Shown: positions 1-64,000 of the stretch, in pieces | How positions within the stretch are numbered: the stretch's first letter is position 1 | Layout of the letters: the number at the start of each line of letters is the position of its first letter | From: Zobellia barbeyronii | GTDB lineage: Bacteria > Bacteroidota > Bacteroidia > Flavobacteriales > Flavobacteriaceae | Reading direction: 5' to 3' | Length of the DNA stretch: 64,000 nt | NCBI RefSeq assembly: GCF_018603515.1 | Contig: NZ_JACATN010000003.1 | Location: forward strand, 62,001-126,000 | The notes under the pieces: generated by a model | Databases searched by the model: none | What the model was told of the DNA's origin: nothing | The model's input: the letters and a program-made list of their open reading frames with translations, nothing else | Program-made: the position numbers and the translations under genes

Positions 1-698
1 AAGTTCTTTTCAATGGAAAAAATTTGGCCGGATGGGTAGTTAAGTTCAACCATCATGAATTAGGAGATAATTATGCAAATACTTTTAGAGTGGTTGACAG
101 TGTGATTCAAGTAAATTATGATGGTTATACTGAATTTGGAGAACGCTTTGGACATTTATTTTATCATAAACCATTTTCAGCTTATCACCTTAAATTCGAA
201 TATCGTTTTACAGAACAGTGGATGGACGAGGCTCCTATTCATGCCTATCGTAACAGCGGTATTATGTTTCATTCACAAGACCCAAAAATCATTTTAAAAG
301 ACCAGAAATGGCCTGTAGCTGTAGAGTTTCAATTTTTAGCCGAAGAAACAGAGGGGGAACCAAGGCATACGGGAAATTCATGCAGCCCGGGAACGCACAT
401 TCATAAAGATGGTAAATTAATTAAACAGCATGTGGTACAGTCTAGTTCCAAAACTTACAAATGGAATCAATGGGTGAAGGGTGAGTTAATTGTAGATAAG
501 CAATCTAATATAACGCATATAGTGGAAGGAGATACTGTTTTGCAATACTCCAACCCTATAATTGGAGGTCGTGCTATAGTAGGTTCTGATCCAGCTATGC
601 TAGTTGATGGCAAAGCAATATCAAGTGGCTTTATTGGTCTACAGGCAGAAGGTCAAGGAGTAGAATTTAGGTCTATTAAGATTAAGACACTGGATTAA
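1..698 (+). CDS. DUF1080 (3-keto-disaccharide hydrolase-type) protein, 5' end missing
   Basis: The reading frame is open to the left edge of the window (first full codon at position 3), so the gene starts outside; an internal TTG at 24 is not the start. The visible 231 residues open with LFNGKNLAGW, the hallmark of DUF1080 domains, and continue as a beta-rich, concanavalin-like fold with several Trp, Tyr and His residues. Family members are usually exported, and some hydrolyse 3-keto-glycosides made by sugar 3-dehydrogenases; others have no known activity. It ends 95 bp before a sulfatase gene on the same strand and is probably part of the same PUL. A role on keto-sugars would fit the FAD oxidoreductases further right, but that is inference. 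Family assignment is fairly sure; activity is not. Confidence 0.8.
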   Translation, partial: VLFNGKNLAGWVVKFNHHELGDNYANTFRVVDSVIQVNYDGYTEFGERFGHLFYHKPFSAYHLKFEYRFTEQWMDEAPIHAYRNSGIMFHSQDPKIILKDQKWPVAVEFQFLAEETEGEPRHTGNSCSPGTHIHKDGKLIKQHVVQSSSKTYKWNQWVKGELIVDKQSNITHIVEGDTVLQYSNPIIGGRAIVGSDPAMLVDGKAISSGFIGLQAEGQGVEFRSIKIKTLD

Positions 699-793
699 AA
701 ATTACAGAAAAAGGAAAATAATTACATCATAAATTCTCTCCAATATTGAATTTAATGGAACAATTAAGGCTTAATAAATATTAGACAAAAAAC

Positions 794-2314
794 ATGATGA
801 CTTTTTTTAATAAACAGACAACACTATTAATTCTTCTACTATTGATAAGTGGATGCTTTGCAGAGGCAGCTAGTCAACAAAAGCCAAACATCCTTTTTTG
901 TATTGCCGATGATCAATCTTTTGTCCATACTTCCGCTCAAGGTACGGCAGAGTTAAACACGCCTAATTTTGACCGCGTTGCCAAGAGTGGGGTTATATTC
1001 AACAACGCCTATACGAACGTGTCTTCTTGTGCTCCGTCAAGAGCTTCCATTTTAACCGGGCGTAACATTTGGGAACTTGAAGAAGGGGGACTATTGTTTG
1101 GAGGATTGCCTAAAAAATACACCACTTTTTCGACTCTATTATCCCAAAACGGATATAGCACAGGGTATTCTGGCAAAGGGTATATGCCGGCCAATCAAAA
1201 AGAACCCTACCAGATACGCCCATTAGCTCCAGAGTTCAACGACATTAAAATGGATGCCCCAAAAAATATGTCCAATAAAGATTATGCGGAAAACTTCAAT
1301 GCATTTCTTTCTAGTAAAGAAGAGGGCAAACCTTTCTTTTTTTGGTTCGGGTCACATGAAGCCCACCGAGGATACGATGCTGGAAGTGGCGCTAGAGCAG
1401 GCAAAGATATTTCAAAAATAGAGGTACCCGGATTCTTACCCGACAATGAATTGATACGTAATGATATCGCCGATTATTACAATGAAATAGAATGGTTTGA
1501 CTCGCACTTGGGTCGTATGATCAAAGCGCTAGAAGAAGCCGGAGAGTTGGAGAACACTATCATAATTGTAACGGCAGATAATGGAATGCCTTTTCCCCGT
1601 GCAAAAGGTACCTGCTATGATTATGGCACACATATGCCTTTAGCCATATGTTGGGGCAATAAAATTAAAGGGGGCAACCACGTAGATGATTTTATAAGCT
1701 TCACTGATTTTGCTCCCACTTTACTAGAAGCCGCTGGTATTGCTGTTCCCGAAGATATTACAGGAAATAGTTTTCTAGAAGTTTTGCTGTCCAATAAAAG
1801 CGGGCAAATTGACCCTAAAAGAGATCGGGTATTTACGGCTTTGGAACGCCACACCTATTGCCGTCCCGGAGGAGCTCCCTATCCCATACGAACCATTCGC
1901 AAAGGCGATTGGTTGTACATGCTAAATTTTGAACCTGACAGATGGCCTTCCGGTAATCCTGATTTTGCTTCTCCACACCAAGGTTTTTACGGAGATATTG
2001 ACGCGGGACCTTCCCGTGAATATTTAATTGTAAACAAAGATGAAGCCTCTGTAAAATTTTATGCCGACCTATCACTTAAAAAACGCCCTGAAGTAGAGCT
2101 GTACAATGTAAAGGAAGACCCTTATCAATTACATAACCTTGCTTCTGACGATTCTTATGCAAACCTGTGTATCGAATTGAAAACAGACTTGTTTGCCTAT
2201 TTAAAAAAGACGAACGACCCAAGAATGCAGGGGGAATCGCCTTGGGACAATTACCCCTATTTTTTTGAAGGTTTCGAAAAAGAACATTTGAAACCTGTTA
2301 AGGAAAGACAATAA
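794..2314 (+). CDS. S1-family sulfatase, lipoprotein
   Basis: A 506-residue formylglycine-dependent sulfatase. The N-terminus has a hydrophobic segment ending in the lipobox LISGC (Cys21), so it should be membrane-anchored on the periplasmic or surface side. The first metal-binding pair is Asp39-Asp40 in FCIADDQ. The catalytic motif SSCAPSRASILTGR places the cysteine to be converted to formylglycine at residue 79 (canonical CxPxR). A second metal-site region TADNG lies near residue 260. No maturase gene is in the window, so the enzyme depends on one encoded elsewhere. It is followed after 34 bp by another sulfatase and then GH29, suggesting desulfation before glycoside cleavage. The S1 subfamily and exact sulfate position cannot be read by eye. 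Confidence 0.93.
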   Translation: MMTFFNKQTTLLILLLLISGCFAEAASQQKPNILFCIADDQSFVHTSAQGTAELNTPNFDRVAKSGVIFNNAYTNVSSCAPSRASILTGRNIWELEEGGLLFGGLPKKYTTFSTLLSQNGYSTGYSGKGYMPANQKEPYQIRPLAPEFNDIKMDAPKNMSNKDYAENFNAFLSSKEEGKPFFFWFGSHEAHRGYDAGSGARAGKDISKIEVPGFLPDNELIRNDIADYYNEIEWFDSHLGRMIKALEEAGELENTIIIVTADNGMPFPRAKGTCYDYGTHMPLAICWGNKIKGGNHVDDFISFTDFAPTLLEAAGIAVPEDITGNSFLEVLLSNKSGQIDPKRDRVFTALERHTYCRPGGAPYPIRTIRKGDWLYMLNFEPDRWPSGNPDFASPHQGFYGDIDAGPSREYLIVNKDEASVKFYADLSLKKRPEVELYNVKEDPYQLHNLASDDSYANLCIELKTDLFAYLKKTNDPRMQGESPWDNYPYFFEGFEKEHLKPVKERQ

Positions 2315-2348
2315 CAAACCATAACACTACTTAAAATATAGAACACGT

Positions 2349-3839
2349 ATGAATCCATCCACATTAATAAACAAAATATGCTTCCTAGTTTTATTTGCAG
2401 GACTTAGCAGTTTCCTTAATGCTAAGGAACAACCAAATATTGTAATCCTAATGGCCGATGATATTGGTGTTGGAGATATCGGCTTTTATCACAAAGAAAG
2501 AACGGGTAAAGAACCATTGGTTCCGACACCTAATATAGATGAACTCATTGCAAATGGTATGCGCTTTTCTGATGCCCACTCCCCTGCTTCTTTATGTGCT
2601 CCTACCCGATATTCAATGATGACAGGCAATTATCCATACAGAAATACAAATAGCCCTTGGGGTGTTTGGTCTCCCTTAACAAATGACGGTATTGATGATG
2701 ACTCCACTACTCTATCTCGGATTGCGAAAAAAGCAGGATATAACACGGCATTTTTTGGCAAATGGGGATTAGGCGGCGTTTGGAACGGTGCTCCAGAGAA
2801 TTATTCAAAAACTGAAGGAGGTGCTCAAAAATTCGACTTTGATTATTCTATAGAACTTCCTCAGGGGATTCAAAACAAACCTTATGTCTATTATGAAAAT
2901 GGCGCGTGGATGAAACTCAAATCAGATTCAAAACTGGTACACATTCCGTTTGCACAGACGGAATATGATGAAGATAACAGAAAGCGTAATCGTGATGGTA
3001 TTGGCGATTCTAATTGGAACCCTTCATTAGCTGGCCCAATATTAGCTAACAAAGCAGTGGAGTATATAAAAAAACAGAACCACAATCCATTTTTTATTTA
3101 CTACTGCAGCCAGGCCGTTCACGTGCCACACAGCCCATCTGAAACTCTAGACGGAGTAAAAATAAAAGGTTCAACCTTAGGTAATCATGGGGATATGATT
3201 GCAGAACTAGATGCCCAAGTAGGTATGATGATAAAGGCTCTCAAAAAAACAGGCAAATATGAAAACACACTCTTTGTATTTACTTCAGACAATGGTGGTC
3301 TTAATCACAACAGAGCCTTAACTCAGGCAGGACATGATTCCAGTAATGGATTGGCAGGTAAAAAAGCATCAATCTATGAAGGGGGACACCGTGTTCCTTT
3401 CGTAGCGGTTTGGCCAGGAAAAATTGTCAAAAACTCAGAATCTCAGGTACCTATTATAGGTCAAGACATGTTTGCCACCTTATCGACTCTATTAAAAATT
3501 CCGCTTGATGATAATAAAATTTTAGATTCCGCTAACCTTCTTCCCATTTTTCAAGAACAATCTACTGAACCACTGCACAAGTACCTCATGCATAGGTCAC
3601 AAGATGTAAAAGGTCCTTTTCATGCCATTCGCGAAGGTAATTTTAAACTGATCATGATAGCGGATAGTAAGAAAAACCTAAAAGGACTAAAAGCAATTGA
3701 ACTGTATGATTTAAAGGACAATGTTCAAGAAAAGAAAAACAAAAACTTAATTAATGAGCCCGGGCAATCAGAACGTATTCAAAGAATGCAAAAAACCTAC
3801 TTGGACTTGCTCAACAATGGAGGGACGACTCTTTTTTAA
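2349..3839 (+). CDS. S1-family sulfatase (arylsulfatase A-like)
   Basis: A 496-residue exported sulfatase with a Sec-type signal peptide (likely cleavage after LNA, about residue 25). Asp37-Asp38 in LMADDIG supply metal ligands. The motif SLCAPTRYSMMTG puts the formylglycine cysteine at residue 83. FGKWGLGG near residue 135 matches the conserved G-K-W substrate-site block, and TSDNGGL near 315 the second metal site. The spacing SPASLCAPTR is typical of arylsulfatase A-like enzymes of marine Bacteroidota. It sits between another sulfatase and a GH29 enzyme with short gaps, consistent with one operon. The substrate is inferred to be a sulfated galactan oligosaccharide; the exact regiochemistry is unknown. 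Confidence 0.92.
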   Translation: MNPSTLINKICFLVLFAGLSSFLNAKEQPNIVILMADDIGVGDIGFYHKERTGKEPLVPTPNIDELIANGMRFSDAHSPASLCAPTRYSMMTGNYPYRNTNSPWGVWSPLTNDGIDDDSTTLSRIAKKAGYNTAFFGKWGLGGVWNGAPENYSKTEGGAQKFDFDYSIELPQGIQNKPYVYYENGAWMKLKSDSKLVHIPFAQTEYDEDNRKRNRDGIGDSNWNPSLAGPILANKAVEYIKKQNHNPFFIYYCSQAVHVPHSPSETLDGVKIKGSTLGNHGDMIAELDAQVGMMIKALKKTGKYENTLFVFTSDNGGLNHNRALTQAGHDSSNGLAGKKASIYEGGHRVPFVAVWPGKIVKNSESQVPIIGQDMFATLSTLLKIPLDDNKILDSANLLPIFQEQSTEPLHKYLMHRSQDVKGPFHAIREGNFKLIMIADSKKNLKGLKAIELYDLKDNVQEKKNKNLINEPGQSERIQRMQKTYLDLLNNGGTTLF

Positions 3840-3918
3840 AAACTAATAAACAAGCTCTTACCTAGCTTAAAATATTCTTATACATACCAGAACCAGTTAC
3901 CAAAATAAAACAACGATT

Positions 3919-5292
3919 ATGAAAAAAACAGTCTTCATTTTAATAGCCATTTTGTTATACCTGCCCTCCTGTTTACAAGCTCAGGAAAAAAATTATGAAC
4001 CGGCTTGGAGTTCGCTTCGCAATCACCATACCCCTGAATGGTTAGTCAATGCCAAGTTCGGAATATACTGTCATTGGGGTATTCAGACCATCAGTTATGA
4101 AAAAGGAAAAGAAGATTGGACGGATGAACAATTGCTCAAACAATTTAAAGGCGAAAATTTTAATGCAGATGAATGGGCCAAACTGTTCGAAACTGCGGGA
4201 GCCAAATTTGGTGGAGTAATCGGATGGCATGGTAGTGATTTAAAACATTGGGACAGTGACATATCAGATTACAACACGGCTAAAGTTGGACCTAAAATAG
4301 ATATTGTAGGCGAAGTTTTTAAAGCTGTCCGAAAACGAAATATGAAAACCTTAGTTTCCTATCATTCCATTGAAGGTGCTGAATGGATTAATTTTGCAAA
4401 AGAAGGTGTAGACAAGTATGATCCGGATATTTTTTGGGTGGATGCTAGTTTTGGCGGTACCAAAGGCTCACACAATAAAAAAGTGACTCGTAAAAGTAAA
4501 TTTATTGGTGAAGGAACTTCACCATCTCCCGTATTCGAAGATAAGTACCAAAGGGAGTTTATTTCTTACTTCTTCAACAAGTCTATAGAGCGAAATAAAG
4601 AAGTTGAATTTGTTTATAAATCCAATGACATTCCACCTTCTGTAGGAATGCGAGATTTAGAAAATGGTATTCTTACCGAAACTGCTTATGATGTTTGGAT
4701 GACCGATATGGATATGACCGTTCCACCAGATTTCCCAACACATGGTTGGTTTTATAGAGAAGGCATTCCTATGCGTTCCACCAATGAATTGGTAGATATG
4801 TTGATGGATGTTATTAGTAAAAACGGAGTTCTTTTATTAAATATCCCTCCAAAGTCAGACGGTACTTTTCCTGCCGAAGTAGTCCAAAACCTAACACAGA
4901 TGGGCAAATGGTTAGAAAAGAATGGTGAAGCTGTTTATAACACAGCTCCTTGGTTTATTTATGGCGAAGGCCCTACTGATATTGATGAAGGTAACTATAC
5001 GTACCATCACAACAATCATTTTGCACAAGTTCAATACACAAAAGAAGACATCCGGTTTACTGTAAACGGAAACAACCTTTACGCCACTTGCTTAGGCAAA
5101 CCTGATGGTGACTTATTGATAAAATCTTTAAATTCAAGTTTTAAACTTCGCAAAGGTGATATTCAAAAAGTCGTGCATTTGGGTACAGGTAAAACCCTTC
5201 AATTTAGTCATGATGAAAAGGGTCTAAATCTAAAATTGAACGATGCTACACTAGATGAATCTGCGAATGTTTTCAAAATAACTCTTAACTAA
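3919..5292 (+). CDS. GH29 alpha-L-fucosidase / alpha-L-galactosidase family enzyme
   Basis: A 457-residue exported enzyme with a signal peptide ending near QAQ (residue 22). The GH29 block KFGIYCHWGIQTISYEKG (about 46-63) is the conserved start of the catalytic barrel. HWDSDISDYNT (about 110-120) follows, and the nucleophile is expected to be Asp175 in IFWVDASFGG. A C-terminal beta domain follows from about residue 345. GH29 enzymes are retaining exo-alpha-L-fucosidases; because L-fucose is 6-deoxy-L-galactose, some members in algal-galactan PULs act on alpha-L-galactosides. In this sulfated-galactan context alpha-L-galactose is a plausible target, but that is inference. The position directly behind two sulfatases fits removal of a desulfated side or terminal residue. 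Confidence 0.88.
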   Translation: MKKTVFILIAILLYLPSCLQAQEKNYEPAWSSLRNHHTPEWLVNAKFGIYCHWGIQTISYEKGKEDWTDEQLLKQFKGENFNADEWAKLFETAGAKFGGVIGWHGSDLKHWDSDISDYNTAKVGPKIDIVGEVFKAVRKRNMKTLVSYHSIEGAEWINFAKEGVDKYDPDIFWVDASFGGTKGSHNKKVTRKSKFIGEGTSPSPVFEDKYQREFISYFFNKSIERNKEVEFVYKSNDIPPSVGMRDLENGILTETAYDVWMTDMDMTVPPDFPTHGWFYREGIPMRSTNELVDMLMDVISKNGVLLLNIPPKSDGTFPAEVVQNLTQMGKWLEKNGEAVYNTAPWFIYGEGPTDIDEGNYTYHHNNHFAQVQYTKEDIRFTVNGNNLYATCLGKPDGDLLIKSLNSSFKLRKGDIQKVVHLGTGKTLQFSHDEKGLNLKLNDATLDESANVFKITLN

Positions 5293-5351
5293 TTTTTTAT
5301 ATCAATTGCTGTGTCATATCGGTTTAGAAAATTAGAAATCATGAAAAAGCA

Positions 5352-5372
5352 CATATGATATAGGCATATGAT
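5352..5372. repeat. Short direct repeat upstream of the heme lipoprotein gene
   Basis: Two copies of CATATGAT, each containing the palindrome CATATG, are separated by 5 bp in the 195-bp gap between the GH29 gene and the next gene. Spaced direct repeats like this can be regulator half-sites, but nothing else in the sequence supports that here. No terminator hairpin was found in the gap. Confidence 0.35.
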
Positions 5373-5487
5373 CATTTGTAACAACTTCAATAGGGTGCTA
5401 TGATTATTTTTACGAACAATCATTCTTACCAACCAATATTGCAGTTTTAACCAAAAACGAACAACAAACAAACGCCAAAAACCGAAT

Positions 5488-7749
5488 ATGAATCAATTAT
5501 TTTACCAGTTACCAAATCGTTCTACGATACAAAAAAGTCTCTTCGTTACTTCTGTCCTTATTCTATTAACCCTTGGCAGTTGTAAAAAAGAAAAACCGGT
5601 CTACGCAGATGTTATTTATACCAAACCAACACTTGTAAAAGACCCTCCAGTTGTTTTTATGACCCCGGAAGAGAGTATGAAAACAATGCATCTTCCTGAG
5701 GGTTATCATATGGAACTAGTTGCTAGTGAACCTATGATCAATGAACCTGTAACGATTGCTTGGGGGCCTGACGGCAAACTTTATGTTGCTGAAATGCTCA
5801 CTTACATGCAAGATATTGACGGTACAGATGAGAATGAACCGTGGAGCAGGGTTTCAGTTCTTGAAGATACTGATGGCGACGGAAAAATGGACAAAAGCAC
5901 CGTTTTTGTGGACAGCTTAATTCTTCCAAGGATTATTGTTCCTTTAGATGACCGCGTCCTTATTGGGGAGACCTATAACCGTAGTCTTTATACCTACAGA
6001 GATACAGATGGCGATAACGTTGCCGACGAAAAGAAGCTTGTTTTAGAAAAGAACAAACGAGACAATGCAAATTTAGAGCATCAATCTGCTACAATGATTT
6101 GGGGACTTGACAACTACCTTTATCAGTCTAATGGTTCATTTCGTTATAGGTTTACTAGAGGGGAAATGGAAATTGATACTCTAAGAGATGCACCTTCGGG
6201 GCAATGGGGAATGACACAAGATGAAGTCGGTCAACTTTACTATTCCAGTGCCGGTGGGGAAACTCCGGCGTTAGGTTACCAAAAACACCCCTACTACGGT
6301 ACTTTGGAAATGGAAGGAAAATGGGAAGAAGGCTTTGAAAAAGTATGGCCTATTATTGGAACACCAGATGTTCAAGGTGGTTTTGGCCGTCTTCGTGAAG
6401 ATGGGACGCTTAACCATTTTACCGCCAGCTGTGGGCAATCTATATTCTTGGGAGACAAACTACCCATGTACGGAGACCTTTTTATTCCAGAGCCTGTTGG
6501 GCGTTTGATTCGCCGTGCGAAAGTGAACTTGGTAAACGGAAAAAAAGTATTGTCTAATCCTTACGGCGAAACAGAATTCTTAGCATCTACAGATACCAAC
6601 TTTAGACCTGTTGATACACAGACTGGTCCTGACGGTTGTCTGTACGTGGTTGACATGTACCGTGGTATTATCCAAGAGGGTAACTGGGTTAGAAAAGGTA
6701 GTTTTTTACGCCCCGTGGTAGAAAGAAAAGGTTTTGATAAAAATGTTGGAAAAGGTAGAATTTATAGAATAGTTCATGATGAAATAGCACCTTCAAAACA
6801 AGAAGATTTATTGCATAAAACTAATGATGAGTTATTAGATTACCTACATCACCCTAACGGTTGGTACCGTCTTACAGCACAGAAAGTATTGGTTCTAAAA
6901 CAAGATAAAAGTATCGTTTCTGATTTGAAAGATATGGTTACTGTTGGAACCCCTTTTATAGGTTCTATGTTAGACGATGCCGATTATGCATTGGGAAGAC
7001 TTCATGCCATCTGGACATTAGATGGTCTTGATGCCATAGACAAACCTCTTGTCATAGTCGCTTTACAAGATGAAGATGCCCGTGTACGTGCAGCAGCCTT
7101 GCGAGTAAGTGAACCATTTTTAAAATCTGGAGATGCTAGTGTTTTTGAAGCTGTTCAGGCTTTGAAGAGTGATAAAGCTCCAGAGGTTTTACAACAAGTA
7201 GTCCTTTCTTTGAATTCAGCTAAAGACAAAATGGGAAAAGAAACCATTTCTGAAATTATTGCAGCTAACCCAAGTAATGAAGCCATTGCAACTATTGGTG
7301 AAGAAAGCTTAAAGGAAGTTCCTTTAGAAATAGAGAAAATTAAAAAACAGTATGTTTTACAAAACAGTAATACCCGAAAGAGAATCGTAGAGGGGTACAA
7401 CAATTTCAAAAACCTCTGCGCTGCATGCCACGGCATGAACGGTACGGGTATTGAAGGAATGGCTCCGTCATTGGTGGGCTCTCCTAGGGTTACCGCTAAA
7501 GATTGGAATATTCCAGTGAAAATTCTTCTAAATGGACTTACCGGACCTGTGGACGGTAAAGAATATTCCGGTGTTATGGCGGGTATGAAACAACAGGACG
7601 ATGATTACATTGCCAGCGTGGTGACTTATATCAGAATGCACTTGAACAACGAAAAAGGTGTTGGTGGATGGCAAGTCAGTAAAGTTCGAAAGGAACAAGA
7701 AAATCGCGAAGATTATTGGACGATTGAAGAGCTTGAAAAGAGCAAATAA
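5488..7749 (+). CDS. PVC-type heme-binding dehydrogenase-like lipoprotein
   Basis: A 753-residue lipoprotein (lipobox LTLGSC near residue 32). Residues about 65-430 match the Pirellula/Verrucomicrobium-type membrane-bound dehydrogenase N-terminal domain, a beta-propeller, starting LPEGYHMELVASEP. Residues about 455-600 are helical HEAT-like repeats. The C-terminus (about 630-725) is a cytochrome c domain with the heme site CAACH at residues 644-648 and Met-rich candidates for the distal ligand. Proteins of this architecture are thought to oxidise sugars or alcohols and pass electrons to heme, but few have a proven substrate. Its location inside a galactan PUL, between GH29 and GH2, suggests a role in oxidising released sugars. 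Architecture is clear; the substrate is unknown. Confidence 0.85.
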   Translation: MNQLFYQLPNRSTIQKSLFVTSVLILLTLGSCKKEKPVYADVIYTKPTLVKDPPVVFMTPEESMKTMHLPEGYHMELVASEPMINEPVTIAWGPDGKLYVAEMLTYMQDIDGTDENEPWSRVSVLEDTDGDGKMDKSTVFVDSLILPRIIVPLDDRVLIGETYNRSLYTYRDTDGDNVADEKKLVLEKNKRDNANLEHQSATMIWGLDNYLYQSNGSFRYRFTRGEMEIDTLRDAPSGQWGMTQDEVGQLYYSSAGGETPALGYQKHPYYGTLEMEGKWEEGFEKVWPIIGTPDVQGGFGRLREDGTLNHFTASCGQSIFLGDKLPMYGDLFIPEPVGRLIRRAKVNLVNGKKVLSNPYGETEFLASTDTNFRPVDTQTGPDGCLYVVDMYRGIIQEGNWVRKGSFLRPVVERKGFDKNVGKGRIYRIVHDEIAPSKQEDLLHKTNDELLDYLHHPNGWYRLTAQKVLVLKQDKSIVSDLKDMVTVGTPFIGSMLDDADYALGRLHAIWTLDGLDAIDKPLVIVALQDEDARVRAAALRVSEPFLKSGDASVFEAVQALKSDKAPEVLQQVVLSLNSAKDKMGKETISEIIAANPSNEAIATIGEESLKEVPLEIEKIKKQYVLQNSNTRKRIVEGYNNFKNLCAACHGMNGTGIEGMAPSLVGSPRVTAKDWNIPVKILLNGLTGPVDGKEYSGVMAGMKQQDDDYIASVVTYIRMHLNNEKGVGGWQVSKVRKEQENREDYWTIEELEKSK

Positions 7750-7776
7750 ACAATTTTCATTAAAGAACATTATAGA

Positions 7777-10692
7777 ATGAAGCATTACAGATTAATGCTC
7801 TGTGCACTATTGTTTACCGCAATAGCTTGGGGGCAGAATACAACCTTACCAGAAGGGTTTACAAAGACTGACCGTTCCAAACTAAATATCAACCAAGGAT
7901 GGAAATTCCATTTGGGCGACCCCGATGCCGATTTCTTTAAATTGGATACGGATGATTCCAACTGGGAAACAGTTAACGTGCCTCACGGATTGGAACTTAC
8001 TACAATGGACCTCAACGGGGCTCAAGATGATAAGTACCAAGAAACCTTCATGCGAAAAGTAGGTTGGTATCGAAAAGAGATTCAGGTTTCCGAAAACGCG
8101 AACAACAAGGTTTTTCTTGAGTTTGAAGGTGTTCATCAGGTAACGGACGTGTGGGTAAATGGCAAGCACATTGGTCAGCACTCCGTTGGAGGCTACACTC
8201 CTTTTCATTTTGATATTACGGATTTTGTAAATCGAGGCGAAAAGAACCTCGTAACGGTTTTAGCCGATAACAGAAAACGGGATGATATTCCACCAGACCC
8301 TGGTCCAATGGACTATATTAAGTTCGCCGGTCTGTATCGCGATGTGTATTTAGTAGAAACCAATCCTCTACACATAACTTTTAATTGGGAAGCTGAAAAT
8401 GCAGGTCAATACATCACTACACCAACCGTAGACCCAGTTAATCTTAATGCTACTATCAACATTAAAACTACGGTTCGTAATGAAAATGTTCAATCTAAAA
8501 AGACTACCGTTTTAAGCAGAGTAATAGATGTTAAAGGTTTAGTCGTATTAAAACTAAAGCAGACCAAAACTATTCCAGCAGGAGCCGATGTTCAATTTAA
8601 CCTCATTGGCAGTATAGAAGATAATCTAAAACTTTGGTCTATAGATGAACCTAACCTCTACCGAGTACATACGTTAGTTCTAGAAGATGATAAGGCTGTG
8701 GACCAAGTAGAAGTTAAAACGGGATTCAGGAAAATTGAAATGAACAATCATGATGGTATTGTCCTGAACGGAAAACCCATAAAACTCATTGGCACCAATT
8801 TACACCAACATTACGGTTTTATAGGTGATGCCATGCCCAATTCTTTGCATTACAAAGATATCCTACAATTAAAAAAACTGGGAATGAATGTTATCCGAAC
8901 GGCACATTACCCACATGACAATTCTTTGCTAGAAGCCTGTGACGAACTTGGTATGCTGGTATATGAAGAGGCCCCAACATGGATGTCCATCGGTAATGAA
9001 GCTTGGTTCGATAATTTCGAAAAAGCAGCAAGAACTATGGTCAGAAACCATAGAAACCACACTTCCGTTTTTGTCTGGGGAGCTGGTATCAATCACAGGG
9101 GTTATGTTCCAAGGGCTCATAATGTAATTAAACAAGAAGACCCGTTTAGATATACCGCTTCGCAAAGTAGCCGTTGGACGGGTTGGCAAACCTCTGGTTT
9201 AACGGATATTTATGGGCAAATGGTGTATGGACCCTATTATTGGAGTGGAGATGAACCCATGCTAGCAATGGAAGGGCGTCGTGGTCCTGAGGCTATTAAT
9301 GAATATATGAACAGTCCCATGAAATTGGGTCTCATATCGTGGACGGCACATGCCTATTATACTTTTCATCCTACCGACACGCCAAAAGATAGAAGTCGAG
9401 GCGGTTTTATGACCGCTTTCCGCTACCCGCGTCCCGAAGAAAATCTGGCTTGGTATCCTGCCGAACTAACCGATTATCCTTATCTCCTTATTAATACCGA
9501 TTGGAAAGAAGGTACTAAAGAAGTGGTCGTGTTCAGCAATTCGGAGAAAGTGGAATTAAAAGTGAACGGTAAGACCATTGCAACACAACACCCTACAAAA
9601 GCAGATAAATACAAATATTTAAAACATGCGCCGTTCGTATTTTCTATCCCACAATATGAAAAAGGAAAACTGACGGCAAATGGTCTGCTTGATAATAAAG
9701 TTGTTGTTTCCGAAACTAAGCAAACTCCAGAATCGGCATATAAAATAGTTCTAGAACCTGATACTGAAGGCAGAAAATTTGTTGCGGATGGTTCTGATAT
9801 TCTTGTGGTTTATGCAAAGGTGCTAGATAGAAACGGTACACTACTGGGTGATACTGACACAGCTGTTGAATTCGCTATAAAGGGCGATGCTGAAATTATT
9901 GGCGATAAAGAAGGTATTGGTTCCAATCCTATGCCAACACAATATGGTGTTGCCCCAGTACTGATTCGCGCAGGTAATTCTCCCGGTGAGATTACGATTA
10001 CAGCTAAAGCAAAAGGTCTGAAATCTGCCTTCGCAACAGTTGCAACCGTAAAAGCTAATTTTGATGTGATAGCTGCAAATGCAAAGCCTATCTATGATTT
10101 TGAAACGCTTCGGGTAGATTTAGGAGGAGATGAACAATTAGTTCAGTTTGATTGGACTCCGTGGAATGGCAAAGACAATGCGGCCTCTACAAAGGAATTT
10201 GAAGAGTTTGAAGGTTTCTCCGCTACCGTTCAAAGTAATGGTGATGCTAGCTCAACCCGTTGGTTGGGTGAAATAAATGTTATTGGAAAATACGGTTTCG
10301 CTCATGGCGAAGGTGTTCTGGGTGTGTCAAAAGAAGGACTGACCTTAGAATTTTCTGGATTGAAAAAGGGAAAATATAAGTTGAATACAGTTCATCATGC
10401 CCCTAGAACCAATACTGATAGTATGGACCCCAATCAGGAAAAAATAGCCACTTATAAAATCTATAAGATTCCTTATGCCAAAGAAATTGGTGTTACTATT
10501 ATCGATGCAAATGGTTCCTCTACTCTATCTAACATAACCGTAACCGAAGGAGAAACTATGCAGACTACACCTTTTCAACCCACCGAGATATACTTTGAAT
10601 CGGATGGGAACAGTAATGTTCGTTTCATATTTAAAGGAAGTGACGAAAAAGCAGTTTGGCTCAATAGTTTTATTCTGAGCGAATGGCATTAA
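7777..10692 (+). CDS. GH2-family protein with altered acid/base residue
   Basis: A 971-residue exported protein (signal peptide to about WGQ, residue 20). The order is a sugar-binding jelly roll (about 35-195, with GGYTPFHFDIT), an immunoglobulin-like domain, a TIM barrel (about 325-600), and C-terminal beta domains, the last a galactose-binding-like domain from about 770. The barrel motifs are recognisably GH2. However, the acid/base motif, usually W-G-V-R-I-N-E-S in this branch, reads WGAGINHRG, so position 440 is His and not Glu. Glu499 in LAMEGRRG is the candidate nucleophile. The protein may use another acid, act by a different mechanism, or bind without hydrolysis. It starts 27 bp after the heme lipoprotein gene and is followed by a terminator, so it closes the left operon. 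The two other GH2 proteins of the window keep the Glu. Confidence 0.87.
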   Translation: MKHYRLMLCALLFTAIAWGQNTTLPEGFTKTDRSKLNINQGWKFHLGDPDADFFKLDTDDSNWETVNVPHGLELTTMDLNGAQDDKYQETFMRKVGWYRKEIQVSENANNKVFLEFEGVHQVTDVWVNGKHIGQHSVGGYTPFHFDITDFVNRGEKNLVTVLADNRKRDDIPPDPGPMDYIKFAGLYRDVYLVETNPLHITFNWEAENAGQYITTPTVDPVNLNATINIKTTVRNENVQSKKTTVLSRVIDVKGLVVLKLKQTKTIPAGADVQFNLIGSIEDNLKLWSIDEPNLYRVHTLVLEDDKAVDQVEVKTGFRKIEMNNHDGIVLNGKPIKLIGTNLHQHYGFIGDAMPNSLHYKDILQLKKLGMNVIRTAHYPHDNSLLEACDELGMLVYEEAPTWMSIGNEAWFDNFEKAARTMVRNHRNHTSVFVWGAGINHRGYVPRAHNVIKQEDPFRYTASQSSRWTGWQTSGLTDIYGQMVYGPYYWSGDEPMLAMEGRRGPEAINEYMNSPMKLGLISWTAHAYYTFHPTDTPKDRSRGGFMTAFRYPRPEENLAWYPAELTDYPYLLINTDWKEGTKEVVVFSNSEKVELKVNGKTIATQHPTKADKYKYLKHAPFVFSIPQYEKGKLTANGLLDNKVVVSETKQTPESAYKIVLEPDTEGRKFVADGSDILVVYAKVLDRNGTLLGDTDTAVEFAIKGDAEIIGDKEGIGSNPMPTQYGVAPVLIRAGNSPGEITITAKAKGLKSAFATVATVKANFDVIAANAKPIYDFETLRVDLGGDEQLVQFDWTPWNGKDNAASTKEFEEFEGFSATVQSNGDASSTRWLGEINVIGKYGFAHGEGVLGVSKEGLTLEFSGLKKGKYKLNTVHHAPRTNTDSMDPNQEKIATYKIYKIPYAKEIGVTIIDANGSSTLSNITVTEGETMQTTPFQPTEIYFESDGNSNVRFIFKGSDEKAVWLNSFILSEWH

Positions 10693-10716
10693 ACAGATAG
10701 CCTTTAGTATTCTATG

Positions 10717-10750
10717 AATCCCCCTGGTATTGCCTTGGGGATTTTTTTTT
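10717..10750 (+). terminator. Intrinsic terminator after the GH2 gene
   Basis: The inverted repeat AATCCCC / GGGGATT (10717-10723 with 10737-10743) is followed at once by a run of nine T (10742-10750). It lies 25 bp after the GH2 stop codon and ends the left operon. Confidence 0.85.
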
Positions 10751-10856
10751 ATAAACAGCTTAAAACTACCCTCACTAACAAATATTCAAAATCTAACCCA
10801 AAAATATATTAACATCACTTATTACAGGCTAAATAATTAGATTAAAAATAATTTTA

Positions 10857-10890
10857 TATATTTACCGAAACCGTACTAGACCGTACTAGA
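10857..10890 (+). promoter_or_regulatory. Candidate promoter and tandem operator before the FAD oxidoreductase
   Basis: TATATTTA (10857-10864) resembles the Bacteroidota -7 element TAnnTTTG. Seven bases later comes a perfect tandem 10-mer, CCGTACTAGA twice (10871-10890), one helical turn apart. The same core ACTAGACC recurs at the same relative place in front of the first susC-like gene (16629-16636). The gene for a GntR-type sugar regulator lies between the two sites, so it is the natural candidate binder; this is inference. No good -33 TTTG was found. Confidence 0.5.
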
Positions 10891-10923
10891 TTTATTTCGT
10901 CCTGATACAGAACATTATACTTT

Positions 10924-12717
10924 ATGAAAAATTTACTGACCGTCCTCATCCTCTTTATCGCTTCGCTCAATGCAGTAGCACAAGATATCCTTTTAGAAGC
11001 TGAAAGTTTTGATAATCCCGGTGGTTGGGTCGTAGACCCACAGTTCGTAGAACAAATGGGATCGCCCTACCTCAATGCGCACGGCATGGGTAAACCGGTA
11101 AAAAATGCTTCTACTTCTGTAGAATTCAAAAAATCGGGTACATATCATATTTGGGTACGCACCATGAATTGGGTTCCAGGTGAATGGGAAGCACCGGGAA
11201 GATTCCAATTAAAAGTAGGCGAAACGGTATTAGATACCGTTTTGGGAACCCGATCCGGTTGGGGATGGCAATATGCCGGAGAAGCCAAAATAAACAAAAA
11301 GCAAGCTACGCATATTGAACTACAAGATCTTACAGGTTTTAACGGGCGTTGTGATGCCATCTATTTTTCAACTAAAAAAGATGCACCTCCCTCATCCACT
11401 AAAAAATTAGCAGCTTGGCGTCAAGAAATTACGGCCCAACCAAATGCTCCCGAAGAAGTAAAAACGTATGATTTAGTAGTTGTAGGTGGCGGTTTAGCGG
11501 GTTGTGCAGCAGCTATTGCTGGGGCAGAACAGGGATTGAAAGTTGCGTTGATACACGATCGTCCTGTTTTAGGAGGGAATGCCAGTGAAGAAATTCGTGT
11601 TCACACCTTAGGTATCTACGGTAATTTTGAGAGGATATTAAAGAAAATCGATACAGAACACTATCCAAACGGTTCAGCAGATGCCAAACTAGACCAAGAA
11701 AAAAGAGATAAAAATGTTAAGAGTTATGACAATATTGATTTATTTCTAAACTGGCGAGCTTACGATGCTTTATCTGAAGAAAACAGCGTAAAATATGTAG
11801 ATGCCAGACAAACTTTTACGGGAGAAAGAAAGCGGTTTACTGCTCCTTATTTTGTAGATTCTACAGGAGATGGCTGGATAGGTTTTTGGGCTGGTGCCGA
11901 ATTTTCATACGGTCGAGAAAGTGTTGACACCTACGGTGAACATTGGGAAGAACATGGTGAATTATGGAGTCCAAAAGAGGCAGATAATGCTGTTATGGGT
12001 TCTTCTGTACTTTGGGGATCTAAAGATACAGATAGTCCTCAGAGTTTTCCGGAAGTTCCTTGGGCCATGCCTGTTTCTAAAGATTATTCCGAGGTTAATG
12101 GTGAATGGCAGTGGGAATTTAGCCGTAACGATTTGAGTCAGATTGATGATGCCGAAGAAATACGCGATCATATGCTCCGCGCTATCTATGGTTCTTTCTC
12201 CAGTGCTAAAAAAGACGAAGTAAACGAAAATCGAAAATTGGAATGGGTATCATACCTAGTAGGTAAAAGAGAATCTAGACGTTTGGTGGGAGACCATATT
12301 TTCACCTTCAACAATGCCAAAGAAGGAACAGAATTTCCTGATGGCGTGGTAATCGAAACAAGAGCGGTAGATGTACATTATCAAACCGTTCTAGAGGATG
12401 AAAATAATCCAGATTTCATTTCAGAAGCATTATTTTATAGAGCTCCACAATACTATATCCCATACAGAAGTTTGTACTCTAAAAATATTAAAAACCTTTT
12501 TATGGCAGGCCGTAATTTCAGCTGCTCACATGCCGGACTTGGAGGCCCAAGAGTTATGCTTACTACGGGACAAATGGGAGCTGCTGTAGGTTATGCCGCT
12601 TCACTTTGCAAAAAATATGAAGTTATGCCTCGTGAAATTTATACTGGGTATTTAGAAGAATATTTAAATTTGATAGAAGATCAGAAATACGAAAAAATTC
12701 CTACTTCTAAAAAATGA
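10924..12717 (+). CDS. Exported FAD-dependent oxidoreductase with N-terminal carbohydrate-binding-like domain
   Basis: A 597-residue protein with a Sec-type signal peptide (to about AVAQ, residue 20) and no twin-arginine motif. Residues about 22-150 form a beta-sandwich of the kind fused to sugar-active enzymes (opening ILLEAESFDNPGGW). From about 180 comes a Rossmann FAD-binding motif, VVVGGGLAGCAAAIAG, followed by RPVLGGNASEEIR, the signature of the FAD_oxidored (PF12831) group, and a C-terminal GLGGPRVMLTTGQMG block. It overlaps the next gene by 4 nt (ATGA), implying co-translation. It is likely a periplasmic flavin oxidoreductase acting on galactan-derived sugars, but the substrate is unknown. 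A Sec-exported FAD enzyme must acquire its cofactor outside the cytoplasm, which is unusual. The paralogue at 23431 has no signal peptide. Confidence 0.8.
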   Translation: MKNLLTVLILFIASLNAVAQDILLEAESFDNPGGWVVDPQFVEQMGSPYLNAHGMGKPVKNASTSVEFKKSGTYHIWVRTMNWVPGEWEAPGRFQLKVGETVLDTVLGTRSGWGWQYAGEAKINKKQATHIELQDLTGFNGRCDAIYFSTKKDAPPSSTKKLAAWRQEITAQPNAPEEVKTYDLVVVGGGLAGCAAAIAGAEQGLKVALIHDRPVLGGNASEEIRVHTLGIYGNFERILKKIDTEHYPNGSADAKLDQEKRDKNVKSYDNIDLFLNWRAYDALSEENSVKYVDARQTFTGERKRFTAPYFVDSTGDGWIGFWAGAEFSYGRESVDTYGEHWEEHGELWSPKEADNAVMGSSVLWGSKDTDSPQSFPEVPWAMPVSKDYSEVNGEWQWEFSRNDLSQIDDAEEIRDHMLRAIYGSFSSAKKDEVNENRKLEWVSYLVGKRESRRLVGDHIFTFNNAKEGTEFPDGVVIETRAVDVHYQTVLEDENNPDFISEALFYRAPQYYIPYRSLYSKNIKNLFMAGRNFSCSHAGLGGPRVMLTTGQMGAAVGYAASLCKKYEVMPREIYTGYLEEYLNLIEDQKYEKIPTSKK

Positions 12718-13832
12718 GACGAATTGCGTTAGGCTTCCTTTTATTTGTAACCCACTTTTGTGATGCTCAGTTTGGGTCGCCTATCGCATTTTCTGATAGT
12801 CAAGAAAAAACTGTTTTAGAGGCTAGTCCAGAGTTTTTTATATTGGACTGGAAACCAAATACATCGCTCCACATTTCAGAAACTCCATTGGAAATCATTA
12901 CGGATTCTGTGGGTGCTCAAAAAGTAAACTTATTTCGCGATAATACAGAGGCGCCCATCTTATATTCCTCCAACATTATAACCCCTGTCTGTGCCGATGG
13001 TGATTGCAAATTTATGCACATTACGCTGTATTGGACACTTTTGGGTGATTATGCTGGTTTTGACCGCTCAGTTAAGGAGCCATTGACCAAACATGATCAC
13101 GATGAGTTTTTGTTCTCAGATTATTGGAAGCTTCACGATTTGCTGAAAGATGATAATTCAATCTTAAAGAGAAGAGCCATAGACGAGTTGGTTACCAAGC
13201 CCAAGCCTTCTAAAATTGAAGGTGTAGATGCCTTATCCGGTGCTACTGTAAAAGAGGTGAAAGAATCTGTTGTCTCTGGCGCCCTATATTCATGTTATGT
13301 AGCTTGGCATTTAGTTCATGGTAAAATTAAGGAGCAAATTAAAGCCCATACCGTTCAGCAACAAGATGAAGCTATGTTGGTACAAATGCTGAACAACGAC
13401 CATACCAATTATCAGATGTATGCATTAGAAAACCTTGACCAAAATCAGTATAAAGTCAATTTTTCCAGAGTATCGGAGCTTTTCAAATCGGGTATTCCAT
13501 TGGTGCGTTCTTTCATCATTAAAAATTTAGCAAGCTCTTTTTCGCAATCTCCAACTACCATGCAACCTTTTTGGGATGCACTTCCCTATATTGATATCAA
13601 TACCAGAAGTTTATTGCTTCAACATATTGATTTCGCTTCTGATGCTACCGTGACGCATATCTCTACGCAGCTGAGTGTACTTACTAAAAACCAGTTACTT
13701 AAATACTTAGAACACCTAGCAAGTAAAAAAGTAATTTCCACGGAAGTGTTAAAAAATCTTGAGCATTTTTCCGCATCCAATAAAGAGAAGAATGCATACC
13801 TTGTTACTGAATTCCTAGAGGATAATAGCTAA
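12714..13832 (+). CDS. Exported protein with DALSGAT (FMN-binding-type) motif
   Basis: A 372-residue protein with a signal peptide to about DAQ (residue 19). It belongs to no family I can name with certainty. The notable element is GVDALSGATVKEV: Asp172 and Ser-Gly-Ala-Thr 175-178 match the D-x-x-(S/T)-G-A-T site on whose threonine ApbE attaches FMN in FMN-binding domain proteins. Two cysteines, C93 and C98 (CADGDC), lie in the N-terminal half, and residues from about 210 are helical and HEAT-like. The gene overlaps the exported FAD oxidoreductase gene by 4 nt, so the two probably work together, for example with this protein as the electron acceptor. No apbE is in the window. The motif is seen directly; flavinylation is inferred. 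Confidence 0.6.
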   Translation: MRRIALGFLLFVTHFCDAQFGSPIAFSDSQEKTVLEASPEFFILDWKPNTSLHISETPLEIITDSVGAQKVNLFRDNTEAPILYSSNIITPVCADGDCKFMHITLYWTLLGDYAGFDRSVKEPLTKHDHDEFLFSDYWKLHDLLKDDNSILKRRAIDELVTKPKPSKIEGVDALSGATVKEVKESVVSGALYSCYVAWHLVHGKIKEQIKAHTVQQQDEAMLVQMLNNDHTNYQMYALENLDQNQYKVNFSRVSELFKSGIPLVRSFIIKNLASSFSQSPTTMQPFWDALPYIDINTRSLLLQHIDFASDATVTHISTQLSVLTKNQLLKYLEHLASKKVISTEVLKNLEHFSASNKEKNAYLVTEFLEDNS

Positions 13833-13857
13833 TCTGATATTTTAAAATCTACATTTT

Positions 13858-15300
13858 ATGGTTTCGTTTATTATTTCTGTTCTTGTATTGATACTGGGTT
13901 ATTACACCTATGGGAAACTTGTAGAAAACATTTTTGGTGTGGATACAGAAAGGGAAACCCCTGCCATACGATTACGGGATGACATAGATTTTATGCCCCT
14001 ACCCGCTTGGCGTATATTTCTTATTCAATTTTTAAATATAGCCGGTCTAGGCCCTATTTTCGGGGCAATTGCAGGTGCCATGTTTGGACCTGCTGCTTTT
14101 TTATGGATTGTGTTGGGTAGTATTTTTGCAGGAGCTGTTCACGATTATTTTTCAGGCATGTTATCCGTACGTCATAACGGACTAAGCATCAGCGAAATTG
14201 TGGGTATCTATTTGGGTCCACGAATGAAACATATCATGCGTTATTTTACCGTTATACTTTTAATTTTTGTGGGTACCGTTTTCCTTATGGGTCCGGCAAA
14301 AATTATAGATGGGATGACCGGTAATATGTGGAATCTTTGGATTTGGGTCGGGATAATTTTGGTGTATTACATATTATCCACTCTCTTACCTATAGACAAA
14401 ATGATAGGCAAAATCTACCCTGTATTTGGGGTCGCTATGTTGCTTATGGCCTTAGGATTATTAATTGCACTATTTTTTGGTGATTATCATATTCCTGAGT
14501 TGGTGCCTGCCAATCTAATTAATATGACTTCTGACCCAGAAGCCACACCACTCTTTCCTATACTTTTTGTTACGATTGCTTGTGGAGCCATATCTGGTTT
14601 TCATGCTACGCAATCGCCGCTCATGGCACGTTGCATGCAAAATGAAAGACTAGGTAGAAAGATTTTCTTTGGAACCATGATTACCGAAGGTATCGTTGCT
14701 CTAATCTGGGCTGCTGCTGCTATGACATTTTTTGGTGATGTGGGAGGTCTTAATGATGCTATGCTCGCCAACGGAAATAACGCAGCATGGGCAGCCAATG
14801 AAATATCTTTAAACATGTTGGGTAAAGTTGGTGGTATTCTTGCTCTATTAGGCATTGTAGCTGCTCCTATTACCTCTGGCGATACTGCTTTCCGTTCAGC
14901 AAGACTTATATTATCAGATATTTTTAAGACTGACCAAAAGAAAATAAAGAATCGGCTTTATATCAGTATTCCTTTGTTTATAGTTGCTTTTGCACTTACC
15001 CAGATGGATTTTGGGATGATATGGCGGTACTTTGCCTGGAGTAATCAGACCTTGGCTACCGTTGTTTTATGGACGATTACCGCGTATTTAATTTATGAGA
15101 ATAAATTCTATTGGATAACTCTCATTCCGGCAATTTTCATGACCATGGTATGTACCACGTACATTCTCATAGCACCAGAAGGATTTGAACTAGAAAATAA
15201 CATTGCCTATATAGGGGGCACTGTGCTAACGATACTAATTTCGTTGCTATTTTGGTATTATGCCGTGCAACGAAAAAAAGTGTTTACACAGCTGATGTAA
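13858..15300 (+). CDS. cstA: Carbon starvation protein CstA family transporter
   Basis: A 480-residue integral membrane protein with many hydrophobic segments. The N-terminal block GKLVENIFGVD followed by ETPA and the region NIAGLGPIFGAIAGAMFG (about 61-78) are characteristic of CstA. It is shorter than the roughly 700-residue E. coli CstA, matching the short form common in Bacteroidota. CstA-family proteins take up pyruvate or peptides during starvation. It starts 25 bp after the DALSGAT-motif gene, so it is probably co-transcribed with the flavin proteins. In a PUL that also encodes a pyruvate-lyase-family protein, a role in pyruvate or organic-acid movement is a reasonable inference. It ends 8 bp from the convergent regulator gene. 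Confidence 0.85.
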   Translation: MVSFIISVLVLILGYYTYGKLVENIFGVDTERETPAIRLRDDIDFMPLPAWRIFLIQFLNIAGLGPIFGAIAGAMFGPAAFLWIVLGSIFAGAVHDYFSGMLSVRHNGLSISEIVGIYLGPRMKHIMRYFTVILLIFVGTVFLMGPAKIIDGMTGNMWNLWIWVGIILVYYILSTLLPIDKMIGKIYPVFGVAMLLMALGLLIALFFGDYHIPELVPANLINMTSDPEATPLFPILFVTIACGAISGFHATQSPLMARCMQNERLGRKIFFGTMITEGIVALIWAAAAMTFFGDVGGLNDAMLANGNNAAWAANEISLNMLGKVGGILALLGIVAAPITSGDTAFRSARLILSDIFKTDQKKIKNRLYISIPLFIVAFALTQMDFGMIWRYFAWSNQTLATVVLWTITAYLIYENKFYWITLIPAIFMTMVCTTYILIAPEGFELENNIAYIGGTVLTILISLLFWYYAVQRKKVFTQLM

Positions 15301-15308
15301 TTGATTTT

Positions 15309-16325
15309 TTAGAGCGAATTCCTTAAAATCAACTTGGTTTCATTGCTTTTATGTTCTCTTCTGCCTTCCAAAATCATTTTGGCAGCCTCCTCTCCCATTT
15401 TCTTAAAGTCAGTACTAATTACTGATATACCACCGGCTAAAATCTCTTTAGTACTAGTATCATTGTAACTGATTAGTCCAATCTCTTTACCTAGCTCCCA
15501 TTCAGATTTACGAGCTAGTTTTATAATCTCCACCATATCTCTATCATAGGCATCAATGGTAATGTAAAGCGTTCCTTTTTTAAAATAGTCTGGAGAAAAA
15601 CGATCATATACCTCTCCTTTGAATGAGTTTTCATCACAGAATCTATCAAATCCTTTCTTGACGAAATTACCATGTGGTGCGTTTTCTCGGTTAAAGAGAA
15701 CCAACCTCTCATATTTTTTCACCAAATCAATATTTTTAACCAAAAGATTGAAAATGTCATTTTCAAAATCTTGGAAAACCATTCCATAACCCCTTGCCAA
15801 ATTTGGCTCATACTTATCCACGATAATTAATTTTTCTGGTGGAATCTTGTCTAAAGCGTCATATAATTTTTGATTTTCATTGATGTAAGTAGTAATGGCA
15901 AAATGAGTATAACTTTTAAGGTTTTGAAGAATGAGCGATTCAAAAAGTTCAATGTTCTGATGGTGGAAATACATGCTAACTTTTGCTCTATCGCCAAGAG
16001 TAGCAAGCAAAGAATTGAATAAATCTTCTTTAAAGGCCGTGAACTTATCTAGCATCAAGAAAACTCTAAATTCTGTTTCAGGGGACACATCATTTACAAA
16101 ATAACCAATTTTATCTACCGCCTTTACGATACCCTTCTCACTTAGGTAGTTTAGTGCCTTAAAAACGGTTTCCCTACTAAAATTAAAGTGAGCGGAAAGT
16201 CTATTTACAGAAGGTAATCTTTCATTAAGAACCAATTGTTTTTGTTCAATTTGGGAAATAATACTATCTGCAAGCAGTAAATATTTAGGCTTCATTGAAT
16301 TCTTTTCAACACTAAGTTTATCCAT
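15309..16325 (-). CDS. GntR-family regulator with LacI-type sugar-binding domain
   Basis: A 338-residue regulator. Residues about 12-80 are a GntR winged helix-turn-helix (LPSVNRLSAHFNFSRETVFKAL). From about 85 to the end it resembles periplasmic sugar-binding proteins as in LacI-type regulators, ending in GGISVISTDFKKMGEEAAKMI. Such hybrids (AraR-like) are cytoplasmic repressors released by a sugar or sugar acid. It is the only minus-strand gene of the left 48 kb and lies between two candidate operators, 10871-10890 and 16629-16645, that share ACTAGACC. It probably controls the flanking flavin operon and the SusC/SusD operon. Start chosen at Met1; Met11 is an alternative close to the HTH. 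Confidence 0.88.
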   Translation of the reverse strand: MDKLSVEKNSMKPKYLLLADSIISQIEQKQLVLNERLPSVNRLSAHFNFSRETVFKALNYLSEKGIVKAVDKIGYFVNDVSPETEFRVFLMLDKFTAFKEDLFNSLLATLGDRAKVSMYFHHQNIELFESLILQNLKSYTHFAITTYINENQKLYDALDKIPPEKLIIVDKYEPNLARGYGMVFQDFENDIFNLLVKNIDLVKKYERLVLFNRENAPHGNFVKKGFDRFCDENSFKGEVYDRFSPDYFKKGTLYITIDAYDRDMVEIIKLARKSEWELGKEIGLISYNDTSTKEILAGGISVISTDFKKMGEEAAKMILEGRREHKSNETKLILRNSL

Positions 16326-16703
16326 TTATTGCTTATTAGTTCTTTGAAACTACCACAAAAATACTAAAACAAAAATTAGCTATTCGTTTGTAACATCTCC
16401 AGCAAATTTCTTTACATATTAATACTCCTTAGTCATTTTCTAGGGTAAATAAGACCTTCTACATTTAATACCCAAACTTAAACACGCAATTTAGAAATGC
16501 TTTTTATAAGAAAAATCTTATTAATTTTTTAATTAATTGAGAGTATCTGAATTGTTACACCCTCAAATTCAATATTTAACAAAAATATATTTGGGAAATC
16601 TATAATAATGTTATTTATTTGTTAACGGACTAGACCAGACCAGACTTTTAATTTGGTAGGACTATCTATAAATAACCACTATTCACCACTAAAACTAAAG
16701 CTT
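16326..16703. other. Divergent intergenic region between regulator and SusC genes
   Basis: This 378-bp AT-rich stretch separates the divergent regulator and susC-like genes and should hold both promoters. The susC-side promoter and operator are listed separately. On the minus strand TATTTTTG fits TAnnTTTG close to the regulator start, but no TTTG at the right distance was found. No small gene was seen. Confidence 0.6.
16590..16645 (+). promoter_or_regulatory. Candidate promoter and operator of the first SusC/SusD operon
   Basis: TTTG (16590-16593), 20 bp, then TTTATTTG (16614-16621) fits the Bacteroidota sigma-ABfr pattern TTTG-N19-21-TAnnTTTG with one mismatch. Just downstream, ACTAGACCAGACCAGAC (16629-16645) contains repeated GACCA units and shares ACTAGACC with the tandem repeat before 10924. 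Placement over the expected transcription start suits a repressor site for the adjacent GntR-type regulator. Confidence 0.5.
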
Positions 16704-19700
16704 ATGAAAAAAGCAATTCTATTTTTTCTTCTATCGATATTCGCACTTTGCGAAATATCGGCACAAATTACGGTCTCAGGTACCGTAAGCGATGAAGAGG
16801 GTATTCCCATACCAGGAGCAAACGTTATCGAAAAAGGAACAACAAACGGAGTTGTAGCAGATTTTGATGGTAATTTCAGCATTGAGGTTGAAGGTCAATC
16901 TACACTAGTTTTCAGTTCTATTGGATATGGAACTGTTGAGAAAGCAATAAACGGCCAAACAACTATAAATGTAACTATAGCAGAAGAGGCATCACAACTA
17001 GACGAGGTTGTTGTTGTAGGTTATGGTACACAGAAAGCTGTAAATCTTACAGGCTCTGTAGAGGTAGTCAAAGCTGAAGAGATCAGCAGACAACCTGTAG
17101 CCCAAGCATCTCAAGCTTTAGCTGGTTTAGTGCCAGGACTTACCGCAACTCAATCAAGTGGTCAGCCTGGAGAGGATGGCGCTTCTATTCGTATTCGTGG
17201 GGTAGGAACCTTGGGTAGTGGAGCAAAAAATAATCCATTAATATTGGTAGATGGTATTCCTGATGACATTAACGGTCTTGATCCTAGTGATATTGAATCT
17301 ATTTCTGTTCTTAAAGATGCATCTGCTTCAGCCATTTATGGATCACGTGCTGCAAACGGTGTAATTCTTATTACTACTAAAAGAGGTAAAGAAGGTAAAA
17401 TAACAACTACCTATAATACCTATTTAGGGGTTCAAAGTATCGCCCAAAATCTTAAGTTTTTAAATTCTTTAGGGTTTATGGAGGCATTTAATTCTGCCCA
17501 ACCCGGAGCGTTTTCAGATGAAACCCTCAACCAATATCGTTCAGGGAACGGAGTAGGTACAGAATCGGCTCCTGATACGGACTGGGTTGGTTTACTTTTT
17601 AATTCTGCCGCTGTACAACAATATCATAGCCTTTCTATAAGAGGTGGTTCTGAAAAACTTAAGGTTGCCAGTTCCATATCGTTCACCAACCAAGACGGTA
17701 ACATCGCGAACTTTAACTTTAAGAGATATAATGGTAGGTTTAATCTTGATTATAACTTGAGCGATAAAATAGATTTAGCTTTTGATTTAAACTTTAGAAG
17801 AGAAGATAAATCGCAACCCGGAGCATTAACAAATTTATCCAGACAAGCATATCGTTTGCAGCCATTGTTTAACGCCATTAATGATGACGGAACAAATGGT
17901 GCCGGTTTTGGCGGAGGCCAGCCTATTGGTCTTGCCAATTCAACTGGACTAGACCAAACAATTTCAAATTACTTCAGAGGACTTATAAAGGCCACATATA
18001 GACCTTTTAATAACTTCTCTATAGCGGCTACATACTCACCTCAATTTTTAGATAGAGATCGTGATAATTTTAACGCACAATATACCTACTATGAAAGTTC
18101 AGGAGCGACAGCGCAACAATCTGGATCAAATAGTTTATTCAAAGAAACATTTACTACTTTTCAAGACAACTTTAATGCTGTCGCAAATTGGGGCAAAGAC
18201 TTTGGTAATCATAGCGTATCTGCTTTAGGTGGTTATGAGTTCTTAAAATTTCAATCAGAAATTTGGTCAGCTAGTAGACAAGGTTTTGTTCTTAGTGAAT
18301 ACCGCGGACTAAATCAAGGTCCTCCAGATACCCAATTAAACAACGGTAGTTCTACACTAAATGGACTTGAATCATTATTTGGTAGAGTTAACTATGCCTA
18401 TAAAAACAAATATTTACTAGAAGCCAATGTTAGACGAGATGCTTCTTCACGTTTTGCACCTGGTTTCCGTTCTGCAACATTTCCTTCCTTTTCTTTAGGT
18501 TGGGTTGTTTCAGAAGAAGGATTTTTAAAAGACAACGAGAACATTAACTTTTTGAAATTTAGAGGTTCTTGGGGTCAGTTAGGTAATCAATTTATATTCG
18601 CCGGAAATAGACAAAGTAATGGTCAGAACGTTGAGCTTGCAGATGGTACCGTAGAAACAGTAGAGGTAAACTTCCCATATACCGCTCTATTTGGTCTTGG
18701 AAATGCAGATGCTACACTTGGCGGAACCCCAGTAACAGGAGGCGCTCAAGGTGTGTTAGGTAATTCTGCACTTCAATGGGAAACTGGAGAGACCCAAAAT
18801 ATAGCTGTTGATGCTAAACTATTCAATAACAAATTATCATTCACCGGAGAATACTACGTAAGAAAAACAAAAGATATTTTGTTAAGTATTACGATACCAC
18901 CTTCAGTTGGTTTCAACCCACCTACTCAAAATGCTGGTGAAGTATGGAATGCTGGGTATGATTTATCCTTAGGTTGGAATGATCAAATCGGAGATGATTT
19001 TAGATATGGCTTCAACGTTAATTATTCTAATTTCGATAATGAAATCAAGAATCTTGGTGGTTTAGATCAATTACCTCCTGATAACCTTTTAAATGAAGTA
19101 GGCGGAGAAGTTAATGCTATCTATGGTTTAAAAGTTGATGGATTATATCAAGAAAGTGATTTTGACACCGATGGTAATCTAAATTCTGCACTACCTAATC
19201 CTGGTTTCGGAACAATACAAGCTGGAGATATAAAATACGTAGATTTAAATGGTGATGGTGAACTTAATAACGATGACCGAACTACTATTGGTAGTACTAT
19301 AAGTAATGAAAGTTGGGGCTTTGAGTTTTTCTCAGAATATAAAGGTATTGATCTTTCTATATCCTTTATTGGAGCTGGAGGAAGAGATGTAATGCTGCAA
19401 GGTGATGTAGGTTGGGCATTTTATAATGCTGGTAAAATTCAGGAATGGCAAGCTGATTATTGGACACCTACAAATACGAGTTCTCCTTACCCACGACTAC
19501 ACCCAGCAAGTTCGCACCCAAATTGGCGTGTTAACGAAACTTGGTTGTTTGACACTTCTTATACACGATTAAGAAATGTTACTTTAGGATATAAGCTACC
19601 AAGAGATTTTGTTGACAAAATAAATATATCCAATGCTAGGATTTATGTTTCTGGTCAAAACTTAGCGACGTGGGATAATATGCCAGATGGTATAGATCCA

Positions 19701-19778
19701 TTAGTACCAAACTTTACTTCAGGTTCAATCTATCCTGTGACCAAAGTAATTACACTGGGACTTAACATAACTTTTTAG
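16704..19778 (+). CDS. SusC-like TonB-dependent outer-membrane transporter
   Basis: A 1024-residue protein. The frame is open further upstream, but the ATG at 16704 is chosen because it starts a good signal peptide (MKKAILFFLLSIFALC, cleavage near SAQ). Next come a carboxypeptidase-regulatory-like domain (about 22-100, ITVSGTVSDEEG), the TonB box region LDEVVVVGYGTQK (about 105-117), a plug domain with the motif VDGIPDDINGLDP, and a large beta-barrel to a C-terminal aromatic-ended strand (LGLNITF). SusC proteins import oligosaccharides across the outer membrane with a SusD lipoprotein as lid. The SusD partner starts 19 bp downstream. Control by the divergent GntR-type regulator is likely. Confidence 0.95.
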   Translation: MKKAILFFLLSIFALCEISAQITVSGTVSDEEGIPIPGANVIEKGTTNGVVADFDGNFSIEVEGQSTLVFSSIGYGTVEKAINGQTTINVTIAEEASQLDEVVVVGYGTQKAVNLTGSVEVVKAEEISRQPVAQASQALAGLVPGLTATQSSGQPGEDGASIRIRGVGTLGSGAKNNPLILVDGIPDDINGLDPSDIESISVLKDASASAIYGSRAANGVILITTKRGKEGKITTTYNTYLGVQSIAQNLKFLNSLGFMEAFNSAQPGAFSDETLNQYRSGNGVGTESAPDTDWVGLLFNSAAVQQYHSLSIRGGSEKLKVASSISFTNQDGNIANFNFKRYNGRFNLDYNLSDKIDLAFDLNFRREDKSQPGALTNLSRQAYRLQPLFNAINDDGTNGAGFGGGQPIGLANSTGLDQTISNYFRGLIKATYRPFNNFSIAATYSPQFLDRDRDNFNAQYTYYESSGATAQQSGSNSLFKETFTTFQDNFNAVANWGKDFGNHSVSALGGYEFLKFQSEIWSASRQGFVLSEYRGLNQGPPDTQLNNGSSTLNGLESLFGRVNYAYKNKYLLEANVRRDASSRFAPGFRSATFPSFSLGWVVSEEGFLKDNENINFLKFRGSWGQLGNQFIFAGNRQSNGQNVELADGTVETVEVNFPYTALFGLGNADATLGGTPVTGGAQGVLGNSALQWETGETQNIAVDAKLFNNKLSFTGEYYVRKTKDILLSITIPPSVGFNPPTQNAGEVWNAGYDLSLGWNDQIGDDFRYGFNVNYSNFDNEIKNLGGLDQLPPDNLLNEVGGEVNAIYGLKVDGLYQESDFDTDGNLNSALPNPGFGTIQAGDIKYVDLNGDGELNNDDRTTIGSTISNESWGFEFFSEYKGIDLSISFIGAGGRDVMLQGDVGWAFYNAGKIQEWQADYWTPTNTSSPYPRLHPASSHPNWRVNETWLFDTSYTRLRNVTLGYKLPRDFVDKINISNARIYVSGQNLATWDNMPDGIDPLVPNFTSGSIYPVTKVITLGLNITF

Positions 19779-19797
19779 ACAATTAATTCTTTGTACA

Positions 19798-21606
19798 ATG
19801 AAAGAAATAAAAAAATTAATCATAATAGTAACTGGCCTACTTCTAGTAGTAGCCTGTGAAGATACCGTACTGAATTTAGAAGATCCTGGTAGCCCTACTG
19901 ATGCTACGTTTTTTCAAAGCGAAGCTGAATTGGAAATTGCTCTTGTGGGAATATATGAAAGCTTAAACTTTGTGAGAGAAGTACCTTTCCCGCAACTTTT
20001 AGATCATACTACTGACTATGCCTTTAACAGAGGTAATGTTGGAGGAACCATACCAGCAACAACAGGTGGCCTTACCTCTACAGAAGGTATCGTTACAGCA
20101 TATTGGGACCGTTTTTATACCGGTATCCAAAGAGCAAATAACTTATTAGGGAATATGGAAAAAGCTGTAGAGGTTTCTGATCCTACAAGATTTGAAGAAA
20201 TTAGAGGAGAAGCTCTTTTTCTGAGAGCATTTTTCTATAGCTACTTAACTGAATTGTATGGTGATGTTCCTTTTAGAACCTCTATTGCAACGCTAGACGA
20301 CTTAATCGTACCAAGAACTCCAAAATCAGAAATTATACCAGCTATAATTGCAGATTTAGAAGAGGCAGCTAGCGTATTACCAAGTGTTCAAAGTGGAGCT
20401 GCACGAGGTAGAGCTTCAGGTAATGCGGCAAAAACATTAATTGCGCGTATCGCACTTTATAATGAAGATTACCCCTTAGCAGCTAGTTCTGCCTTAGAAG
20501 TTATAAATTCTGGAGAACATGGCCTATTTGGCGATTATAAGTCTTTATTTACTGATTCCGGAGTTGGTTCTACTGAGATATTGTTAGACCTTTCTTATAC
20601 ATTAGGAACTACAGTACATGGCTTAGCACAAAGACAAGCAAGCCGTTTTGGTGGTTGGTGTCAATTAGTTCCCGCCCAGCAAACTATTGACAGTTATGAA
20701 ACTGTAAACGGTTTACCAATTGATGAAGATCCATTATATGATCCTGCTAATCCATTTGATAACAGAGACCCAAGATTAGCGGCCACTATTGCCTTACCCA
20801 ATAGTATTTGGACTGGCCATATCATACAACAACATAGTGACAGTATTGCTACTTGGCGTGTTGAAGGTGGAGAAAATGTAGAGCGCGTATTTAACCCTAA
20901 CGCTGCAAACCCTGGTGGCCGTAAAATAATTGACCCATATGATGGTACAGAATATACAAGTGCCGGAGCAAATCGTTTTACATCTTTTTCAGGATATTTC
21001 TGGAGAAAGTTCTCCGATGAACCAACTTTATTAGGTGCTTTGGCCGGAACAGGAGAGTCAGGTACAAGATCGGAAGAAACTATTTATTTAATGCGTTACG
21101 CTGAAGTATTATTAATTTATGCTGAAGCAAAAATTGAGTCAGGAACAATAGACGGGTCTGTTTTAAACGCAATTAACGAAGTTAGGGAAAGAGCATATAA
21201 TGGCAGTGGTTTTAGCAACCCAGCTGTTACCACAACCGACCAAGCAGAACTACGAAAAATAGTTAGAAGAGAAAGAAAAGTTGAACTTGCCGATGAAGGC
21301 TTTAGACTGTTTGATATAAAACGATGGGGAATTGCTGAAAAAGTTCTGAATACCACTTTACTTGGAGGCCCTGCAAACGGATTTAGTAAAATTGGAGGAG
21401 AACTTGGTTTTGTGCCAGATATAGATGATGATGGATTTATCACCTATTCAGGAGCACCAACACAAGAAAGACAAGAGCTTGGTAACTTAGATTTTAGAGA
21501 GCTTGAAATACGTTCGTTTGATGCTAGTAAGCATTATTTATGGCCTATACCGCAATCAGAAATTGATGCTAGTGGTGGTGTCGTTACACAAAATTCTGGG
21601 TATTAA
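19798..21606 (+). CDS. SusD/RagB-like glycan-binding lipoprotein
   Basis: A 602-residue surface lipoprotein (lipobox LLVVAC, Cys20), partner of the SusC protein 19 bp upstream. The start of the mature part, LNLEDPGSPTDATFF, is typical of SusD-like proteins. The N-terminal half contains the TPR-like helices, and the C-terminus has the family blocks LMRYAEVLLIYAEAK, ERKVELADEGFRLFDIKRWG and YLWPIPQSEID. Binds oligosaccharide at the cell surface for transfer to SusC. A perfect hairpin follows the gene and may separate it from the symporter gene downstream. The ligand is inferred from context to be a sulfated or partly processed galactan. Confidence 0.95.
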   Translation: MKEIKKLIIIVTGLLLVVACEDTVLNLEDPGSPTDATFFQSEAELEIALVGIYESLNFVREVPFPQLLDHTTDYAFNRGNVGGTIPATTGGLTSTEGIVTAYWDRFYTGIQRANNLLGNMEKAVEVSDPTRFEEIRGEALFLRAFFYSYLTELYGDVPFRTSIATLDDLIVPRTPKSEIIPAIIADLEEAASVLPSVQSGAARGRASGNAAKTLIARIALYNEDYPLAASSALEVINSGEHGLFGDYKSLFTDSGVGSTEILLDLSYTLGTTVHGLAQRQASRFGGWCQLVPAQQTIDSYETVNGLPIDEDPLYDPANPFDNRDPRLAATIALPNSIWTGHIIQQHSDSIATWRVEGGENVERVFNPNAANPGGRKIIDPYDGTEYTSAGANRFTSFSGYFWRKFSDEPTLLGALAGTGESGTRSEETIYLMRYAEVLLIYAEAKIESGTIDGSVLNAINEVRERAYNGSGFSNPAVTTTDQAELRKIVRRERKVELADEGFRLFDIKRWGIAEKVLNTTLLGGPANGFSKIGGELGFVPDIDDDGFITYSGAPTQERQELGNLDFRELEIRSFDASKHYLWPIPQSEIDASGGVVTQNSGY

Positions 21607-21632
21607 AGAAGTTTGTTTTTGTTAGTTTTTTC

Positions 21633-21662
21633 AAATAGGGGGTTTTAGCTCACCCCCTATTT
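21633..21662 (+). terminator. Perfect hairpin after SusD (terminator or attenuator)
   Basis: AAATAGGGGG (21633-21642) pairs without mismatch to CCCCCTATTT (21653-21662) across a 10-nt loop. There is only a weak T tract after it, so it may be a partial terminator or a 3'-end stabiliser that lets the susCD message accumulate above the downstream transporter and enzymes. Confidence 0.65.
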
Positions 21663-21706
21663 CTAAATTACAGAAAATTAGAGTTAATAGTATATTCATC
21701 TTAAGA

Positions 21707-23365
21707 ATGGGCACAATAGATATAACGGTTATACTGATTTTTACTTTGCTTGTCTTCGTATGCGGACTAAGCTTTTCGAAGTCGGGTAAAAACATGAAAT
21801 CATTCTTTGCTGCAGGTGGAGCACTACCTTGGTGGATGAGTGGTCTTTCTCTATTTATGAGTTTCTTTTCTGCAGGTACTTTTGTAGTATGGGGCTCCAT
21901 AGCATATTCCAGTGGTTGGGTAGCCATTACCATTCAAACCACAATGTGCATTGCCGGTGTTCTAATCGGTTTTTTCATTGCTCCTAAATGGCAAAAAACA
22001 AAAGCGCTTACGGCGGCTGAATTTATTACGGACCGTTTAGGGTACAGCACTCAAAAAATTTACACCTACCTATTTTTATTGATATCTATTTTTACCACAG
22101 GTGCTTTTTTATATCCTGTAGCTAAAATTGTAGAAGTATCAACAGGTTTCCCCATAAGTACCAGTATTATCGTATTGGGTATCTTAATTTTAATTTATAC
22201 CGCAGTTGGCGGTCTTTGGGCGGTAATTGTTACAGATGTACTTCAGTTTGTGGTACTTACCGCAGCTGTTTTAATTGTTGTTCCGCTTTCGCTGGATAAA
22301 ATTGGGGGTATCGAAAACTTTGTGTCACAGGCTCCTGAGAATTTTTTCAATTTGGTTAATGAAGAATACACTTGGGGCTTTATGATTGCCTTTGGTTTGT
22401 ACAACCTTTTCTTTATTGCCGGTAATTGGGCTTATGTACAGCGCTATACCAGTGTTGCCACTCCAAAAGATGCTAAAAAAGTAGGGTGGCTTTTTGGCGG
22501 ACTTTATCTTGTAAGTCCAATAATTTGGATGTTACCTCCTATGATTTATAGAGTTCTAAATCCTGAATTAGGTGGTTTGGCAGATGAAGGCGCATACCTT
22601 CTAATGTGTAAGGAAGTACTCCCTGTGGGCATGTTAGGCTTAATGTTAGGCGGAATGATTTTCGCCACTTCCAGCTCTGTAAATACCACTCTAAATATCT
22701 CCGCGGGTGTATTGGCCAATGACGTTTACAAACATTTTAGACCCAATTCAGACGGAGATAAATTGGTGAAAGTAGGTAGAACGGCTACTATATTACTCGG
22801 TATCTTAACTATACTAATTGCACTACTCGTTCCTTACATGGGCGGTATCGTAGAGGTAGTTATGAGTTTAGCGGCCATAACCGGTGGAGCTATGTTTTTA
22901 CCACCTATGTGGGCGTTGTTCAGTAAATATCAAACAGGTAAAAGTGCTTTGATTGTGACAGTCATTACTTTGGTTATCAATGCCTTTTTTAAATTTTTGG
23001 CCCCTACTCTTCTCAACTTCTCATTTGACAGAGCCCAAGAAATGGGGTTTGGCATGGGTATCCCCGTAGTGCTTTTAGCCGCATTTGAGGTATACGCGCG
23101 CTCCCAACAAAAGGCCACTTTAGAATACGACAACTATCAACTTAAAGTTGCTGAAAAAGTTTCCGAGACGGAAGAAGAAGCTGCTGCCGGAAATAAAAAA
23201 GGTACTCGGGTTATAGGTATAGGCGTAGCACTAACCGGCCTAATGATTTTAATATTATCCTTCATTGCAAAAACAGGTGCACTCTTGGTTGGTGGAATGG
23301 GAATCCTGGTTTTACTTCTGGGCAGCTATATCATATTGAAAACCACCAAAAAAGATTCCGATTAA
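21707..23365 (+). CDS. Sodium:solute symporter (SSS family)
   Basis: A 552-residue inner-membrane transporter with about 13-14 hydrophobic segments. The SSS blocks are visible: SFFAAGGALPWWMSGLSLF (about 31-49), SAGTFVVWGSIAYSSG (about 54-69), and AVGGLWAVIVTDVLQFVVL near residue 166. It probably imports monosaccharides, disaccharides or sugar acids with sodium after periplasmic processing. It starts 100 bp after the SusD gene, beyond a hairpin, and 65 bp before a cytoplasmic FAD oxidoreductase gene. The paralogue at 33224 shares the same motifs, so the PUL carries two such importers, perhaps for different products. Start chosen at the ATG that begins just before the first membrane segment. 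Confidence 0.9.
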   Translation: MGTIDITVILIFTLLVFVCGLSFSKSGKNMKSFFAAGGALPWWMSGLSLFMSFFSAGTFVVWGSIAYSSGWVAITIQTTMCIAGVLIGFFIAPKWQKTKALTAAEFITDRLGYSTQKIYTYLFLLISIFTTGAFLYPVAKIVEVSTGFPISTSIIVLGILILIYTAVGGLWAVIVTDVLQFVVLTAAVLIVVPLSLDKIGGIENFVSQAPENFFNLVNEEYTWGFMIAFGLYNLFFIAGNWAYVQRYTSVATPKDAKKVGWLFGGLYLVSPIIWMLPPMIYRVLNPELGGLADEGAYLLMCKEVLPVGMLGLMLGGMIFATSSSVNTTLNISAGVLANDVYKHFRPNSDGDKLVKVGRTATILLGILTILIALLVPYMGGIVEVVMSLAAITGGAMFLPPMWALFSKYQTGKSALIVTVITLVINAFFKFLAPTLLNFSFDRAQEMGFGMGIPVVLLAAFEVYARSQQKATLEYDNYQLKVAEKVSETEEEAAAGNKKGTRVIGIGVALTGLMILILSFIAKTGALLVGGMGILVLLLGSYIILKTTKKDSD

Positions 23366-23430
23366 ATAGTTATCACTTACTACGTTTCAAAAAATACCAA
23401 ATCTAATTACTAAAGTACAAATTGCATTAT

Positions 23431-25722
23431 ATGATTTTAGAAGCCTATAGTTCCCAAAAAAGAATCACGAAAACCATACCGTTACAAAGTGACCTTGTCG
23501 TTGTTGGCGGTGGTCTTTCGGGAGTTTGTGCCGCAATTACAGCTGCTCGCTCAGGTTTAAAAGTTATACTCTTACAAGACCGCCCGGTTCTTGGGGGTAA
23601 TGCTTCTTCTGAAGTTCGTCTTTGGAGCTTGGGAGCTACATCGCACATGGGTAATAACAACCGTTGGAGTCGTGAAGGCGGATTGATTAATGAAATTCTT
23701 TTAGAGAACCTTAAAAGAAACAAAGAAGGGAATCCGTTAATTTTTGACACCGTACTGCTCGAAAAAGTATACGAAGAAAAAAACATAACCCTACTCCTAA
23801 ATACAGCTGTTTATGATGTTGAAAAAGGAGACGATAATAAAATTAAAACAGCAACTGCTTTTTGCAGTCAGAATTCCACAACATACATAGCTAGTGCTCC
23901 CCTTTTCTGTGATGCTTCGGGTGATGGAATTATTGCCTTTATGGCCGGAGCTTCGTTCCGGATGGGTGCAGAAACCAAGGAAGAATTTGATGAAGGTTTT
24001 GCCCCCAATCTTGAAGATTACGGTAACCTCTTAGGACATTCACTTTACTTTTACACCAAAGATATTGGTAAACCTATTACCTATACTCCTCCCTCTTTCG
24101 CCATAAAAAATGCAGAAGAACTTCCCCGCATCAAAAACTTTCAACTAGGAGATCATGGTTGTAAATTGTGGTGGGTAGAACATGGTGGACGACTAGATAC
24201 GATACATCAATCCGAAGACATAAAATTTGAACTTTGGAAAGTTGTGTATGGCATTTGGGATTACGTAAAGAATAGCGGTAAATATCCCGAAGCCGCAAAC
24301 CTTACCTTAGAATGGGTTGGGACTATTCCCGGCAAACGGGAAAGTCGCCGTTTTGAAGGCGATTTCATGCTTACCCAAAAAGACATTGTTGAGCAACGAG
24401 ATTATTATGATGCTGTCTCTTTTGGCGGTTGGGCTATGGATTTACATCCTGCGGACGGTATTTACAGCAAACACAATTCATGTACACAATGGCATGGTAA
24501 AGGCGTTTATTCCATTCCTTACCGTTGTTATTATTCTAAAAACATAGATAATCTTTTTCTTGCAGGCAGAATTATAAGCGCCAGTCATGTCGCCTTTGGC
24601 TCTTCTCGCGTAATGCTTACCTGTGCTCACGGAGCGCAAGCAGTAGGTGAAGCAGCTGTTATTTGTAAAGAGGAAGGTTTATTACCGCGAGATATTGCGT
24701 CCAAAGAAAAAATAGGAAAACTACAACTGGCCCTTAACAGAAACGGACAAAGTATTCCACGATTATCATTGGAAGATACAGACGACTTGGCTATCAGAGC
24801 AAATATAGAGGCTAGTTCTACTTTAGCGTTTACCGGTTTTGCTGCTGCAGACGATTGGCAGGTACTAAAATTTGGATTAGCTCAAATGGTGCCTCTTAAA
24901 GCCAACGAAACTTACAGTTTTGAATTTGAAGTAGATGCTTTAGAAGCTACTAATTTAGAGCTTCAACTTAAAAGCAGTTCGGCTTGCAGTCATTTTACCC
25001 CAGATGTAATTATTGATAAAAAAGAAATCGATTTACAGAAAGGGAAGCAAAAAATCACTTTTACAACTACTAAAACACAAACGCAAGACCACTACTCGTT
25101 CTTCTGTCTAATGAAAAACGAAAAGATAAAAGTCCGTCTTTCAGATGAGCGTATAACGGGATTAATGACCGTTGAGAACAAAGTCAACAAAGCGGTATCC
25201 AATTTTGGAAGACAAGACCCACCTGCAGAAATAAACGTTGATAGTTTTGAATTTTGGACTCCAGAAAGACGCCCAAAAGGCAAAAACATAGCCCTTAAGA
25301 TGTCAACTTCCTTGCCTATTTTTAAAGTCGATAATCTTAAAAACGGAGAAGTTAGACCCAATTCAAACGGAAGTACCAATGCTTGGATTGCTAACATTGC
25401 CGATAATACTCCAACGCTTGATTTAAAATGGGACGATAAAGTTGGTATTAAAACCATAAAACTCTTTTTTGATTGCGATTATGACCACGCTTTGGAGACT
25501 ACGCTTATGGGACATCCGGAGGACGTTATTCCATTTGTGGTTGCCGATTACAAAATAAAAGATGGCTCTGGGAACACTCTAAAGGAAGTGAAAGGTAATT
25601 ATCAAGCTATAAACACTATTGAACTAGACCAGGCTATTTCAACAGACAAGCTAACGTTTGAGTTCGACAAAAAAGAAGAGCATATACCTGTTTCTGTTTT
25701 TAAAATATCAGTTTATAACTAA
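23431..25722 (+). CDS. Cytoplasmic FAD-dependent oxidoreductase with C-terminal beta domains
   Basis: A 763-residue protein without a signal peptide. The ATG at 23431 is preferred to a TTG three codons upstream. The N-terminal Rossmann motif VVVGGGLSGVCAAITAAR (about 24-41) and RPVLGGNASSEVR place it in the FAD_oxidored (PF12831) group, like the exported paralogue at 10924. The oxidoreductase part ends near 430 with SSRVMLTCAHGAQAVGEAA. The remaining 330 residues are beta-rich, with a jelly-roll-like C-terminus, and are unusual for a cytoplasmic protein. It sits between a symporter and an esterase, so it may process an imported sugar. The substrate is unknown. The next gene starts 10 bp after the stop. 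Confidence 0.8.
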   Translation: MILEAYSSQKRITKTIPLQSDLVVVGGGLSGVCAAITAARSGLKVILLQDRPVLGGNASSEVRLWSLGATSHMGNNNRWSREGGLINEILLENLKRNKEGNPLIFDTVLLEKVYEEKNITLLLNTAVYDVEKGDDNKIKTATAFCSQNSTTYIASAPLFCDASGDGIIAFMAGASFRMGAETKEEFDEGFAPNLEDYGNLLGHSLYFYTKDIGKPITYTPPSFAIKNAEELPRIKNFQLGDHGCKLWWVEHGGRLDTIHQSEDIKFELWKVVYGIWDYVKNSGKYPEAANLTLEWVGTIPGKRESRRFEGDFMLTQKDIVEQRDYYDAVSFGGWAMDLHPADGIYSKHNSCTQWHGKGVYSIPYRCYYSKNIDNLFLAGRIISASHVAFGSSRVMLTCAHGAQAVGEAAVICKEEGLLPRDIASKEKIGKLQLALNRNGQSIPRLSLEDTDDLAIRANIEASSTLAFTGFAAADDWQVLKFGLAQMVPLKANETYSFEFEVDALEATNLELQLKSSSACSHFTPDVIIDKKEIDLQKGKQKITFTTTKTQTQDHYSFFCLMKNEKIKVRLSDERITGLMTVENKVNKAVSNFGRQDPPAEINVDSFEFWTPERRPKGKNIALKMSTSLPIFKVDNLKNGEVRPNSNGSTNAWIANIADNTPTLDLKWDDKVGIKTIKLFFDCDYDHALETTLMGHPEDVIPFVVADYKIKDGSGNTLKEVKGNYQAINTIELDQAISTDKLTFEFDKKEEHIPVSVFKISVYN

Positions 25723-25732
25723 ACCCTATAAA

Positions 25733-26617
25733 ATGATTAAGAACGTAATTGGGCTTTCTATATTTCTAATTCTGGGCATTACACAGGTAATAGCTCAGAA
25801 AGAAAATAGTACCCAATTACCTGATATCAGCTCTTTTCATCAAGACCTTTTTGTTCCTGAAATAACGGAAGGAAAACCCGAAGCTGGTAAACGGGTTCGA
25901 CAAACTTTAGGTTCATACCAAAACACAGATGTCTATCACTTAGTCTACCTGCCTACCAATTATAAGGAAGGTGAAAATTATCCTGTTATTATAGAATATC
26001 CGGGTAATGGACCATATACAAGTTCTTCCGGAGATGTTTCTACAGGCCAAGTAGACGGTTGTAATTTGGGATATGGTCTTAGCGAAGGCAAAGATTTTAT
26101 TTGGGTAAGCATGCCTTTTATAAGTGGTGACGGAAATGAAAACCAAAAATGGTGGTGGGGAGATATAGAAGCAACCAAAAAATACTGTGTAGACGCAGTC
26201 AAAGAAGTCTGTACAAAATTTGGGGGTGATGCTTCCAACGTTATTTTAACTGGTTTTTCAAGAGGAGCCATCGCCGTAAATTATATAGGACTTCACGATG
26301 ATGAAATATCCAATCTTTGGAAGGCCTTTATAGTCAATTCACACTATGACGGTTTAAAAACATGGGACTATCCAAATTCCGAAAAAACATATGCCCTTGC
26401 ACGATTAAAACGATTGAAAGGAAGACCACAATTCATTTGTTCAGAAGGTAATGGAAAGGCGGAAAGTGAAAAATATTTAGCTCAATCTGGTATTCACGGA
26501 GATTTTACCTTCATGGATATCCCTGTCAGGAACCACACCAATACTTGGCCTTTATACGATATAAAAGAACGCGAGAATATTAGGAAATGGCTATCGAGAA
26601 TAATCGTAAAAAACTAA
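25733..26617 (+). CDS. Exported alpha/beta-hydrolase (esterase-like)
   Basis: The ATG at 25733 gives 294 residues with a signal peptide (cleavage near VIAQ, residue 22); an earlier in-frame start lies inside the upstream gene and is rejected. The nucleophile elbow GFSRG places the catalytic Ser at 176, and the late histidine is probably in RNHTNTW near 280. The fold and length resemble carbohydrate esterases and dienelactone-hydrolase-like proteins. It may remove acyl substituents from algal oligosaccharides, but no family beyond alpha/beta-hydrolase can be given. It starts 10 bp after the FAD oxidoreductase gene and ends 17 bp before GH97, so co-transcription is likely. Confidence 0.72.
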   Translation: MIKNVIGLSIFLILGITQVIAQKENSTQLPDISSFHQDLFVPEITEGKPEAGKRVRQTLGSYQNTDVYHLVYLPTNYKEGENYPVIIEYPGNGPYTSSSGDVSTGQVDGCNLGYGLSEGKDFIWVSMPFISGDGNENQKWWWGDIEATKKYCVDAVKEVCTKFGGDASNVILTGFSRGAIAVNYIGLHDDEISNLWKAFIVNSHYDGLKTWDYPNSEKTYALARLKRLKGRPQFICSEGNGKAESEKYLAQSGIHGDFTFMDIPVRNHTNTWPLYDIKERENIRKWLSRIIVKN

Positions 26618-26634
26618 GGAAATATCAGTATAAA

Positions 26635-28587
26635 ATGAAAAACGTATTCTACAAATCCACTTTACTTTTTGGTTTCTTGTTCGTGATTTTTTCCTGTAAG
26701 ACTAGCACAGCAGATGATAAACAAAATCAAACTATAAATTATGGTGCTACAGAAGTTTCTTTGTTTTCAGCCACGAACGGTCAGTTGGCATTTCAAGTTA
26801 CCAAAGATCAAAACATAGTTCTAGACACTTCTCTTTTGGGTATTAAAATTGACGATAAGCTTTTAGGAAAAAATGTAGAAGTATCGCTTTTGGAACAAGA
26901 AAAAGTTAAAATAGAATATCCTCTTAACGGGATTAAAAGCGAGGCCTCCTACACAGGAGATTTATACACATATAAAGTTTCTGAAGCCGATGGAACCGAC
27001 TGGAAATTAGAATTTCAGCTCTCCAATGAAGGTGTGGCCTACCGTTATGTGGTTTCGGGCCAAGGCACTCAGCACGTACAGGGCGAAGAAAGTAGCTTTA
27101 AAATACCGAGCCAAACCAAAGTTTGGTACTTTGAGCGCGATAGCGACTGGAAATTAAAATCCCACGCCGGTGAATGGCTTTCTGCCGATATTTCTAAAAT
27201 GCCTACGGTTTCTAAAATGGGTCCTATTCAAGGCTTGACCCTTACTTGCGAACTCCCACAAGGAGGGTATGCATTTTTGGCCGAAGCTGCACTTTATAAT
27301 TATAGCGGTATGCGCTTAGAAGCTGTTGGCAACAACACCTTTAAGGCCAATTTTGAAGAAGGTGATGCTGGTTTTGATGTTACAGGTGATGTAACCACAC
27401 CATGGCGCTGTATTTTATTGGCGGACACTTTAAATGATTTGGCCAATAATACCATGGTAGCATCGTTAAACCCTGCTCCCGACCCCAAGTTATTTGCGGA
27501 CACCAACTGGATTAAACCTGGGAAATCCGTTTGGCACTGGTGGTCTGGAAAATATGTTAACTACAAAGAAGAGCATGATATGGTAGATGATGCCGTAGAA
27601 CTGAACTTTTCATATAATATGGTTGATGACGGCTGGGAAAGATGGCCTGATAAATGGACCAAGGTGACGGAACTCTCCAACTATGCCAAGGAAAAAGGAA
27701 TCGGCATTTTTATATGGAAGCACTCTAAGGAAATCAATTTTCTTGAAGACGATTATGCTGTAATGGGGCATTTTTTAGATAGCGTAAAACAAACCGGCGC
27801 CGTTGGGGTAAAAGTCGATTTTATGAATGGCCAGAGCAAATCTATAATCTCTTTTGATGAAACTTTACTTAAAAAAGCAGCTGAGCGACAATTGATGGTT
27901 AATTTTCATGGTTGCCAACAAAGTTCCGGCGAGTACCGGACTTACCCTAATGAGGTAACTCGGGAAGGCATAAGAGGTTTAGAGGTGAACCATATGAAAG
28001 AAGGTCCCCTAACCGCTTCTCACAATGCAGCACTGCCCTTTACAAGATACGTTACAGGTCATGGCGATTATACACCGCTTGGGTTTACCGAGCCAGGAGA
28101 AACTACTTGGGCGCATCAATTGGCTACTTTGGTAACTTTTTATTCTCCTTTTAACTGCATTGCAGAAAACACTCAATTCCTTTTAAAAACCAAAAGCATT
28201 CAACCTGCTCTAGAATTTATAAAGACCGTGCCTTCTGTTTGGGACGAGACCTTTGTATTACCTCAAAGTAAAATTGGAGAATTGGCAGCCATAGCTAGAC
28301 GCAAAGACAAGGATTGGTATTTAGGTGTTCTACGAAGTGGAGCTACCCAGGAAATGATTATTGATTGTAGTTTTTTAAGTGATGGTGAGTACACCGCAGA
28401 AATCTTTACTGACGATACCGAAGCCGAGCGCATTGATTTAAAAGGACTTAATAAAGAAACCGATTTGAGACAGTGGGACACAGCAGTGCCCTTTAAAAAA
28501 CGTACCGAAACAGTTTCTAAAGATAAAACGATAATTATTCAGCTAGCCGAACACGGTGGTGCTGTCATCAAGTTTATCAAAAAATAA
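26635..28587 (+). CDS. GH97 glycosidase, probably retaining type (alpha-galactosidase-like)
   Basis: A 650-residue lipoprotein (Cys21 in VIFSC); the ATG at 26635 is chosen because it precedes the signal sequence, with GGAAA upstream. The N-terminal beta-supersandwich (about 30-280) and the TIM barrel (about 290-570) with KSVWHWWSGKYVNY match GH97. Asp395 in GVKVDFMNGQ occupies the nucleophile position of retaining GH97 members, which include alpha-galactosidases; inverting SusB-like alpha-glucosidases lack it. Glu residues in NEVTREGIRGLE are acid candidates. A calcium-binding Glu set is expected but was not traced. In this PUL an exo-activity on alpha-linked galactose is plausible. It is followed 9 bp later by GH2. 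Confidence 0.87.
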   Translation: MKNVFYKSTLLFGFLFVIFSCKTSTADDKQNQTINYGATEVSLFSATNGQLAFQVTKDQNIVLDTSLLGIKIDDKLLGKNVEVSLLEQEKVKIEYPLNGIKSEASYTGDLYTYKVSEADGTDWKLEFQLSNEGVAYRYVVSGQGTQHVQGEESSFKIPSQTKVWYFERDSDWKLKSHAGEWLSADISKMPTVSKMGPIQGLTLTCELPQGGYAFLAEAALYNYSGMRLEAVGNNTFKANFEEGDAGFDVTGDVTTPWRCILLADTLNDLANNTMVASLNPAPDPKLFADTNWIKPGKSVWHWWSGKYVNYKEEHDMVDDAVELNFSYNMVDDGWERWPDKWTKVTELSNYAKEKGIGIFIWKHSKEINFLEDDYAVMGHFLDSVKQTGAVGVKVDFMNGQSKSIISFDETLLKKAAERQLMVNFHGCQQSSGEYRTYPNEVTREGIRGLEVNHMKEGPLTASHNAALPFTRYVTGHGDYTPLGFTEPGETTWAHQLATLVTFYSPFNCIAENTQFLLKTKSIQPALEFIKTVPSVWDETFVLPQSKIGELAAIARRKDKDWYLGVLRSGATQEMIIDCSFLSDGEYTAEIFTDDTEAERIDLKGLNKETDLRQWDTAVPFKKRTETVSKDKTIIIQLAEHGGAVIKFIKK

Positions 28588-28596
28588 GGAGTATTC

Positions 28597-30888
28597 ATGA
28601 GAAATTTTGCTTCCATAGCGCTTTTTACAATCGTTTTTCTAAGTTCATGTTCACTTGAAAAAAAAGAAACTGCTCTAGAAAACGAAACCCTATCTCTTAA
28701 CGAAGCATGGCACTTTTTGCCCTCTAACGAAGAAAGTGAGAAACAACTATTGACCGCAGATTATGCCAAGTGGGACTCCCTTACCGTACCCGGTAATTGG
28801 GATATTGAGAATGCCTATGCCCATTTTAAAGGCAAAGGGTATTACCAACGTAATTTTACCCTTCCCGAAAATTGGCAAAAAAAACAGATCCGATTAAAGT
28901 TCGATGCCGTTTATGAAACCTCCAAAGTGTGGTTGAACGGTGAGTTACTGGGCGAACATGAAGGTGGCTACACCCCTTTTGAATTCAATATTACGGACCA
29001 AATACAGCCCGGAAAACCAAATTCACTTTTGGTCATGGCCGACAATACCTTTAGAAGAGGTGCCTGGTGGGCTTGGGGCGGTATAAGCCGAGATGTATCC
29101 TTACTTGTCCATAACGATGTTCGCTTGGTTTGGCAACATATTTCCGCTGTGCCCAATTTTGATAAGGGTGTGGTGGACTTTAATATTTCTTATAAAATTG
29201 AAAATAATTCTGCTAAGGCACAAAGTCTTACTGTAAACACTAAAATTGTTGGGCCCGACCATAAATCGTGGCAACCGGAAACCCTTGAAGTGACCGTAGC
29301 CGCAAACGAGACCACAGAAAAGGTCTTGACTTTTCAAAAGGAATTGAAGGATGTAGAATTATGGCATTTTGACCGACCCAATCTATACGTTTTAAATAGT
29401 AGTGTTACTTCAAACGACCAAGAGTTAGATGCTGTTTCAGACAAATTCGGTATACGGAAAATGGAGGCTATTGGAGAGGAATTATACCTCAACAACGAAG
29501 CTGTGCGCTTAAATGGTTTTAACCGTGTGCACGACCATCGCCTATACGGTAATACTGAACCCCGTGAACTCATCAAGAACGATATTTTAGACATTAAAGC
29601 CTTAGGCGGTAACTTCTCTAGGATTATGCACGCACCTGCATCCAAGAATCTTTTAAAGTTTTGCGACAGCATTGGCTATATGCTAATTGAAGAGATTCCG
29701 GTTTGGGGCCGTGGCGCTCCAAATGCTATCCCAGATAACCCAAGAACAAAAAAATGGTTGGACGAAATGATTACTCGCGATTTTAACCACGCCAGTGTGG
29801 TTGGTTGGAGTATGGGTAATGAAATTGGCAACCCGGACGGCGAATGGCAAGATATGACCATGACTCCAGGTCAGTACGAATATGTGAATGACATGGTAGA
29901 CCATGTGGCCACTCTTGACTCCACACGTTTAAAAACTGTCGTGAGTTTCACATCTCACCTCCCTCTAGCAAAACCAGGAAACGAACCTTATGAAAAACTA
30001 GATTTTCTATGTATGAACTCCTATGGGGAGACCTATGAAAAAGTGGGTAGAGCTCATGCAAAATTTCCTGGAAAACCCATTTTCATTTCAGAGATGGGTG
30101 ACAAGCAAATAGGTCTTACTCCTGATGCAGAGTTTAGTGATAGTCTCATTGACCAACTAGATAAGTTAAGAACACTGCCATATGTAGTAGGTTCTTCATT
30201 ATGGACTTATAATGATTACCGTAGTGATTATGAAAAAACACCCCCTTCAGAAAACAGAGCTTGGGGCGTGGTTGATGTATGGCGAAATAAGAAAAAAGCT
30301 TACAAACAGATTCAAGATATCTATGCGCCAGTTCTAGGTTTGAAAGCTACGGTTGATAAGAAAGCAATTACCATTACTCTAATCCCAAGAAACAAACAAG
30401 ACATTCCCGCTTTCGTTATGGAAGATTATACGCTAGTCTATCAATTGTTTGATGCCAATGGTAAATCAATCGGAAAGGAACGTATGGAGCTTCCTATTAT
30501 AAAACCGGGAGATGAAGAACTGGAATTCAGTTTCAAAAATAACCGTAATGCTTCCCGAACCGATGTCGGTTTATGGTCGCCCATGCAAATAGAAGTTAAA
30601 ACAGCTTCATCTGAAGAACTTAAAAACCTACCTATAGAAACATCTAACTCTCCTATTATAGAGTTTTTGGGTAGAACAAATGAAAGTGTTGGCATAGGGT
30701 ATACCGTGAGTGAAAAAGATTCCATTTTCACTTTTAAATATGGTAACAGCAAAGAAAATCTTACGAAAGAAGTTACCTCCGATTTAAAAGGGGCCATCAA
30801 AATTAAATGGCCCACAACCGAGCCTTTTTTCGTGAAATTAAAATCTGATGTTACAGAGTGGTCTACAACCAAACAACTTGAAGAGTAA
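28597..30888 (+). CDS. GH2 glycosidase (beta-galactosidase-like), lipoprotein
   Basis: A 763-residue lipoprotein (lipobox LSSC, Cys18). AAGGAG 8 bp before the ATG is one of the few clear ribosome-binding sites of the window. The sugar-binding domain (about 33-180), immunoglobulin-like domain and TIM barrel (about 300-570) are in GH2 order. The acid/base is Glu409 in WSMGNEIG and the nucleophile Glu499 in IFISEMG, both intact. A C-terminal beta domain (about 675-760) resembles fibronectin type III. It probably cleaves beta-galactosidic ends of galactan oligosaccharides. It is the last gene of the susCD operon; 270 bp follow before the next cassette. Confidence 0.92.
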   Translation: MRNFASIALFTIVFLSSCSLEKKETALENETLSLNEAWHFLPSNEESEKQLLTADYAKWDSLTVPGNWDIENAYAHFKGKGYYQRNFTLPENWQKKQIRLKFDAVYETSKVWLNGELLGEHEGGYTPFEFNITDQIQPGKPNSLLVMADNTFRRGAWWAWGGISRDVSLLVHNDVRLVWQHISAVPNFDKGVVDFNISYKIENNSAKAQSLTVNTKIVGPDHKSWQPETLEVTVAANETTEKVLTFQKELKDVELWHFDRPNLYVLNSSVTSNDQELDAVSDKFGIRKMEAIGEELYLNNEAVRLNGFNRVHDHRLYGNTEPRELIKNDILDIKALGGNFSRIMHAPASKNLLKFCDSIGYMLIEEIPVWGRGAPNAIPDNPRTKKWLDEMITRDFNHASVVGWSMGNEIGNPDGEWQDMTMTPGQYEYVNDMVDHVATLDSTRLKTVVSFTSHLPLAKPGNEPYEKLDFLCMNSYGETYEKVGRAHAKFPGKPIFISEMGDKQIGLTPDAEFSDSLIDQLDKLRTLPYVVGSSLWTYNDYRSDYEKTPPSENRAWGVVDVWRNKKKAYKQIQDIYAPVLGLKATVDKKAITITLIPRNKQDIPAFVMEDYTLVYQLFDANGKSIGKERMELPIIKPGDEELEFSFKNNRNASRTDVGLWSPMQIEVKTASSEELKNLPIETSNSPIIEFLGRTNESVGIGYTVSEKDSIFTFKYGNSKENLTKEVTSDLKGAIKIKWPTTEPFFVKLKSDVTEWSTTKQLEE

Positions 30889-31158
30889 ACTGAGAGTGCA
30901 GAACAAATAATACCGCAATTTTATGTAAAATGAAGAATATTTCAATTAAATATTATACCATACTTTCCTTTTACCATTAGCTGTATTGTGCAGGTTGGTT
31001 TTGTTACCATGAACATAAATGAATTAGCAAAACAAGGTCTGTATTGTAGAAATATATAGTTGAAGAAATAAGTACATCTGGTTCTCAGCAAAAAAACGAT
31101 GGCCCTGACAGATGGGCCCAATTAGAATGGATTAATAAATAATTTCAATAATTAGAAT
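30889..31158. other. Intergenic region before the lyase/dehydratase cassette
   Basis: 270 bp without a coding signal. It probably contains the promoter of the following cassette, but no TTGnn/TAnnTTTG pair was found. A small hairpin GGCCC / GGGCC (31101-31105 with 31114-31118) lies 40 bp before the ATG at 31159. Confidence 0.5.
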
Positions 31159-32055
31159 ATGTTAAAAGGAATAATACCGGCTATACCCACCTGTTTCTCA
31201 GATGACGGCCAAATTAACAAAGAAGCTCAAAAAAAAGTTATACAATTCGTAATTAAAGCGGGTGCGCATGGTATTGTTTTCCCAGGCTTAGCTAGCGAGT
31301 ATACCTATCTAACTTCTGACGAACGGGTTGAGTTGATAAAATTACTTGTTGCAGAGGTAGATGGTAAATTACCTATTGTTGCCGGAATTGGAGCTCCTAG
31401 TAAAGAGGAAACCATTCTTTTAGGAAAGGAAGCTATGAAAAATGGAATTAACCATTTCATGCTCATGGCTCCAAAGCGCTTTGAAAAAGATATACAAAAG
31501 CACGAAGTATTCTTTCAAGAAGTAGCTTCTGCATTACCAAATTGCGTAATACTCCTTCAAAATGCACCATCTCCTATGGGAGCTGGTCTAAATGCCGAAG
31601 AGTTAATACAAATCTCAAAAAGCAACTCCGCTATTAAATATATAAAGGAAGAAACACTTCCATCGGGACCTGCAATTACAGCTTTACTAAATCATGATAT
31701 GCCGCATTTAGTCGGAATATTTGGTGGTGGTGGTTCTCGCTATATTATTGACGAGCTCAACCGAGGTTCTTTGGGAGCTGTTCCCGCTGCCGAAATCACA
31801 GATTTGCATGTTGCCATTTATAACGCTCATCAAAATGGTGAGGCAAAAGAAGCAAGAAACTTGTATCGTCTGAGCCTTCCTCTTTTAACAGCACAGACAA
31901 TATATAGAATGGAGCTTACCAAATACATTCTTAAAAAAAGAGATATAGTTGATGCTTTACATGTCCGAGCTCCATTACCCAAGTTGGATACTTACGCAAA
32001 ACAAGACTTAGATTTAATACTACAAGATTTACAAGAAGAAAATATATTGATATGA
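31159..32055 (+). CDS. DHDPS-family lyase/aldolase, probably acting on a 2-keto-3-deoxy sugar acid
   Basis: A 298-residue cytoplasmic TIM-barrel protein of the dihydrodipicolinate synthase / N-acetylneuraminate lyase superfamily. The Schiff-base lysine is Lys163 in KYIKEET. The usual catalytic tyrosine of the Y-N-x-P motif is replaced by Gln134 (LLQNAPSPMG), a variant seen in sugar-acid members of the superfamily. The gene overlaps by 4 nt the dehydratase gene downstream, so the likely substrate is that enzyme's 2-keto-3-deoxy product, cleaved to pyruvate and an aldehyde. A sialic-acid or lysine-biosynthesis role is less likely because of the context. Family is sure; substrate is inferred. 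Confidence 0.8.
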   Translation: MLKGIIPAIPTCFSDDGQINKEAQKKVIQFVIKAGAHGIVFPGLASEYTYLTSDERVELIKLLVAEVDGKLPIVAGIGAPSKEETILLGKEAMKNGINHFMLMAPKRFEKDIQKHEVFFQEVASALPNCVILLQNAPSPMGAGLNAEELIQISKSNSAIKYIKEETLPSGPAITALLNHDMPHLVGIFGGGGSRYIIDELNRGSLGAVPAAEITDLHVAIYNAHQNGEAKEARNLYRLSLPLLTAQTIYRMELTKYILKKRDIVDALHVRAPLPKLDTYAKQDLDLILQDLQEENILI

Positions 32056-33227
32056 GCCAAGAAGATAAAATTGTCAACGTTGAAGTTTACTTAGTGTCTT
32101 TGGACCAAGAAACACCATATTTAGGACCATTAATAAATGAAGAAAAAGCCAGTGAAATGGGCTACTTTGTACGTGAAGTAAACCGTACTGTATACGCCAT
32201 AAAAAACAAATCATTGGTTGTTCGGGTCCTAACTGAAAATGGTGTTGAAGGATGGGGAGAAACCTACGGACTCATAGCTCATGAAGCCACAGCGGCTATT
32301 ATTAGAGATTTGTTCAAGGGATTTATAATAGGAAGAAATCCTATGAATGTAGTAACCATTTATGAAGATTTATATGACCTGATGCGCGTTCGTGGTTATA
32401 CAGGCGGGTTTTATCACGATGCTCTAGCTGCTGTTGATATTGCACTATGGGATATTCTAGGTAAAATTGTAAAACAACCTATTAGCCGTTTACTTGGTGG
32501 CATAAGAAATAGCAGCATTCCCGGTTATATTTCCGGCCTACCCGACGCTGATATTGACAAACGTTGTCAACTTGCCGTTAGTTGGCAGAAAAAAGGTTTT
32601 AACTCCTTCAAATTTGCTTTGCCAATGGCAACCGAAGGGCTTGTAGAAGAATTTAAACAATTGAGAAAAGCATTAGGCAATGAGGCATCCATTGGTTGCG
32701 ATATGCATTGGTCAAAAACACCTGGCGAGACTATTGAGTTAATTCAGGAGGCACAGCCCTATAGACCCTGGTTTTTTGAGGCACCAATTAAAACAGAAGA
32801 TGTAAATGGCCTTAAATGGATAGCACAAAAATCCAACGGTAAAATAGCTGTTGGTGAAGAATGGAGAACGGTTTTTGACGCTAAAGCCAGAATAGATATA
32901 CAAGCTTGTCAAATAGTACAACCCGAAATGGCTCATACAGGAATCACCCAATTCATGAGGATTGCAGGATATGCGCAGGCACATAACCTCACTGTAATTC
33001 CACATGCTACTATTGGTTCTGGTATTTTTCTAGCGGCAAGCCTTCAAGCAAGTGCATCATTACAAAATTGTGTTGCTCATGAGTTTCAACACTCCATTTT
33101 CCCTGAATTTATGCATTATACAACGGGCGATATGAAATGTGAGGCTGGCCATTACCAACTTCCTACCGGTAATGGAATAGGTGTAAATCCTACAGAAGAA
33201 ATGAAATCAAATATGACCCTCTTATGA
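32052..33227 (+). CDS. Enolase-superfamily sugar-acid dehydratase, galactonate dehydratase-like
   Basis: A 391-residue cytoplasmic protein of the mandelate racemase / muconate lactonising enzyme group. Metal ligands are Asp217, Glu243 (FFEAPI) and Glu269 or 270 (VGEEW). The D-x-H motif Asp217-Met-His219 and His318 (VIPHATIG) match the galactonate-dehydratase-type active site, in which the motif His is the general acid. Glu344 (AHEFQH) completes the site. A single Lys in SFKF replaces the K-x-K of other subgroups. It overlaps both neighbours by 4 nt. The most likely role is dehydration of a galactonate-type aldonic acid. A cycloisomerase of 3,6-anhydrogalactonate, also in this superfamily, is the main alternative. 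Confidence 0.8.
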   Translation: MSQEDKIVNVEVYLVSLDQETPYLGPLINEEKASEMGYFVREVNRTVYAIKNKSLVVRVLTENGVEGWGETYGLIAHEATAAIIRDLFKGFIIGRNPMNVVTIYEDLYDLMRVRGYTGGFYHDALAAVDIALWDILGKIVKQPISRLLGGIRNSSIPGYISGLPDADIDKRCQLAVSWQKKGFNSFKFALPMATEGLVEEFKQLRKALGNEASIGCDMHWSKTPGETIELIQEAQPYRPWFFEAPIKTEDVNGLKWIAQKSNGKIAVGEEWRTVFDAKARIDIQACQIVQPEMAHTGITQFMRIAGYAQAHNLTVIPHATIGSGIFLAASLQASASLQNCVAHEFQHSIFPEFMHYTTGDMKCEAGHYQLPTGNGIGVNPTEEMKSNMTLL

Positions 33228-34909
33228 GCAGCTTCGACTATGCCCTTTTAGCACTTTATATTCTTGGTATTTTTATTATTAGCATAGTTTCATCGCGCCG
33301 AATAAAAAATCAAGAAGACATGTTTTCGGCCGGAGGTCAAGCTCCATGGTGGGCTTCAGGTCTAAGTGCATTTATGACCATGTTCTCCGCAGGTACATTT
33401 GTAGTTTGGGGAGGCATTGCATATAGATATGGGCTGGTCGCAATCATAATTAATATGTGTTTTGGCGTAGCAGCATTATTGGGTGGGTATTTTGTTGCTG
33501 GTAAGTGGAATGCACTTGGTATTGCAACACCTGCAGCCTATCTTCAATTACGGTTTGGGAAGATTGGTCTTAACCTGTATACATGGACTATGATGTTAAA
33601 GGAAATAATGGCCGTAGCAATAGCTGTTTATTCTTTAGCTATTATTTTAGTAGCGTTGATTCCTCTGGACGAAGGAAATATTCTAAGAGATGGGTTAACA
33701 GGGAATCTTTCACTAAACTATGCCATTCTAATCTTTGGTGCCATCGTAATACTTTATACCATGATAGGAGGATTATGGGCCGTATTGATGACAGATGTTC
33801 TACAGTTTATAGTGCTCACTTTAGTGGTATTCATGGTTTCTGTTCTTATGGTTAACGGGATAGATGATTATGAAGTACTTCTCAATAATTTACCCGAAGG
33901 TTTCTTCTCTCCCACTGCTTCTGAATATGGATGGCTGTTCCTATTTGGGTGGGTCAGTATAGCCTTCTTTGCCGTAGGTGCAGAATGGGCATTCGTACAA
34001 AGATATATTGCCGTAAAATCACCCGCCGAAGCAAAGAAAACTGCATATCTTTTTGGAGGAATGTATTTGTTTACTCCTATTCTTTGGATGTTGCCTCCAA
34101 TGCTTTACAGGGGGATTAATCCATCAATAAACCCAGAACAGGCTTATATCTTAGCCTCCCAATCAGTTCTACCTGTTGGTATCTTAGGATTGATGTTTGC
34201 TGCCATGTTCTCTGCTACCGCTAGTATGGTAAGTTCGCAGTTAAACGTTTTTGCCGGAGTTCTTACCAATGATTTTTATAAAGCCTTGCTAAAACCTAAT
34301 GCCAGTAGTAGTCATTTGGTGAAAATAGGTAGAATTTTTACCGGAACGTTAGGACTAGCTTTAATTGGAGTTGCCTTATATGTACCTAACATGGGCGGAG
34401 CGGAAAAGATTATAATATCAATGAATTCTCTAGTTGTAGTCCCTTTATTAGCACCTGCCCTATGGGGACTTTTCAGTCCGCAGATAGGTATAAAGGATAT
34501 GTTAATCGTAGCTTTCACAAGCTTTTCTGTAGGTCTCATCCTACGTTTTGGCTTTTCTATTAGCGGAGGCGATGTAGATGTAATTATTGGTGTGATACTT
34601 CCTATTTCCATGCTTTTCCTTATTCAAAAATTAAAAGGTAATACTACAGATATTGGATGGAAAAAAATTGAAGACAACCGCACACTTAAAATTATGGAAA
34701 CGCCAGAAGTACCAGATACAACAGTTGATGTATTTCCACAAAAAGTGGTTATGATAAGTCTGCTTGTCTGTGCTTTAAGTTTATTTGCATTATTCTTTCT
34801 AACGGAAAGCGGCCGAACAATTATCGCTACTTTCGGAATATGTCTGTTATTAATTGCAATAGGTATTCGTATTCAAATAAAAAAAATGACTTCCAAAACA
34901 ACTAAATGA
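33224..34909 (+). CDS. Sodium:solute symporter (SSS family)
   Basis: A 561-residue membrane transporter with about 13-14 segments. SAGGQAPWWASGLSAFMTMFS (in short: AGGQAPWW) and MIGGLWAVLMTDVLQF match the paralogue at 21707. It overlaps by 4 nt with the dehydratase gene upstream and the sulfatase gene downstream, so its dose is coupled to the sugar-acid enzymes. The probable cargo is a sugar acid or anhydro-sugar released in the periplasm. A cytoplasmic loop and an extra C-terminal pair of helices follow the core. Confidence 0.9.
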   Translation: MSSFDYALLALYILGIFIISIVSSRRIKNQEDMFSAGGQAPWWASGLSAFMTMFSAGTFVVWGGIAYRYGLVAIIINMCFGVAALLGGYFVAGKWNALGIATPAAYLQLRFGKIGLNLYTWTMMLKEIMAVAIAVYSLAIILVALIPLDEGNILRDGLTGNLSLNYAILIFGAIVILYTMIGGLWAVLMTDVLQFIVLTLVVFMVSVLMVNGIDDYEVLLNNLPEGFFSPTASEYGWLFLFGWVSIAFFAVGAEWAFVQRYIAVKSPAEAKKTAYLFGGMYLFTPILWMLPPMLYRGINPSINPEQAYILASQSVLPVGILGLMFAAMFSATASMVSSQLNVFAGVLTNDFYKALLKPNASSSHLVKIGRIFTGTLGLALIGVALYVPNMGGAEKIIISMNSLVVVPLLAPALWGLFSPQIGIKDMLIVAFTSFSVGLILRFGFSISGGDVDVIIGVILPISMLFLIQKLKGNTTDIGWKKIEDNRTLKIMETPEVPDTTVDVFPQKVVMISLLVCALSLFALFFLTESGRTIIATFGICLLLIAIGIRIQIKKMTSKTTK

Positions 34910-36363
34910 TACTAAAAAAAATGAAAAAACACTTTTTTTTACTTTCTACTTTAACACTGTTTTCGTGTCAAATTACCTTAGCACAAAACAATACTACAGA
35001 ACGCCCCAACATTGTTTGGATTATGTTGGAAGATTGGGGTCTTGACTTGGGCTGCTACGGTACTCCGGGAATAGAAACGCCGGTGACGGACAAATTAGCT
35101 TCAGAAGGCATACGCTACACCAATGCTTTTTGCACCTCTCCCGTATGTTCAACTTCTCGTTCAGCCATGCTCACAGGCTATCACCAGAATTATATTGGTG
35201 CACAACAGCATAGGACCTCAAAAGACGAAAAAAAGCCTTTACCCTACGATATTGAACCTATGCCGGTTCTATTAAAAGAGGCTGGGTATTTCACCGCTTT
35301 AATGATGTATAATAAAACAGATGCCAATTTTAGTGGTGATTTAGGTTTTATGGGTGAAGATTGGAAAGAACGCGAAGAAGGACAACCTTTTTTCGCTCAG
35401 ATTACATTAGGAGGAACTCACAGAGCTTGGAACAGGGACCCTAAAAACCCTATTGATCCTGCCAAAATAGAGCTTCCTCCCTACTATGCAGATACACCTT
35501 TTGCCAGACGGGATTGGGCCAATGGTCTAGAACAAATGCAAGTCTGCGATCGCGAAATTGGCGATATCCTAAAACGATTAGAAAAAGAAGGCCTTGCCGA
35601 AAACACATTAATTTTCCTAATTGGAGATAACGGCCGATGTCATATCCGTGGAAAACAATTTTTATATGACCCGGGTCTTCAAGTGCCAATGATTATAAAA
35701 TGGCCTGGCAAAATTGCCCCCGCGCAAGTAAATACAGATATTGTCCAGACTATTGATATTACCGCTACTATTCTAGAAGTTGCAGGAGCCAAACCAAAGC
35801 ATGAGTTGCAAGGAAAAAACCTCTTTGAAGAAGAATCTAAGAACCGGGAATACATTTTTGCTGCAAGAGGTAGAATGGGCGGCACTCATGATGCTATGCG
35901 TACTATTCGCTCTAAAAAATATAAATTAATTCATAATTTAATGCCAGAGCGTGCATGGTTGCAATACAGTGGTTATAAAGAGGATATGTATCCTATGTTG
36001 GCCGAGATGAACATCATGTACATGGAAGGGAAGCTTAACGAAGACCAAGCTAAATTCTTTGCCCCAACAAAGCCCGAGTTTGAGCTTTTCGATATTGAAA
36101 AAGACCCTTACGAACTAAATAATCTTGCCAATGATTTACACTACGGAGATGTTAAGGATAAACTTTTGGAAGAATTGTATGTTTGGAGAAAATCTATAAA
36201 GGATGAAGGTGTTTCCCAAGAATTTAGGGAAGGCGGACTATCTTCAAAATATCCAACTAGAACACTTGAAGAATGGAAGGAACGCTATGAAACTTGGAAG
36301 CCATGGGTCTTTCGCGAACCTAAATCAAAAGTAAAACACCCGTTCGTTAAGAAAAACTATTAG
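34906..36363 (+). CDS. S1-family sulfatase with CxTxR active-site motif
   Basis: A 485-residue exported sulfatase. The first ATG overlaps the symporter stop (ATGA); an ATG five codons later is also possible. The signal peptide ends near SCQ or LAQ. Metal-site Glu41-Asp42 (MLEDWG) replaces the usual Asp-Asp. The maturation motif is SPVCSTSRSAMLTG, so Cys81 lies in C-x-T-x-R and not the usual C-x-P-x-R. The substrate block usually reading GKWHLG is MMYNKT here. A sulfatase in the same cluster of 4-nt overlaps as sugar-acid enzymes is unusual and suggests that desulfation is linked to that pathway. The altered residues make the precise substrate uncertain. Confidence 0.88.
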   Translation: MILKKMKKHFFLLSTLTLFSCQITLAQNNTTERPNIVWIMLEDWGLDLGCYGTPGIETPVTDKLASEGIRYTNAFCTSPVCSTSRSAMLTGYHQNYIGAQQHRTSKDEKKPLPYDIEPMPVLLKEAGYFTALMMYNKTDANFSGDLGFMGEDWKEREEGQPFFAQITLGGTHRAWNRDPKNPIDPAKIELPPYYADTPFARRDWANGLEQMQVCDREIGDILKRLEKEGLAENTLIFLIGDNGRCHIRGKQFLYDPGLQVPMIIKWPGKIAPAQVNTDIVQTIDITATILEVAGAKPKHELQGKNLFEEESKNREYIFAARGRMGGTHDAMRTIRSKKYKLIHNLMPERAWLQYSGYKEDMYPMLAEMNIMYMEGKLNEDQAKFFAPTKPEFELFDIEKDPYELNNLANDLHYGDVKDKLLEELYVWRKSIKDEGVSQEFREGGLSSKYPTRTLEEWKERYETWKPWVFREPKSKVKHPFVKKNY

Positions 36364-36369
36364 AAGTTT

Positions 36370-39300
36370 ATGAATTTAAAGTATTTGGCATTCCGTATAC
36401 TCTTTCTTGTCTTTGGAATTTGTTATGCCCAAACGGAAAAAGATAATTCCTCTAGTGAGGAGCAACTTTTACTTAGTGGTAATTGGAAATTCCACACCAT
36501 TTATGGTGAAGGCTCAAATTATATCGATATTTCCGAAACTGCTGAAGATATCGTAATAGACAACACCGATCAAACTCAGGTTACGGTAAAAGGTGAATGG
36601 AGCACAAAAACAGAAGGAGAACGTGGCTCTGGTTTTTTTGGCAAAAATTACTTACAAAGGGATTTCAAAACGGGGGAATCCGAGAGCAATTACGTTCGCT
36701 ATAGCCCAAATTTATTACCATCTGGTCTTTACGAAGCTCTCGTCCGTTTTCCGTTTGCAGTCCATTTAACAGCAGAAGTGAATGTTAAGCATGCCAATGG
36801 CACTACTCCTTCTTATTTTAACCAACGTAATCGGTGTGATCAATGGTTAAGTTTGGGGGTCTTCAGTTTCAATACTTCAGACGATAATTATATTGAAGTA
36901 ACTGCAATAACTGCTAGTTCAGTAGCTGCAGATGCAGTAATGTTCAGACCTGTTTCTAAAGATAAAATGGAAACATCTGTTGCAGAGAAAGCGACTATTT
37001 TTCAATCAGATTTTGATGATTCTAACTGGAACGACTTGAGCGTACCGGGACATTGGGGAATGCTTAATGAATATTCAAATTACACAGGAAAGGGCTGGTA
37101 CCGCAAAAATTTCAATCTTCCCAAAAACTGGAAAGCGAACTCAAAAGAAAGAGTGCGCCTTAAGTTTGATGCCGTTTACCACATTGCCAAAGTCTTTTTG
37201 AACGGAGAACTGGTAGGCAGTCACCAAGGTGGCTTTACCCCTTTTGAATTTGATGTAACCGATAAACTGAATTTTAACGGGCAGAATATTTTGGCCGTAG
37301 AGGCAGACAACAACGCGTTAGTAGGTGCTACTTGGAACTGGGGTGGAATTATCCGAGATGTTCATCTGGTCAAAAACAATGATGTGCGCATCAGTTATCA
37401 ATATATTCATGCAGACCCTGACCTAAAAAGAGGTTCGGCGAATTTGCAACTTAAAATCCGCGTCAAAAACTCATCGGCACAAAATAGAACCATTTTATTA
37501 GCTTCTACAATTGACGAAGCATCTACGCCCGACTTACAACATACGATTACCATACCTGCAAACAGCACTAAAGAAGTTCAATTAGCAACTACGTTGCCTG
37601 CAAATGATGTAAAATTATGGCATTTTGATACGCCTAATTTATATCACATTACAACTACCGCTACCGAAAACGAGCAAGTCTTAGATACTCAGAAAGACCG
37701 TTTTGGAATTAGAAAAATAGAATTGACGGATTCCCAATTAATCTTAAATGGAGAACCTGTACGTCTGGCTGGTTTTAACCGCGTGAGTGACCATAGATAT
37801 TGGGGCTCTTCTGAACCGCAATATTTGATCAATAAAGATGTGGACCTCATGAAAAATGCAGGTGCCAATTTTATGCGAATCATGCACGGTACACAGAATA
37901 AAAAGTTGATTGAACGCTGTGATGAAAAAGGTATCCTAATCTTTGAGGAAGTTAACGTACGTGAACTTACCAATCCTGAATTTACGGCTCCACATTATCC
38001 CTTGGCCAAACAATGGCTAAAAGAGATGATTGAAAGGGATATTAACCACCCCTGTATTATTGGGTGGAGTGTCGGCAACGAACTTAAAGACCATTTTGAT
38101 TATGCCAAATTAACGATTGATTATGTCAAAAATGAATTAGACCAACATCGTTTGGTTACTTGTGTTAGCAATAGTGGTTGGAAAGATTCGGCTACGCCAG
38201 AGAACGACCCCAATAGTTTAGTGGATATTATTATGCACAATCTATATCCGTTTCAAGGTAAGCCAGATGAAGTATTTAAAACCTTGCGTTCTAAATGGCC
38301 CAACAAACCTGTTTTCATCTCAGAATATGGTATAAAACCTATGGCCACCACTTCTTTGGATGGTGATATTCCCGAAATATCGGAGTGGAACAACAGTCTA
38401 CGAGGCAAGAATCCTTTTGTGATTGGAGCATCATTATGGACATTCAATGACTACCGAAGTGGTTATGCTGCTACCTCACCAGAGGAAAACCGAGTTTGGG
38501 GACTTGTAAATACCTGGCGCCAAAAGCGAAAATTATATAATCGAATAGAAAATGAACATAGCCCTATTCAACAAATTGAAGTATCAGATTTAGATGTAAG
38601 AAAAGGAAATGCCAAGATTTCACTTACTCCTAAAAACTTAGGAGACTATCCTAGCTACACTTTAAAAAATCACCTTTTAGTATGGTCTGTCCATGATTCA
38701 AAAGGAGACACATTGGCCAAAAAAACTATAGAAATACCCGTATTAAAACCGGGAACTGGTCCAACAGAAAATAATATTGACTGGAAACCATACCTGACAG
38801 ACATATCTAGCTTACACATAAATTTACTTTCGCCAAATGGCTACAATAGGTTTAAAAAAAGTATAGCTATTGCTGTTCCTGAACAGCCTTCCATTTCTGA
38901 AATAGAGCCTGGAAATACATCAGTTAGGATTCATTTTAATCCTGTTTTTGGTGCGGACACCTACCATATTATTCATCAAAACACTAGTGGTGAACTGGTT
39001 AAATCCGAAAAAACCACAACCAACTTCTTGGAAATTGAAAACTTGGAAAACGGAAAAGAATATATTTTTCAGCTCGTTGCTACAAATGAGAAAGGTATAA
39101 GTAAACCTTCCGAAACACGTACTGGCAGACCCAGTGGTAAAGAGCTTCCGCCTGTAATCTGGGATGCTTTTATAGTTGGAGATAAGCTTGTTGTTGGGTA
39201 TTCTGGTGAAGCTGATGATACGGACTACGTGGTAAGGTATGGCACTAGAGCCAGTTACCTTCCTTTCAAAAATGCTACACGAACAAAAGGAATGACGGTA

Positions 39301-39417
39301 ATTGATTTTGAAGGTGACGACCCACACTTTGTGAGCATCATGAAAAAAACAAAAAAAGGAGAAAGTGAATGGTCAAAACCAAGGTATGTATACACTTTGA
39401 GAAATATTAATAGATAA
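36370..39417 (+). CDS. GH2 glycosidase with inserted golvesin-like domain and C-terminal FnIII
   Basis: A 1015-residue exported protein (signal peptide to about YAQ, residue 21). The GH2 sugar-binding domain starts at about residue 35 (LLLSGNWKFHT). It is interrupted by an insertion, about 75-197, that looks like the golvesin/xanthan-lyase-type binding domain (RCDQWLSLGVFSF, VAADAVMFRP). It resumes at about 212 with DFDDSNWNDLSVPGHW. The barrel keeps both catalytic residues, Glu571 in WSVGNELK and Glu652 in FISEYG. Fibronectin type III-like domains follow from about 835. The insertion probably adds carbohydrate or cell-surface binding. The gene starts 6 bp after the sulfatase and is likely the last of the cassette; a hairpin follows. 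Confidence 0.88.
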   Translation: MNLKYLAFRILFLVFGICYAQTEKDNSSSEEQLLLSGNWKFHTIYGEGSNYIDISETAEDIVIDNTDQTQVTVKGEWSTKTEGERGSGFFGKNYLQRDFKTGESESNYVRYSPNLLPSGLYEALVRFPFAVHLTAEVNVKHANGTTPSYFNQRNRCDQWLSLGVFSFNTSDDNYIEVTAITASSVAADAVMFRPVSKDKMETSVAEKATIFQSDFDDSNWNDLSVPGHWGMLNEYSNYTGKGWYRKNFNLPKNWKANSKERVRLKFDAVYHIAKVFLNGELVGSHQGGFTPFEFDVTDKLNFNGQNILAVEADNNALVGATWNWGGIIRDVHLVKNNDVRISYQYIHADPDLKRGSANLQLKIRVKNSSAQNRTILLASTIDEASTPDLQHTITIPANSTKEVQLATTLPANDVKLWHFDTPNLYHITTTATENEQVLDTQKDRFGIRKIELTDSQLILNGEPVRLAGFNRVSDHRYWGSSEPQYLINKDVDLMKNAGANFMRIMHGTQNKKLIERCDEKGILIFEEVNVRELTNPEFTAPHYPLAKQWLKEMIERDINHPCIIGWSVGNELKDHFDYAKLTIDYVKNELDQHRLVTCVSNSGWKDSATPENDPNSLVDIIMHNLYPFQGKPDEVFKTLRSKWPNKPVFISEYGIKPMATTSLDGDIPEISEWNNSLRGKNPFVIGASLWTFNDYRSGYAATSPEENRVWGLVNTWRQKRKLYNRIENEHSPIQQIEVSDLDVRKGNAKISLTPKNLGDYPSYTLKNHLLVWSVHDSKGDTLAKKTIEIPVLKPGTGPTENNIDWKPYLTDISSLHINLLSPNGYNRFKKSIAIAVPEQPSISEIEPGNTSVRIHFNPVFGADTYHIIHQNTSGELVKSEKTTTNFLEIENLENGKEYIFQLVATNEKGISKPSETRTGRPSGKELPPVIWDAFIVGDKLVVGYSGEADDTDYVVRYGTRASYLPFKNATRTKGMTVIDFEGDDPHFVSIMKKTKKGESEWSKPRYVYTLRNINR

Positions 39418-39454
39418 CGACTCTGAAAATTCAAATTAACTATAAAACAAATAA

Positions 39455-39483
39455 CGAGTTAAGAGCTTCTCTTTCATAACTCG
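39455..39483 (+). other. Intergenic hairpin between GH2 and GH43-like genes
   Basis: CGAGTTAAGAG (39455-39465) pairs with CTCTT (39469-39473) and AACTCG (39478-39483), giving 11 bp with a 4-nt bulge. There is no T tract, so it is more likely an RNA-processing or stability element than a terminator. Confidence 0.45.
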
Positions 39484-39505
39484 GTTCAACAAACAGAATA
39501 CAACT

Positions 39506-40660
39506 ATGAAAAAACTGAATCTAATCGCGGGCTTAACAATTGTCTCTTTGCTCTTTTCATGTAAAAGCGAAAAAAAATCGGATACAGAAACTACTGTATT
39601 AGCAAAAAATGAAGCGGCTACCGCCAAAGCAGTTCCCGACTATAAAATAGAATTCGGAAAGGTTTCACCGGAGTCTATATTCCGAAATGACAGTCTTAGT
39701 ATTTGGGGTGGTTCTATGGTTAAAGGAGAAGATGGGCTTTACCATATGTTTTACTCCCAATGGCCTAAAAACATTGGCTGGGAATGGGTAAACTACTCTG
39801 TAATTGCCCATGCGGTATCAGAATCGCCCTTTGGTCCATTTGAGCATAAAGACTTTGCCTTACCGGACCGTGGTGCAGAATTCTGGGATGGTTCTACAAC
39901 CCATAATCCTACTGTGCATAAATTTAACGGAAAATATTATCTGTATTATATGGGTAATACAGGAGATAAGAAAATTGTAAGTGTTCCCGGCAAACCTAAA
40001 ATTAACTGGGTACACCGTAATAACCAACGTATAGGCGTAGCTGTAGCGGATTCACCTAACGGACCATGGGAACGATTTGATAAGCCTGTGTTGGATATTG
40101 CACCTAACGAAGACGCCCTAGATGCTTTAATGACTTCTAATCCTTCTGTATGTCAAATGCCAGATGGTAAAATCTTAATGGTGTATAAGGCTGTGGGTAA
40201 AAAAGACCCGCTTCCAGGAGGTGGCCCTGTTGTTCATATGGTGGCTATTGCAGATTCTCCTACTGGCCCGTTTAAGAAATATCCAGAACCTGTTTTTACT
40301 TTTGAAGGCGAACGCTTTCCTGCCGAAGACCCTTACATTTGGTACCAGGACGGTAAATTCAGAGCTATTGTAAAACGTATAAAACACGAAGGTAAAACTC
40401 GCGAATTCTCTTTGGTACATTACGATTCCGAGGATGGGATACATTGGAATACTGCTATGAATTTTGAAATATCAAAACGTATCGTTGAATGGGAAAACGG
40501 AAGAACGCAACAATTTGAACATTTAGAACGACCACAAGTGTACTTAGAAAATGGCGAACCTATTGTCCTCCTATGTGCTGCAGACACCCTTGATGCCAAT
40601 GGTATACGTGAGTCTTTCAACATACAAATTCCGTTGAAAATCGAAAAAATAGCTAACTAA
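39506..40660 (+). CDS. GH43/GH117-like beta-propeller glycosidase, family unassigned
   Basis: A 384-residue lipoprotein (lipobox LLFSC, Cys19). It shows repeated blade motifs of five-bladed propeller glycosidases: YHMFYSQW, KYYLYYMGN, and ADSPNGPWERF / ADSPTGPFKKY, the latter typical of GH43, GH117 and relatives. Acidic residues in the blade starts (DGSTTHNPT, TSNPSVC and AEDPYIW) may be catalytic. It does not look like a close relative of the GH117 protein 47 bp downstream. The neighbouring genes suggest an exo-acting enzyme on galactan fragments. It could also be a non-catalytic or new-family member; assignment is by motif only. Confidence 0.7.
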   Translation: MKKLNLIAGLTIVSLLFSCKSEKKSDTETTVLAKNEAATAKAVPDYKIEFGKVSPESIFRNDSLSIWGGSMVKGEDGLYHMFYSQWPKNIGWEWVNYSVIAHAVSESPFGPFEHKDFALPDRGAEFWDGSTTHNPTVHKFNGKYYLYYMGNTGDKKIVSVPGKPKINWVHRNNQRIGVAVADSPNGPWERFDKPVLDIAPNEDALDALMTSNPSVCQMPDGKILMVYKAVGKKDPLPGGGPVVHMVAIADSPTGPFKKYPEPVFTFEGERFPAEDPYIWYQDGKFRAIVKRIKHEGKTREFSLVHYDSEDGIHWNTAMNFEISKRIVEWENGRTQQFEHLERPQVYLENGEPIVLLCAADTLDANGIRESFNIQIPLKIEKIAN

Positions 40661-40707
40661 AGTTAGTACTACAAAACAAACTCAGTTCAAACTATAAAAT
40701 ACTAAAC

Positions 40708-42009
40708 ATGCAAATCAACCCTTTTCTAAAGCATTCAGCACTGAGCCTTCTAATGGTTAGTGCGTTTATCGCTTGTTCAGACCAAAAGCCAAATATAAAG
40801 TCCCCCACATCAGAAGATATTACAGCAACTGAACACCAAGTTTTCCCTCATAAATTACCCTCGGAAAAACCGGATATGCCACTAAGTGCATCGGCTGAAC
40901 GTATGTTCAACTACCCCACTCCCCGTGTTCAGGATAACGAGCTTTTTTCTCAATTTAAATACACTCGTTTAAAAGGTTTTGATTATCACAACGGAGATGG
41001 AACCGTTTCTAGACGTGATCCTTCTAGACCTATTTTAGTTGACGGAAAATACTATTTATACTATACCAAAAGAGATACCAAAGTACCACCAATTGGTTGG
41101 GACCGCGCTGATGAAGCTACAGATGAAATTCCATCTACGGATTGGGATTTATGTGATATTTGGTATGCTACCAGTGAAGACGGAACCACATGGAAAGAAG
41201 AAGGCATAGCTGTTGGGAGACCAGAAAAGCCAAAAGCGGGATGGCGCTCAGTTGCCACACCAGATATTTTGATATGGAAAGGAAAATACTATTTATACTA
41301 TCAAGCATTTAATGAGCCTAGTGGTTTACGAGGAGATTGGTGCCCCGTATCTGTTTCGTATGCAGACTCACCTAGTGGCCCTTGGACCCATGGTGGTGAC
41401 TCCGTAATTCCCTTTGGAAAAAAAGGAGATTGGGATCAAGATGCTACGCATGATCCGCAACCAATTGTTTACAAAGGAAAAATTCACTTATACTATAAAG
41501 CCGCTTACAATAAGTGGCCTGACATTCGCGATAAATATGCTGTTGGCCATGGTCTTGCTATAGCCAATGACCCATTAGGCCCTTTTGAAAAACACCCTTT
41601 AAACCCCGTTATGACCTCGGGGCATGAAACCACTTACTTTCCATTTAAAGAAGGTGTAGCAACGTTGGCTATCAAAGATGGTAATGAAAGGTACACTATG
41701 CAATATGCAAAAGATGGTGTCAATTTTGAAATTGCTTCTGTGGTATCATTAGCACCTACTGCAGCTGCTCCTTTTGCTGCAGATGCCTTTACAGATTCCG
41801 GTGACGGAAGAGGAGTTTCTTGGGGGCTTTGCCATTTTACCAATGCCAGTAATACTCCTAAGAAAGGATATTCTATTATGGCCAGATTTGATTGCGACTT
41901 AAGCCTTGACGTTGATGACCCTTCTTATAAAAAAACAGGAGTATGGCATAAACCTGAAGTTTACTTTGCACAGGCACCCAACCAAAATAAGACCCCAGAA
42001 GGGCGATAA
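40708..42009 (+). CDS. GH117 alpha-1,3-(3,6-anhydro)-L-galactosidase
   Basis: A 433-residue lipoprotein (lipobox IAC, Cys23). The five-bladed propeller carries the GH117 motifs FKYTRLKGF (about 83-91), SRRDPSRP with the conserved base Asp104, IPSTDWDLCDIWYATS (141-156), WRSVATPD with Asp186, and SGHETTYFPF with His306, the proposed acid. GH117 enzymes release 3,6-anhydro-L-galactose from the non-reducing end of neoagaro- or porphyran-type oligosaccharides. This is the strongest single clue that the PUL targets an agar or porphyran galactan. It lies 47 bp after the GH43-like gene, and 180 bp separate it from the next sulfatase. Confidence 0.93.
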   Translation: MQINPFLKHSALSLLMVSAFIACSDQKPNIKSPTSEDITATEHQVFPHKLPSEKPDMPLSASAERMFNYPTPRVQDNELFSQFKYTRLKGFDYHNGDGTVSRRDPSRPILVDGKYYLYYTKRDTKVPPIGWDRADEATDEIPSTDWDLCDIWYATSEDGTTWKEEGIAVGRPEKPKAGWRSVATPDILIWKGKYYLYYQAFNEPSGLRGDWCPVSVSYADSPSGPWTHGGDSVIPFGKKGDWDQDATHDPQPIVYKGKIHLYYKAAYNKWPDIRDKYAVGHGLAIANDPLGPFEKHPLNPVMTSGHETTYFPFKEGVATLAIKDGNERYTMQYAKDGVNFEIASVVSLAPTAAAPFAADAFTDSGDGRGVSWGLCHFTNASNTPKKGYSIMARFDCDLSLDVDDPSYKKTGVWHKPEVYFAQAPNQNKTPEGR

Positions 42010-42189
42010 GAATTTGCTTCAATATAAAATTATAACAGTCTAATGTCTGGTTGTTAAACAGTGGTAAAAACTTAATTATTATCTTAAATTTAGCAAAGGA
42101 CTTTTTTGTTGGACAGAGCCTTATCATACCCTCTTTTTCATCAAAAAAGTCTTTTTCCTTAGAACACAAACTACCAAACCACTGTTTAC

Positions 42190-43641
42190 ATGAACAACAC
42201 ATCTATTTTTCTCGCTTTCATTGCTTTGCTTTCCTTTAATTTATCCATTGCCCAAAACCAAGATAAAGACCGTCCCAATGTAGTTCTGGTTTTTATTGAT
42301 GACGAGGGTTATGGTGATGTGGGCGTATATGGCGCTACAGGATTTGAAACCCCTAACATTGACCAACTGGCCGCCAAAGGAACACGTTTTACTAATTATT
42401 ACTCCGCACAGCCTGTATGCAGTGCTTCAAGAGCGGGAATACTAACTGGGTGTTATCCCAATAGAATCGGGTTTTCCGGTGCTCTATTTCCACGACATGA
42501 AATCGGTTTGAACAAAGATGAACTTACTATTGCTGAAATGTTCAAAGAACAGGATTATAAAACAGCTTGTTTTGGAAAATGGCACTTGGGATGGCAGAAA
42601 GAGTTTTTACCGTTACAACATGGTTTTGATGAGTTTGTTGGCCTACCCTACTCCAATGATATGTGGCCGCATGACAGCGCTACCGGAGAACATCTTTCTG
42701 CAGAGAAGAACAGAGCTCAGTTTCCTGATTTACCAATTATAGAAGGAAACGAAACCATAGCGTACGTTAAAAGCTTAAAAGACCAAGACAAGTTAACTAC
42801 CCTATACACAGAAAAAGCGGTAGATTTTATAAACAGAAATTCTAACGAACCCTTTTTTCTATACGTGCCCCATACTATGGGACACATTCCTTTAGGTGTA
42901 TCGGACAAATTTAGAGGCAAGAGTGAGCAGGGTCTTTATGGCGATGTTATGATGGAGATTGATTGGTCCGTAGGTGAAATAGATAAAGCCTTAAAACGAA
43001 ATGGTGTTGCGGATAACACTATTTTTATTTTTACTACAGATAACGGACCTTGGTTAAACTTTGGTAATCATGCAGGCTCCTCGGGCGGATTAAGAGAAGG
43101 GAAAACCACCAGCTGGGAAGGCGGCCAACGGGTTCCTTTTATCATTCGGTGGCCTGGAAATACTCCAGAAGGAACCGTTTCTCATAAATTGGCTTGTGCG
43201 GTTGATTTGCTTCCCACATTCGCGGCGATTACCAACGGAAAACTATCCAACAATAAAATAGACGGCGTAGATATTTCTTCGCTTTGGAGAGGCGAATTAA
43301 ACAGCGAACCTCGAAATACCATTTTATACTACCACGGAAAAAATAACTTAAACGGAGTTCGAAAAGGCAATTGGAAACTCGTGCTTCCCCATACCTATAG
43401 TAGCTATAATACAGAAAGCGGCAACGATGGGTACGGCGGACAAAGAATAAAGACTGTTGTAGAACAGCCTGAACTTTATAATATGATGCGTGATCCAGGA
43501 GAACGATATAATGTAATTGCCTATCACCCGGAAAAAGTAAAAGAATTGATGGTAGCTGTAGAAAAAGCCCGTAAAGAACTGGGAGATTTAAATGTAGGTA
43601 TCGAGTCTGGAACCGAAAATAGAGAGATTGGCAAATTATAA
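42190..43641 (+). CDS. S1-family sulfatase with CxAxR motif
   Basis: A 483-residue exported sulfatase (signal peptide to about IAQ, residue 22). Asp37-Asp38 in FIDDEG are metal ligands. The maturation motif is QPVCSASRAGILTG, so Cys77 is in C-x-A-x-R, a known but less common variant. FGKWHLGW near 132 and TTDNGPW near 280 are conserved. It is preceded by a 180-bp gap in which no terminator was found and is followed 48 bp later by another sulfatase. The substrate sulfate position cannot be told; a galactan ester is inferred from the PUL. Confidence 0.92.
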   Translation: MNNTSIFLAFIALLSFNLSIAQNQDKDRPNVVLVFIDDEGYGDVGVYGATGFETPNIDQLAAKGTRFTNYYSAQPVCSASRAGILTGCYPNRIGFSGALFPRHEIGLNKDELTIAEMFKEQDYKTACFGKWHLGWQKEFLPLQHGFDEFVGLPYSNDMWPHDSATGEHLSAEKNRAQFPDLPIIEGNETIAYVKSLKDQDKLTTLYTEKAVDFINRNSNEPFFLYVPHTMGHIPLGVSDKFRGKSEQGLYGDVMMEIDWSVGEIDKALKRNGVADNTIFIFTTDNGPWLNFGNHAGSSGGLREGKTTSWEGGQRVPFIIRWPGNTPEGTVSHKLACAVDLLPTFAAITNGKLSNNKIDGVDISSLWRGELNSEPRNTILYYHGKNNLNGVRKGNWKLVLPHTYSSYNTESGNDGYGGQRIKTVVEQPELYNMMRDPGERYNVIAYHPEKVKELMVAVEKARKELGDLNVGIESGTENREIGKL

Positions 43642-43689
43642 AGAACACCTTGCCAATCTTGAAATAACTAAACTAATAAATACCACAAT

Positions 43690-45177
43690 ATGAAACTGAA
43701 TAAACTAATCTGTCTGGTAGCTTACCTGCTCCCATTACTCACTATTGCCCAAGAAAAGAAACCTAATATTGTCTGGATTTTTTCTGATGACCATTCTTAC
43801 CAAACTATTGGAGCTTATGGTGGTAGACTACAAAGTTTAAACCCAACTCCTAACATAGATAAACTGGCCGCACAAGGAATGCGTTTTGATAAGGCCTATG
43901 TAGAAAACTCAATCTGTGCACCAAGTAGAGCTACATTATTGACGGGTAAAATGAGCCATCTTCATAAAAAACTGGACAACACTAAGAAAACCGTTTTTGA
44001 CCATGATCAGCAGCAGTTTCAAAAAATTCTGCGTACCAACGGTTACCAAACTGCTATGATCGGGAAAATTCACCTTCCGGGAAAAATGCAAGGTTTTGAT
44101 TATTGGGAAGTTCTTCCTGGACAAGGAAAATATTACAACCCGGATTTTATTACTGAGGAAGGCGATACAAATTACAAAGGTGAATATGTTACCGACGTCA
44201 TTACAGAACGTGCCCTGAATTGGTTAGAAAACGAACGAGACCAAGACAAGCCATTTATGATGATGGTACACCACAAAGCTCCGCACCGTAACTGGGATCC
44301 GGCAGAACGCTACATGAACAAATATGAGGATATAGAAATTCCTGAACCGGATAACTTTTTTGACGATTATGCTACACGTACTACAGCAGCACATAAACAA
44401 GAAATGGACATTGCCACAAGCATGAAAATTGATTCCGATTTAAAGGCTGAAGGCGAACGTTATGCTAACGACCCAAGGTATAAGGAACGTTACGCAAAAT
44501 TTGCCCAAGACAATCTTAAAGGCAAAGAGCTTGTTAAATGGAAATACCAAACGTACATGAAAGATTATTTACGTTGTATTTGGTCGGTAGATGAAAGTGT
44601 GGGTCAAATAATGAAATCACTTAAAGAGCAAGGTCTTGATGAAAACACCATAGTAATCTACTCTTCTGACCAAGGTTTTTATATGGGCGAACACGGTTGG
44701 TTTGATAAGCGTTTTATGTATGAAGAATCGTTTCGGACACCGCTTATTGTAAAATGGCCTGGAAAAGTTAAGGCTGGAAGCGTAAATACCGATTTGGTAC
44801 AAAACATTGACTTTGCCGAAACCTTTCTTGACCTTGCCGATGCTCCTATTCCAGATGACATGCAGGGTAAAAGTGTCGTACCCCTTTTAGAAGGAAAAGC
44901 TCCTAAAGATTGGCGAAAATCCATGTACTACCATTACTACGAGTATCCGGGCGCTCATGCAGTTCGTAAGCATGAAGGTGTTGCCAATAAACGTTATAAG
45001 CTTATTCGTTTTTACGGAGAAGATGTTCCAAACGGGGAAGAATGGGAATTTTACGATTTGGAAAAAGACCCTTCGGAGATGGACAATATCTACAACTCAT
45101 CTGCTGCGGCAAAGCAAGTTTTAGAGATGAAAAAAGAACTTGGTAAGCTAAGGGTTCAATACGCGGTAAACGAGTAA
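43690..45177 (+). CDS. S1-family sulfatase (N-acetylglucosamine-6-sulfatase-like branch)
   Basis: A 495-residue exported sulfatase (signal peptide to about IAQ, residue 21). Asp33-Asp34 (FSDDHS) and Cys76 in NSICAPSRATLLTG (C-x-P-x-R) are in place. The later blocks GKIHLPGKMQGFDYW and SSDQGFYMGEHGWFDKR resemble sulfatases of the 6-O-sulfate-removing group that includes GlcNAc-6-sulfatases. In a porphyran-type galactan the matching group would be galactose 6-sulfate, but that is inference. It starts 48 bp after the preceding sulfatase and 30 bp before the GH9-like gene. Confidence 0.9.
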   Translation: MKLNKLICLVAYLLPLLTIAQEKKPNIVWIFSDDHSYQTIGAYGGRLQSLNPTPNIDKLAAQGMRFDKAYVENSICAPSRATLLTGKMSHLHKKLDNTKKTVFDHDQQQFQKILRTNGYQTAMIGKIHLPGKMQGFDYWEVLPGQGKYYNPDFITEEGDTNYKGEYVTDVITERALNWLENERDQDKPFMMMVHHKAPHRNWDPAERYMNKYEDIEIPEPDNFFDDYATRTTAAHKQEMDIATSMKIDSDLKAEGERYANDPRYKERYAKFAQDNLKGKELVKWKYQTYMKDYLRCIWSVDESVGQIMKSLKEQGLDENTIVIYSSDQGFYMGEHGWFDKRFMYEESFRTPLIVKWPGKVKAGSVNTDLVQNIDFAETFLDLADAPIPDDMQGKSVVPLLEGKAPKDWRKSMYYHYYEYPGAHAVRKHEGVANKRYKLIRFYGEDVPNGEEWEFYDLEKDPSEMDNIYNSSAAAKQVLEMKKELGKLRVQYAVNE

Positions 45178-45207
45178 AATATATTGTTTATAAGTAACTA
45201 AAAACTG

Positions 45208-47151
45208 ATGAAAAGAATACTGCTAGCTGCCTTACTATGTGCCTCTGCTTATTGTAACGCACAGGAAACAACATCTGATTCAAAAAAGTATGAACCATAT
45301 GTAAACCAATTGGGCTATAACTTAGGGGAATCCAAACGTTTTGTGTGCTATGGTGCTGAAAATGATACGCCTTTCCATATTATAAGCACCACCACTTCTA
45401 AAGTTGTGTTTGAAGGAAAAATGCTAAATAACGAAGGGTGGTTTTCGGAATTTGAGCCAAAAGAAACTCAAGACGAATTTGTAATTAAAGTTGATGGACA
45501 CGGCAGTTCGGTTCCGTTTTTAGTAGCAGACTATCTTTTGGAAACGACATCCTCTAAATTAGGTTATGATTTTTTTGTTGACGTCCGCGGATTCGATGAT
45601 TTGAGCACCTACGATATGGCTGCCGTATATGGTGGCGGTCCAACACGTGATGGAGGGGCTTACGGACTTGAAACCATTTTTGAAATATTGCAATACGCAA
45701 GTAATCCAGCCCTTTTTGATAATTGGAAAACGGAATTGGGTGATAAAAAAGTAGCCGACCTTATAGACCTCATCCTTTGGCATGCTGAGTTTGCTTACAA
45801 ATATGTTGATTATAACGGCCCGGTAAAAACACGTCACGGCACCTTGGGCTATCAAGGTCAACCCAGAATGACCTATGATTACTGGAATACATTAGACCAA
45901 TTGGCAGTAGTTTGTGCAGCATACCACTCATTTTTAAAACCCTATTTAGCCGAAGAAACCTATCAGAAATATAGAAAAGTTTGTTTGGATAATTGGGAAG
46001 CGTATGACCGTCATAAAGTAGTTCGGTTCTGGACGTATAGTACCAAATGGGTAGATGAAGGTTTTCAGGAATTCAATGAAATGGGTAACGCCTACGGGCA
46101 ATCCGTTTTTCGTAATCTTCTTATGTATGAGTCCGAAAAACATGAAAAAGATGGCTCTCCGGATAAGTTCTTAAAATGGGCGCAATCAGGCGCTTCGGAT
46201 ATTATAAATAATTGGGATTTCAATAATCCACGACACATGTGGTGGATAAGAAATGCCGAACATATTACACCACAGGCTCTAGCTTACTTCCTTCTTTTAG
46301 CTCCAGAAAAAGCTCCTGAAGGAACCAAAGAGAAACTTGAAGACTGGGCGCTACATATAAAGCAAAAGAGCAATAATTTCTGGAAATACCGCAAGCATAG
46401 CGAAACGGAATGGGCACATCCAAAAACTAAAGAATTAGGCGGCGCACCCGCTTTGGGCGGTTCTATGTTCGCCGTAGCTCATCTACTGAATGACCCTGAC
46501 CTTAGGGCTTTGGGTTGGGCTCAGACAGATTTTGTATTTGGTGTTAACCCTGTAGGAACTCACCTGAGCAATAAAAGTGAAGCCCGTCTGAAAATTGGCG
46601 GGTATTGGGACGGTGTTGAAAATGGTTGGCCGCAATCCCACCCAAAGGGTTATGGAGAATTGGGCAGCGTAAGAGGCACATTAGATGGTTCTCCTTTAGA
46701 CAGTCAATTCCCAATTGCTGAAAAAATTGAGAAGATTGAAGGAAAAAATGAAGGTCGGGTTTTTGGTAAAAATGCCTACGCAACCGAAGGCTGGGGAGTT
46801 TCTAACCGAGGCTGGCAAGCCACCTTAACCTTTTCTACATTAGGCAGCCACAAACTTAAAGTCTTTAATAGTGATTTTAAAAAAGAAATCTCATCTGTAA
46901 AACCAGGTCAAACCATTACCATACAACTAAATGCCGCCTTAAATATTGATAGAAACGCCATAGATAAAGGTTGGGTACTTTTAAAACAAGGTGAGAAAGT
47001 TGAAAAAATTCAGCTTACGGAAACTGGTGTAAATACCGGGATATTTGCTTCCAAACTCAAAATACCTAAAAATACGGACGTTAACTTTTATGAGTTATCT
47101 TACGGTTTCTTAGGTCTTGAAAAGAAACTTAAATTAGACGTTCAACACTAA
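45208..47151 (+). CDS. GH9-like (alpha/alpha)6-barrel protein
   Basis: A 647-residue exported protein (signal peptide to about NAQ, residue 19). The N-terminus YEPYVNQLGYN opens the immunoglobulin-like domain found in front of GH9 barrels. The C-terminal part of the barrel, DFVFGVNPVGTHLSNKS, matches the GH9 region F-V-x-G-x-N-P. The usual catalytic motif with D-A-G-D is not visible; YGGGPTRDGGAYGLE stands at that place. A C-terminal domain (about 530-647) is beta-rich. It may be a diverged glycosidase with a different substrate than cellulose; an algal galactan is possible. Function uncertain. Confidence 0.68.
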   Translation: MKRILLAALLCASAYCNAQETTSDSKKYEPYVNQLGYNLGESKRFVCYGAENDTPFHIISTTTSKVVFEGKMLNNEGWFSEFEPKETQDEFVIKVDGHGSSVPFLVADYLLETTSSKLGYDFFVDVRGFDDLSTYDMAAVYGGGPTRDGGAYGLETIFEILQYASNPALFDNWKTELGDKKVADLIDLILWHAEFAYKYVDYNGPVKTRHGTLGYQGQPRMTYDYWNTLDQLAVVCAAYHSFLKPYLAEETYQKYRKVCLDNWEAYDRHKVVRFWTYSTKWVDEGFQEFNEMGNAYGQSVFRNLLMYESEKHEKDGSPDKFLKWAQSGASDIINNWDFNNPRHMWWIRNAEHITPQALAYFLLLAPEKAPEGTKEKLEDWALHIKQKSNNFWKYRKHSETEWAHPKTKELGGAPALGGSMFAVAHLLNDPDLRALGWAQTDFVFGVNPVGTHLSNKSEARLKIGGYWDGVENGWPQSHPKGYGELGSVRGTLDGSPLDSQFPIAEKIEKIEGKNEGRVFGKNAYATEGWGVSNRGWQATLTFSTLGSHKLKVFNSDFKKEISSVKPGQTITIQLNAALNIDRNAIDKGWVLLKQGEKVEKIQLTETGVNTGIFASKLKIPKNTDVNFYELSYGFLGLEKKLKLDVQH

Positions 47152-47169
47152 ATTAACCTCATTTTTAAC

Positions 47170-48321
47170 ATGAAAAATTTTTCCAATTACTTAGTATGTT
47201 TTATCCTCGCAACGGTAGTCATATCATGCAAGAACGAACCTAAAAGCACTACTATGAAAGAGGTAGAACAAGAGGTTAAAAAACCGAATTTAAAACTATT
47301 GGTAGGTACTCACGCAAGTGGAGATGAGCAAGGTATTTATCAACTAGACTTTAATCCAACAACCGGCGAATTATCGAACTCAGAACATTTAGTAAAAGAA
47401 AACAACTCAGGTTACCTGTACCTCTCTAAAGATGGAAAAAGGGTGTATTCTTCTAACGGAACAAAACCAGGTAGTGTATCTGCATTTGAGTGGGATAATG
47501 AAGGTGTTAAGTTAAATAAAGTTGCTAATGTATCTAGTGAAGGTGATGGTGCTTGCTATATTGAACTAAGTCCGAATGAGGACCTTCTTGCTGCTGCTAA
47601 TTACGGCTCAGGCGGTATAGTACTATATAAAGTAGCTGAAAACGGAAAAATTACGGGTGAGCCAGAAGCTCGCCAACACTTAGGTAAAGGGCCGCATGAC
47701 AATCAAAAGTCTCCCCATGCACATTGCGTGAAATTTAGTAAGGCTGGAGATTTTCTTTATGCCGTAGATTTGGGAATTGACAAAGTATTAGCTTACCCAA
47801 TTAATAGTGACGGTACATTAGGAAAAGAACATACCGCTTTACAATTAGACCTGGGTGACGGGCCGCGTCATCTTATTTTTCACCCTACAAAAAACAGGGT
47901 TTTCATTATTAATGAATTGTATAGCTCGGTTGTCTCTGCAGATGTGGATACTAAAACGGGGATATTTACTAAAATTGATAAAAAGAGCACTCTTCCAGAA
48001 GAATATGATGGCCCAAATGCGTGTGCAGATATTCACTTGAGTAATGATGCTAAATTTCTATATGCCAGTAATCGTGGGCATAATAGTGTTGCTATTTTTT
48101 CGGTTTCGGATGATGGACAAATGAATTTATTGGGTACAGAATTCGTTCAAGGAGATTGGCCAAGAAACTTCACTTTATCACCGGATAATAATTTTCTGTT
48201 AGTTGCGAATAGAAAGTCTAACAATATTGCAGTATTTAAAAGAGATACTGCCACTGGTCTTTTGTCATTTACAGGTAACGAAGTGAAGTTACCTCAGCCA
48301 GTTTGCCTAAAATTTAGATAG
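47170..48321 (+). CDS. Exported lactonase-family beta-propeller (6-phosphogluconolactonase-like)
   Basis: A 383-residue lipoprotein (lipobox VVISC, Cys20). Seven-bladed propeller motifs repeat through the protein: LLVGTHASGDEQGIY, YLYLSKDGKRVYSSNG, HAHCVKFSKAGDFLYAVDLG, and NDAKFLYASNRGHNSVAIF. This is the PF10282 lactonase family, whose members hydrolyse sugar lactones. The cytosolic pentose-pathway enzyme is unlikely here because this protein is exported. If one of the FAD proteins makes a lactone in the periplasm, this enzyme could open it to an aldonic acid for the dehydratase pathway. It is the last PUL gene; a nested hairpin follows. Confidence 0.85.
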   Translation: MKNFSNYLVCFILATVVISCKNEPKSTTMKEVEQEVKKPNLKLLVGTHASGDEQGIYQLDFNPTTGELSNSEHLVKENNSGYLYLSKDGKRVYSSNGTKPGSVSAFEWDNEGVKLNKVANVSSEGDGACYIELSPNEDLLAAANYGSGGIVLYKVAENGKITGEPEARQHLGKGPHDNQKSPHAHCVKFSKAGDFLYAVDLGIDKVLAYPINSDGTLGKEHTALQLDLGDGPRHLIFHPTKNRVFIINELYSSVVSADVDTKTGIFTKIDKKSTLPEEYDGPNACADIHLSNDAKFLYASNRGHNSVAIFSVSDDGQMNLLGTEFVQGDWPRNFTLSPDNNFLLVANRKSNNIAVFKRDTATGLLSFTGNEVKLPQPVCLKFR

Positions 48322-48325
48322 CTTG

Positions 48326-48388
48326 TCTCCCCTTTTGGGTTTTAGCCAAGTAAAAAAATTGCCATTAATTTACTTTCCAAAAGGAGAG
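48326..48388. terminator. Nested hairpin between convergent genes
   Basis: CTCCCCTTTTGG (48327-48338) faces CCAAAAGG-AGAG (48377-48388) as an outer stem, and AAGTAAA / TTTACTT (48348-48354 with 48369-48375) is an inner stem. It sits between convergent genes, so a bidirectional terminator is likely. Confidence 0.55.
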
Positions 48389-48410
48389 CGCCGATTAGCT
48401 ACCTTTAATA

Positions 48411-48827
48411 TTATATACTATTTATGTCAATGTATTTATGTTCTTGTTCTACAAGTTCTATAAGCATACGCTGTTCGCCAGCAGGAAAATCCCATATTAA
48501 CGCATCACCTTGTGCATAACCAATTACAGCTGCACCCATTGGCGTTAATATTGATATTCTACCACTGTTTACATCACTCTCTGTGGGAACGACCAACTTA
48601 AACTTCTTTTGCCATCCATTTTCTGAGACAATGGTAATAGTAGAATTAAAGCGAATAACATCTTCGGGCATTTCTGCCTCATCATATATTTGTGCCGACT
48701 CTAGCTCACCCACTAATTTTTCTACCGATTTACGCAAAGTTTCATCTTTGTAATAGCCCGAAAGGTTCATGAACCTTTTCAACAGTACATATTCTTTCTT
48801 TTCTATAACCAAGCCACCGTATTTCAT
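48411..48827 (-). CDS. GreA/GreB-family (Rnk-like) transcription elongation protein
   Basis: A 138-residue protein with a short helical N-terminus and the C-terminal FKBP-like domain of the GreA/GreB family (EMPEDVIRFNSTITI, SILTPMGAAVIGY). It lacks the long coiled-coil of GreA, so it may bind RNA polymerase without cleaving the transcript, as Rnk does. It starts 11 bp after the gdhA stop, probably in the same operon. It is paralogous to the gene at 50852-51262 (both begin MKYG-LV-E-K-Y). Confidence 0.78.
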   Translation of the reverse strand: MKYGGLVIEKKEYVLLKRFMNLSGYYKDETLRKSVEKLVGELESAQIYDEAEMPEDVIRFNSTITIVSENGWQKKFKLVVPTESDVNSGRISILTPMGAAVIGYAQGDALIWDFPAGEQRMLIELVEQEHKYIDINSI

Positions 48828-48838
48828 CTCACTTTTAT

Positions 48839-50131
48839 TTATGGAAAAATTCCTCTTTGAACATAAGTTTCCTCAAGCCTTTCTATTGCTATGATAAACG
48901 CTGCTGTACGCATATCAATACCTCTTTGTGCTGAAGTTTCCATTACCTTAGTAAAAGATTCTTTTAATTTTTTCTCCAGTTTCTCTAATACTTCGTCCAT
49001 TTGCCAGATTTCACCGTTTCGGTTCTGAAGCCATTCAAAATAACTTCCTATTACCCCACCAGAATTACATAGAATATCCGGTAAAATGGTAACTCCTTTT
49101 TCCAGTAAAATCTCTTCTGCCTCAACATCGGTAGGTCCGTTTGCACCTTCTGCAATTAGATACGCCTTTATTTTTGGGGCATTAGCAGCAGTAATTACAT
49201 TTCCTAATGCAGCTGGTATACAGATATCGCAATCCAAACCAAAGAAGTTTGCCTTGTCCAGAGTCTCTGCTCCTGCAAAGCCCATGATACTGCCTTTATT
49301 TGCTTTAGTATATGCCAATAAATCGTCTACAGAAATACCTTCTTCGTTAATAATACTTCCGTAAGCATCTTGAACCGCAATCATAGAGGCACCTTCTTTT
49401 TCAAGAAAATAAGCGGCCCAATATCCTACATTACCAAAACCTTGAACAGTAAAACGTTTGTCTTTCAAGTCAATTTTCTTGTGTTCTGCCCAGAATTTAA
49501 TATTAAGGAAAACACCATAACCCGTTGCTCTATCTCTACCTTGAGAACCACCGGCACCAATTGGTTTACCGGTAACAACGTGCATGTTTGTAGACCTTTC
49601 TGCAGGCGATTTTGTAGACATATAAGTGTCTAAAATCCACGCCATAGTCTGTGGGTTGGTATTTACATCTGGAGCAGGAATATCTAATTCAGGTCCAATG
49701 TTATCTCCCAATGCATACGTAAACCTTCTAGTAATACGCTCTAGTTCTGCATTAGAATATTTGGTAGGATCCAATTGAATCCCCCCCTTTGCACCTCCGT
49801 ACGGTAATCCCGCCAAAGAAGTTTTCCAGGTCATCCACATAGCCAAGGCGCGTGCTGCATCTATATCTACCGTTGGGTGATAACGTAAGCCACCTTTGTA
49901 CGGTCCAAGAGCGTTATTATGTTGTACCCTATAACCCGTGAATATTTCAACCTCGCCATTATCCATTCTTACAGGAAAATGAACGACCAGTTCATTATTG
50001 GTTACTTCTAAAATCTTTCTGATGTTAGAGTTTAATCCAATGATGTCCGCGGCATTATCAAATTGTCGCATGACGTTTGAGAGCATACCTTGCTTAATAG
50101 CTTTTTTATGCTCAGGAGTTTTTACTGTCAT
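48839..50131 (-). CDS. gdhA: Glutamate dehydrogenase (Glu/Leu/Phe/Val dehydrogenase family)
   Basis: A 430-residue cytoplasmic enzyme that interconverts glutamate and 2-oxoglutarate plus ammonia with NAD(P). GPYKGGLRYHPTVD (about 79-92) binds substrate and LPYGGAKGGI carries the catalytic lysine. The Rossmann motif GFGNVGYWAAYFL begins near 221. Length is typical of the hexameric class. It is flanked by a small Cys-rich protein gene 10 bp upstream and a GreA/GreB-like gene 11 bp downstream, suggesting a three-gene unit. Unlike the PUL genes it is a core-metabolism gene. Confidence 0.93.
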   Translation of the reverse strand: MTVKTPEHKKAIKQGMLSNVMRQFDNAADIIGLNSNIRKILEVTNNELVVHFPVRMDNGEVEIFTGYRVQHNNALGPYKGGLRYHPTVDIDAARALAMWMTWKTSLAGLPYGGAKGGIQLDPTKYSNAELERITRRFTYALGDNIGPELDIPAPDVNTNPQTMAWILDTYMSTKSPAERSTNMHVVTGKPIGAGGSQGRDRATGYGVFLNIKFWAEHKKIDLKDKRFTVQGFGNVGYWAAYFLEKEGASMIAVQDAYGSIINEEGISVDDLLAYTKANKGSIMGFAGAETLDKANFFGLDCDICIPAALGNVITAANAPKIKAYLIAEGANGPTDVEAEEILLEKGVTILPDILCNSGGVIGSYFEWLQNRNGEIWQMDEVLEKLEKKLKESFTKVMETSAQRGIDMRTAAFIIAIERLEETYVQRGIFP

Positions 50132-50141
50132 AAACTTATAC

Positions 50142-50348
50142 TTAAAATAAGACCTTTGCGGCCTTTCGATTTCTAATAATTCGTTTCGATTCCGGTTTTC
50201 TCCGTACCGAGCGATTGTTTTCTATTGGCCCATCCTCAAAGAGATGTATATATTCACTACACGAGCTAATAGTATTTTTATTTGTAGTGATTACACAATG
50301 CGTAACGTACCTACACGTACTGCAAATACTTCTGTTATACCCATTCAT
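50142..50348 (-). CDS. Small cysteine-rich protein (CxxC)
   Basis: A 68-residue protein with ICSTCRYVTHC followed about 11 residues later by SSCSEY, four cysteines in a C-x2-C-x5-C-x11-C-type layout that could bind zinc or an iron-sulfur cluster. The C-terminal third is basic (RRKPESKR). It lies 10 bp upstream of gdhA on the same strand, with no start further upstream. I know no characterised homologue. The conserved-looking Cys pattern and the operon position support that it is a real gene. Confidence 0.6.
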   Translation of the reverse strand: MNGYNRSICSTCRYVTHCVITTNKNTISSCSEYIHLFEDGPIENNRSVRRKPESKRIIRNRKAAKVLF

Positions 50349-50380
50349 TTTATAATTTGATTAAATATTTTAAGTACAAA

Positions 50381-50437
50381 ATCTACCCGATATGCCTGAG
50401 AATTCAACAAAACTCAGGTGCGGACAACCGGGTAGAT
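50381..50437 (-). terminator. Two-stem structured element in the gdhA-side intergenic region
   Basis: An outer 9-bp perfect stem ATCTACCCG / CGGGTAGAT (50381-50389 with 50429-50437) encloses a 6-bp inner stem CCTGAG / CTCAGG (50395-50400 with 50413-50418). On the minus strand a short T run follows. It begins 20 bp after the stop of the gene at 50457-50822, so termination is the simplest role; it is also a leader of the small Cys-rich gene. Confidence 0.6.
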
Positions 50438-50456
50438 CTTAGTCACCACTATCAAA

Positions 50457-50822
50457 CTAATTCATTAGCAATTCACCTGCTGCAAGTGCATTGTTTATAT
50501 CTGCTGAAACAACGGTATGACTTCCAAAGAAACGACCACCGTCTTTACGCTTTATTTTTATTTTGGTAGAACCATCCTTTTCCGTTTCTACTGCGGTTAC
50601 CACAACTCTATCTCCCTTTAGTCCTTTATAATTTGCCAAACCACCTCGTTTTATTATAAAATTGGCCCTTGGAAAATTTATATGTTTATAATCCATGCGC
50701 TTAGATGTACCTATTTCAAGTACATCACCAATCTGAACGTTTGACGTGTTAGTTTTTACTTCTTCCTGTGCCTGTAATAAACTTGCCGAAAACAATAAGG
50801 CAAATGCAAATTTCTTCATCAT
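50457..50822 (-). CDS. Small exported protein of unknown function
   Basis: A 121-residue protein with a Sec signal peptide (MMKKFAFALLFSASLLQAQ, cleavage near residue 19). The mature part begins about EEVKT and is beta-rich, with basic stretches such as KIKIKRKDGGR. I recognise no domain. It starts 29 bp after the stop of the GreA/GreB-like gene, and a two-stem hairpin follows it. Possibly a periplasmic envelope protein. Confidence 0.65.
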   Translation of the reverse strand: MMKKFAFALLFSASLLQAQEEVKTNTSNVQIGDVLEIGTSKRMDYKHINFPRANFIIKRGGLANYKGLKGDRVVVTAVETEKDGSTKIKIKRKDGGRFFGSHTVVSADINNALAAGELLMN

Positions 50823-50851
50823 CTATTTTATGTTTAAGTTAAAAAATGGTG

Positions 50852-51262
50852 TTACACTTCTACTTTTTCCAGCTTTAGATTACCCACTTTACTTATTTTT
50901 AAAGAAACACTATCTGCCGGAGGTCCGTAGTTTATGATATCATCTTCTGATTTACCAATAACCAAAGAACCCATAGTGCTTGTAACGGATACCTTTCCGT
51001 TCTTGGGGTCATTATTTAGAGGAGAAACTAATTGAAAAGTATACTCGAATTTTGAAATACTAGAAACAGTAACCATTGAATTAAAACCAATGGTATCATC
51101 GGGCATATCTTTCTCTTCTAAGATTAATGCTGTTTTTAGATTATCCTCTAAAGTGTCTAGCGCATCTTTATGTGAATAATCTTCTATGTAGAGATTATGC
51201 TTTAGGTATTTTTTTAAAACCCTATAATCCTTCCTCTCCAAAACTAGACTACCATACTTCAT
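50852..51262 (-). CDS. GreA/GreB-family (Rnk-like) protein, second copy
   Basis: A 136-residue paralogue of the protein at 48411-48827: the start MKYGSLVLERKDY, the block MPDDTIGFNSMVTV and STMGSLVIGK correspond. It probably binds RNA polymerase. The sequence is well diverged from its copy, so it is not a recent duplication. It precedes the small exported protein gene by 29 bp. A role in stress or nutrient response is possible but not shown. Confidence 0.72.
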   Translation of the reverse strand: MKYGSLVLERKDYRVLKKYLKHNLYIEDYSHKDALDTLEDNLKTALILEEKDMPDDTIGFNSMVTVSSISKFEYTFQLVSPLNNDPKNGKVSVTSTMGSLVIGKSEDDIINYGPPADSVSLKISKVGNLKLEKVEV

Positions 51263-51415
51263 ACGCTTTACTTTTCAATTATATCATCTCTAACTGATGA
51301 CTTACCAAAAAGCAAAACATATGCCTTTCAGAAGAAAAATATTTGCATACAAATACAACCCACTGAATATCAGTAGATAAATAAAAAATAATTTTTTTAA
51401 GAGGAAATATAAAGT

Positions 51416-51449
51416 GAGGAAAATTTACCCGGTTGAGTACGTTTTCCCC
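51416..51449 (-). terminator. Candidate terminator of the two-component operon
   Basis: GAGGAAAA (51416-51423) pairs with TTTTCCCC (51442-51449), one position being a wobble pair on the minus strand. It lies 6 bp beyond the response-regulator stop, and T-rich DNA follows on the minus strand. Confidence 0.4.
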
Positions 51450-51455
51450 ATATAA

Positions 51456-52778
51456 TTACTTAAGTTTTTCACGTAAGGTTTTACGATCTATTTGAAGAAT
51501 TTCGGCTGCTTTAGTTTTGTTGCCTTGCGTGTGAAGAAGTACGCGCTGCAGGTACTCTTTTTCCATTTCCCGTAAAGGTTTAAAGTCGTTTTCAGGAAAA
51601 TCTATTCGGAATTTTAAAGCTTCGGGAAGGTCTTTAAGAGTGATAATGCCATCAGACATAATTACAGCACGTTGTACCACATTTTCTAGTTCTCTAATGT
51701 TACCGGGCCAGTTGTATCGTTTTAGAACGGCTAAAGCATCTGGAGAGATTTTCAGCAACCGATCTTTATACTCCACTCCATATTTCAACAAGAATTTATC
51801 GACCAATAATGGAATATCAGTTTTACGGTCTCGTAGAGGAGGTACTTCTATTTCTACAACGGTAAGACGATAGTACAAATCCTCCCTGAACCGGTTTTCT
51901 TTTATATCTGTCAATAAATCTGCATTTGTGGCGGCTATGATACGGATATCTACTTTCTCACTTTTTCTGGCACCTACTTTAGTGATTTCGCGCTCTTGTA
52001 AAGCTCGGAGTAATTTAGTCTGAACGGTTAGAGGTGCTGCTCCTATTTCGTCTAAAAAAAGAGTCCCACCTTCTGCAGCCTGAAAGAATCCTGTTCGGTT
52101 TTCATTAGCTCCTGTAAATGCTCCTTTTACATAACCAAAAAGTTCTGCTTCCAACAAATTTTCTGGGATTGCCCCACAATTGACCGCCACAAAAGGCGCT
52201 CGAGAAAACTTTCCGGAATAATGGATAGCCCGTGCTACAAGCTCTTTTCCTGTACCACTTTCCCCTTTTACCAAAACGGTAGCCTTATTATTTTTAACCC
52301 TTTCAATAACATCGGTAATTTTATGAAAGGCCTCTGATTCGCCTATCATTTCATTATGAACCGACTTATTTGCCATGACCGTTTTAGATTTCACAGCCTT
52401 ACGACTCTTACCATGCTCAAAAGCTTTGTGCACGGCTAGTCTTAGCTCTTCTTTTGTAAAAGGCTTGGTCAAATAATCTGTAGCTCCGGATTTAATTACT
52501 TCCAAAGCACCATCTACAGAAGGGTAACCGGTAATAACGAGTTTGGGGATTTCCGGATAATGCTCATCGGTGAATTTTAATAATTGTAACCCATCTACCT
52601 CAGGCATTTGAATATCGGTTATCAGTAAATCAATAAACGTATCCTTAAGAACATAGAGGGCTTCTTTTACAGACACCGCTTTGTAGGTATGATAATCCAT
52701 GGATTGCAAATGGCGCTGTAAAAGCTCCAAAATATTTACATCATCATCTACCAGTAGAATATTCTCTTTTTTAAGCAT
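51456..52778 (-). CDS. NtrC-family sigma-54-dependent response regulator
   Basis: A 440-residue regulator. The receiver domain (about 5-118) has Asp11-Asp12 and phospho-acceptor Asp55 in LLITDIQMPE. The AAA+ domain (about 145-375) has Walker A GESGTGKE, the sigma-54-contact motif GAFTGA and Walker B TLFLDEIG. A Fis-type HTH ends the protein (KAAEILQIDRKTLREKLK). It activates sigma-54 promoters after phosphorylation by the kinase gene 2 bp upstream. Its targets are unknown and nothing links it to the PULs. Confidence 0.95.
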   Translation of the reverse strand: MLKKENILLVDDDVNILELLQRHLQSMDYHTYKAVSVKEALYVLKDTFIDLLITDIQMPEVDGLQLLKFTDEHYPEIPKLVITGYPSVDGALEVIKSGATDYLTKPFTKEELRLAVHKAFEHGKSRKAVKSKTVMANKSVHNEMIGESEAFHKITDVIERVKNNKATVLVKGESGTGKELVARAIHYSGKFSRAPFVAVNCGAIPENLLEAELFGYVKGAFTGANENRTGFFQAAEGGTLFLDEIGAAPLTVQTKLLRALQEREITKVGARKSEKVDIRIIAATNADLLTDIKENRFREDLYYRLTVVEIEVPPLRDRKTDIPLLVDKFLLKYGVEYKDRLLKISPDALAVLKRYNWPGNIRELENVVQRAVIMSDGIITLKDLPEALKFRIDFPENDFKPLREMEKEYLQRVLLHTQGNKTKAAEILQIDRKTLREKLK

Positions 52779-52780
52779 AA

Positions 52781-53869
52781 TTACAATTTAGGAAAATCTA
52801 GAATGAAAATAGTCCCTTTTGGTTTATTGGGTTTATGCTCTATGGTTCCTTTATGGCTGCTAATAATACCATGAACAACACTTAGACCAAGTCCAGAACC
52901 TTCACCCAAGGGTTTGGTAGTAAAAAACGGTTCAAAAATCTTATCCTCTATTTTTGGGTCTATTCCCGTTCCTTCGTCAGAAATACATATTTGAATTTTC
53001 TTTCCTTTCTCAGAAATAGAAACACCAACGGTACCCTTATTTGGAGAATAATAAATTGCGTTCATTACCAAATTGAAAAGTACTTGGGTAAACTGAACTT
53101 TATCTGCCCGTAGCCGAATATCATCCGAGCCAAACTTTTTAGTCAGTTTAAGATTCTTTGCGCGTAGTGAAGGTGTTAATAATTTAAGCGTACTTTCTAT
53201 AATAGGGTTTAATTCTACCGGCTGCATTTCTTGCGGCATTTCGCAAGCAAAAAACATTAATTTTTTTACTATCTCCCTGCTAAATATGGTATTCTCTACA
53301 ATCTTGTCCAAATCACGTAATGCTCCCGCATCTCCTACCCTTTCTTTCAAAAGCTCCGTAAATCCCAAAATATTAGCCAATGGCGTATTAAGCTCGTGAG
53401 CTATTCCCGCTGTAATTTCACCTAAAATATGAAGCCGGTCTGTGCGCTCCATTTGGCGTTTTACTTTTGCCTCGCTTTCCCTTACCTGCTTTCTCTCAAG
53501 TAGATTTCCTATGGCTATGGCTACGTTATTCAAAAGGTCTTTTTCCTCCGCAAGAAAATCTGCATAAAAATATCTATCTTCTGGATATCCTACCTTAACA
53601 ATACCACTAACCTTGTTGAATACTTTTATATCTGTATGCATTATGGTCATACTATCCCTATAACCTTCGGTTTCAATGGTGTACTCTCCTAAATTTAAAT
53701 ATACCTCGGCAACGGCATCAAACTGCCATGCATTTTTTAAGCAATATGCAATTGCTTCTAGGGAGATTTCCAATTGGTCAAAATCTGAATTTGCTATAAT
53801 TGACGTTACCTCATAGAGGCAAGTCAATTCTTTAATCCGTTCTCTTAATTTGTCTTTAACCGTAGCCAT
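52781..53869 (-). CDS. Cytoplasmic sensor histidine kinase
   Basis: A 362-residue kinase. The ATG at 53869 is preferred to a TTG two codons earlier. Residues about 10-125 look like a GAF-type sensor domain and there is no membrane segment. The HisKA helix has the phospho-acceptor His158 in AGIAHELNTPLANILG. The ATPase domain has N, G1 and G2 boxes (NLVMNAIYYSP, DEGTGI, GEGSGLGLSVVHGI). It lies 2 bp before the NtrC-type regulator gene and should be its partner. The signal is probably cytoplasmic. Confidence 0.92.
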   Translation of the reverse strand: MATVKDKLRERIKELTCLYEVTSIIANSDFDQLEISLEAIAYCLKNAWQFDAVAEVYLNLGEYTIETEGYRDSMTIMHTDIKVFNKVSGIVKVGYPEDRYFYADFLAEEKDLLNNVAIAIGNLLERKQVRESEAKVKRQMERTDRLHILGEITAGIAHELNTPLANILGFTELLKERVGDAGALRDLDKIVENTIFSREIVKKLMFFACEMPQEMQPVELNPIIESTLKLLTPSLRAKNLKLTKKFGSDDIRLRADKVQFTQVLFNLVMNAIYYSPNKGTVGVSISEKGKKIQICISDEGTGIDPKIEDKIFEPFFTTKPLGEGSGLGLSVVHGIISSHKGTIEHKPNKPKGTIFILDFPKL

Positions 53870-54289
53870 GTGCAAGATATAAGTCTATTTACAAAGATGA
53901 TATTTATAAGATACTTCTGCATCTTTTTTAGAAAATCTTGTGATTTTGAAAGGTATACTTTTCATCTAGAATCCTTTACAAATTTACTTTTTCTAAATGT
54001 GCTCGGGGAGATATAAATTTACTAAGGATTTTAAGTCCGAAGAAACGATTTTATTCGAGCTCAAAAAAGGTATAAATCACAAAGAGGTATAGAAAAAATT
54101 GCAATAATAATGATTGCAAATTATGGTGTTTGGTAGACAATAATAAAAACCTCTTTGGCATTACTTGTTGCTTTTGAAGTATATAACATCTAAGACGAAT
54201 AATATTAAAATAAAAATCCTTTAAATATAAAATAAAACTTACATTTAATAGCTAAATTATTACTAACTTGAAAGTATATTCCTATAAAA
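53870..54289. other. Divergent intergenic region between two kinase genes
   Basis: 420 bp, AT-rich, between divergently transcribed kinases. It should hold both promoters, but no good TTTG/TAnnTTTG pair was found. A CATCTTTG near 53895 on the minus strand is one mismatch from a -7 element. No small gene or RNA was recognised. Confidence 0.55.
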
Positions 54290-56953
54290 TTGCAAGATTT
54301 GGAGAAAACTACCAAAAAATCGAAATCTAAAATACCATACCACAAAATCTTTATTGAACAGGCACCGACAGCTATTGCTATGTTCGACAAAAACATGTGC
54401 TATATAGCCGCTTCTAATTGTTGGATAAAAGACTACAAACTACAGGGCATAGAAATCATTGGTCATTCCCATTATGATATTTTCCCAGAAATAACTCAAG
54501 GTTCAAAAGAACTTCACCAAGAATGTATAGACAAAGGAATTGATGTTTTTGATGAAATTCCTTTTACCTATAAAGATGGTACTGTAAAATTACTCTCTTG
54601 GAATATTCACGCTTGGTATGTTGGTAAAAATGAAATTGGAGGACTTTTTATTCATACCATAGATATTACTCCTAACAAAGAATATGAGTTAAAAAAGGCT
54701 AGAACCAAAGAAATTTTTGAGCAGACAAAAGAGACCGCAAAAATAGGCACTTGGGAAGAAAACCTTAGTACACAAAAAGTATATTGGAGTACCATGGTGA
54801 AGAAAATTTATGAGGTTTCAGATAATTATATCCCAACCTTAACTAATACATTAAATTTCTATGAGACAGATCAAAGTCTCCCACAGGTATCGTTTATAAT
54901 TAATGAGGCTCTTCATAAAGGGTCTTCTTTTGATTATGAAGCTGAAATAATTACTGCAAAACATAACCGCAAATGGATTCGTGTTGTGGGAAAACCAGAA
55001 ATAATTGACGGTAAAGTAACCCGGATATTTGGTATCATCCAAGATATTAGCGCTGCTAAATCTGCCAGAACTCAACTAAGTCAAGCCCATGCCCAGCTAA
55101 AAGCCATATATAACTCAGAGTCAATTTCAATATTCTCTACAGATAGTACCGGTGTTATCAATCACTTTAACAAAGGTGCAGAACTACTTCTAGGGTATTC
55201 TGCCTCCGAAATGGAGCATAAAGAAAGTCCCATGACCTTTCTGCCAATGGATGAAGTAAATAAATTTAGGCGAGACATTGCTCTACAATACGGAAAGAAT
55301 CCTGATAATTTTAGCCACTATAAAGATTTACCTGTTGAAAATGTAAACGATACCAGAGAATGGACCTACATCCGGAAAGATGGTTTAACAGTACCTGTAC
55401 AATGTACGGTATCATCAGTAAAAGATGATTTAGGAAAAAATATTGGTTTCATAGTTGTGTCAACAGACATTTCTGATTTAAAAGCTTATCAGAATGAAAT
55501 TCTTGCCAAAAACCAATTGCTAAATTTTGCCGAACAAATGACTATGATTGGGCATTGGCAGTGGAACTTAGCCAGTGAATCAGTAAAATGGTCTAAAAAT
55601 CTGTATACCATAGCAGAAGTTGATACAAGTGTACAACCGGTCTTTGATACGTTCTTTAGTTTGGTTCATCCAGAAGACCAACCTTTAATTGCTGAAGTTG
55701 TTGACGATGCCATGCGAGACAAAAAATTTGAAAGCGTTACTATACGTTTGATTACCACTACGGGCAAAACCCGTATGGTACATATTGCAGGCGTGGCAGT
55801 TACAAATAATCAGGGAGAGGTTGTTGAGTTAATGGGCACGGCCCAAGACGTAACTGAGCTAAAAATGGTCGAAAAAAAATTAAAAGGCCTTTTAGAATCC
55901 GCTCCCGATGCTATCATGATAATTAATGAACAAGGTACCATCCAAATTATTAATAAACAGACGGAAACTTTATTCCAATGTTCTCCAGAAGAATTATTGA
56001 AAGAATTTATAGAAGATTTCATTCCTAACATATTACCTTTTATTAAGGCCGCTAAATTCTCTAATTCTAATAATACAAGACAGATTGGTGTTGTAGAAGA
56101 ACTTATTGGTTTACGTAAAAACGGAGAAGAAGTACCTATTTCAATAAATATGGGACCTGTAGAATGGGAAGGTGAGCTAGTAATATCACTGGCTATACGA
56201 GATATTACTAAACAGAAGTCTGCAGAACGTAAGATTATTAAGGCCAAAGAAAACTTAGAAGTCTTAGCTCATAAATTAACTGAACAGAACAGACAGTTAG
56301 CAGATTTCACGCATATAACCTCTCATAACTTACGTTCACCAGTAAGTAACCTTAATTCTCTTTTAGACATTTATAAAACCACAGATGATGAAGTCCTAAA
56401 GGAAAGTTTGTTTGGAAAATTTGAAACGGTAATAAATCAACTCACCTTAACACTAAATACGCTAATTGAAGCGTTAAAAACAAAAGGTCCTCATACAGAT
56501 GAAGATGTTGAAGAAATTGAGTTTGAAGAAGTCTTAAGCATAACCAAGGATTTGCTGGCCGGTGAAATACTAAAATCCGGTGCTTCTATTACCTCTGACT
56601 TCTCTAAATGCTCAAAAATTAAGTATCATAAAATATATTTAGAAAGTATTTTCTTGAATCTGATTAGTAATAGTATGAAGTACCGATCAAAAAGTCGCAA
56701 ACCAGAAATAGAAATTAAAGCAACAGATCTAAATGGTAATATAAAGTTAGAATTCAGGGATAATGGTTTAGGCATAGATTTAGAACAACATGGCCATAAA
56801 TTGTTTGGTTTAAATAAGGTTTTCCACAGACACCCAGATGCCAAGGGTGTTGGTTTATTCCTTACCAAATCTCAAATAGAGTCTATGGGAGGCACAATTA
56901 GTGCTTCCAGCAAAGTAGACGTTGGCACCACTTTTACTATAAATTTTAATTGA
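54290..56953 (+). CDS. Multi-PAS sensor histidine kinase
   Basis: An 887-residue protein with no membrane segment. Because an in-frame stop lies at 54269 and the first PAS domain starts near residue 20, the TTG at 54290 is the most likely start; the first in-frame ATG is inside the PAS domain. PAS domains occupy about 20-130, 150-255, 265-395, 405-525 and 530-650. The kinase core has His679 in ITSHNLRSPVSNL and an ATPase domain with NLISNSMKYRS, DNGLGIDL and GKGVGLFLTKS-like blocks. It may sense redox or a small molecule through PAS. The next gene, a single receiver domain, begins 4 bp after the stop and is likely its partner. Confidence 0.9.
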   Translation: MQDLEKTTKKSKSKIPYHKIFIEQAPTAIAMFDKNMCYIAASNCWIKDYKLQGIEIIGHSHYDIFPEITQGSKELHQECIDKGIDVFDEIPFTYKDGTVKLLSWNIHAWYVGKNEIGGLFIHTIDITPNKEYELKKARTKEIFEQTKETAKIGTWEENLSTQKVYWSTMVKKIYEVSDNYIPTLTNTLNFYETDQSLPQVSFIINEALHKGSSFDYEAEIITAKHNRKWIRVVGKPEIIDGKVTRIFGIIQDISAAKSARTQLSQAHAQLKAIYNSESISIFSTDSTGVINHFNKGAELLLGYSASEMEHKESPMTFLPMDEVNKFRRDIALQYGKNPDNFSHYKDLPVENVNDTREWTYIRKDGLTVPVQCTVSSVKDDLGKNIGFIVVSTDISDLKAYQNEILAKNQLLNFAEQMTMIGHWQWNLASESVKWSKNLYTIAEVDTSVQPVFDTFFSLVHPEDQPLIAEVVDDAMRDKKFESVTIRLITTTGKTRMVHIAGVAVTNNQGEVVELMGTAQDVTELKMVEKKLKGLLESAPDAIMIINEQGTIQIINKQTETLFQCSPEELLKEFIEDFIPNILPFIKAAKFSNSNNTRQIGVVEELIGLRKNGEEVPISINMGPVEWEGELVISLAIRDITKQKSAERKIIKAKENLEVLAHKLTEQNRQLADFTHITSHNLRSPVSNLNSLLDIYKTTDDEVLKESLFGKFETVINQLTLTLNTLIEALKTKGPHTDEDVEEIEFEEVLSITKDLLAGEILKSGASITSDFSKCSKIKYHKIYLESIFLNLISNSMKYRSKSRKPEIEIKATDLNGNIKLEFRDNGLGIDLEQHGHKLFGLNKVFHRHPDAKGVGLFLTKSQIESMGGTISASSKVDVGTTFTINFN

Positions 56954-56957
56954 ACAA

Positions 56958-57356
56958 ATGAAAAGTACCCCTAAAATCTGTATTATAGATGATGATTATA
57001 TCTATCGTTATACAGTGGTAAAAAAAATAGAAACCATGCATTTGGCAGCAAATACAATGGATTTTGAAGATGGAGAAGTGGCGTTGGCCTTTATATTAAA
57101 AAATCTTAAGATTGACTCAGAATTACCCGATGTTATCTTTCTAGATATTGATATGCCTGTTATGGATGGTTTTCAATTCATGAAAGAATTTTTAAAAATT
57201 GAAAGTCAGCTAAGTAAGAAAATAAATATCTATATGATTTCTTCTTCCTTAGATCCTATAGATATTGAAAGAGCTAAAAAAATTCATTCTATCTCTGACT
57301 ACTTTGTAAAGCCCATAAAAGCCGAACAGCTTCAATCTGTATTTTCAGTATTATAA
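56958..57356 (+). CDS. Single-domain response regulator (CheY-like)
   Basis: A 132-residue receiver domain with acidic pocket Asp11-Asp13, phospho-acceptor Asp63 in IFLDIDMPVMDG, a conserved Ser-Ser after beta-4 (MISSSLDP) and Lys in YFVKPIKAEQ. There is no output domain, so it signals through protein partners. The gene starts 4 bp after the multi-PAS kinase stop, which strongly suggests the pair. Confidence 0.93.
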   Translation: MKSTPKICIIDDDYIYRYTVVKKIETMHLAANTMDFEDGEVALAFILKNLKIDSELPDVIFLDIDMPVMDGFQFMKEFLKIESQLSKKINIYMISSSLDPIDIERAKKIHSISDYFVKPIKAEQLQSVFSVL

Positions 57357-57918
57357 ATAAATGATTATCAGTTAACTAACTATGAATAGTATTTTTACTT
57401 TTATCAAAGTTGATAAAAAATGATTGCCTTTTTTAATCAATAGGCTATTTCTACCCCTAATAGTACTTCTTACATTACGGATACTTGTCCGGTTTTATAA
57501 TTTTCCATTAGATTCTTCCAAAAGAGTGATTACTTCTCCAGTATTTCATCTGCTTTGAGAGGATATGCTACTAATATTCTTCAAAAAAGTGAATTCTAAA
57601 TTAGCATAAACTCAATTTAGGCACAATTTATCCACGAAAACCTTAAAAATGGTAAAATAGTGCAATCCCTAGTTAAATTTCGCAAATATCATCCTTCCTT
57701 TTTGTGGTTCATTTGTAAAAATTAAATGAGCATTATCAATTTAACAAACCAATCCAACTCCTTATGACCCTATTCCTCAATACTCTAAAAACTAAAACAT
57801 AATTAATCAAAAAAAGGAAAGTGCGCTAACACTTCCCTTTTCGAAATTCATGCAACGCATGAAGTAAAGTAATACCCCATTGACTCTGGGGCATATTAAC
57901 TCTAACTAATTCAAATTT
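57357..57918. other. Intergenic region before the second SusC gene
   Basis: 562 bp without a coding signal. An AT-rich palindrome TTTTATCA / TGATAAAA (57399-57406 with 57411-57418) could end the response-regulator transcript, and T-rich DNA follows. The right end has three hairpins listed separately. The promoter was not pinned down. Confidence 0.6.
57812..57894 (+). promoter_or_regulatory. Three-hairpin leader upstream of the second SusC gene
   Basis: Three hairpins stand in series: AAAAGGAAAGTG / CACTTCCCTTTT (57812-57823 with 57830-57841, one mismatch), TTCATGC / GCATGAA (57847-57853 with 57857-57863, loop of 3), and CCCCA / TGGGG (57875-57879 with 57887-57891). The series ends 27 bp before the ATG. 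It suggests RNA-level control such as attenuation or message protection. Confidence 0.5.
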
Positions 57919-60900
57919 ATGAAAATTAAATGGTTTACTGATGCGGGTTGCCCAGGCAACTCCATCAAGAGATTACTCGTATTAAAGTTCGCGATAATCT
58001 TAATGGTAACGATTCCTGTCCAATCACACGCGTCTTCAGTTTTAACGGAATCTTCTTTAGAAAACGACCTCACCTCTAACCCTATTCAAAGAACTGTTAC
58101 AGGTACGGTTTCTGATGCAATGGGACCATTGGCAGGTGTAACCATCCTTGTTAAAGGTAGCACTAATGGTACCTCAACAGATTTTGACGGTAATTATAGT
58201 ATTGATGTTGATGATGACCAAACCACACTGGTTTATTCATACATAGGCTATTCATCAAAAGAAATTCAAGTAGGTAGTCAAACAGAAATAAATGTAACTC
58301 TAGAAGAGGACGCCGCTAAATTGGATGAAGTAGTTGTTCTGGGGTATACTACCCGTAAAAAGGGAGAACTTACAGGCTCTGTAAGTACCGTTAGTTCTGA
58401 GCAAATTGCTAAGGCCGGTAATAAAGATTTAGCCAAATCTCTTTCTGGTACAGTACCAGGTTTGATAATAGCAGATAGAGGTGGTTTACCTGGATCAACA
58501 GATGGTGATGATATTACACTGCTGATACGTGGTAAGTCTACTTTAGGGAACAATTCCCCTCTAATTTTAATTGATGGAATTACAGCCAGTAGTTTCTCGC
58601 ATTTAGCTCCACAAGATATTGAGTCCCTAACGGTTCTAAAAGATGGTGCTGCGGCTATTTATGGTGCTAGAGCTGCTAACGGCGTTATTTTAATTACTAC
58701 CAAAAGAGGTAAAACCGGTAAACCAAAAATCAATTTAAGTTCTTCTTATAATGTATCTCGGTTTTCGGTTGCTCCTAATTTAATGTCTTCAGAGCAGTAT
58801 GCTATTTATAATAATGAAATAGCACAGAGAAATGGTACTCCACTACCCTACACACAAGGACAGATAAATAATTACGCATCTGGTTCAGACCCTCTAAATT
58901 TTCCTGATACGGATTGGGCCGATCTTACTTTCGCCAAATCTTCACCTGAATCACGTAACTCAGTTTCTATTTCTGGAGGTAGTGATAATGTAAAGTATTT
59001 TGTTAGTGGTGATTTTATCAGTCAAACTGGTATGTACAAATCAGGCGACCTAAATTTTAAACAAAAGCAGGTACGCTCTAATATTGACATCAACCTAACC
59101 GATAACTTTAAAATTGGTGTTGACCTTTCCGGTAGGTTTGGAGATAGAAACCAACCAGGCGCAAGTGTAGGTGAAATCTATAGTCGTATCAATACCAACG
59201 AGCCTACAGAAGTTGGTATTTATCCTAACGGCTTGCCTGGATGGGGTGGTGAAAATGGAGCTAATCCATATGTAATGTCTACCCAACAATCTGGTTTTAC
59301 AAAAAGAACCGATAACGAACTGCGCGGAAGATTTTCTTACGATTGGAACCTAGATAATTTTGTATCCGGCTTAAGCTTAAAAGGTTTTGCAGGGGTTAAT
59401 AGAATGAATAATGATGTAAAAGCTTGGTACACCCCTTGGACCGTTTATACGTATCAAGAAAGTACCAATGACTATACTCCATCTCAAGGTTTTGCGCAAG
59501 GACAAGGTTCACAACGCACATTACGTGAAAGCTTTTGGAAGTATGATGAATTGCTTTTAAACTCTACGCTTCACTACTCAAAATCTTTGGGTGACAATCA
59601 CTCTATTAGCAGTTTTATAGGTATTGAGCAATCTACTTCTAATCAACGCTCTTTTTGGGCAGAAAGAAGAGGTTTCCCTACTTCTGAACACAGTGAGCTT
59701 TTTGCAGGAAGTGATGAAGGTCAACAATCTTATGGAGAATCTCAAGAATGGGCCCGCCTCAATTACTTCGGTTCTTTTTCTTATGATTTTAAGAAGAAAT
59801 ACTTTTTGGACCTTACCGTACGTCATGATGGTTCCAGTAATTTTGGTCCTGGAAAACGGTTTGGTACTTTTCCTGGAGTTGCCGCTTCATGGGCCATAAA
59901 TAAGGAATCTTTTCTTGAAAATGTAGAATGGCTTAATGCCCTAAAAATAAGAGCTTCTTGGGCAAAAATGGGTAATGACCGTATTGCTCCTTTTCAATAT
60001 TTAACTCGTTACAACTATGGTGGGCCTACAAATAATGCACAGCCTAACTATGCTATTTTTGGCGCTCCAGGTGTAAGCTACAATGGGTACACCAGTGCCA
60101 ACGTACCTAACGAAAATATTACGTGGGAGACGGCATACATGAAAAATATTGGACTGAACTTTACCTTGTTTGACAACAAACTTTCTGGTGATGTTAACTA
60201 CTTCTACCAAAACAGAGAAGATATTCTTGTAACACGTGCCGCTGCTATTCCAGACGCAGCTGGTATTACTCTACCGGCAGAGAATATTGGGAAAGTAGAT
60301 AACTTTGGTTGGGAAGTAGAATTAGGATGGAACGATAAAATAGGTGAAAACTGGGGCTATAATTTGGGTGCCAATTTCACACAGGCAAAGAACGAAGTGG
60401 TGTTCTTATCCGAAGCAGCAGATGTTCCCGATTGGAGAAAAAGAGAAGGACATTCTCTAGACTCCTATATTACCTATCCTACCGCAGGTATATTTAGAGA
60501 TCAAGCTCAAGTAGATGCTACTGAAACAAAATTAGACGGTACTGTTGAAGGTGAACCTATCTATTTGGACACGGACGGAAATGGTGAAATAAACGCCAAT
60601 GACCGTGTTCGAGCCTACTCTTCTAATGTTCCTGAAATACAGTTCGGTTTCTATGGCGGATTTAATTATAAAGATTTTGACTTCAGTTTCTTGTTTCAAG
60701 GACAAGCCGAAGCTGAAATGCTGATTTTCTTTGAGCGTCCAGGAGCTCGACCAGACTATCTTTTTGACCAAAGATGGACCCCAGAAAACCGAACAGCAAG
60801 TTACCCAAGAGCATACGCAACAGGAGATAAATTTAGCGGTAACCAAAGTGGAAGTGCCGAAAATTTTGAAGGTGCAGACTTCTGGCTACATGATGCCTCT

Positions 60901-61122
60901 TTTGTACGATTGAAGCAATTAGAGCTTGGTTACACCTTCCATAAGGAAGATATTAAACTAGGGGATTTAAAGATATTCGTAAGAGGTTATAATATGCTGA
61001 CTTTGTTCTCTGACGTAGCCGATTTAGGTTTAGATCCAGAGGCTAACGGCTACTATGATTTTAGAGAGAGTACCTACCCATCATTGCAGACCTATACTTT
61101 AGGGCTTAACCTAAGTTTCTAA
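57919..61122 (+). CDS. SusC-like TonB-dependent outer-membrane transporter
   Basis: A 1067-residue protein with a long N-terminal segment and hydrophobic stretch (about 18-36) acting as signal peptide (cleavage near SHAS). Then come a carboxypeptidase-regulatory-like domain (about 58-130), the TonB box LDEVVVLGYTTRK (about 136-148), the plug domain with VLKDGAAAIYGARAANGV, and a large beta-barrel ending TLGLNLSF. It imports glycans with the SusD lipoprotein that starts 73 bp downstream. The sequence differs clearly from the first SusC (16704), so a different ligand is likely. Confidence 0.95.
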   Translation: MKIKWFTDAGCPGNSIKRLLVLKFAIILMVTIPVQSHASSVLTESSLENDLTSNPIQRTVTGTVSDAMGPLAGVTILVKGSTNGTSTDFDGNYSIDVDDDQTTLVYSYIGYSSKEIQVGSQTEINVTLEEDAAKLDEVVVLGYTTRKKGELTGSVSTVSSEQIAKAGNKDLAKSLSGTVPGLIIADRGGLPGSTDGDDITLLIRGKSTLGNNSPLILIDGITASSFSHLAPQDIESLTVLKDGAAAIYGARAANGVILITTKRGKTGKPKINLSSSYNVSRFSVAPNLMSSEQYAIYNNEIAQRNGTPLPYTQGQINNYASGSDPLNFPDTDWADLTFAKSSPESRNSVSISGGSDNVKYFVSGDFISQTGMYKSGDLNFKQKQVRSNIDINLTDNFKIGVDLSGRFGDRNQPGASVGEIYSRINTNEPTEVGIYPNGLPGWGGENGANPYVMSTQQSGFTKRTDNELRGRFSYDWNLDNFVSGLSLKGFAGVNRMNNDVKAWYTPWTVYTYQESTNDYTPSQGFAQGQGSQRTLRESFWKYDELLLNSTLHYSKSLGDNHSISSFIGIEQSTSNQRSFWAERRGFPTSEHSELFAGSDEGQQSYGESQEWARLNYFGSFSYDFKKKYFLDLTVRHDGSSNFGPGKRFGTFPGVAASWAINKESFLENVEWLNALKIRASWAKMGNDRIAPFQYLTRYNYGGPTNNAQPNYAIFGAPGVSYNGYTSANVPNENITWETAYMKNIGLNFTLFDNKLSGDVNYFYQNREDILVTRAAAIPDAAGITLPAENIGKVDNFGWEVELGWNDKIGENWGYNLGANFTQAKNEVVFLSEAADVPDWRKREGHSLDSYITYPTAGIFRDQAQVDATETKLDGTVEGEPIYLDTDGNGEINANDRVRAYSSNVPEIQFGFYGGFNYKDFDFSFLFQGQAEAEMLIFFERPGARPDYLFDQRWTPENRTASYPRAYATGDKFSGNQSGSAENFEGADFWLHDASFVRLKQLELGYTFHKEDIKLGDLKIFVRGYNMLTLFSDVADLGLDPEANGYYDFRESTYPSLQTYTLGLNLSF

Positions 61123-61195
61123 TCTGTCATGAAGTATAACCAAGCTTTGTTAAGCTTAAGGTGTGAATGAACGATAACAAAAAATTAAAACTGAA

Positions 61196-62902
61196 ATGAA
61201 ATATATTAATATAAAGCAATTTGGGGTCTTGATTGCCCTTTTTGCGACAATAGGTTGTGAAGATGTATTGGATACAGAAGCTTCTGATGCTTTCACCGAA
61301 GACATTATTTACAGTGAACCTGATCAGGTAGAAAGATTGGTTTACCCAGTTTACAACAGTACCGAAAGTTGGGGTTTAAACAAAGCGCAATGGTGGTCTA
61401 GAAGATTTAATATTGAAGTGGGTTCTTTTGAAGCTAAGTTCAACTTTAATGATTTGGACCAACTCAGATTAAGAGCAGGTTGGTCTCCCAGTAACGTAGG
61501 AGTTCTTGCCCAAAAGTGGAGCACTTATTGGGATTATGTTCGTTTAGCCAATGAATTTTTAGATCGTATAGATGAAAGTGAAGCTATGAAAACCGACCCT
61601 GATAAAGTCGCTATTCTTAAAGCTGAAATGAAATTCCTTCGCGCTAATATTTACAGCAAGCTCATTAAATACTATGGTGGTGTCCCTATTTTAGAAAACG
61701 CCTTAGGTCTTGATGCCGATTTTGCATTGGTAAGAAATAGCTATGAAGAATGTGTATATTTCATTGTAAAAGAACTTGATGAAGCTGCCGCTGTTCTTCC
61801 TGAAACCCGTCCGGATAATGAATTTGGCCGTGCTACTAAATTAGCAGCTATGGCTGTAAAATCCCGTACCCTTCTTTATGCTGCCAGTACATTACATGAC
61901 CCAGCTACTGAACCAAGCGGTCCGTTGTATGATTATGCAAAAGCTAGTAAATGGCAAGATGCTTCAGATGCAGCCAAAGACATTATAGACTTAGTTGGTA
62001 CTCGTGACCTTATTGCTGTTGCAAACGCCAAGGAGTATCAGAATCTATTTTTATCGCCTAATCAGGATATACTATTCGCTCGTGCCTATAGTGGACTTTA
62101 TTATGATTTTGGGACTGATGCCAACTCATTATGGAACCAGACCCAAGCGCCAAGTGGTTATGGAGGTTGGGCGCTATCTTCACCTACGCATAATTTTGCC
62201 CTATTGTTTAACATGGCCGATGGAAGCAGTACGGACGAAGCTGGTTATGACCCTGCTAACCCTAATGCTAATCGTGAGATGCGTTTTTATGCCGATTTAT
62301 TTTACCAAGGTTCAGACTTTAGAGGGAGAACGGTTGATTACGCTTTGGCGGATAATCCAAGTGTGGCTACGCCACATGGTTTAGATTCCCCAGAAGGTCT
62401 GGGCAATACGGGACATTCTTCAAAAACGGGTTATAATATTAGAAAATTTCAAGATGAAAGTGTCGGCATGACCGACATTTCTCCTAGTCGTCCTTTTATA
62501 CTTTATCGTTTGGCTGAGATTTATTTGAATTATGCCGAAGCTCAGTATGAATTAGGTCAAGAAGGAACTGCTCGTGAGTTTGCAAGCAAAGTAGCTACGA
62601 GAGGCTTACAACCTGCAATTACTGCCTCAGGTACCGATTTACTTGAAGCTATCAAAAGAGAAAGAAGAATAGAGTTGGCTTTTGAAGGTCATAATTTCTT
62701 TGATGAAAGACGATGGATGAACGAAGACCACCTTGGTTTTGATATTAAAGGTCTTAAATGGACGAAAGCCACAGATGGTAACTTGACCAATGAAGAATAC
62801 ACCGTAGTTGAAAGACCATGGTTTGAAAGACAATATTACCTACCAATACCACAGTCCGAAGTTGAAAAAGCGCCTTCAATGGTACAAAATACTGGTTACT
62901 AA
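61196..62902 (+). CDS. SusD/RagB-like glycan-binding lipoprotein
   Basis: A 568-residue surface lipoprotein (lipobox ATIGC, Cys21) and partner of the SusC protein 73 bp upstream. Family blocks in the C-terminus include FILYRLAEIYLNYAEAQYE, KRERRIELAFEGHNFFDERRW and YYLPIPQSEVEK. It probably binds the ligand of the second PUL. A strong terminator follows, so the operon is likely just this pair. The ligand is unknown; the sulfatase at the right edge points to a sulfated glycan. Confidence 0.95.
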   Translation: MKYINIKQFGVLIALFATIGCEDVLDTEASDAFTEDIIYSEPDQVERLVYPVYNSTESWGLNKAQWWSRRFNIEVGSFEAKFNFNDLDQLRLRAGWSPSNVGVLAQKWSTYWDYVRLANEFLDRIDESEAMKTDPDKVAILKAEMKFLRANIYSKLIKYYGGVPILENALGLDADFALVRNSYEECVYFIVKELDEAAAVLPETRPDNEFGRATKLAAMAVKSRTLLYAASTLHDPATEPSGPLYDYAKASKWQDASDAAKDIIDLVGTRDLIAVANAKEYQNLFLSPNQDILFARAYSGLYYDFGTDANSLWNQTQAPSGYGGWALSSPTHNFALLFNMADGSSTDEAGYDPANPNANREMRFYADLFYQGSDFRGRTVDYALADNPSVATPHGLDSPEGLGNTGHSSKTGYNIRKFQDESVGMTDISPSRPFILYRLAEIYLNYAEAQYELGQEGTAREFASKVATRGLQPAITASGTDLLEAIKRERRIELAFEGHNFFDERRWMNEDHLGFDIKGLKWTKATDGNLTNEEYTVVERPWFERQYYLPIPQSEVEKAPSMVQNTGY

Positions 62903-62960
62903 ATAATTGGTTAAGAGTAGAGAATACTATATATAAAGTTGTTTGTTGAGTTAGTTTGTT

Positions 62961-62992
62961 ACCAGAGAGTCTAGTTACTCTCTGGTTTTTTT
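62961..62992 (+). terminator. Intrinsic terminator of the second SusC/SusD operon
   Basis: ACCAGAGAGT (62961-62970) pairs perfectly with ACTCTCTGGT (62977-62986) across a 6-nt loop, followed by a run of seven T. It lies 58 bp after the SusD stop. Confidence 0.92.
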
Positions 62993-63028
62993 ATATCCAA
63001 AGTATAATTTTCATGAATCAACAAAAAC

Positions 63029-63070
63029 AAAAAGAGGAACAACCCGTTTTTGCCGGTTGTTCCTCTTTTT
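63029..63070. terminator. Bidirectional terminator between convergent genes
   Basis: A perfect 16-bp stem (63029-63044 with 63055-63070), A-rich at one foot and T-rich at the other, with a 10-nt loop. It lies between the SusD gene and the minus-strand sulfatase and can terminate both transcripts; the minus strand gains a T tract from the A-rich foot. Confidence 0.88.
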
Positions 63071-63093
63071 AATAACAATGAACTCAGAAGAGC

Positions 63094-64000
63094 TTATCTC
63101 GTTCGCTCTAATATAGGAGTAGCATCAACCTTTCTTACATACATATAAAAAGCGCCAAAACGAACGTCATCCTCACCAATAAAATCGGCATACAATCGCT
63201 TACGACCTTTCACCAAATACGTATTAAAAGGAACGTTGTCAGCTTTCATATCTACAGGCATATCTAAATGCAGTGCATCTATATCTATGCTTGCTTGTTT
63301 AATAGGAAGCACTACTCCTTCAGGCTGGGGAACATACCATTTTTCACGCTTACCTAATTCTGGAGTTGTATCATCAAAACCTAGATTAGATTCTTTTGGC
63401 CATCTTCTCAATTCAACTTCATAATAACCATCTTGCTGCACATCGATCATATAAAATCCATTAGCAAAGGCAGGCTTTTTACCAGATTCAGGACTACGAA
63501 TATAAGATTGGTTCCAAGCTAAAGGCTCTGAACTATGTAAATCATGAACGGTAATAGTTGTTTCCGATATTCCCGGTTCGCCAATTTTATAGGCTTCATA
63601 ATGTGAAAAATCTCGTGAAATATAAGTCCACCATTTTTCATAGGCATCACGCATATCCTTAACTTTTTCCGCGTTTTTTGATGCAACATCTTTTTCTTGA
63701 CCTGGGTCTTTTTTAATGTTGTATAATTCTTTGCCGTCTATTAGTCTCCAATCATCATCCATAACAGCACTCATGTGCCATTTTATGGGCTGCTGTAAAC
63801 GGTTGTTGTCTACCACACAATAACGGTGCGGAATAGTTTGTGTCTCATTTTCTAATACCGGTGCTAAGCTATTGCCATCATAACCAAGACTCGGAACACT
63901 TCCTAAATCACACAGATCTATTAATGTTGGTAGTATATCAAAATTCATGGCCAATTGATCTATAGAACGACCTCCTGTTAACTTACCATCTTTCCAACGC
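63094..64000 (-). CDS. S1-family sulfatase, C-terminal part, N-terminus outside the window
   Basis: The frame is open to the right edge, so the gene begins beyond 64000; a TTG at 63954 is not its start. About 301 residues remain. DGKLTGGRSIDQLAMNFD followed by ILPTLIDL is the typical sulfatase block after the second metal site, where the substrate chain ends. YNIKKDPGQEKDV near the middle is the usual ELYD-L-x-x-D-P-x-E block of sulfatases. The last 130 residues form an additional beta-rich domain. The catalytic cysteine motif is not in view. It is convergent with the second SusC/SusD operon and is probably part of the same PUL. Confidence 0.82.
   Translation of the reverse strand, partial: RWKDGKLTGGRSIDQLAMNFDILPTLIDLCDLGSVPSLGYDGNSLAPVLENETQTIPHRYCVVDNNRLQQPIKWHMSAVMDDDWRLIDGKELYNIKKDPGQEKDVASKNAEKVKDMRDAYEKWWTYISRDFSHYEAYKIGEPGISETTITVHDLHSSEPLAWNQSYIRSPESGKKPAFANGFYMIDVQQDGYYEVELRRWPKESNLGFDDTTPELGKREKWYVPQPEGVVLPIKQASIDIDALHLDMPVDMKADNVPFNTYLVKGRKRLYADFIGEDDVRFGAFYMYVRKVDATPILERTR

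Follow-up and report, generated by a model that had tools for sequence, protein, structure and literature searches.

The De Ley-Doudoroff pathway for D-galactonate consists of DgoD, DgoK and DgoA. Sugar oxidation in the periplasm with a lactonase of family PF10282 is exemplified by PpgL (6IGB), a periplasmic gluconolactonase. Finally, fumarate-reductase-like FAD enzymes with FMN domains have been described, and the ApbE acceptor motif has been given as [S/T]GA[S/T] (both from excerpts of PMC8238504). In the open-licence literature, our searches found nothing on an FAD oxidoreductase together with a galactonate dehydratase in PULs; nothing that joins FMN-binding, ApbE or FAD-dependent proteins with polysaccharide and planctomycetes; and, for PF12831/FAD_oxidored, Brucella work only. 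Among the matches listed, none linked flavinylation to a sulfatase or placed it in a PUL or Zobellia context; of those listed for FAD oxidoreductases in PULs, one mentions an FAD-dependent oxidoreductase. None of this implies absence from print.

The DNA analysed here is a 64,000-nucleotide stretch from Zobellia barbeyronii (hereafter the window), best read as a sulfated-galactan utilisation locus of Zobellia species with two evolutionary layers. The first, a conserved core, would comprise SusC/D with glycosidases and sulfatases, two FAD_oxidored enzymes, one of them an exported dehydrogenase with a flavin-carrier partner, and in addition a symporter and a lipoprotein lactonase. The second would be an aldonate module complete in itself and inserted in Z. 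barbeyronii, made up of a symporter, an acid-sugar dehydratase and a DHDPS-family enzyme. Taken jointly, these two layers, an inserted aldonate module and an electron path from the exported FAD enzyme through a covalent-FMN partner to the respiratory membrane form a reading that we consider probable, with moderate confidence.

The gene content of the locus was observed directly (+ and − denote strands). The flavin genes described below are followed by a CstA-family transporter (13858-15300, +; PF02554 E 1.3e-56), which is often near the flavin pair and was found in 8/24 compared loci, a GntR/LacI-type regulator (15309-16325, −; family match), a SusC and SusD pair (16653-21606, +; PF07715/PF13715 and PF07980) and SSF symporter 1 (21707-23365, +; PF00474 E 1e-36), which recurs with the flavin pair in 7 of the 24. 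The second FAD_oxidored enzyme (23422-25722, +; PF12831 E 4.8e-91) has no visible signal peptide and is 36% identical to the exported one across residues 182-575 of the latter. Next comes a probable exported hydrolase-like protein (25658-26617, +; weak PF00135 E 0.0012, below cut-off) whose start, by eye, likely lies near 25736 and of which a 71% identical copy is found in a Kriegella core locus (L069). Further downstream are an orthologue of 4U6B, related to 3,6-anhydro-L-galactosidases (40708-42009, +; 4u6b E 4.1e-280; 3p2n and 4ak5 E about 3e-61), which we take to be a GH117 enzyme, and a sulfatase close to mucin-desulfating and 6-O-sulfatases (43690-45177, +; 7p24 E 8.6e-151; exo-L-galactose-6-sulfatase 7lha E 9e-103). 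The initial annotation had omitted four genes of the window: the motif gene at 12714-13832, the second FAD_oxidored gene at 23422-25722, a DUF7133 gene at 5488-7749 and a hydrolase-family gene at 24-698.

The exported flavin oxidoreductase of that annotation is borne out as a 597-aa FAD_oxidored protein (10924-12717, +; PF12831 E 1.1e-60) with a signal-peptide-like N-terminus (by eye) and a beta-rich N-terminal region preceding the FAD domain (183-577). It is kept in 9/9 Zobellia genomes at 91-100% identity. PF12831 spans the FAD domain, and just 37 residues match PF00890. At E 0.001 the protein matched six Pfam families, PF12831 and other Rossmann-type FAD/NAD families, with neither a GMC nor a FAD_binding_4 domain among them; to our knowledge, PF12831 is not among the flavin families that oxidise sugars at C1 (GMC, VAO). 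No NCBIfam model names the enzyme, the best matches falling far below cut-off, and solved structures resemble its paralog (23422-25722) at the Rossmann level only. The predicted model of the exported enzyme is poor (pLDDT 62.3), so no active-site argument is possible; a structure comparison on this low-confidence model gave low TM and was left out of the evidence.

Its neighbour (12714-13832, +) is a candidate covalent-FMN carrier with a signal-peptide-like start (by eye), a DALSGAT motif (T178), conserved C93 and C98, and a C-terminal half of helical repeats. Conservation of the motif is plain from the alignment: D and T are present in 32/32 aligned sequences, G and A in 31/32 each, and the ApbE acceptor form [S/T]GA[S/T] is retained. 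With patterns drawn up after the alignment had been viewed, the strict form D[AG].[ST]GA[ST] occurred in 22/31 carrier-family members vs 0/464 other ORFs of the same loci, and a looser form in 30/31 vs 4/464. Variants were DALSGST and DAITSAT (two among the 32 aligned) and DAVTGET (1/18). For the carrier, a search relaxed to E 10 gave no FMN_bind (PF04205) match and no above-cut-off match to any family. A genome profile search found one FMN_bind protein per Zobellia genome, which we read as NqrC from its neighbour genes; this NqrC-like protein has VDALAGAT, which aligns with the motif of the carrier, but the comparison of the two profiles is weak (probability 13.8, E 0.002). The carrier model is better (pLDDT 85.8), but residues 166-175, which overlap the motif, are of low confidence. 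The Foldseek matches were helical-repeat proteins, none of them reaching E 0.001, and the best 50 listed included no FMN protein. ApbE is available in the cell, with three genes over cut-off in the genome, none of them among the 35 ORFs scanned in the window. The product is best read, from its sequence, as a candidate covalently flavinylated electron carrier.

Adjacency of the two genes was likewise observed directly. In 30 of the 38 places found, the window's own locus being one of these 30, a FAD_oxidored-like gene adjoined the motif gene 29 times, lying directly upstream of it in 27 loci and directly downstream in the other 2; the remaining locus (L032) had a motif gene without an FAD neighbour. 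A 4-bp gene overlap was present in 14/16 loci whose FAD neighbour best matches the exported enzyme. Counted from the FAD enzyme side, the motif gene came next in 19/20 named loci, several of which are the same genomes; in the exception, Rhodopirellula, the FAD enzyme is followed by a DUF4405 membrane protein with DGLTGAT. Excerpts of two Zobellia papers (PMC9296495 and PMC5613140) name no such flavin pair.

We infer electron transfer and flavinylation as follows. Outside the cytoplasm, the exported FAD enzyme would most likely abstract a hydride from an oligosaccharide or a single sugar, and its electrons would pass to the neighbouring protein, which would hold FMN covalently, put on Thr178 by ApbE, and then to the respiratory membrane. 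The pair is best read as serving varied glycan loci. We tentatively extend this, at less than even odds, to a new family in which ApbE-flavinylated carriers unseen by FMN_bind and exported PF12831 dehydrogenases would form a two-protein respiratory sugar oxidase in Bacteroidota loci for algal glycans, with a DUF4405-type analogue in one planctomycete, so that algal sugars would be oxidised for energy before uptake. If this is true, polysaccharide loci of marine Bacteroidota hold an oxidation step, coupled to respiration, that annotation overlooks, since the carrier belongs to no Pfam family and the FAD enzyme is left unnamed by the NCBIfam models; flavinylated proteins would gain a class, and Zobellia would offer a defined genetic test. 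For Z. galactanivorans, deletion mutants have been reported (PMC5698469).

The same pair might instead oxidise a position other than C1, for example C3 to give a 3-keto glycoside for the hydrolase at 24-698, or remove a substituent, and be unrelated to lactones. This agrees with the presence in the window of that 3-keto-disaccharide hydrolase-family (DUF1080-type) protein (24-698; PF06439 E 2.9e-27), with the occurrence of the pair in loci that carry GH31, GH10, GH43/GH117-type or sulfatase genes, and with the lack of a lactonase at least 59% identical in 13/17 other genomes searched. However, relatives of the hydrolase recur in fewer than three of the 24 loci compared, and we regard this alternative as possible but somewhat unlikely. 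The hosts of the pair, presumably mostly aerobic alga degraders, its tracking of glycan loci and the short PF00890 match all speak against a respiratory reductase, in which the FMN protein would donate electrons and the acceptor would be an unsaturated or keto compound. The reaction direction of the FAD enzyme could nonetheless be reductive, as the characterised flavinylated fumarate-reductase-like enzymes are reductases (excerpts of PMC8238504); we judge this reading unlikely.

A different proposal, made in the initial annotation, was an ordered route. In Z. barbeyronii the FAD enzyme would make a sugar lactone, the PF10282 lipoprotein would open it, SSF symporter 2 would import the aldonate, and the cassette dehydratase and DHDPS-family enzyme would degrade it, yielding pyruvate or a similar keto acid. 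The lactonase lipoprotein is indeed there (47170-48321, +; PF10282 E 5e-106, 355.2 bits vs a cut-off of 21.7, profile positions 2-344 of 344), with a lipoprotein-like VVISC (by eye), and its product is a predicted sugar lactonase related to the periplasmic gluconolactonase 6igb (E 1.2e-35). It is kept in 9/9 Zobellia genomes (74-100% identity), about 30-36 kb from the exported FAD enzyme on the same contig in 8/9 and on separate contigs in the ninth, and the two share one locus in Pseudozobellia (G011), in a further genome (G018) and in Cytophaga sp. FL35. In another genome (G212), a 67% identical lactonase adjoins a DGOK kinase and a KDPG-type aldolase, which also favours the route. Against it stand the family of the FAD enzyme, not known for C1 oxidation of sugars, and the core stretches read from Kriegella (L069 and L163), which showed no lactonase; lactonases at least 59% identical occurred in only 4/17 other genomes searched.

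The cassette comprises a DHDPS-family enzyme (31159-32055, +; PF00701 E 2.4e-30), an acid-sugar dehydratase-like protein (32052-33227, +; MR_MLE, PF13378 E 2.5e-44) and SSF symporter 2 (33224-34909, +; PF00474 E 4.6e-27). These matches, like those of the FAD enzyme, the lactonase and the other SSF symporter, are far above chance, and the symporters that had been proposed are present at both positions. Presence and absence of the module can be seen directly. Across nine Zobellia genomes, the FAD enzyme and lactonase were each retained in 9/9, whereas the dehydratase ortholog was found in 1/9, the other eight being without it. A ~4.1 kb stretch holding the cassette is missing between the same flanks in 5/5 relatives in which both flanks align, and the cassette was not found in the outgroups G011 and Kriegella L069. 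We infer insertion in Z. barbeyronii rather than repeated loss; the G+C of the cassette (0.379-0.397) is similar to the remainder of the locus, and base composition therefore says nothing on foreign origin. FAD enzyme, lactonase, dehydratase and lyase are thus not one conserved pathway, and the dehydratase-lyase part should not be ascribed to the genus-wide galactan locus.

Nor did the label 'GalD-like' hold. Against the galactonate dehydratase model (DgoD, NF010624) the cassette dehydratase scored 167.5 bits, with a cut-off of 311, and DgoD identity was rejected; the true galactonate dehydratase lies elsewhere in the genome (629.2 bits) and, with an adjoining GntP, occurs outside the window locus in all nine Zobellia genomes, which is a further point against the route. 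The D/E/E metal ligands of the enolase superfamily plus D-x-H are assigned to acid-sugar dehydratases. The cassette protein has both, and CDMHW, FEAP/AEAP and GEE are conserved between it and its orthologs from S. meliloti, G017 and Roseibium. Its close relatives are 2ppg (E 5.1e-138) and 4h1z (E 1.4e-137), and also 2NQL/4DN1; for none of these four was a function found in the open-licence literature searched. It is a predicted acid-sugar dehydratase-like enolase-superfamily member, not DgoD.

The presumed pyruvate lyase does belong to the DHDPS family, but a lyase role is uncertain. In YagE-type KD-aldonate aldolases, the Tyr of the Y-N-x-P motif has a role alongside the Schiff-base Lys. The cassette enzyme keeps the Lys and has Gln where YagE has Tyr, as does ketodeoxyarabonate dehydratase, and its best solved relative is L-2-keto-3-deoxyarabonate dehydratase (7c0c). 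Both features are the same in four close orthologs aligned; two further loci (L098 and L100) gave no ORF. In G017, a symporter 41% identical to SSF symporter 2 follows the DHDPS-dehydratase pair. Among four annotated alphaproteobacterial plasmid loci (a fifth is unannotated), the pair lies near an SMP-30 lactonase-family gene in three (Agrobacterium, Roseomonas, Roseibium) and near both SDR and ketodeoxygalactonokinase genes in three (Sinorhizobium, Agrobacterium, Roseibium). This lends the ordered route some support; with the cassette absent from the core locus of relatives, we find it improbable as a whole. Production of the lactone by the cytochrome-c-linked protein at 5488-7749, whose DUF7133 part we take to be a dehydrogenase, is more doubtful still: this protein matches DUF7133 (E 6.5e-95), also has a cytochrome c domain, and is 83-96% identical to its counterparts in the Zobellia loci examined, but its solved-structure matches at E <0.01 are confined to the cytochrome part and a counterpart is absent from the G011 stretches L043-L045 and L079.

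The layered reading that we prefer sets the locus apart from each known system. Like the De Ley-Doudoroff pathway, it has an acid-sugar dehydratase and a keto-acid-processing enzyme, but the dehydratase is below the DgoD cut-off, the true DgoD is encoded elsewhere, and no DGOK kinase or KDPG-type aldolase was found among the 35 window ORFs scanned. With the PpgL system it shares the lactonase family and an extracytoplasmic location; here, however, no PQQ glucose dehydrogenase acts as the oxidant, whose link to the lactonase is putative. As described in excerpts of PMC5698469, the carrageenan regulon of Zobellia galactanivorans has in common with it the genus, sulfatases, GH2, GH29 and, within a galactan locus, an aldonic acid dehydratase-like gene, but uses GH127/GH129-type enzymes as well as ZGAL_3153-3156, where the window encodes an enzyme of GH117 type and the flavin pair. 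Finally, the extracytosolic flavinylated fumarate-reductase-like systems, so far as excerpts of PMC8238504 describe them, likewise combine an exported FAD enzyme with a protein bearing an ApbE-type motif; in the window the FAD domain is instead PF12831, the pair is tied to glycan loci, and the partner lies outside PF04205 and does not resemble the acceptor families named there.

Pfam scans of 35 ORFs in the window, which is part of a single contig in a 4.98 Mb genome, identified SusC/D, two SSF symporters, two FAD_oxidored enzymes (10924-12717 and 23422-25722, both on the plus strand), one lactonase (47170-48321), five sulfatases (within 794-45177), three GH2 glycosidases, and GH97, GH29 and GH43-like proteins. 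The first FAD enzyme, which is exported, is 91-93% identical in the closest named relatives, Zobellia amurskyensis, Z. russellii and Z. uliginosa, and we assign the window to this genus. A 4U6B orthologue (40708-42009), kin of 3,6-anhydro-L-galactosidases, and a sulfatase (43690-45177) near mucin-desulfating sulfatases and an exo-L-galactose-6-sulfatase point to a red-algal agaran-type galactan as the probable target. A second SusC/SusD pair lies at 57919-62902; the minus-strand ORF at 63094-63954, close to the end of the window, has a weak, below-cut-off match to a sulfatase C-terminal domain. At the opposite edge, 24-698 encodes a 3-keto-disaccharide hydrolase (PF06439) family protein. Another candidate extracytoplasmic dehydrogenase, a DUF7133-cytochrome c protein (5488-7749), is found in those Zobellia loci read that extend so far.

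The initial annotation had proposed one oxidative route, running from the FAD enzyme through the lactonase and a GalD-like dehydratase to a pyruvate-lyase-family protein, with matching symporters. All of these parts are present, but two labels need correction. The dehydratase (32052-33227) can be ruled out as DgoD (167.5 bits against a cut-off of 311); closely related solved structures are 2PPG/4H1Z and 2NQL/4DN1. DgoD is instead another copy in the same genome (629.2 bits). Genuine DgoD orthologs, 96-98% identical, adjoin a GntP-type transporter in all nine Zobellia genomes, and an SMP-30 lactonase-family gene follows in both longer stretches read (the window genome and G680). In the window genome these three genes form one run (L182, 6912-10494) on the same contig, ~390 kb away. 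The DHDPS-family enzyme (31159-32055) retains the KEET lysine, but it and four close orthologs read LQNAP where YagE has Y-N-x-P and keto-deoxyarabonate dehydratase has VQDAP; dehydration would be as possible as cleavage.

All nine Zobellia genomes carry both the exported FAD enzyme and the lactonase; a dehydratase ortholog is found in one of them, with best matches of ≤32% identity in the remainder. The dehydratase was detected in one of 298 other family genomes at E 1e-60 and in none of 394 other genomes of the phylum at E 1e-80, in samples that overlap. Together with the DHDPS-family enzyme and SSF symporter 2 (33224-34909, all plus strand), it forms a cassette in the ~4.1 kb between a GH2 gene (end 30888) and a sulfatase (start 34906). 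A counterpart of this segment is missing in five genomes (G236, G001, G011, G680 and G682), where the aligned flanks are 82-113 bp apart; neither the cassette nor the GH2 gene is present in G681, which has a 99% identical FAD enzyme. Because the cassette was also not found in the outgroups Pseudozobellia (G011) and Kriegella (L069), we read it as an insertion. In genome G017 (L096), SusD/SusC genes (~60% identical to those of the window) are followed by a 1139-aa protein and then DHDPS-dehydratase-symporter. Plasmid-borne DHDPS-dehydratase pairs have both a kinase and an SDR gene nearby in Sinorhizobium, Agrobacterium and Roseibium; in Agrobacterium, Roseibium and Roseomonas, an SMP-30 gene lies in the vicinity. 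Judged by these neighborhoods, the cassette also exists in its own right. The genes of the proposed route are real and the possibility is sensible, but comparative genomics separates a conserved core from an added part seen here in one species only.

Of 17 other genomes searched, four encode a lactonase at least 59% identical to that of the window. Three of these lactonases lie within the FAD-enzyme locus (G011, G018 and FL35), and the fourth (G212) is on a separate contig, where it neighbors a DGOK kinase and a KDPG-type aldolase. This distribution keeps lactone formation in the locus alive, though not favored. The ORF at 25658-26617 matches no Pfam family above cut-off and appears exported by eye; the core locus of Kriegella holds a copy with 71% identity. 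This protein might hydrolyze esters or lactones in place of the lactonase.

The interest lies in a pair that the initial annotation overlooked, namely the exported FAD enzyme and the protein encoded at 12714-13832 (+), whose genes overlap by 4 bp. Relatives of the latter occur in 31/299 family genomes, at 38 places; of 30 loci taken from these, 27 have a FAD_oxidored-like gene immediately upstream, two have it immediately downstream and one has none. Conversely, the candidate carrier gene is directly 3′ of the FAD enzyme in 19/20 named FAD-enzyme loci, from a search limited to close relatives and sharing several genomes with the 30. In the DALSGAT motif, D and T are kept in 32/32 aligned proteins, as are Cys93 and Cys98; all 18 proteins of a second set keep D, G, T and Cys98, and a single member, with the motif DAVTGET, has no Cys93. 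Patterns composed after the alignment had been viewed matched 22/31 family members vs. 0/464 other ORFs in the same loci (strict) or 30/31 vs. 4/464 (looser). The genome encodes three ApbE proteins and an NqrC-like protein that shares the motif form VDAL-x-GAT. The FMN_bind profile did not detect the carrier candidate, its profile similarity to NqrC was weak, and no FMN proteins were among the Foldseek matches listed. In Rhodopirellula europaea (L093, 2072-4938), the gene after a FAD enzyme relative (54%) encodes a DUF4405 membrane protein carrying DGLTGAT, so that another protein, bearing the same type of motif, occupies the carrier candidate's position. Taken together, these observations are fair evidence that the 12714-13832 protein serves as an electron carrier.

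We compared genes within ~10 kb of the pair in 24 hand-picked loci of ~20 kb (two from G129; the window's own left out). Relatives of SusC (10 loci), SusD (9), CstA (8), symporter 1 (7) and a related sulfatase group (6) recur, and the neighboring enzymes differ (GH31, GH10, GH43/GH117-type). The pair therefore seems to serve glycan loci in general rather than one galactan. The recurrence of the CstA-type transporter (13858-15300 in the window) hints at a small carboxylate product.

Among known flavinylated systems, PMC8238504 describes FMN_bind, DUF2271 and DUF3570 as flavin acceptors, as well as fumarate-reductase-like enzymes with FMN domains; PF12831, DUF4405 and 'carbohydrate' do not occur in its main text. 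FMN_red and Flavodoxin_4 were added by PMC10979944.
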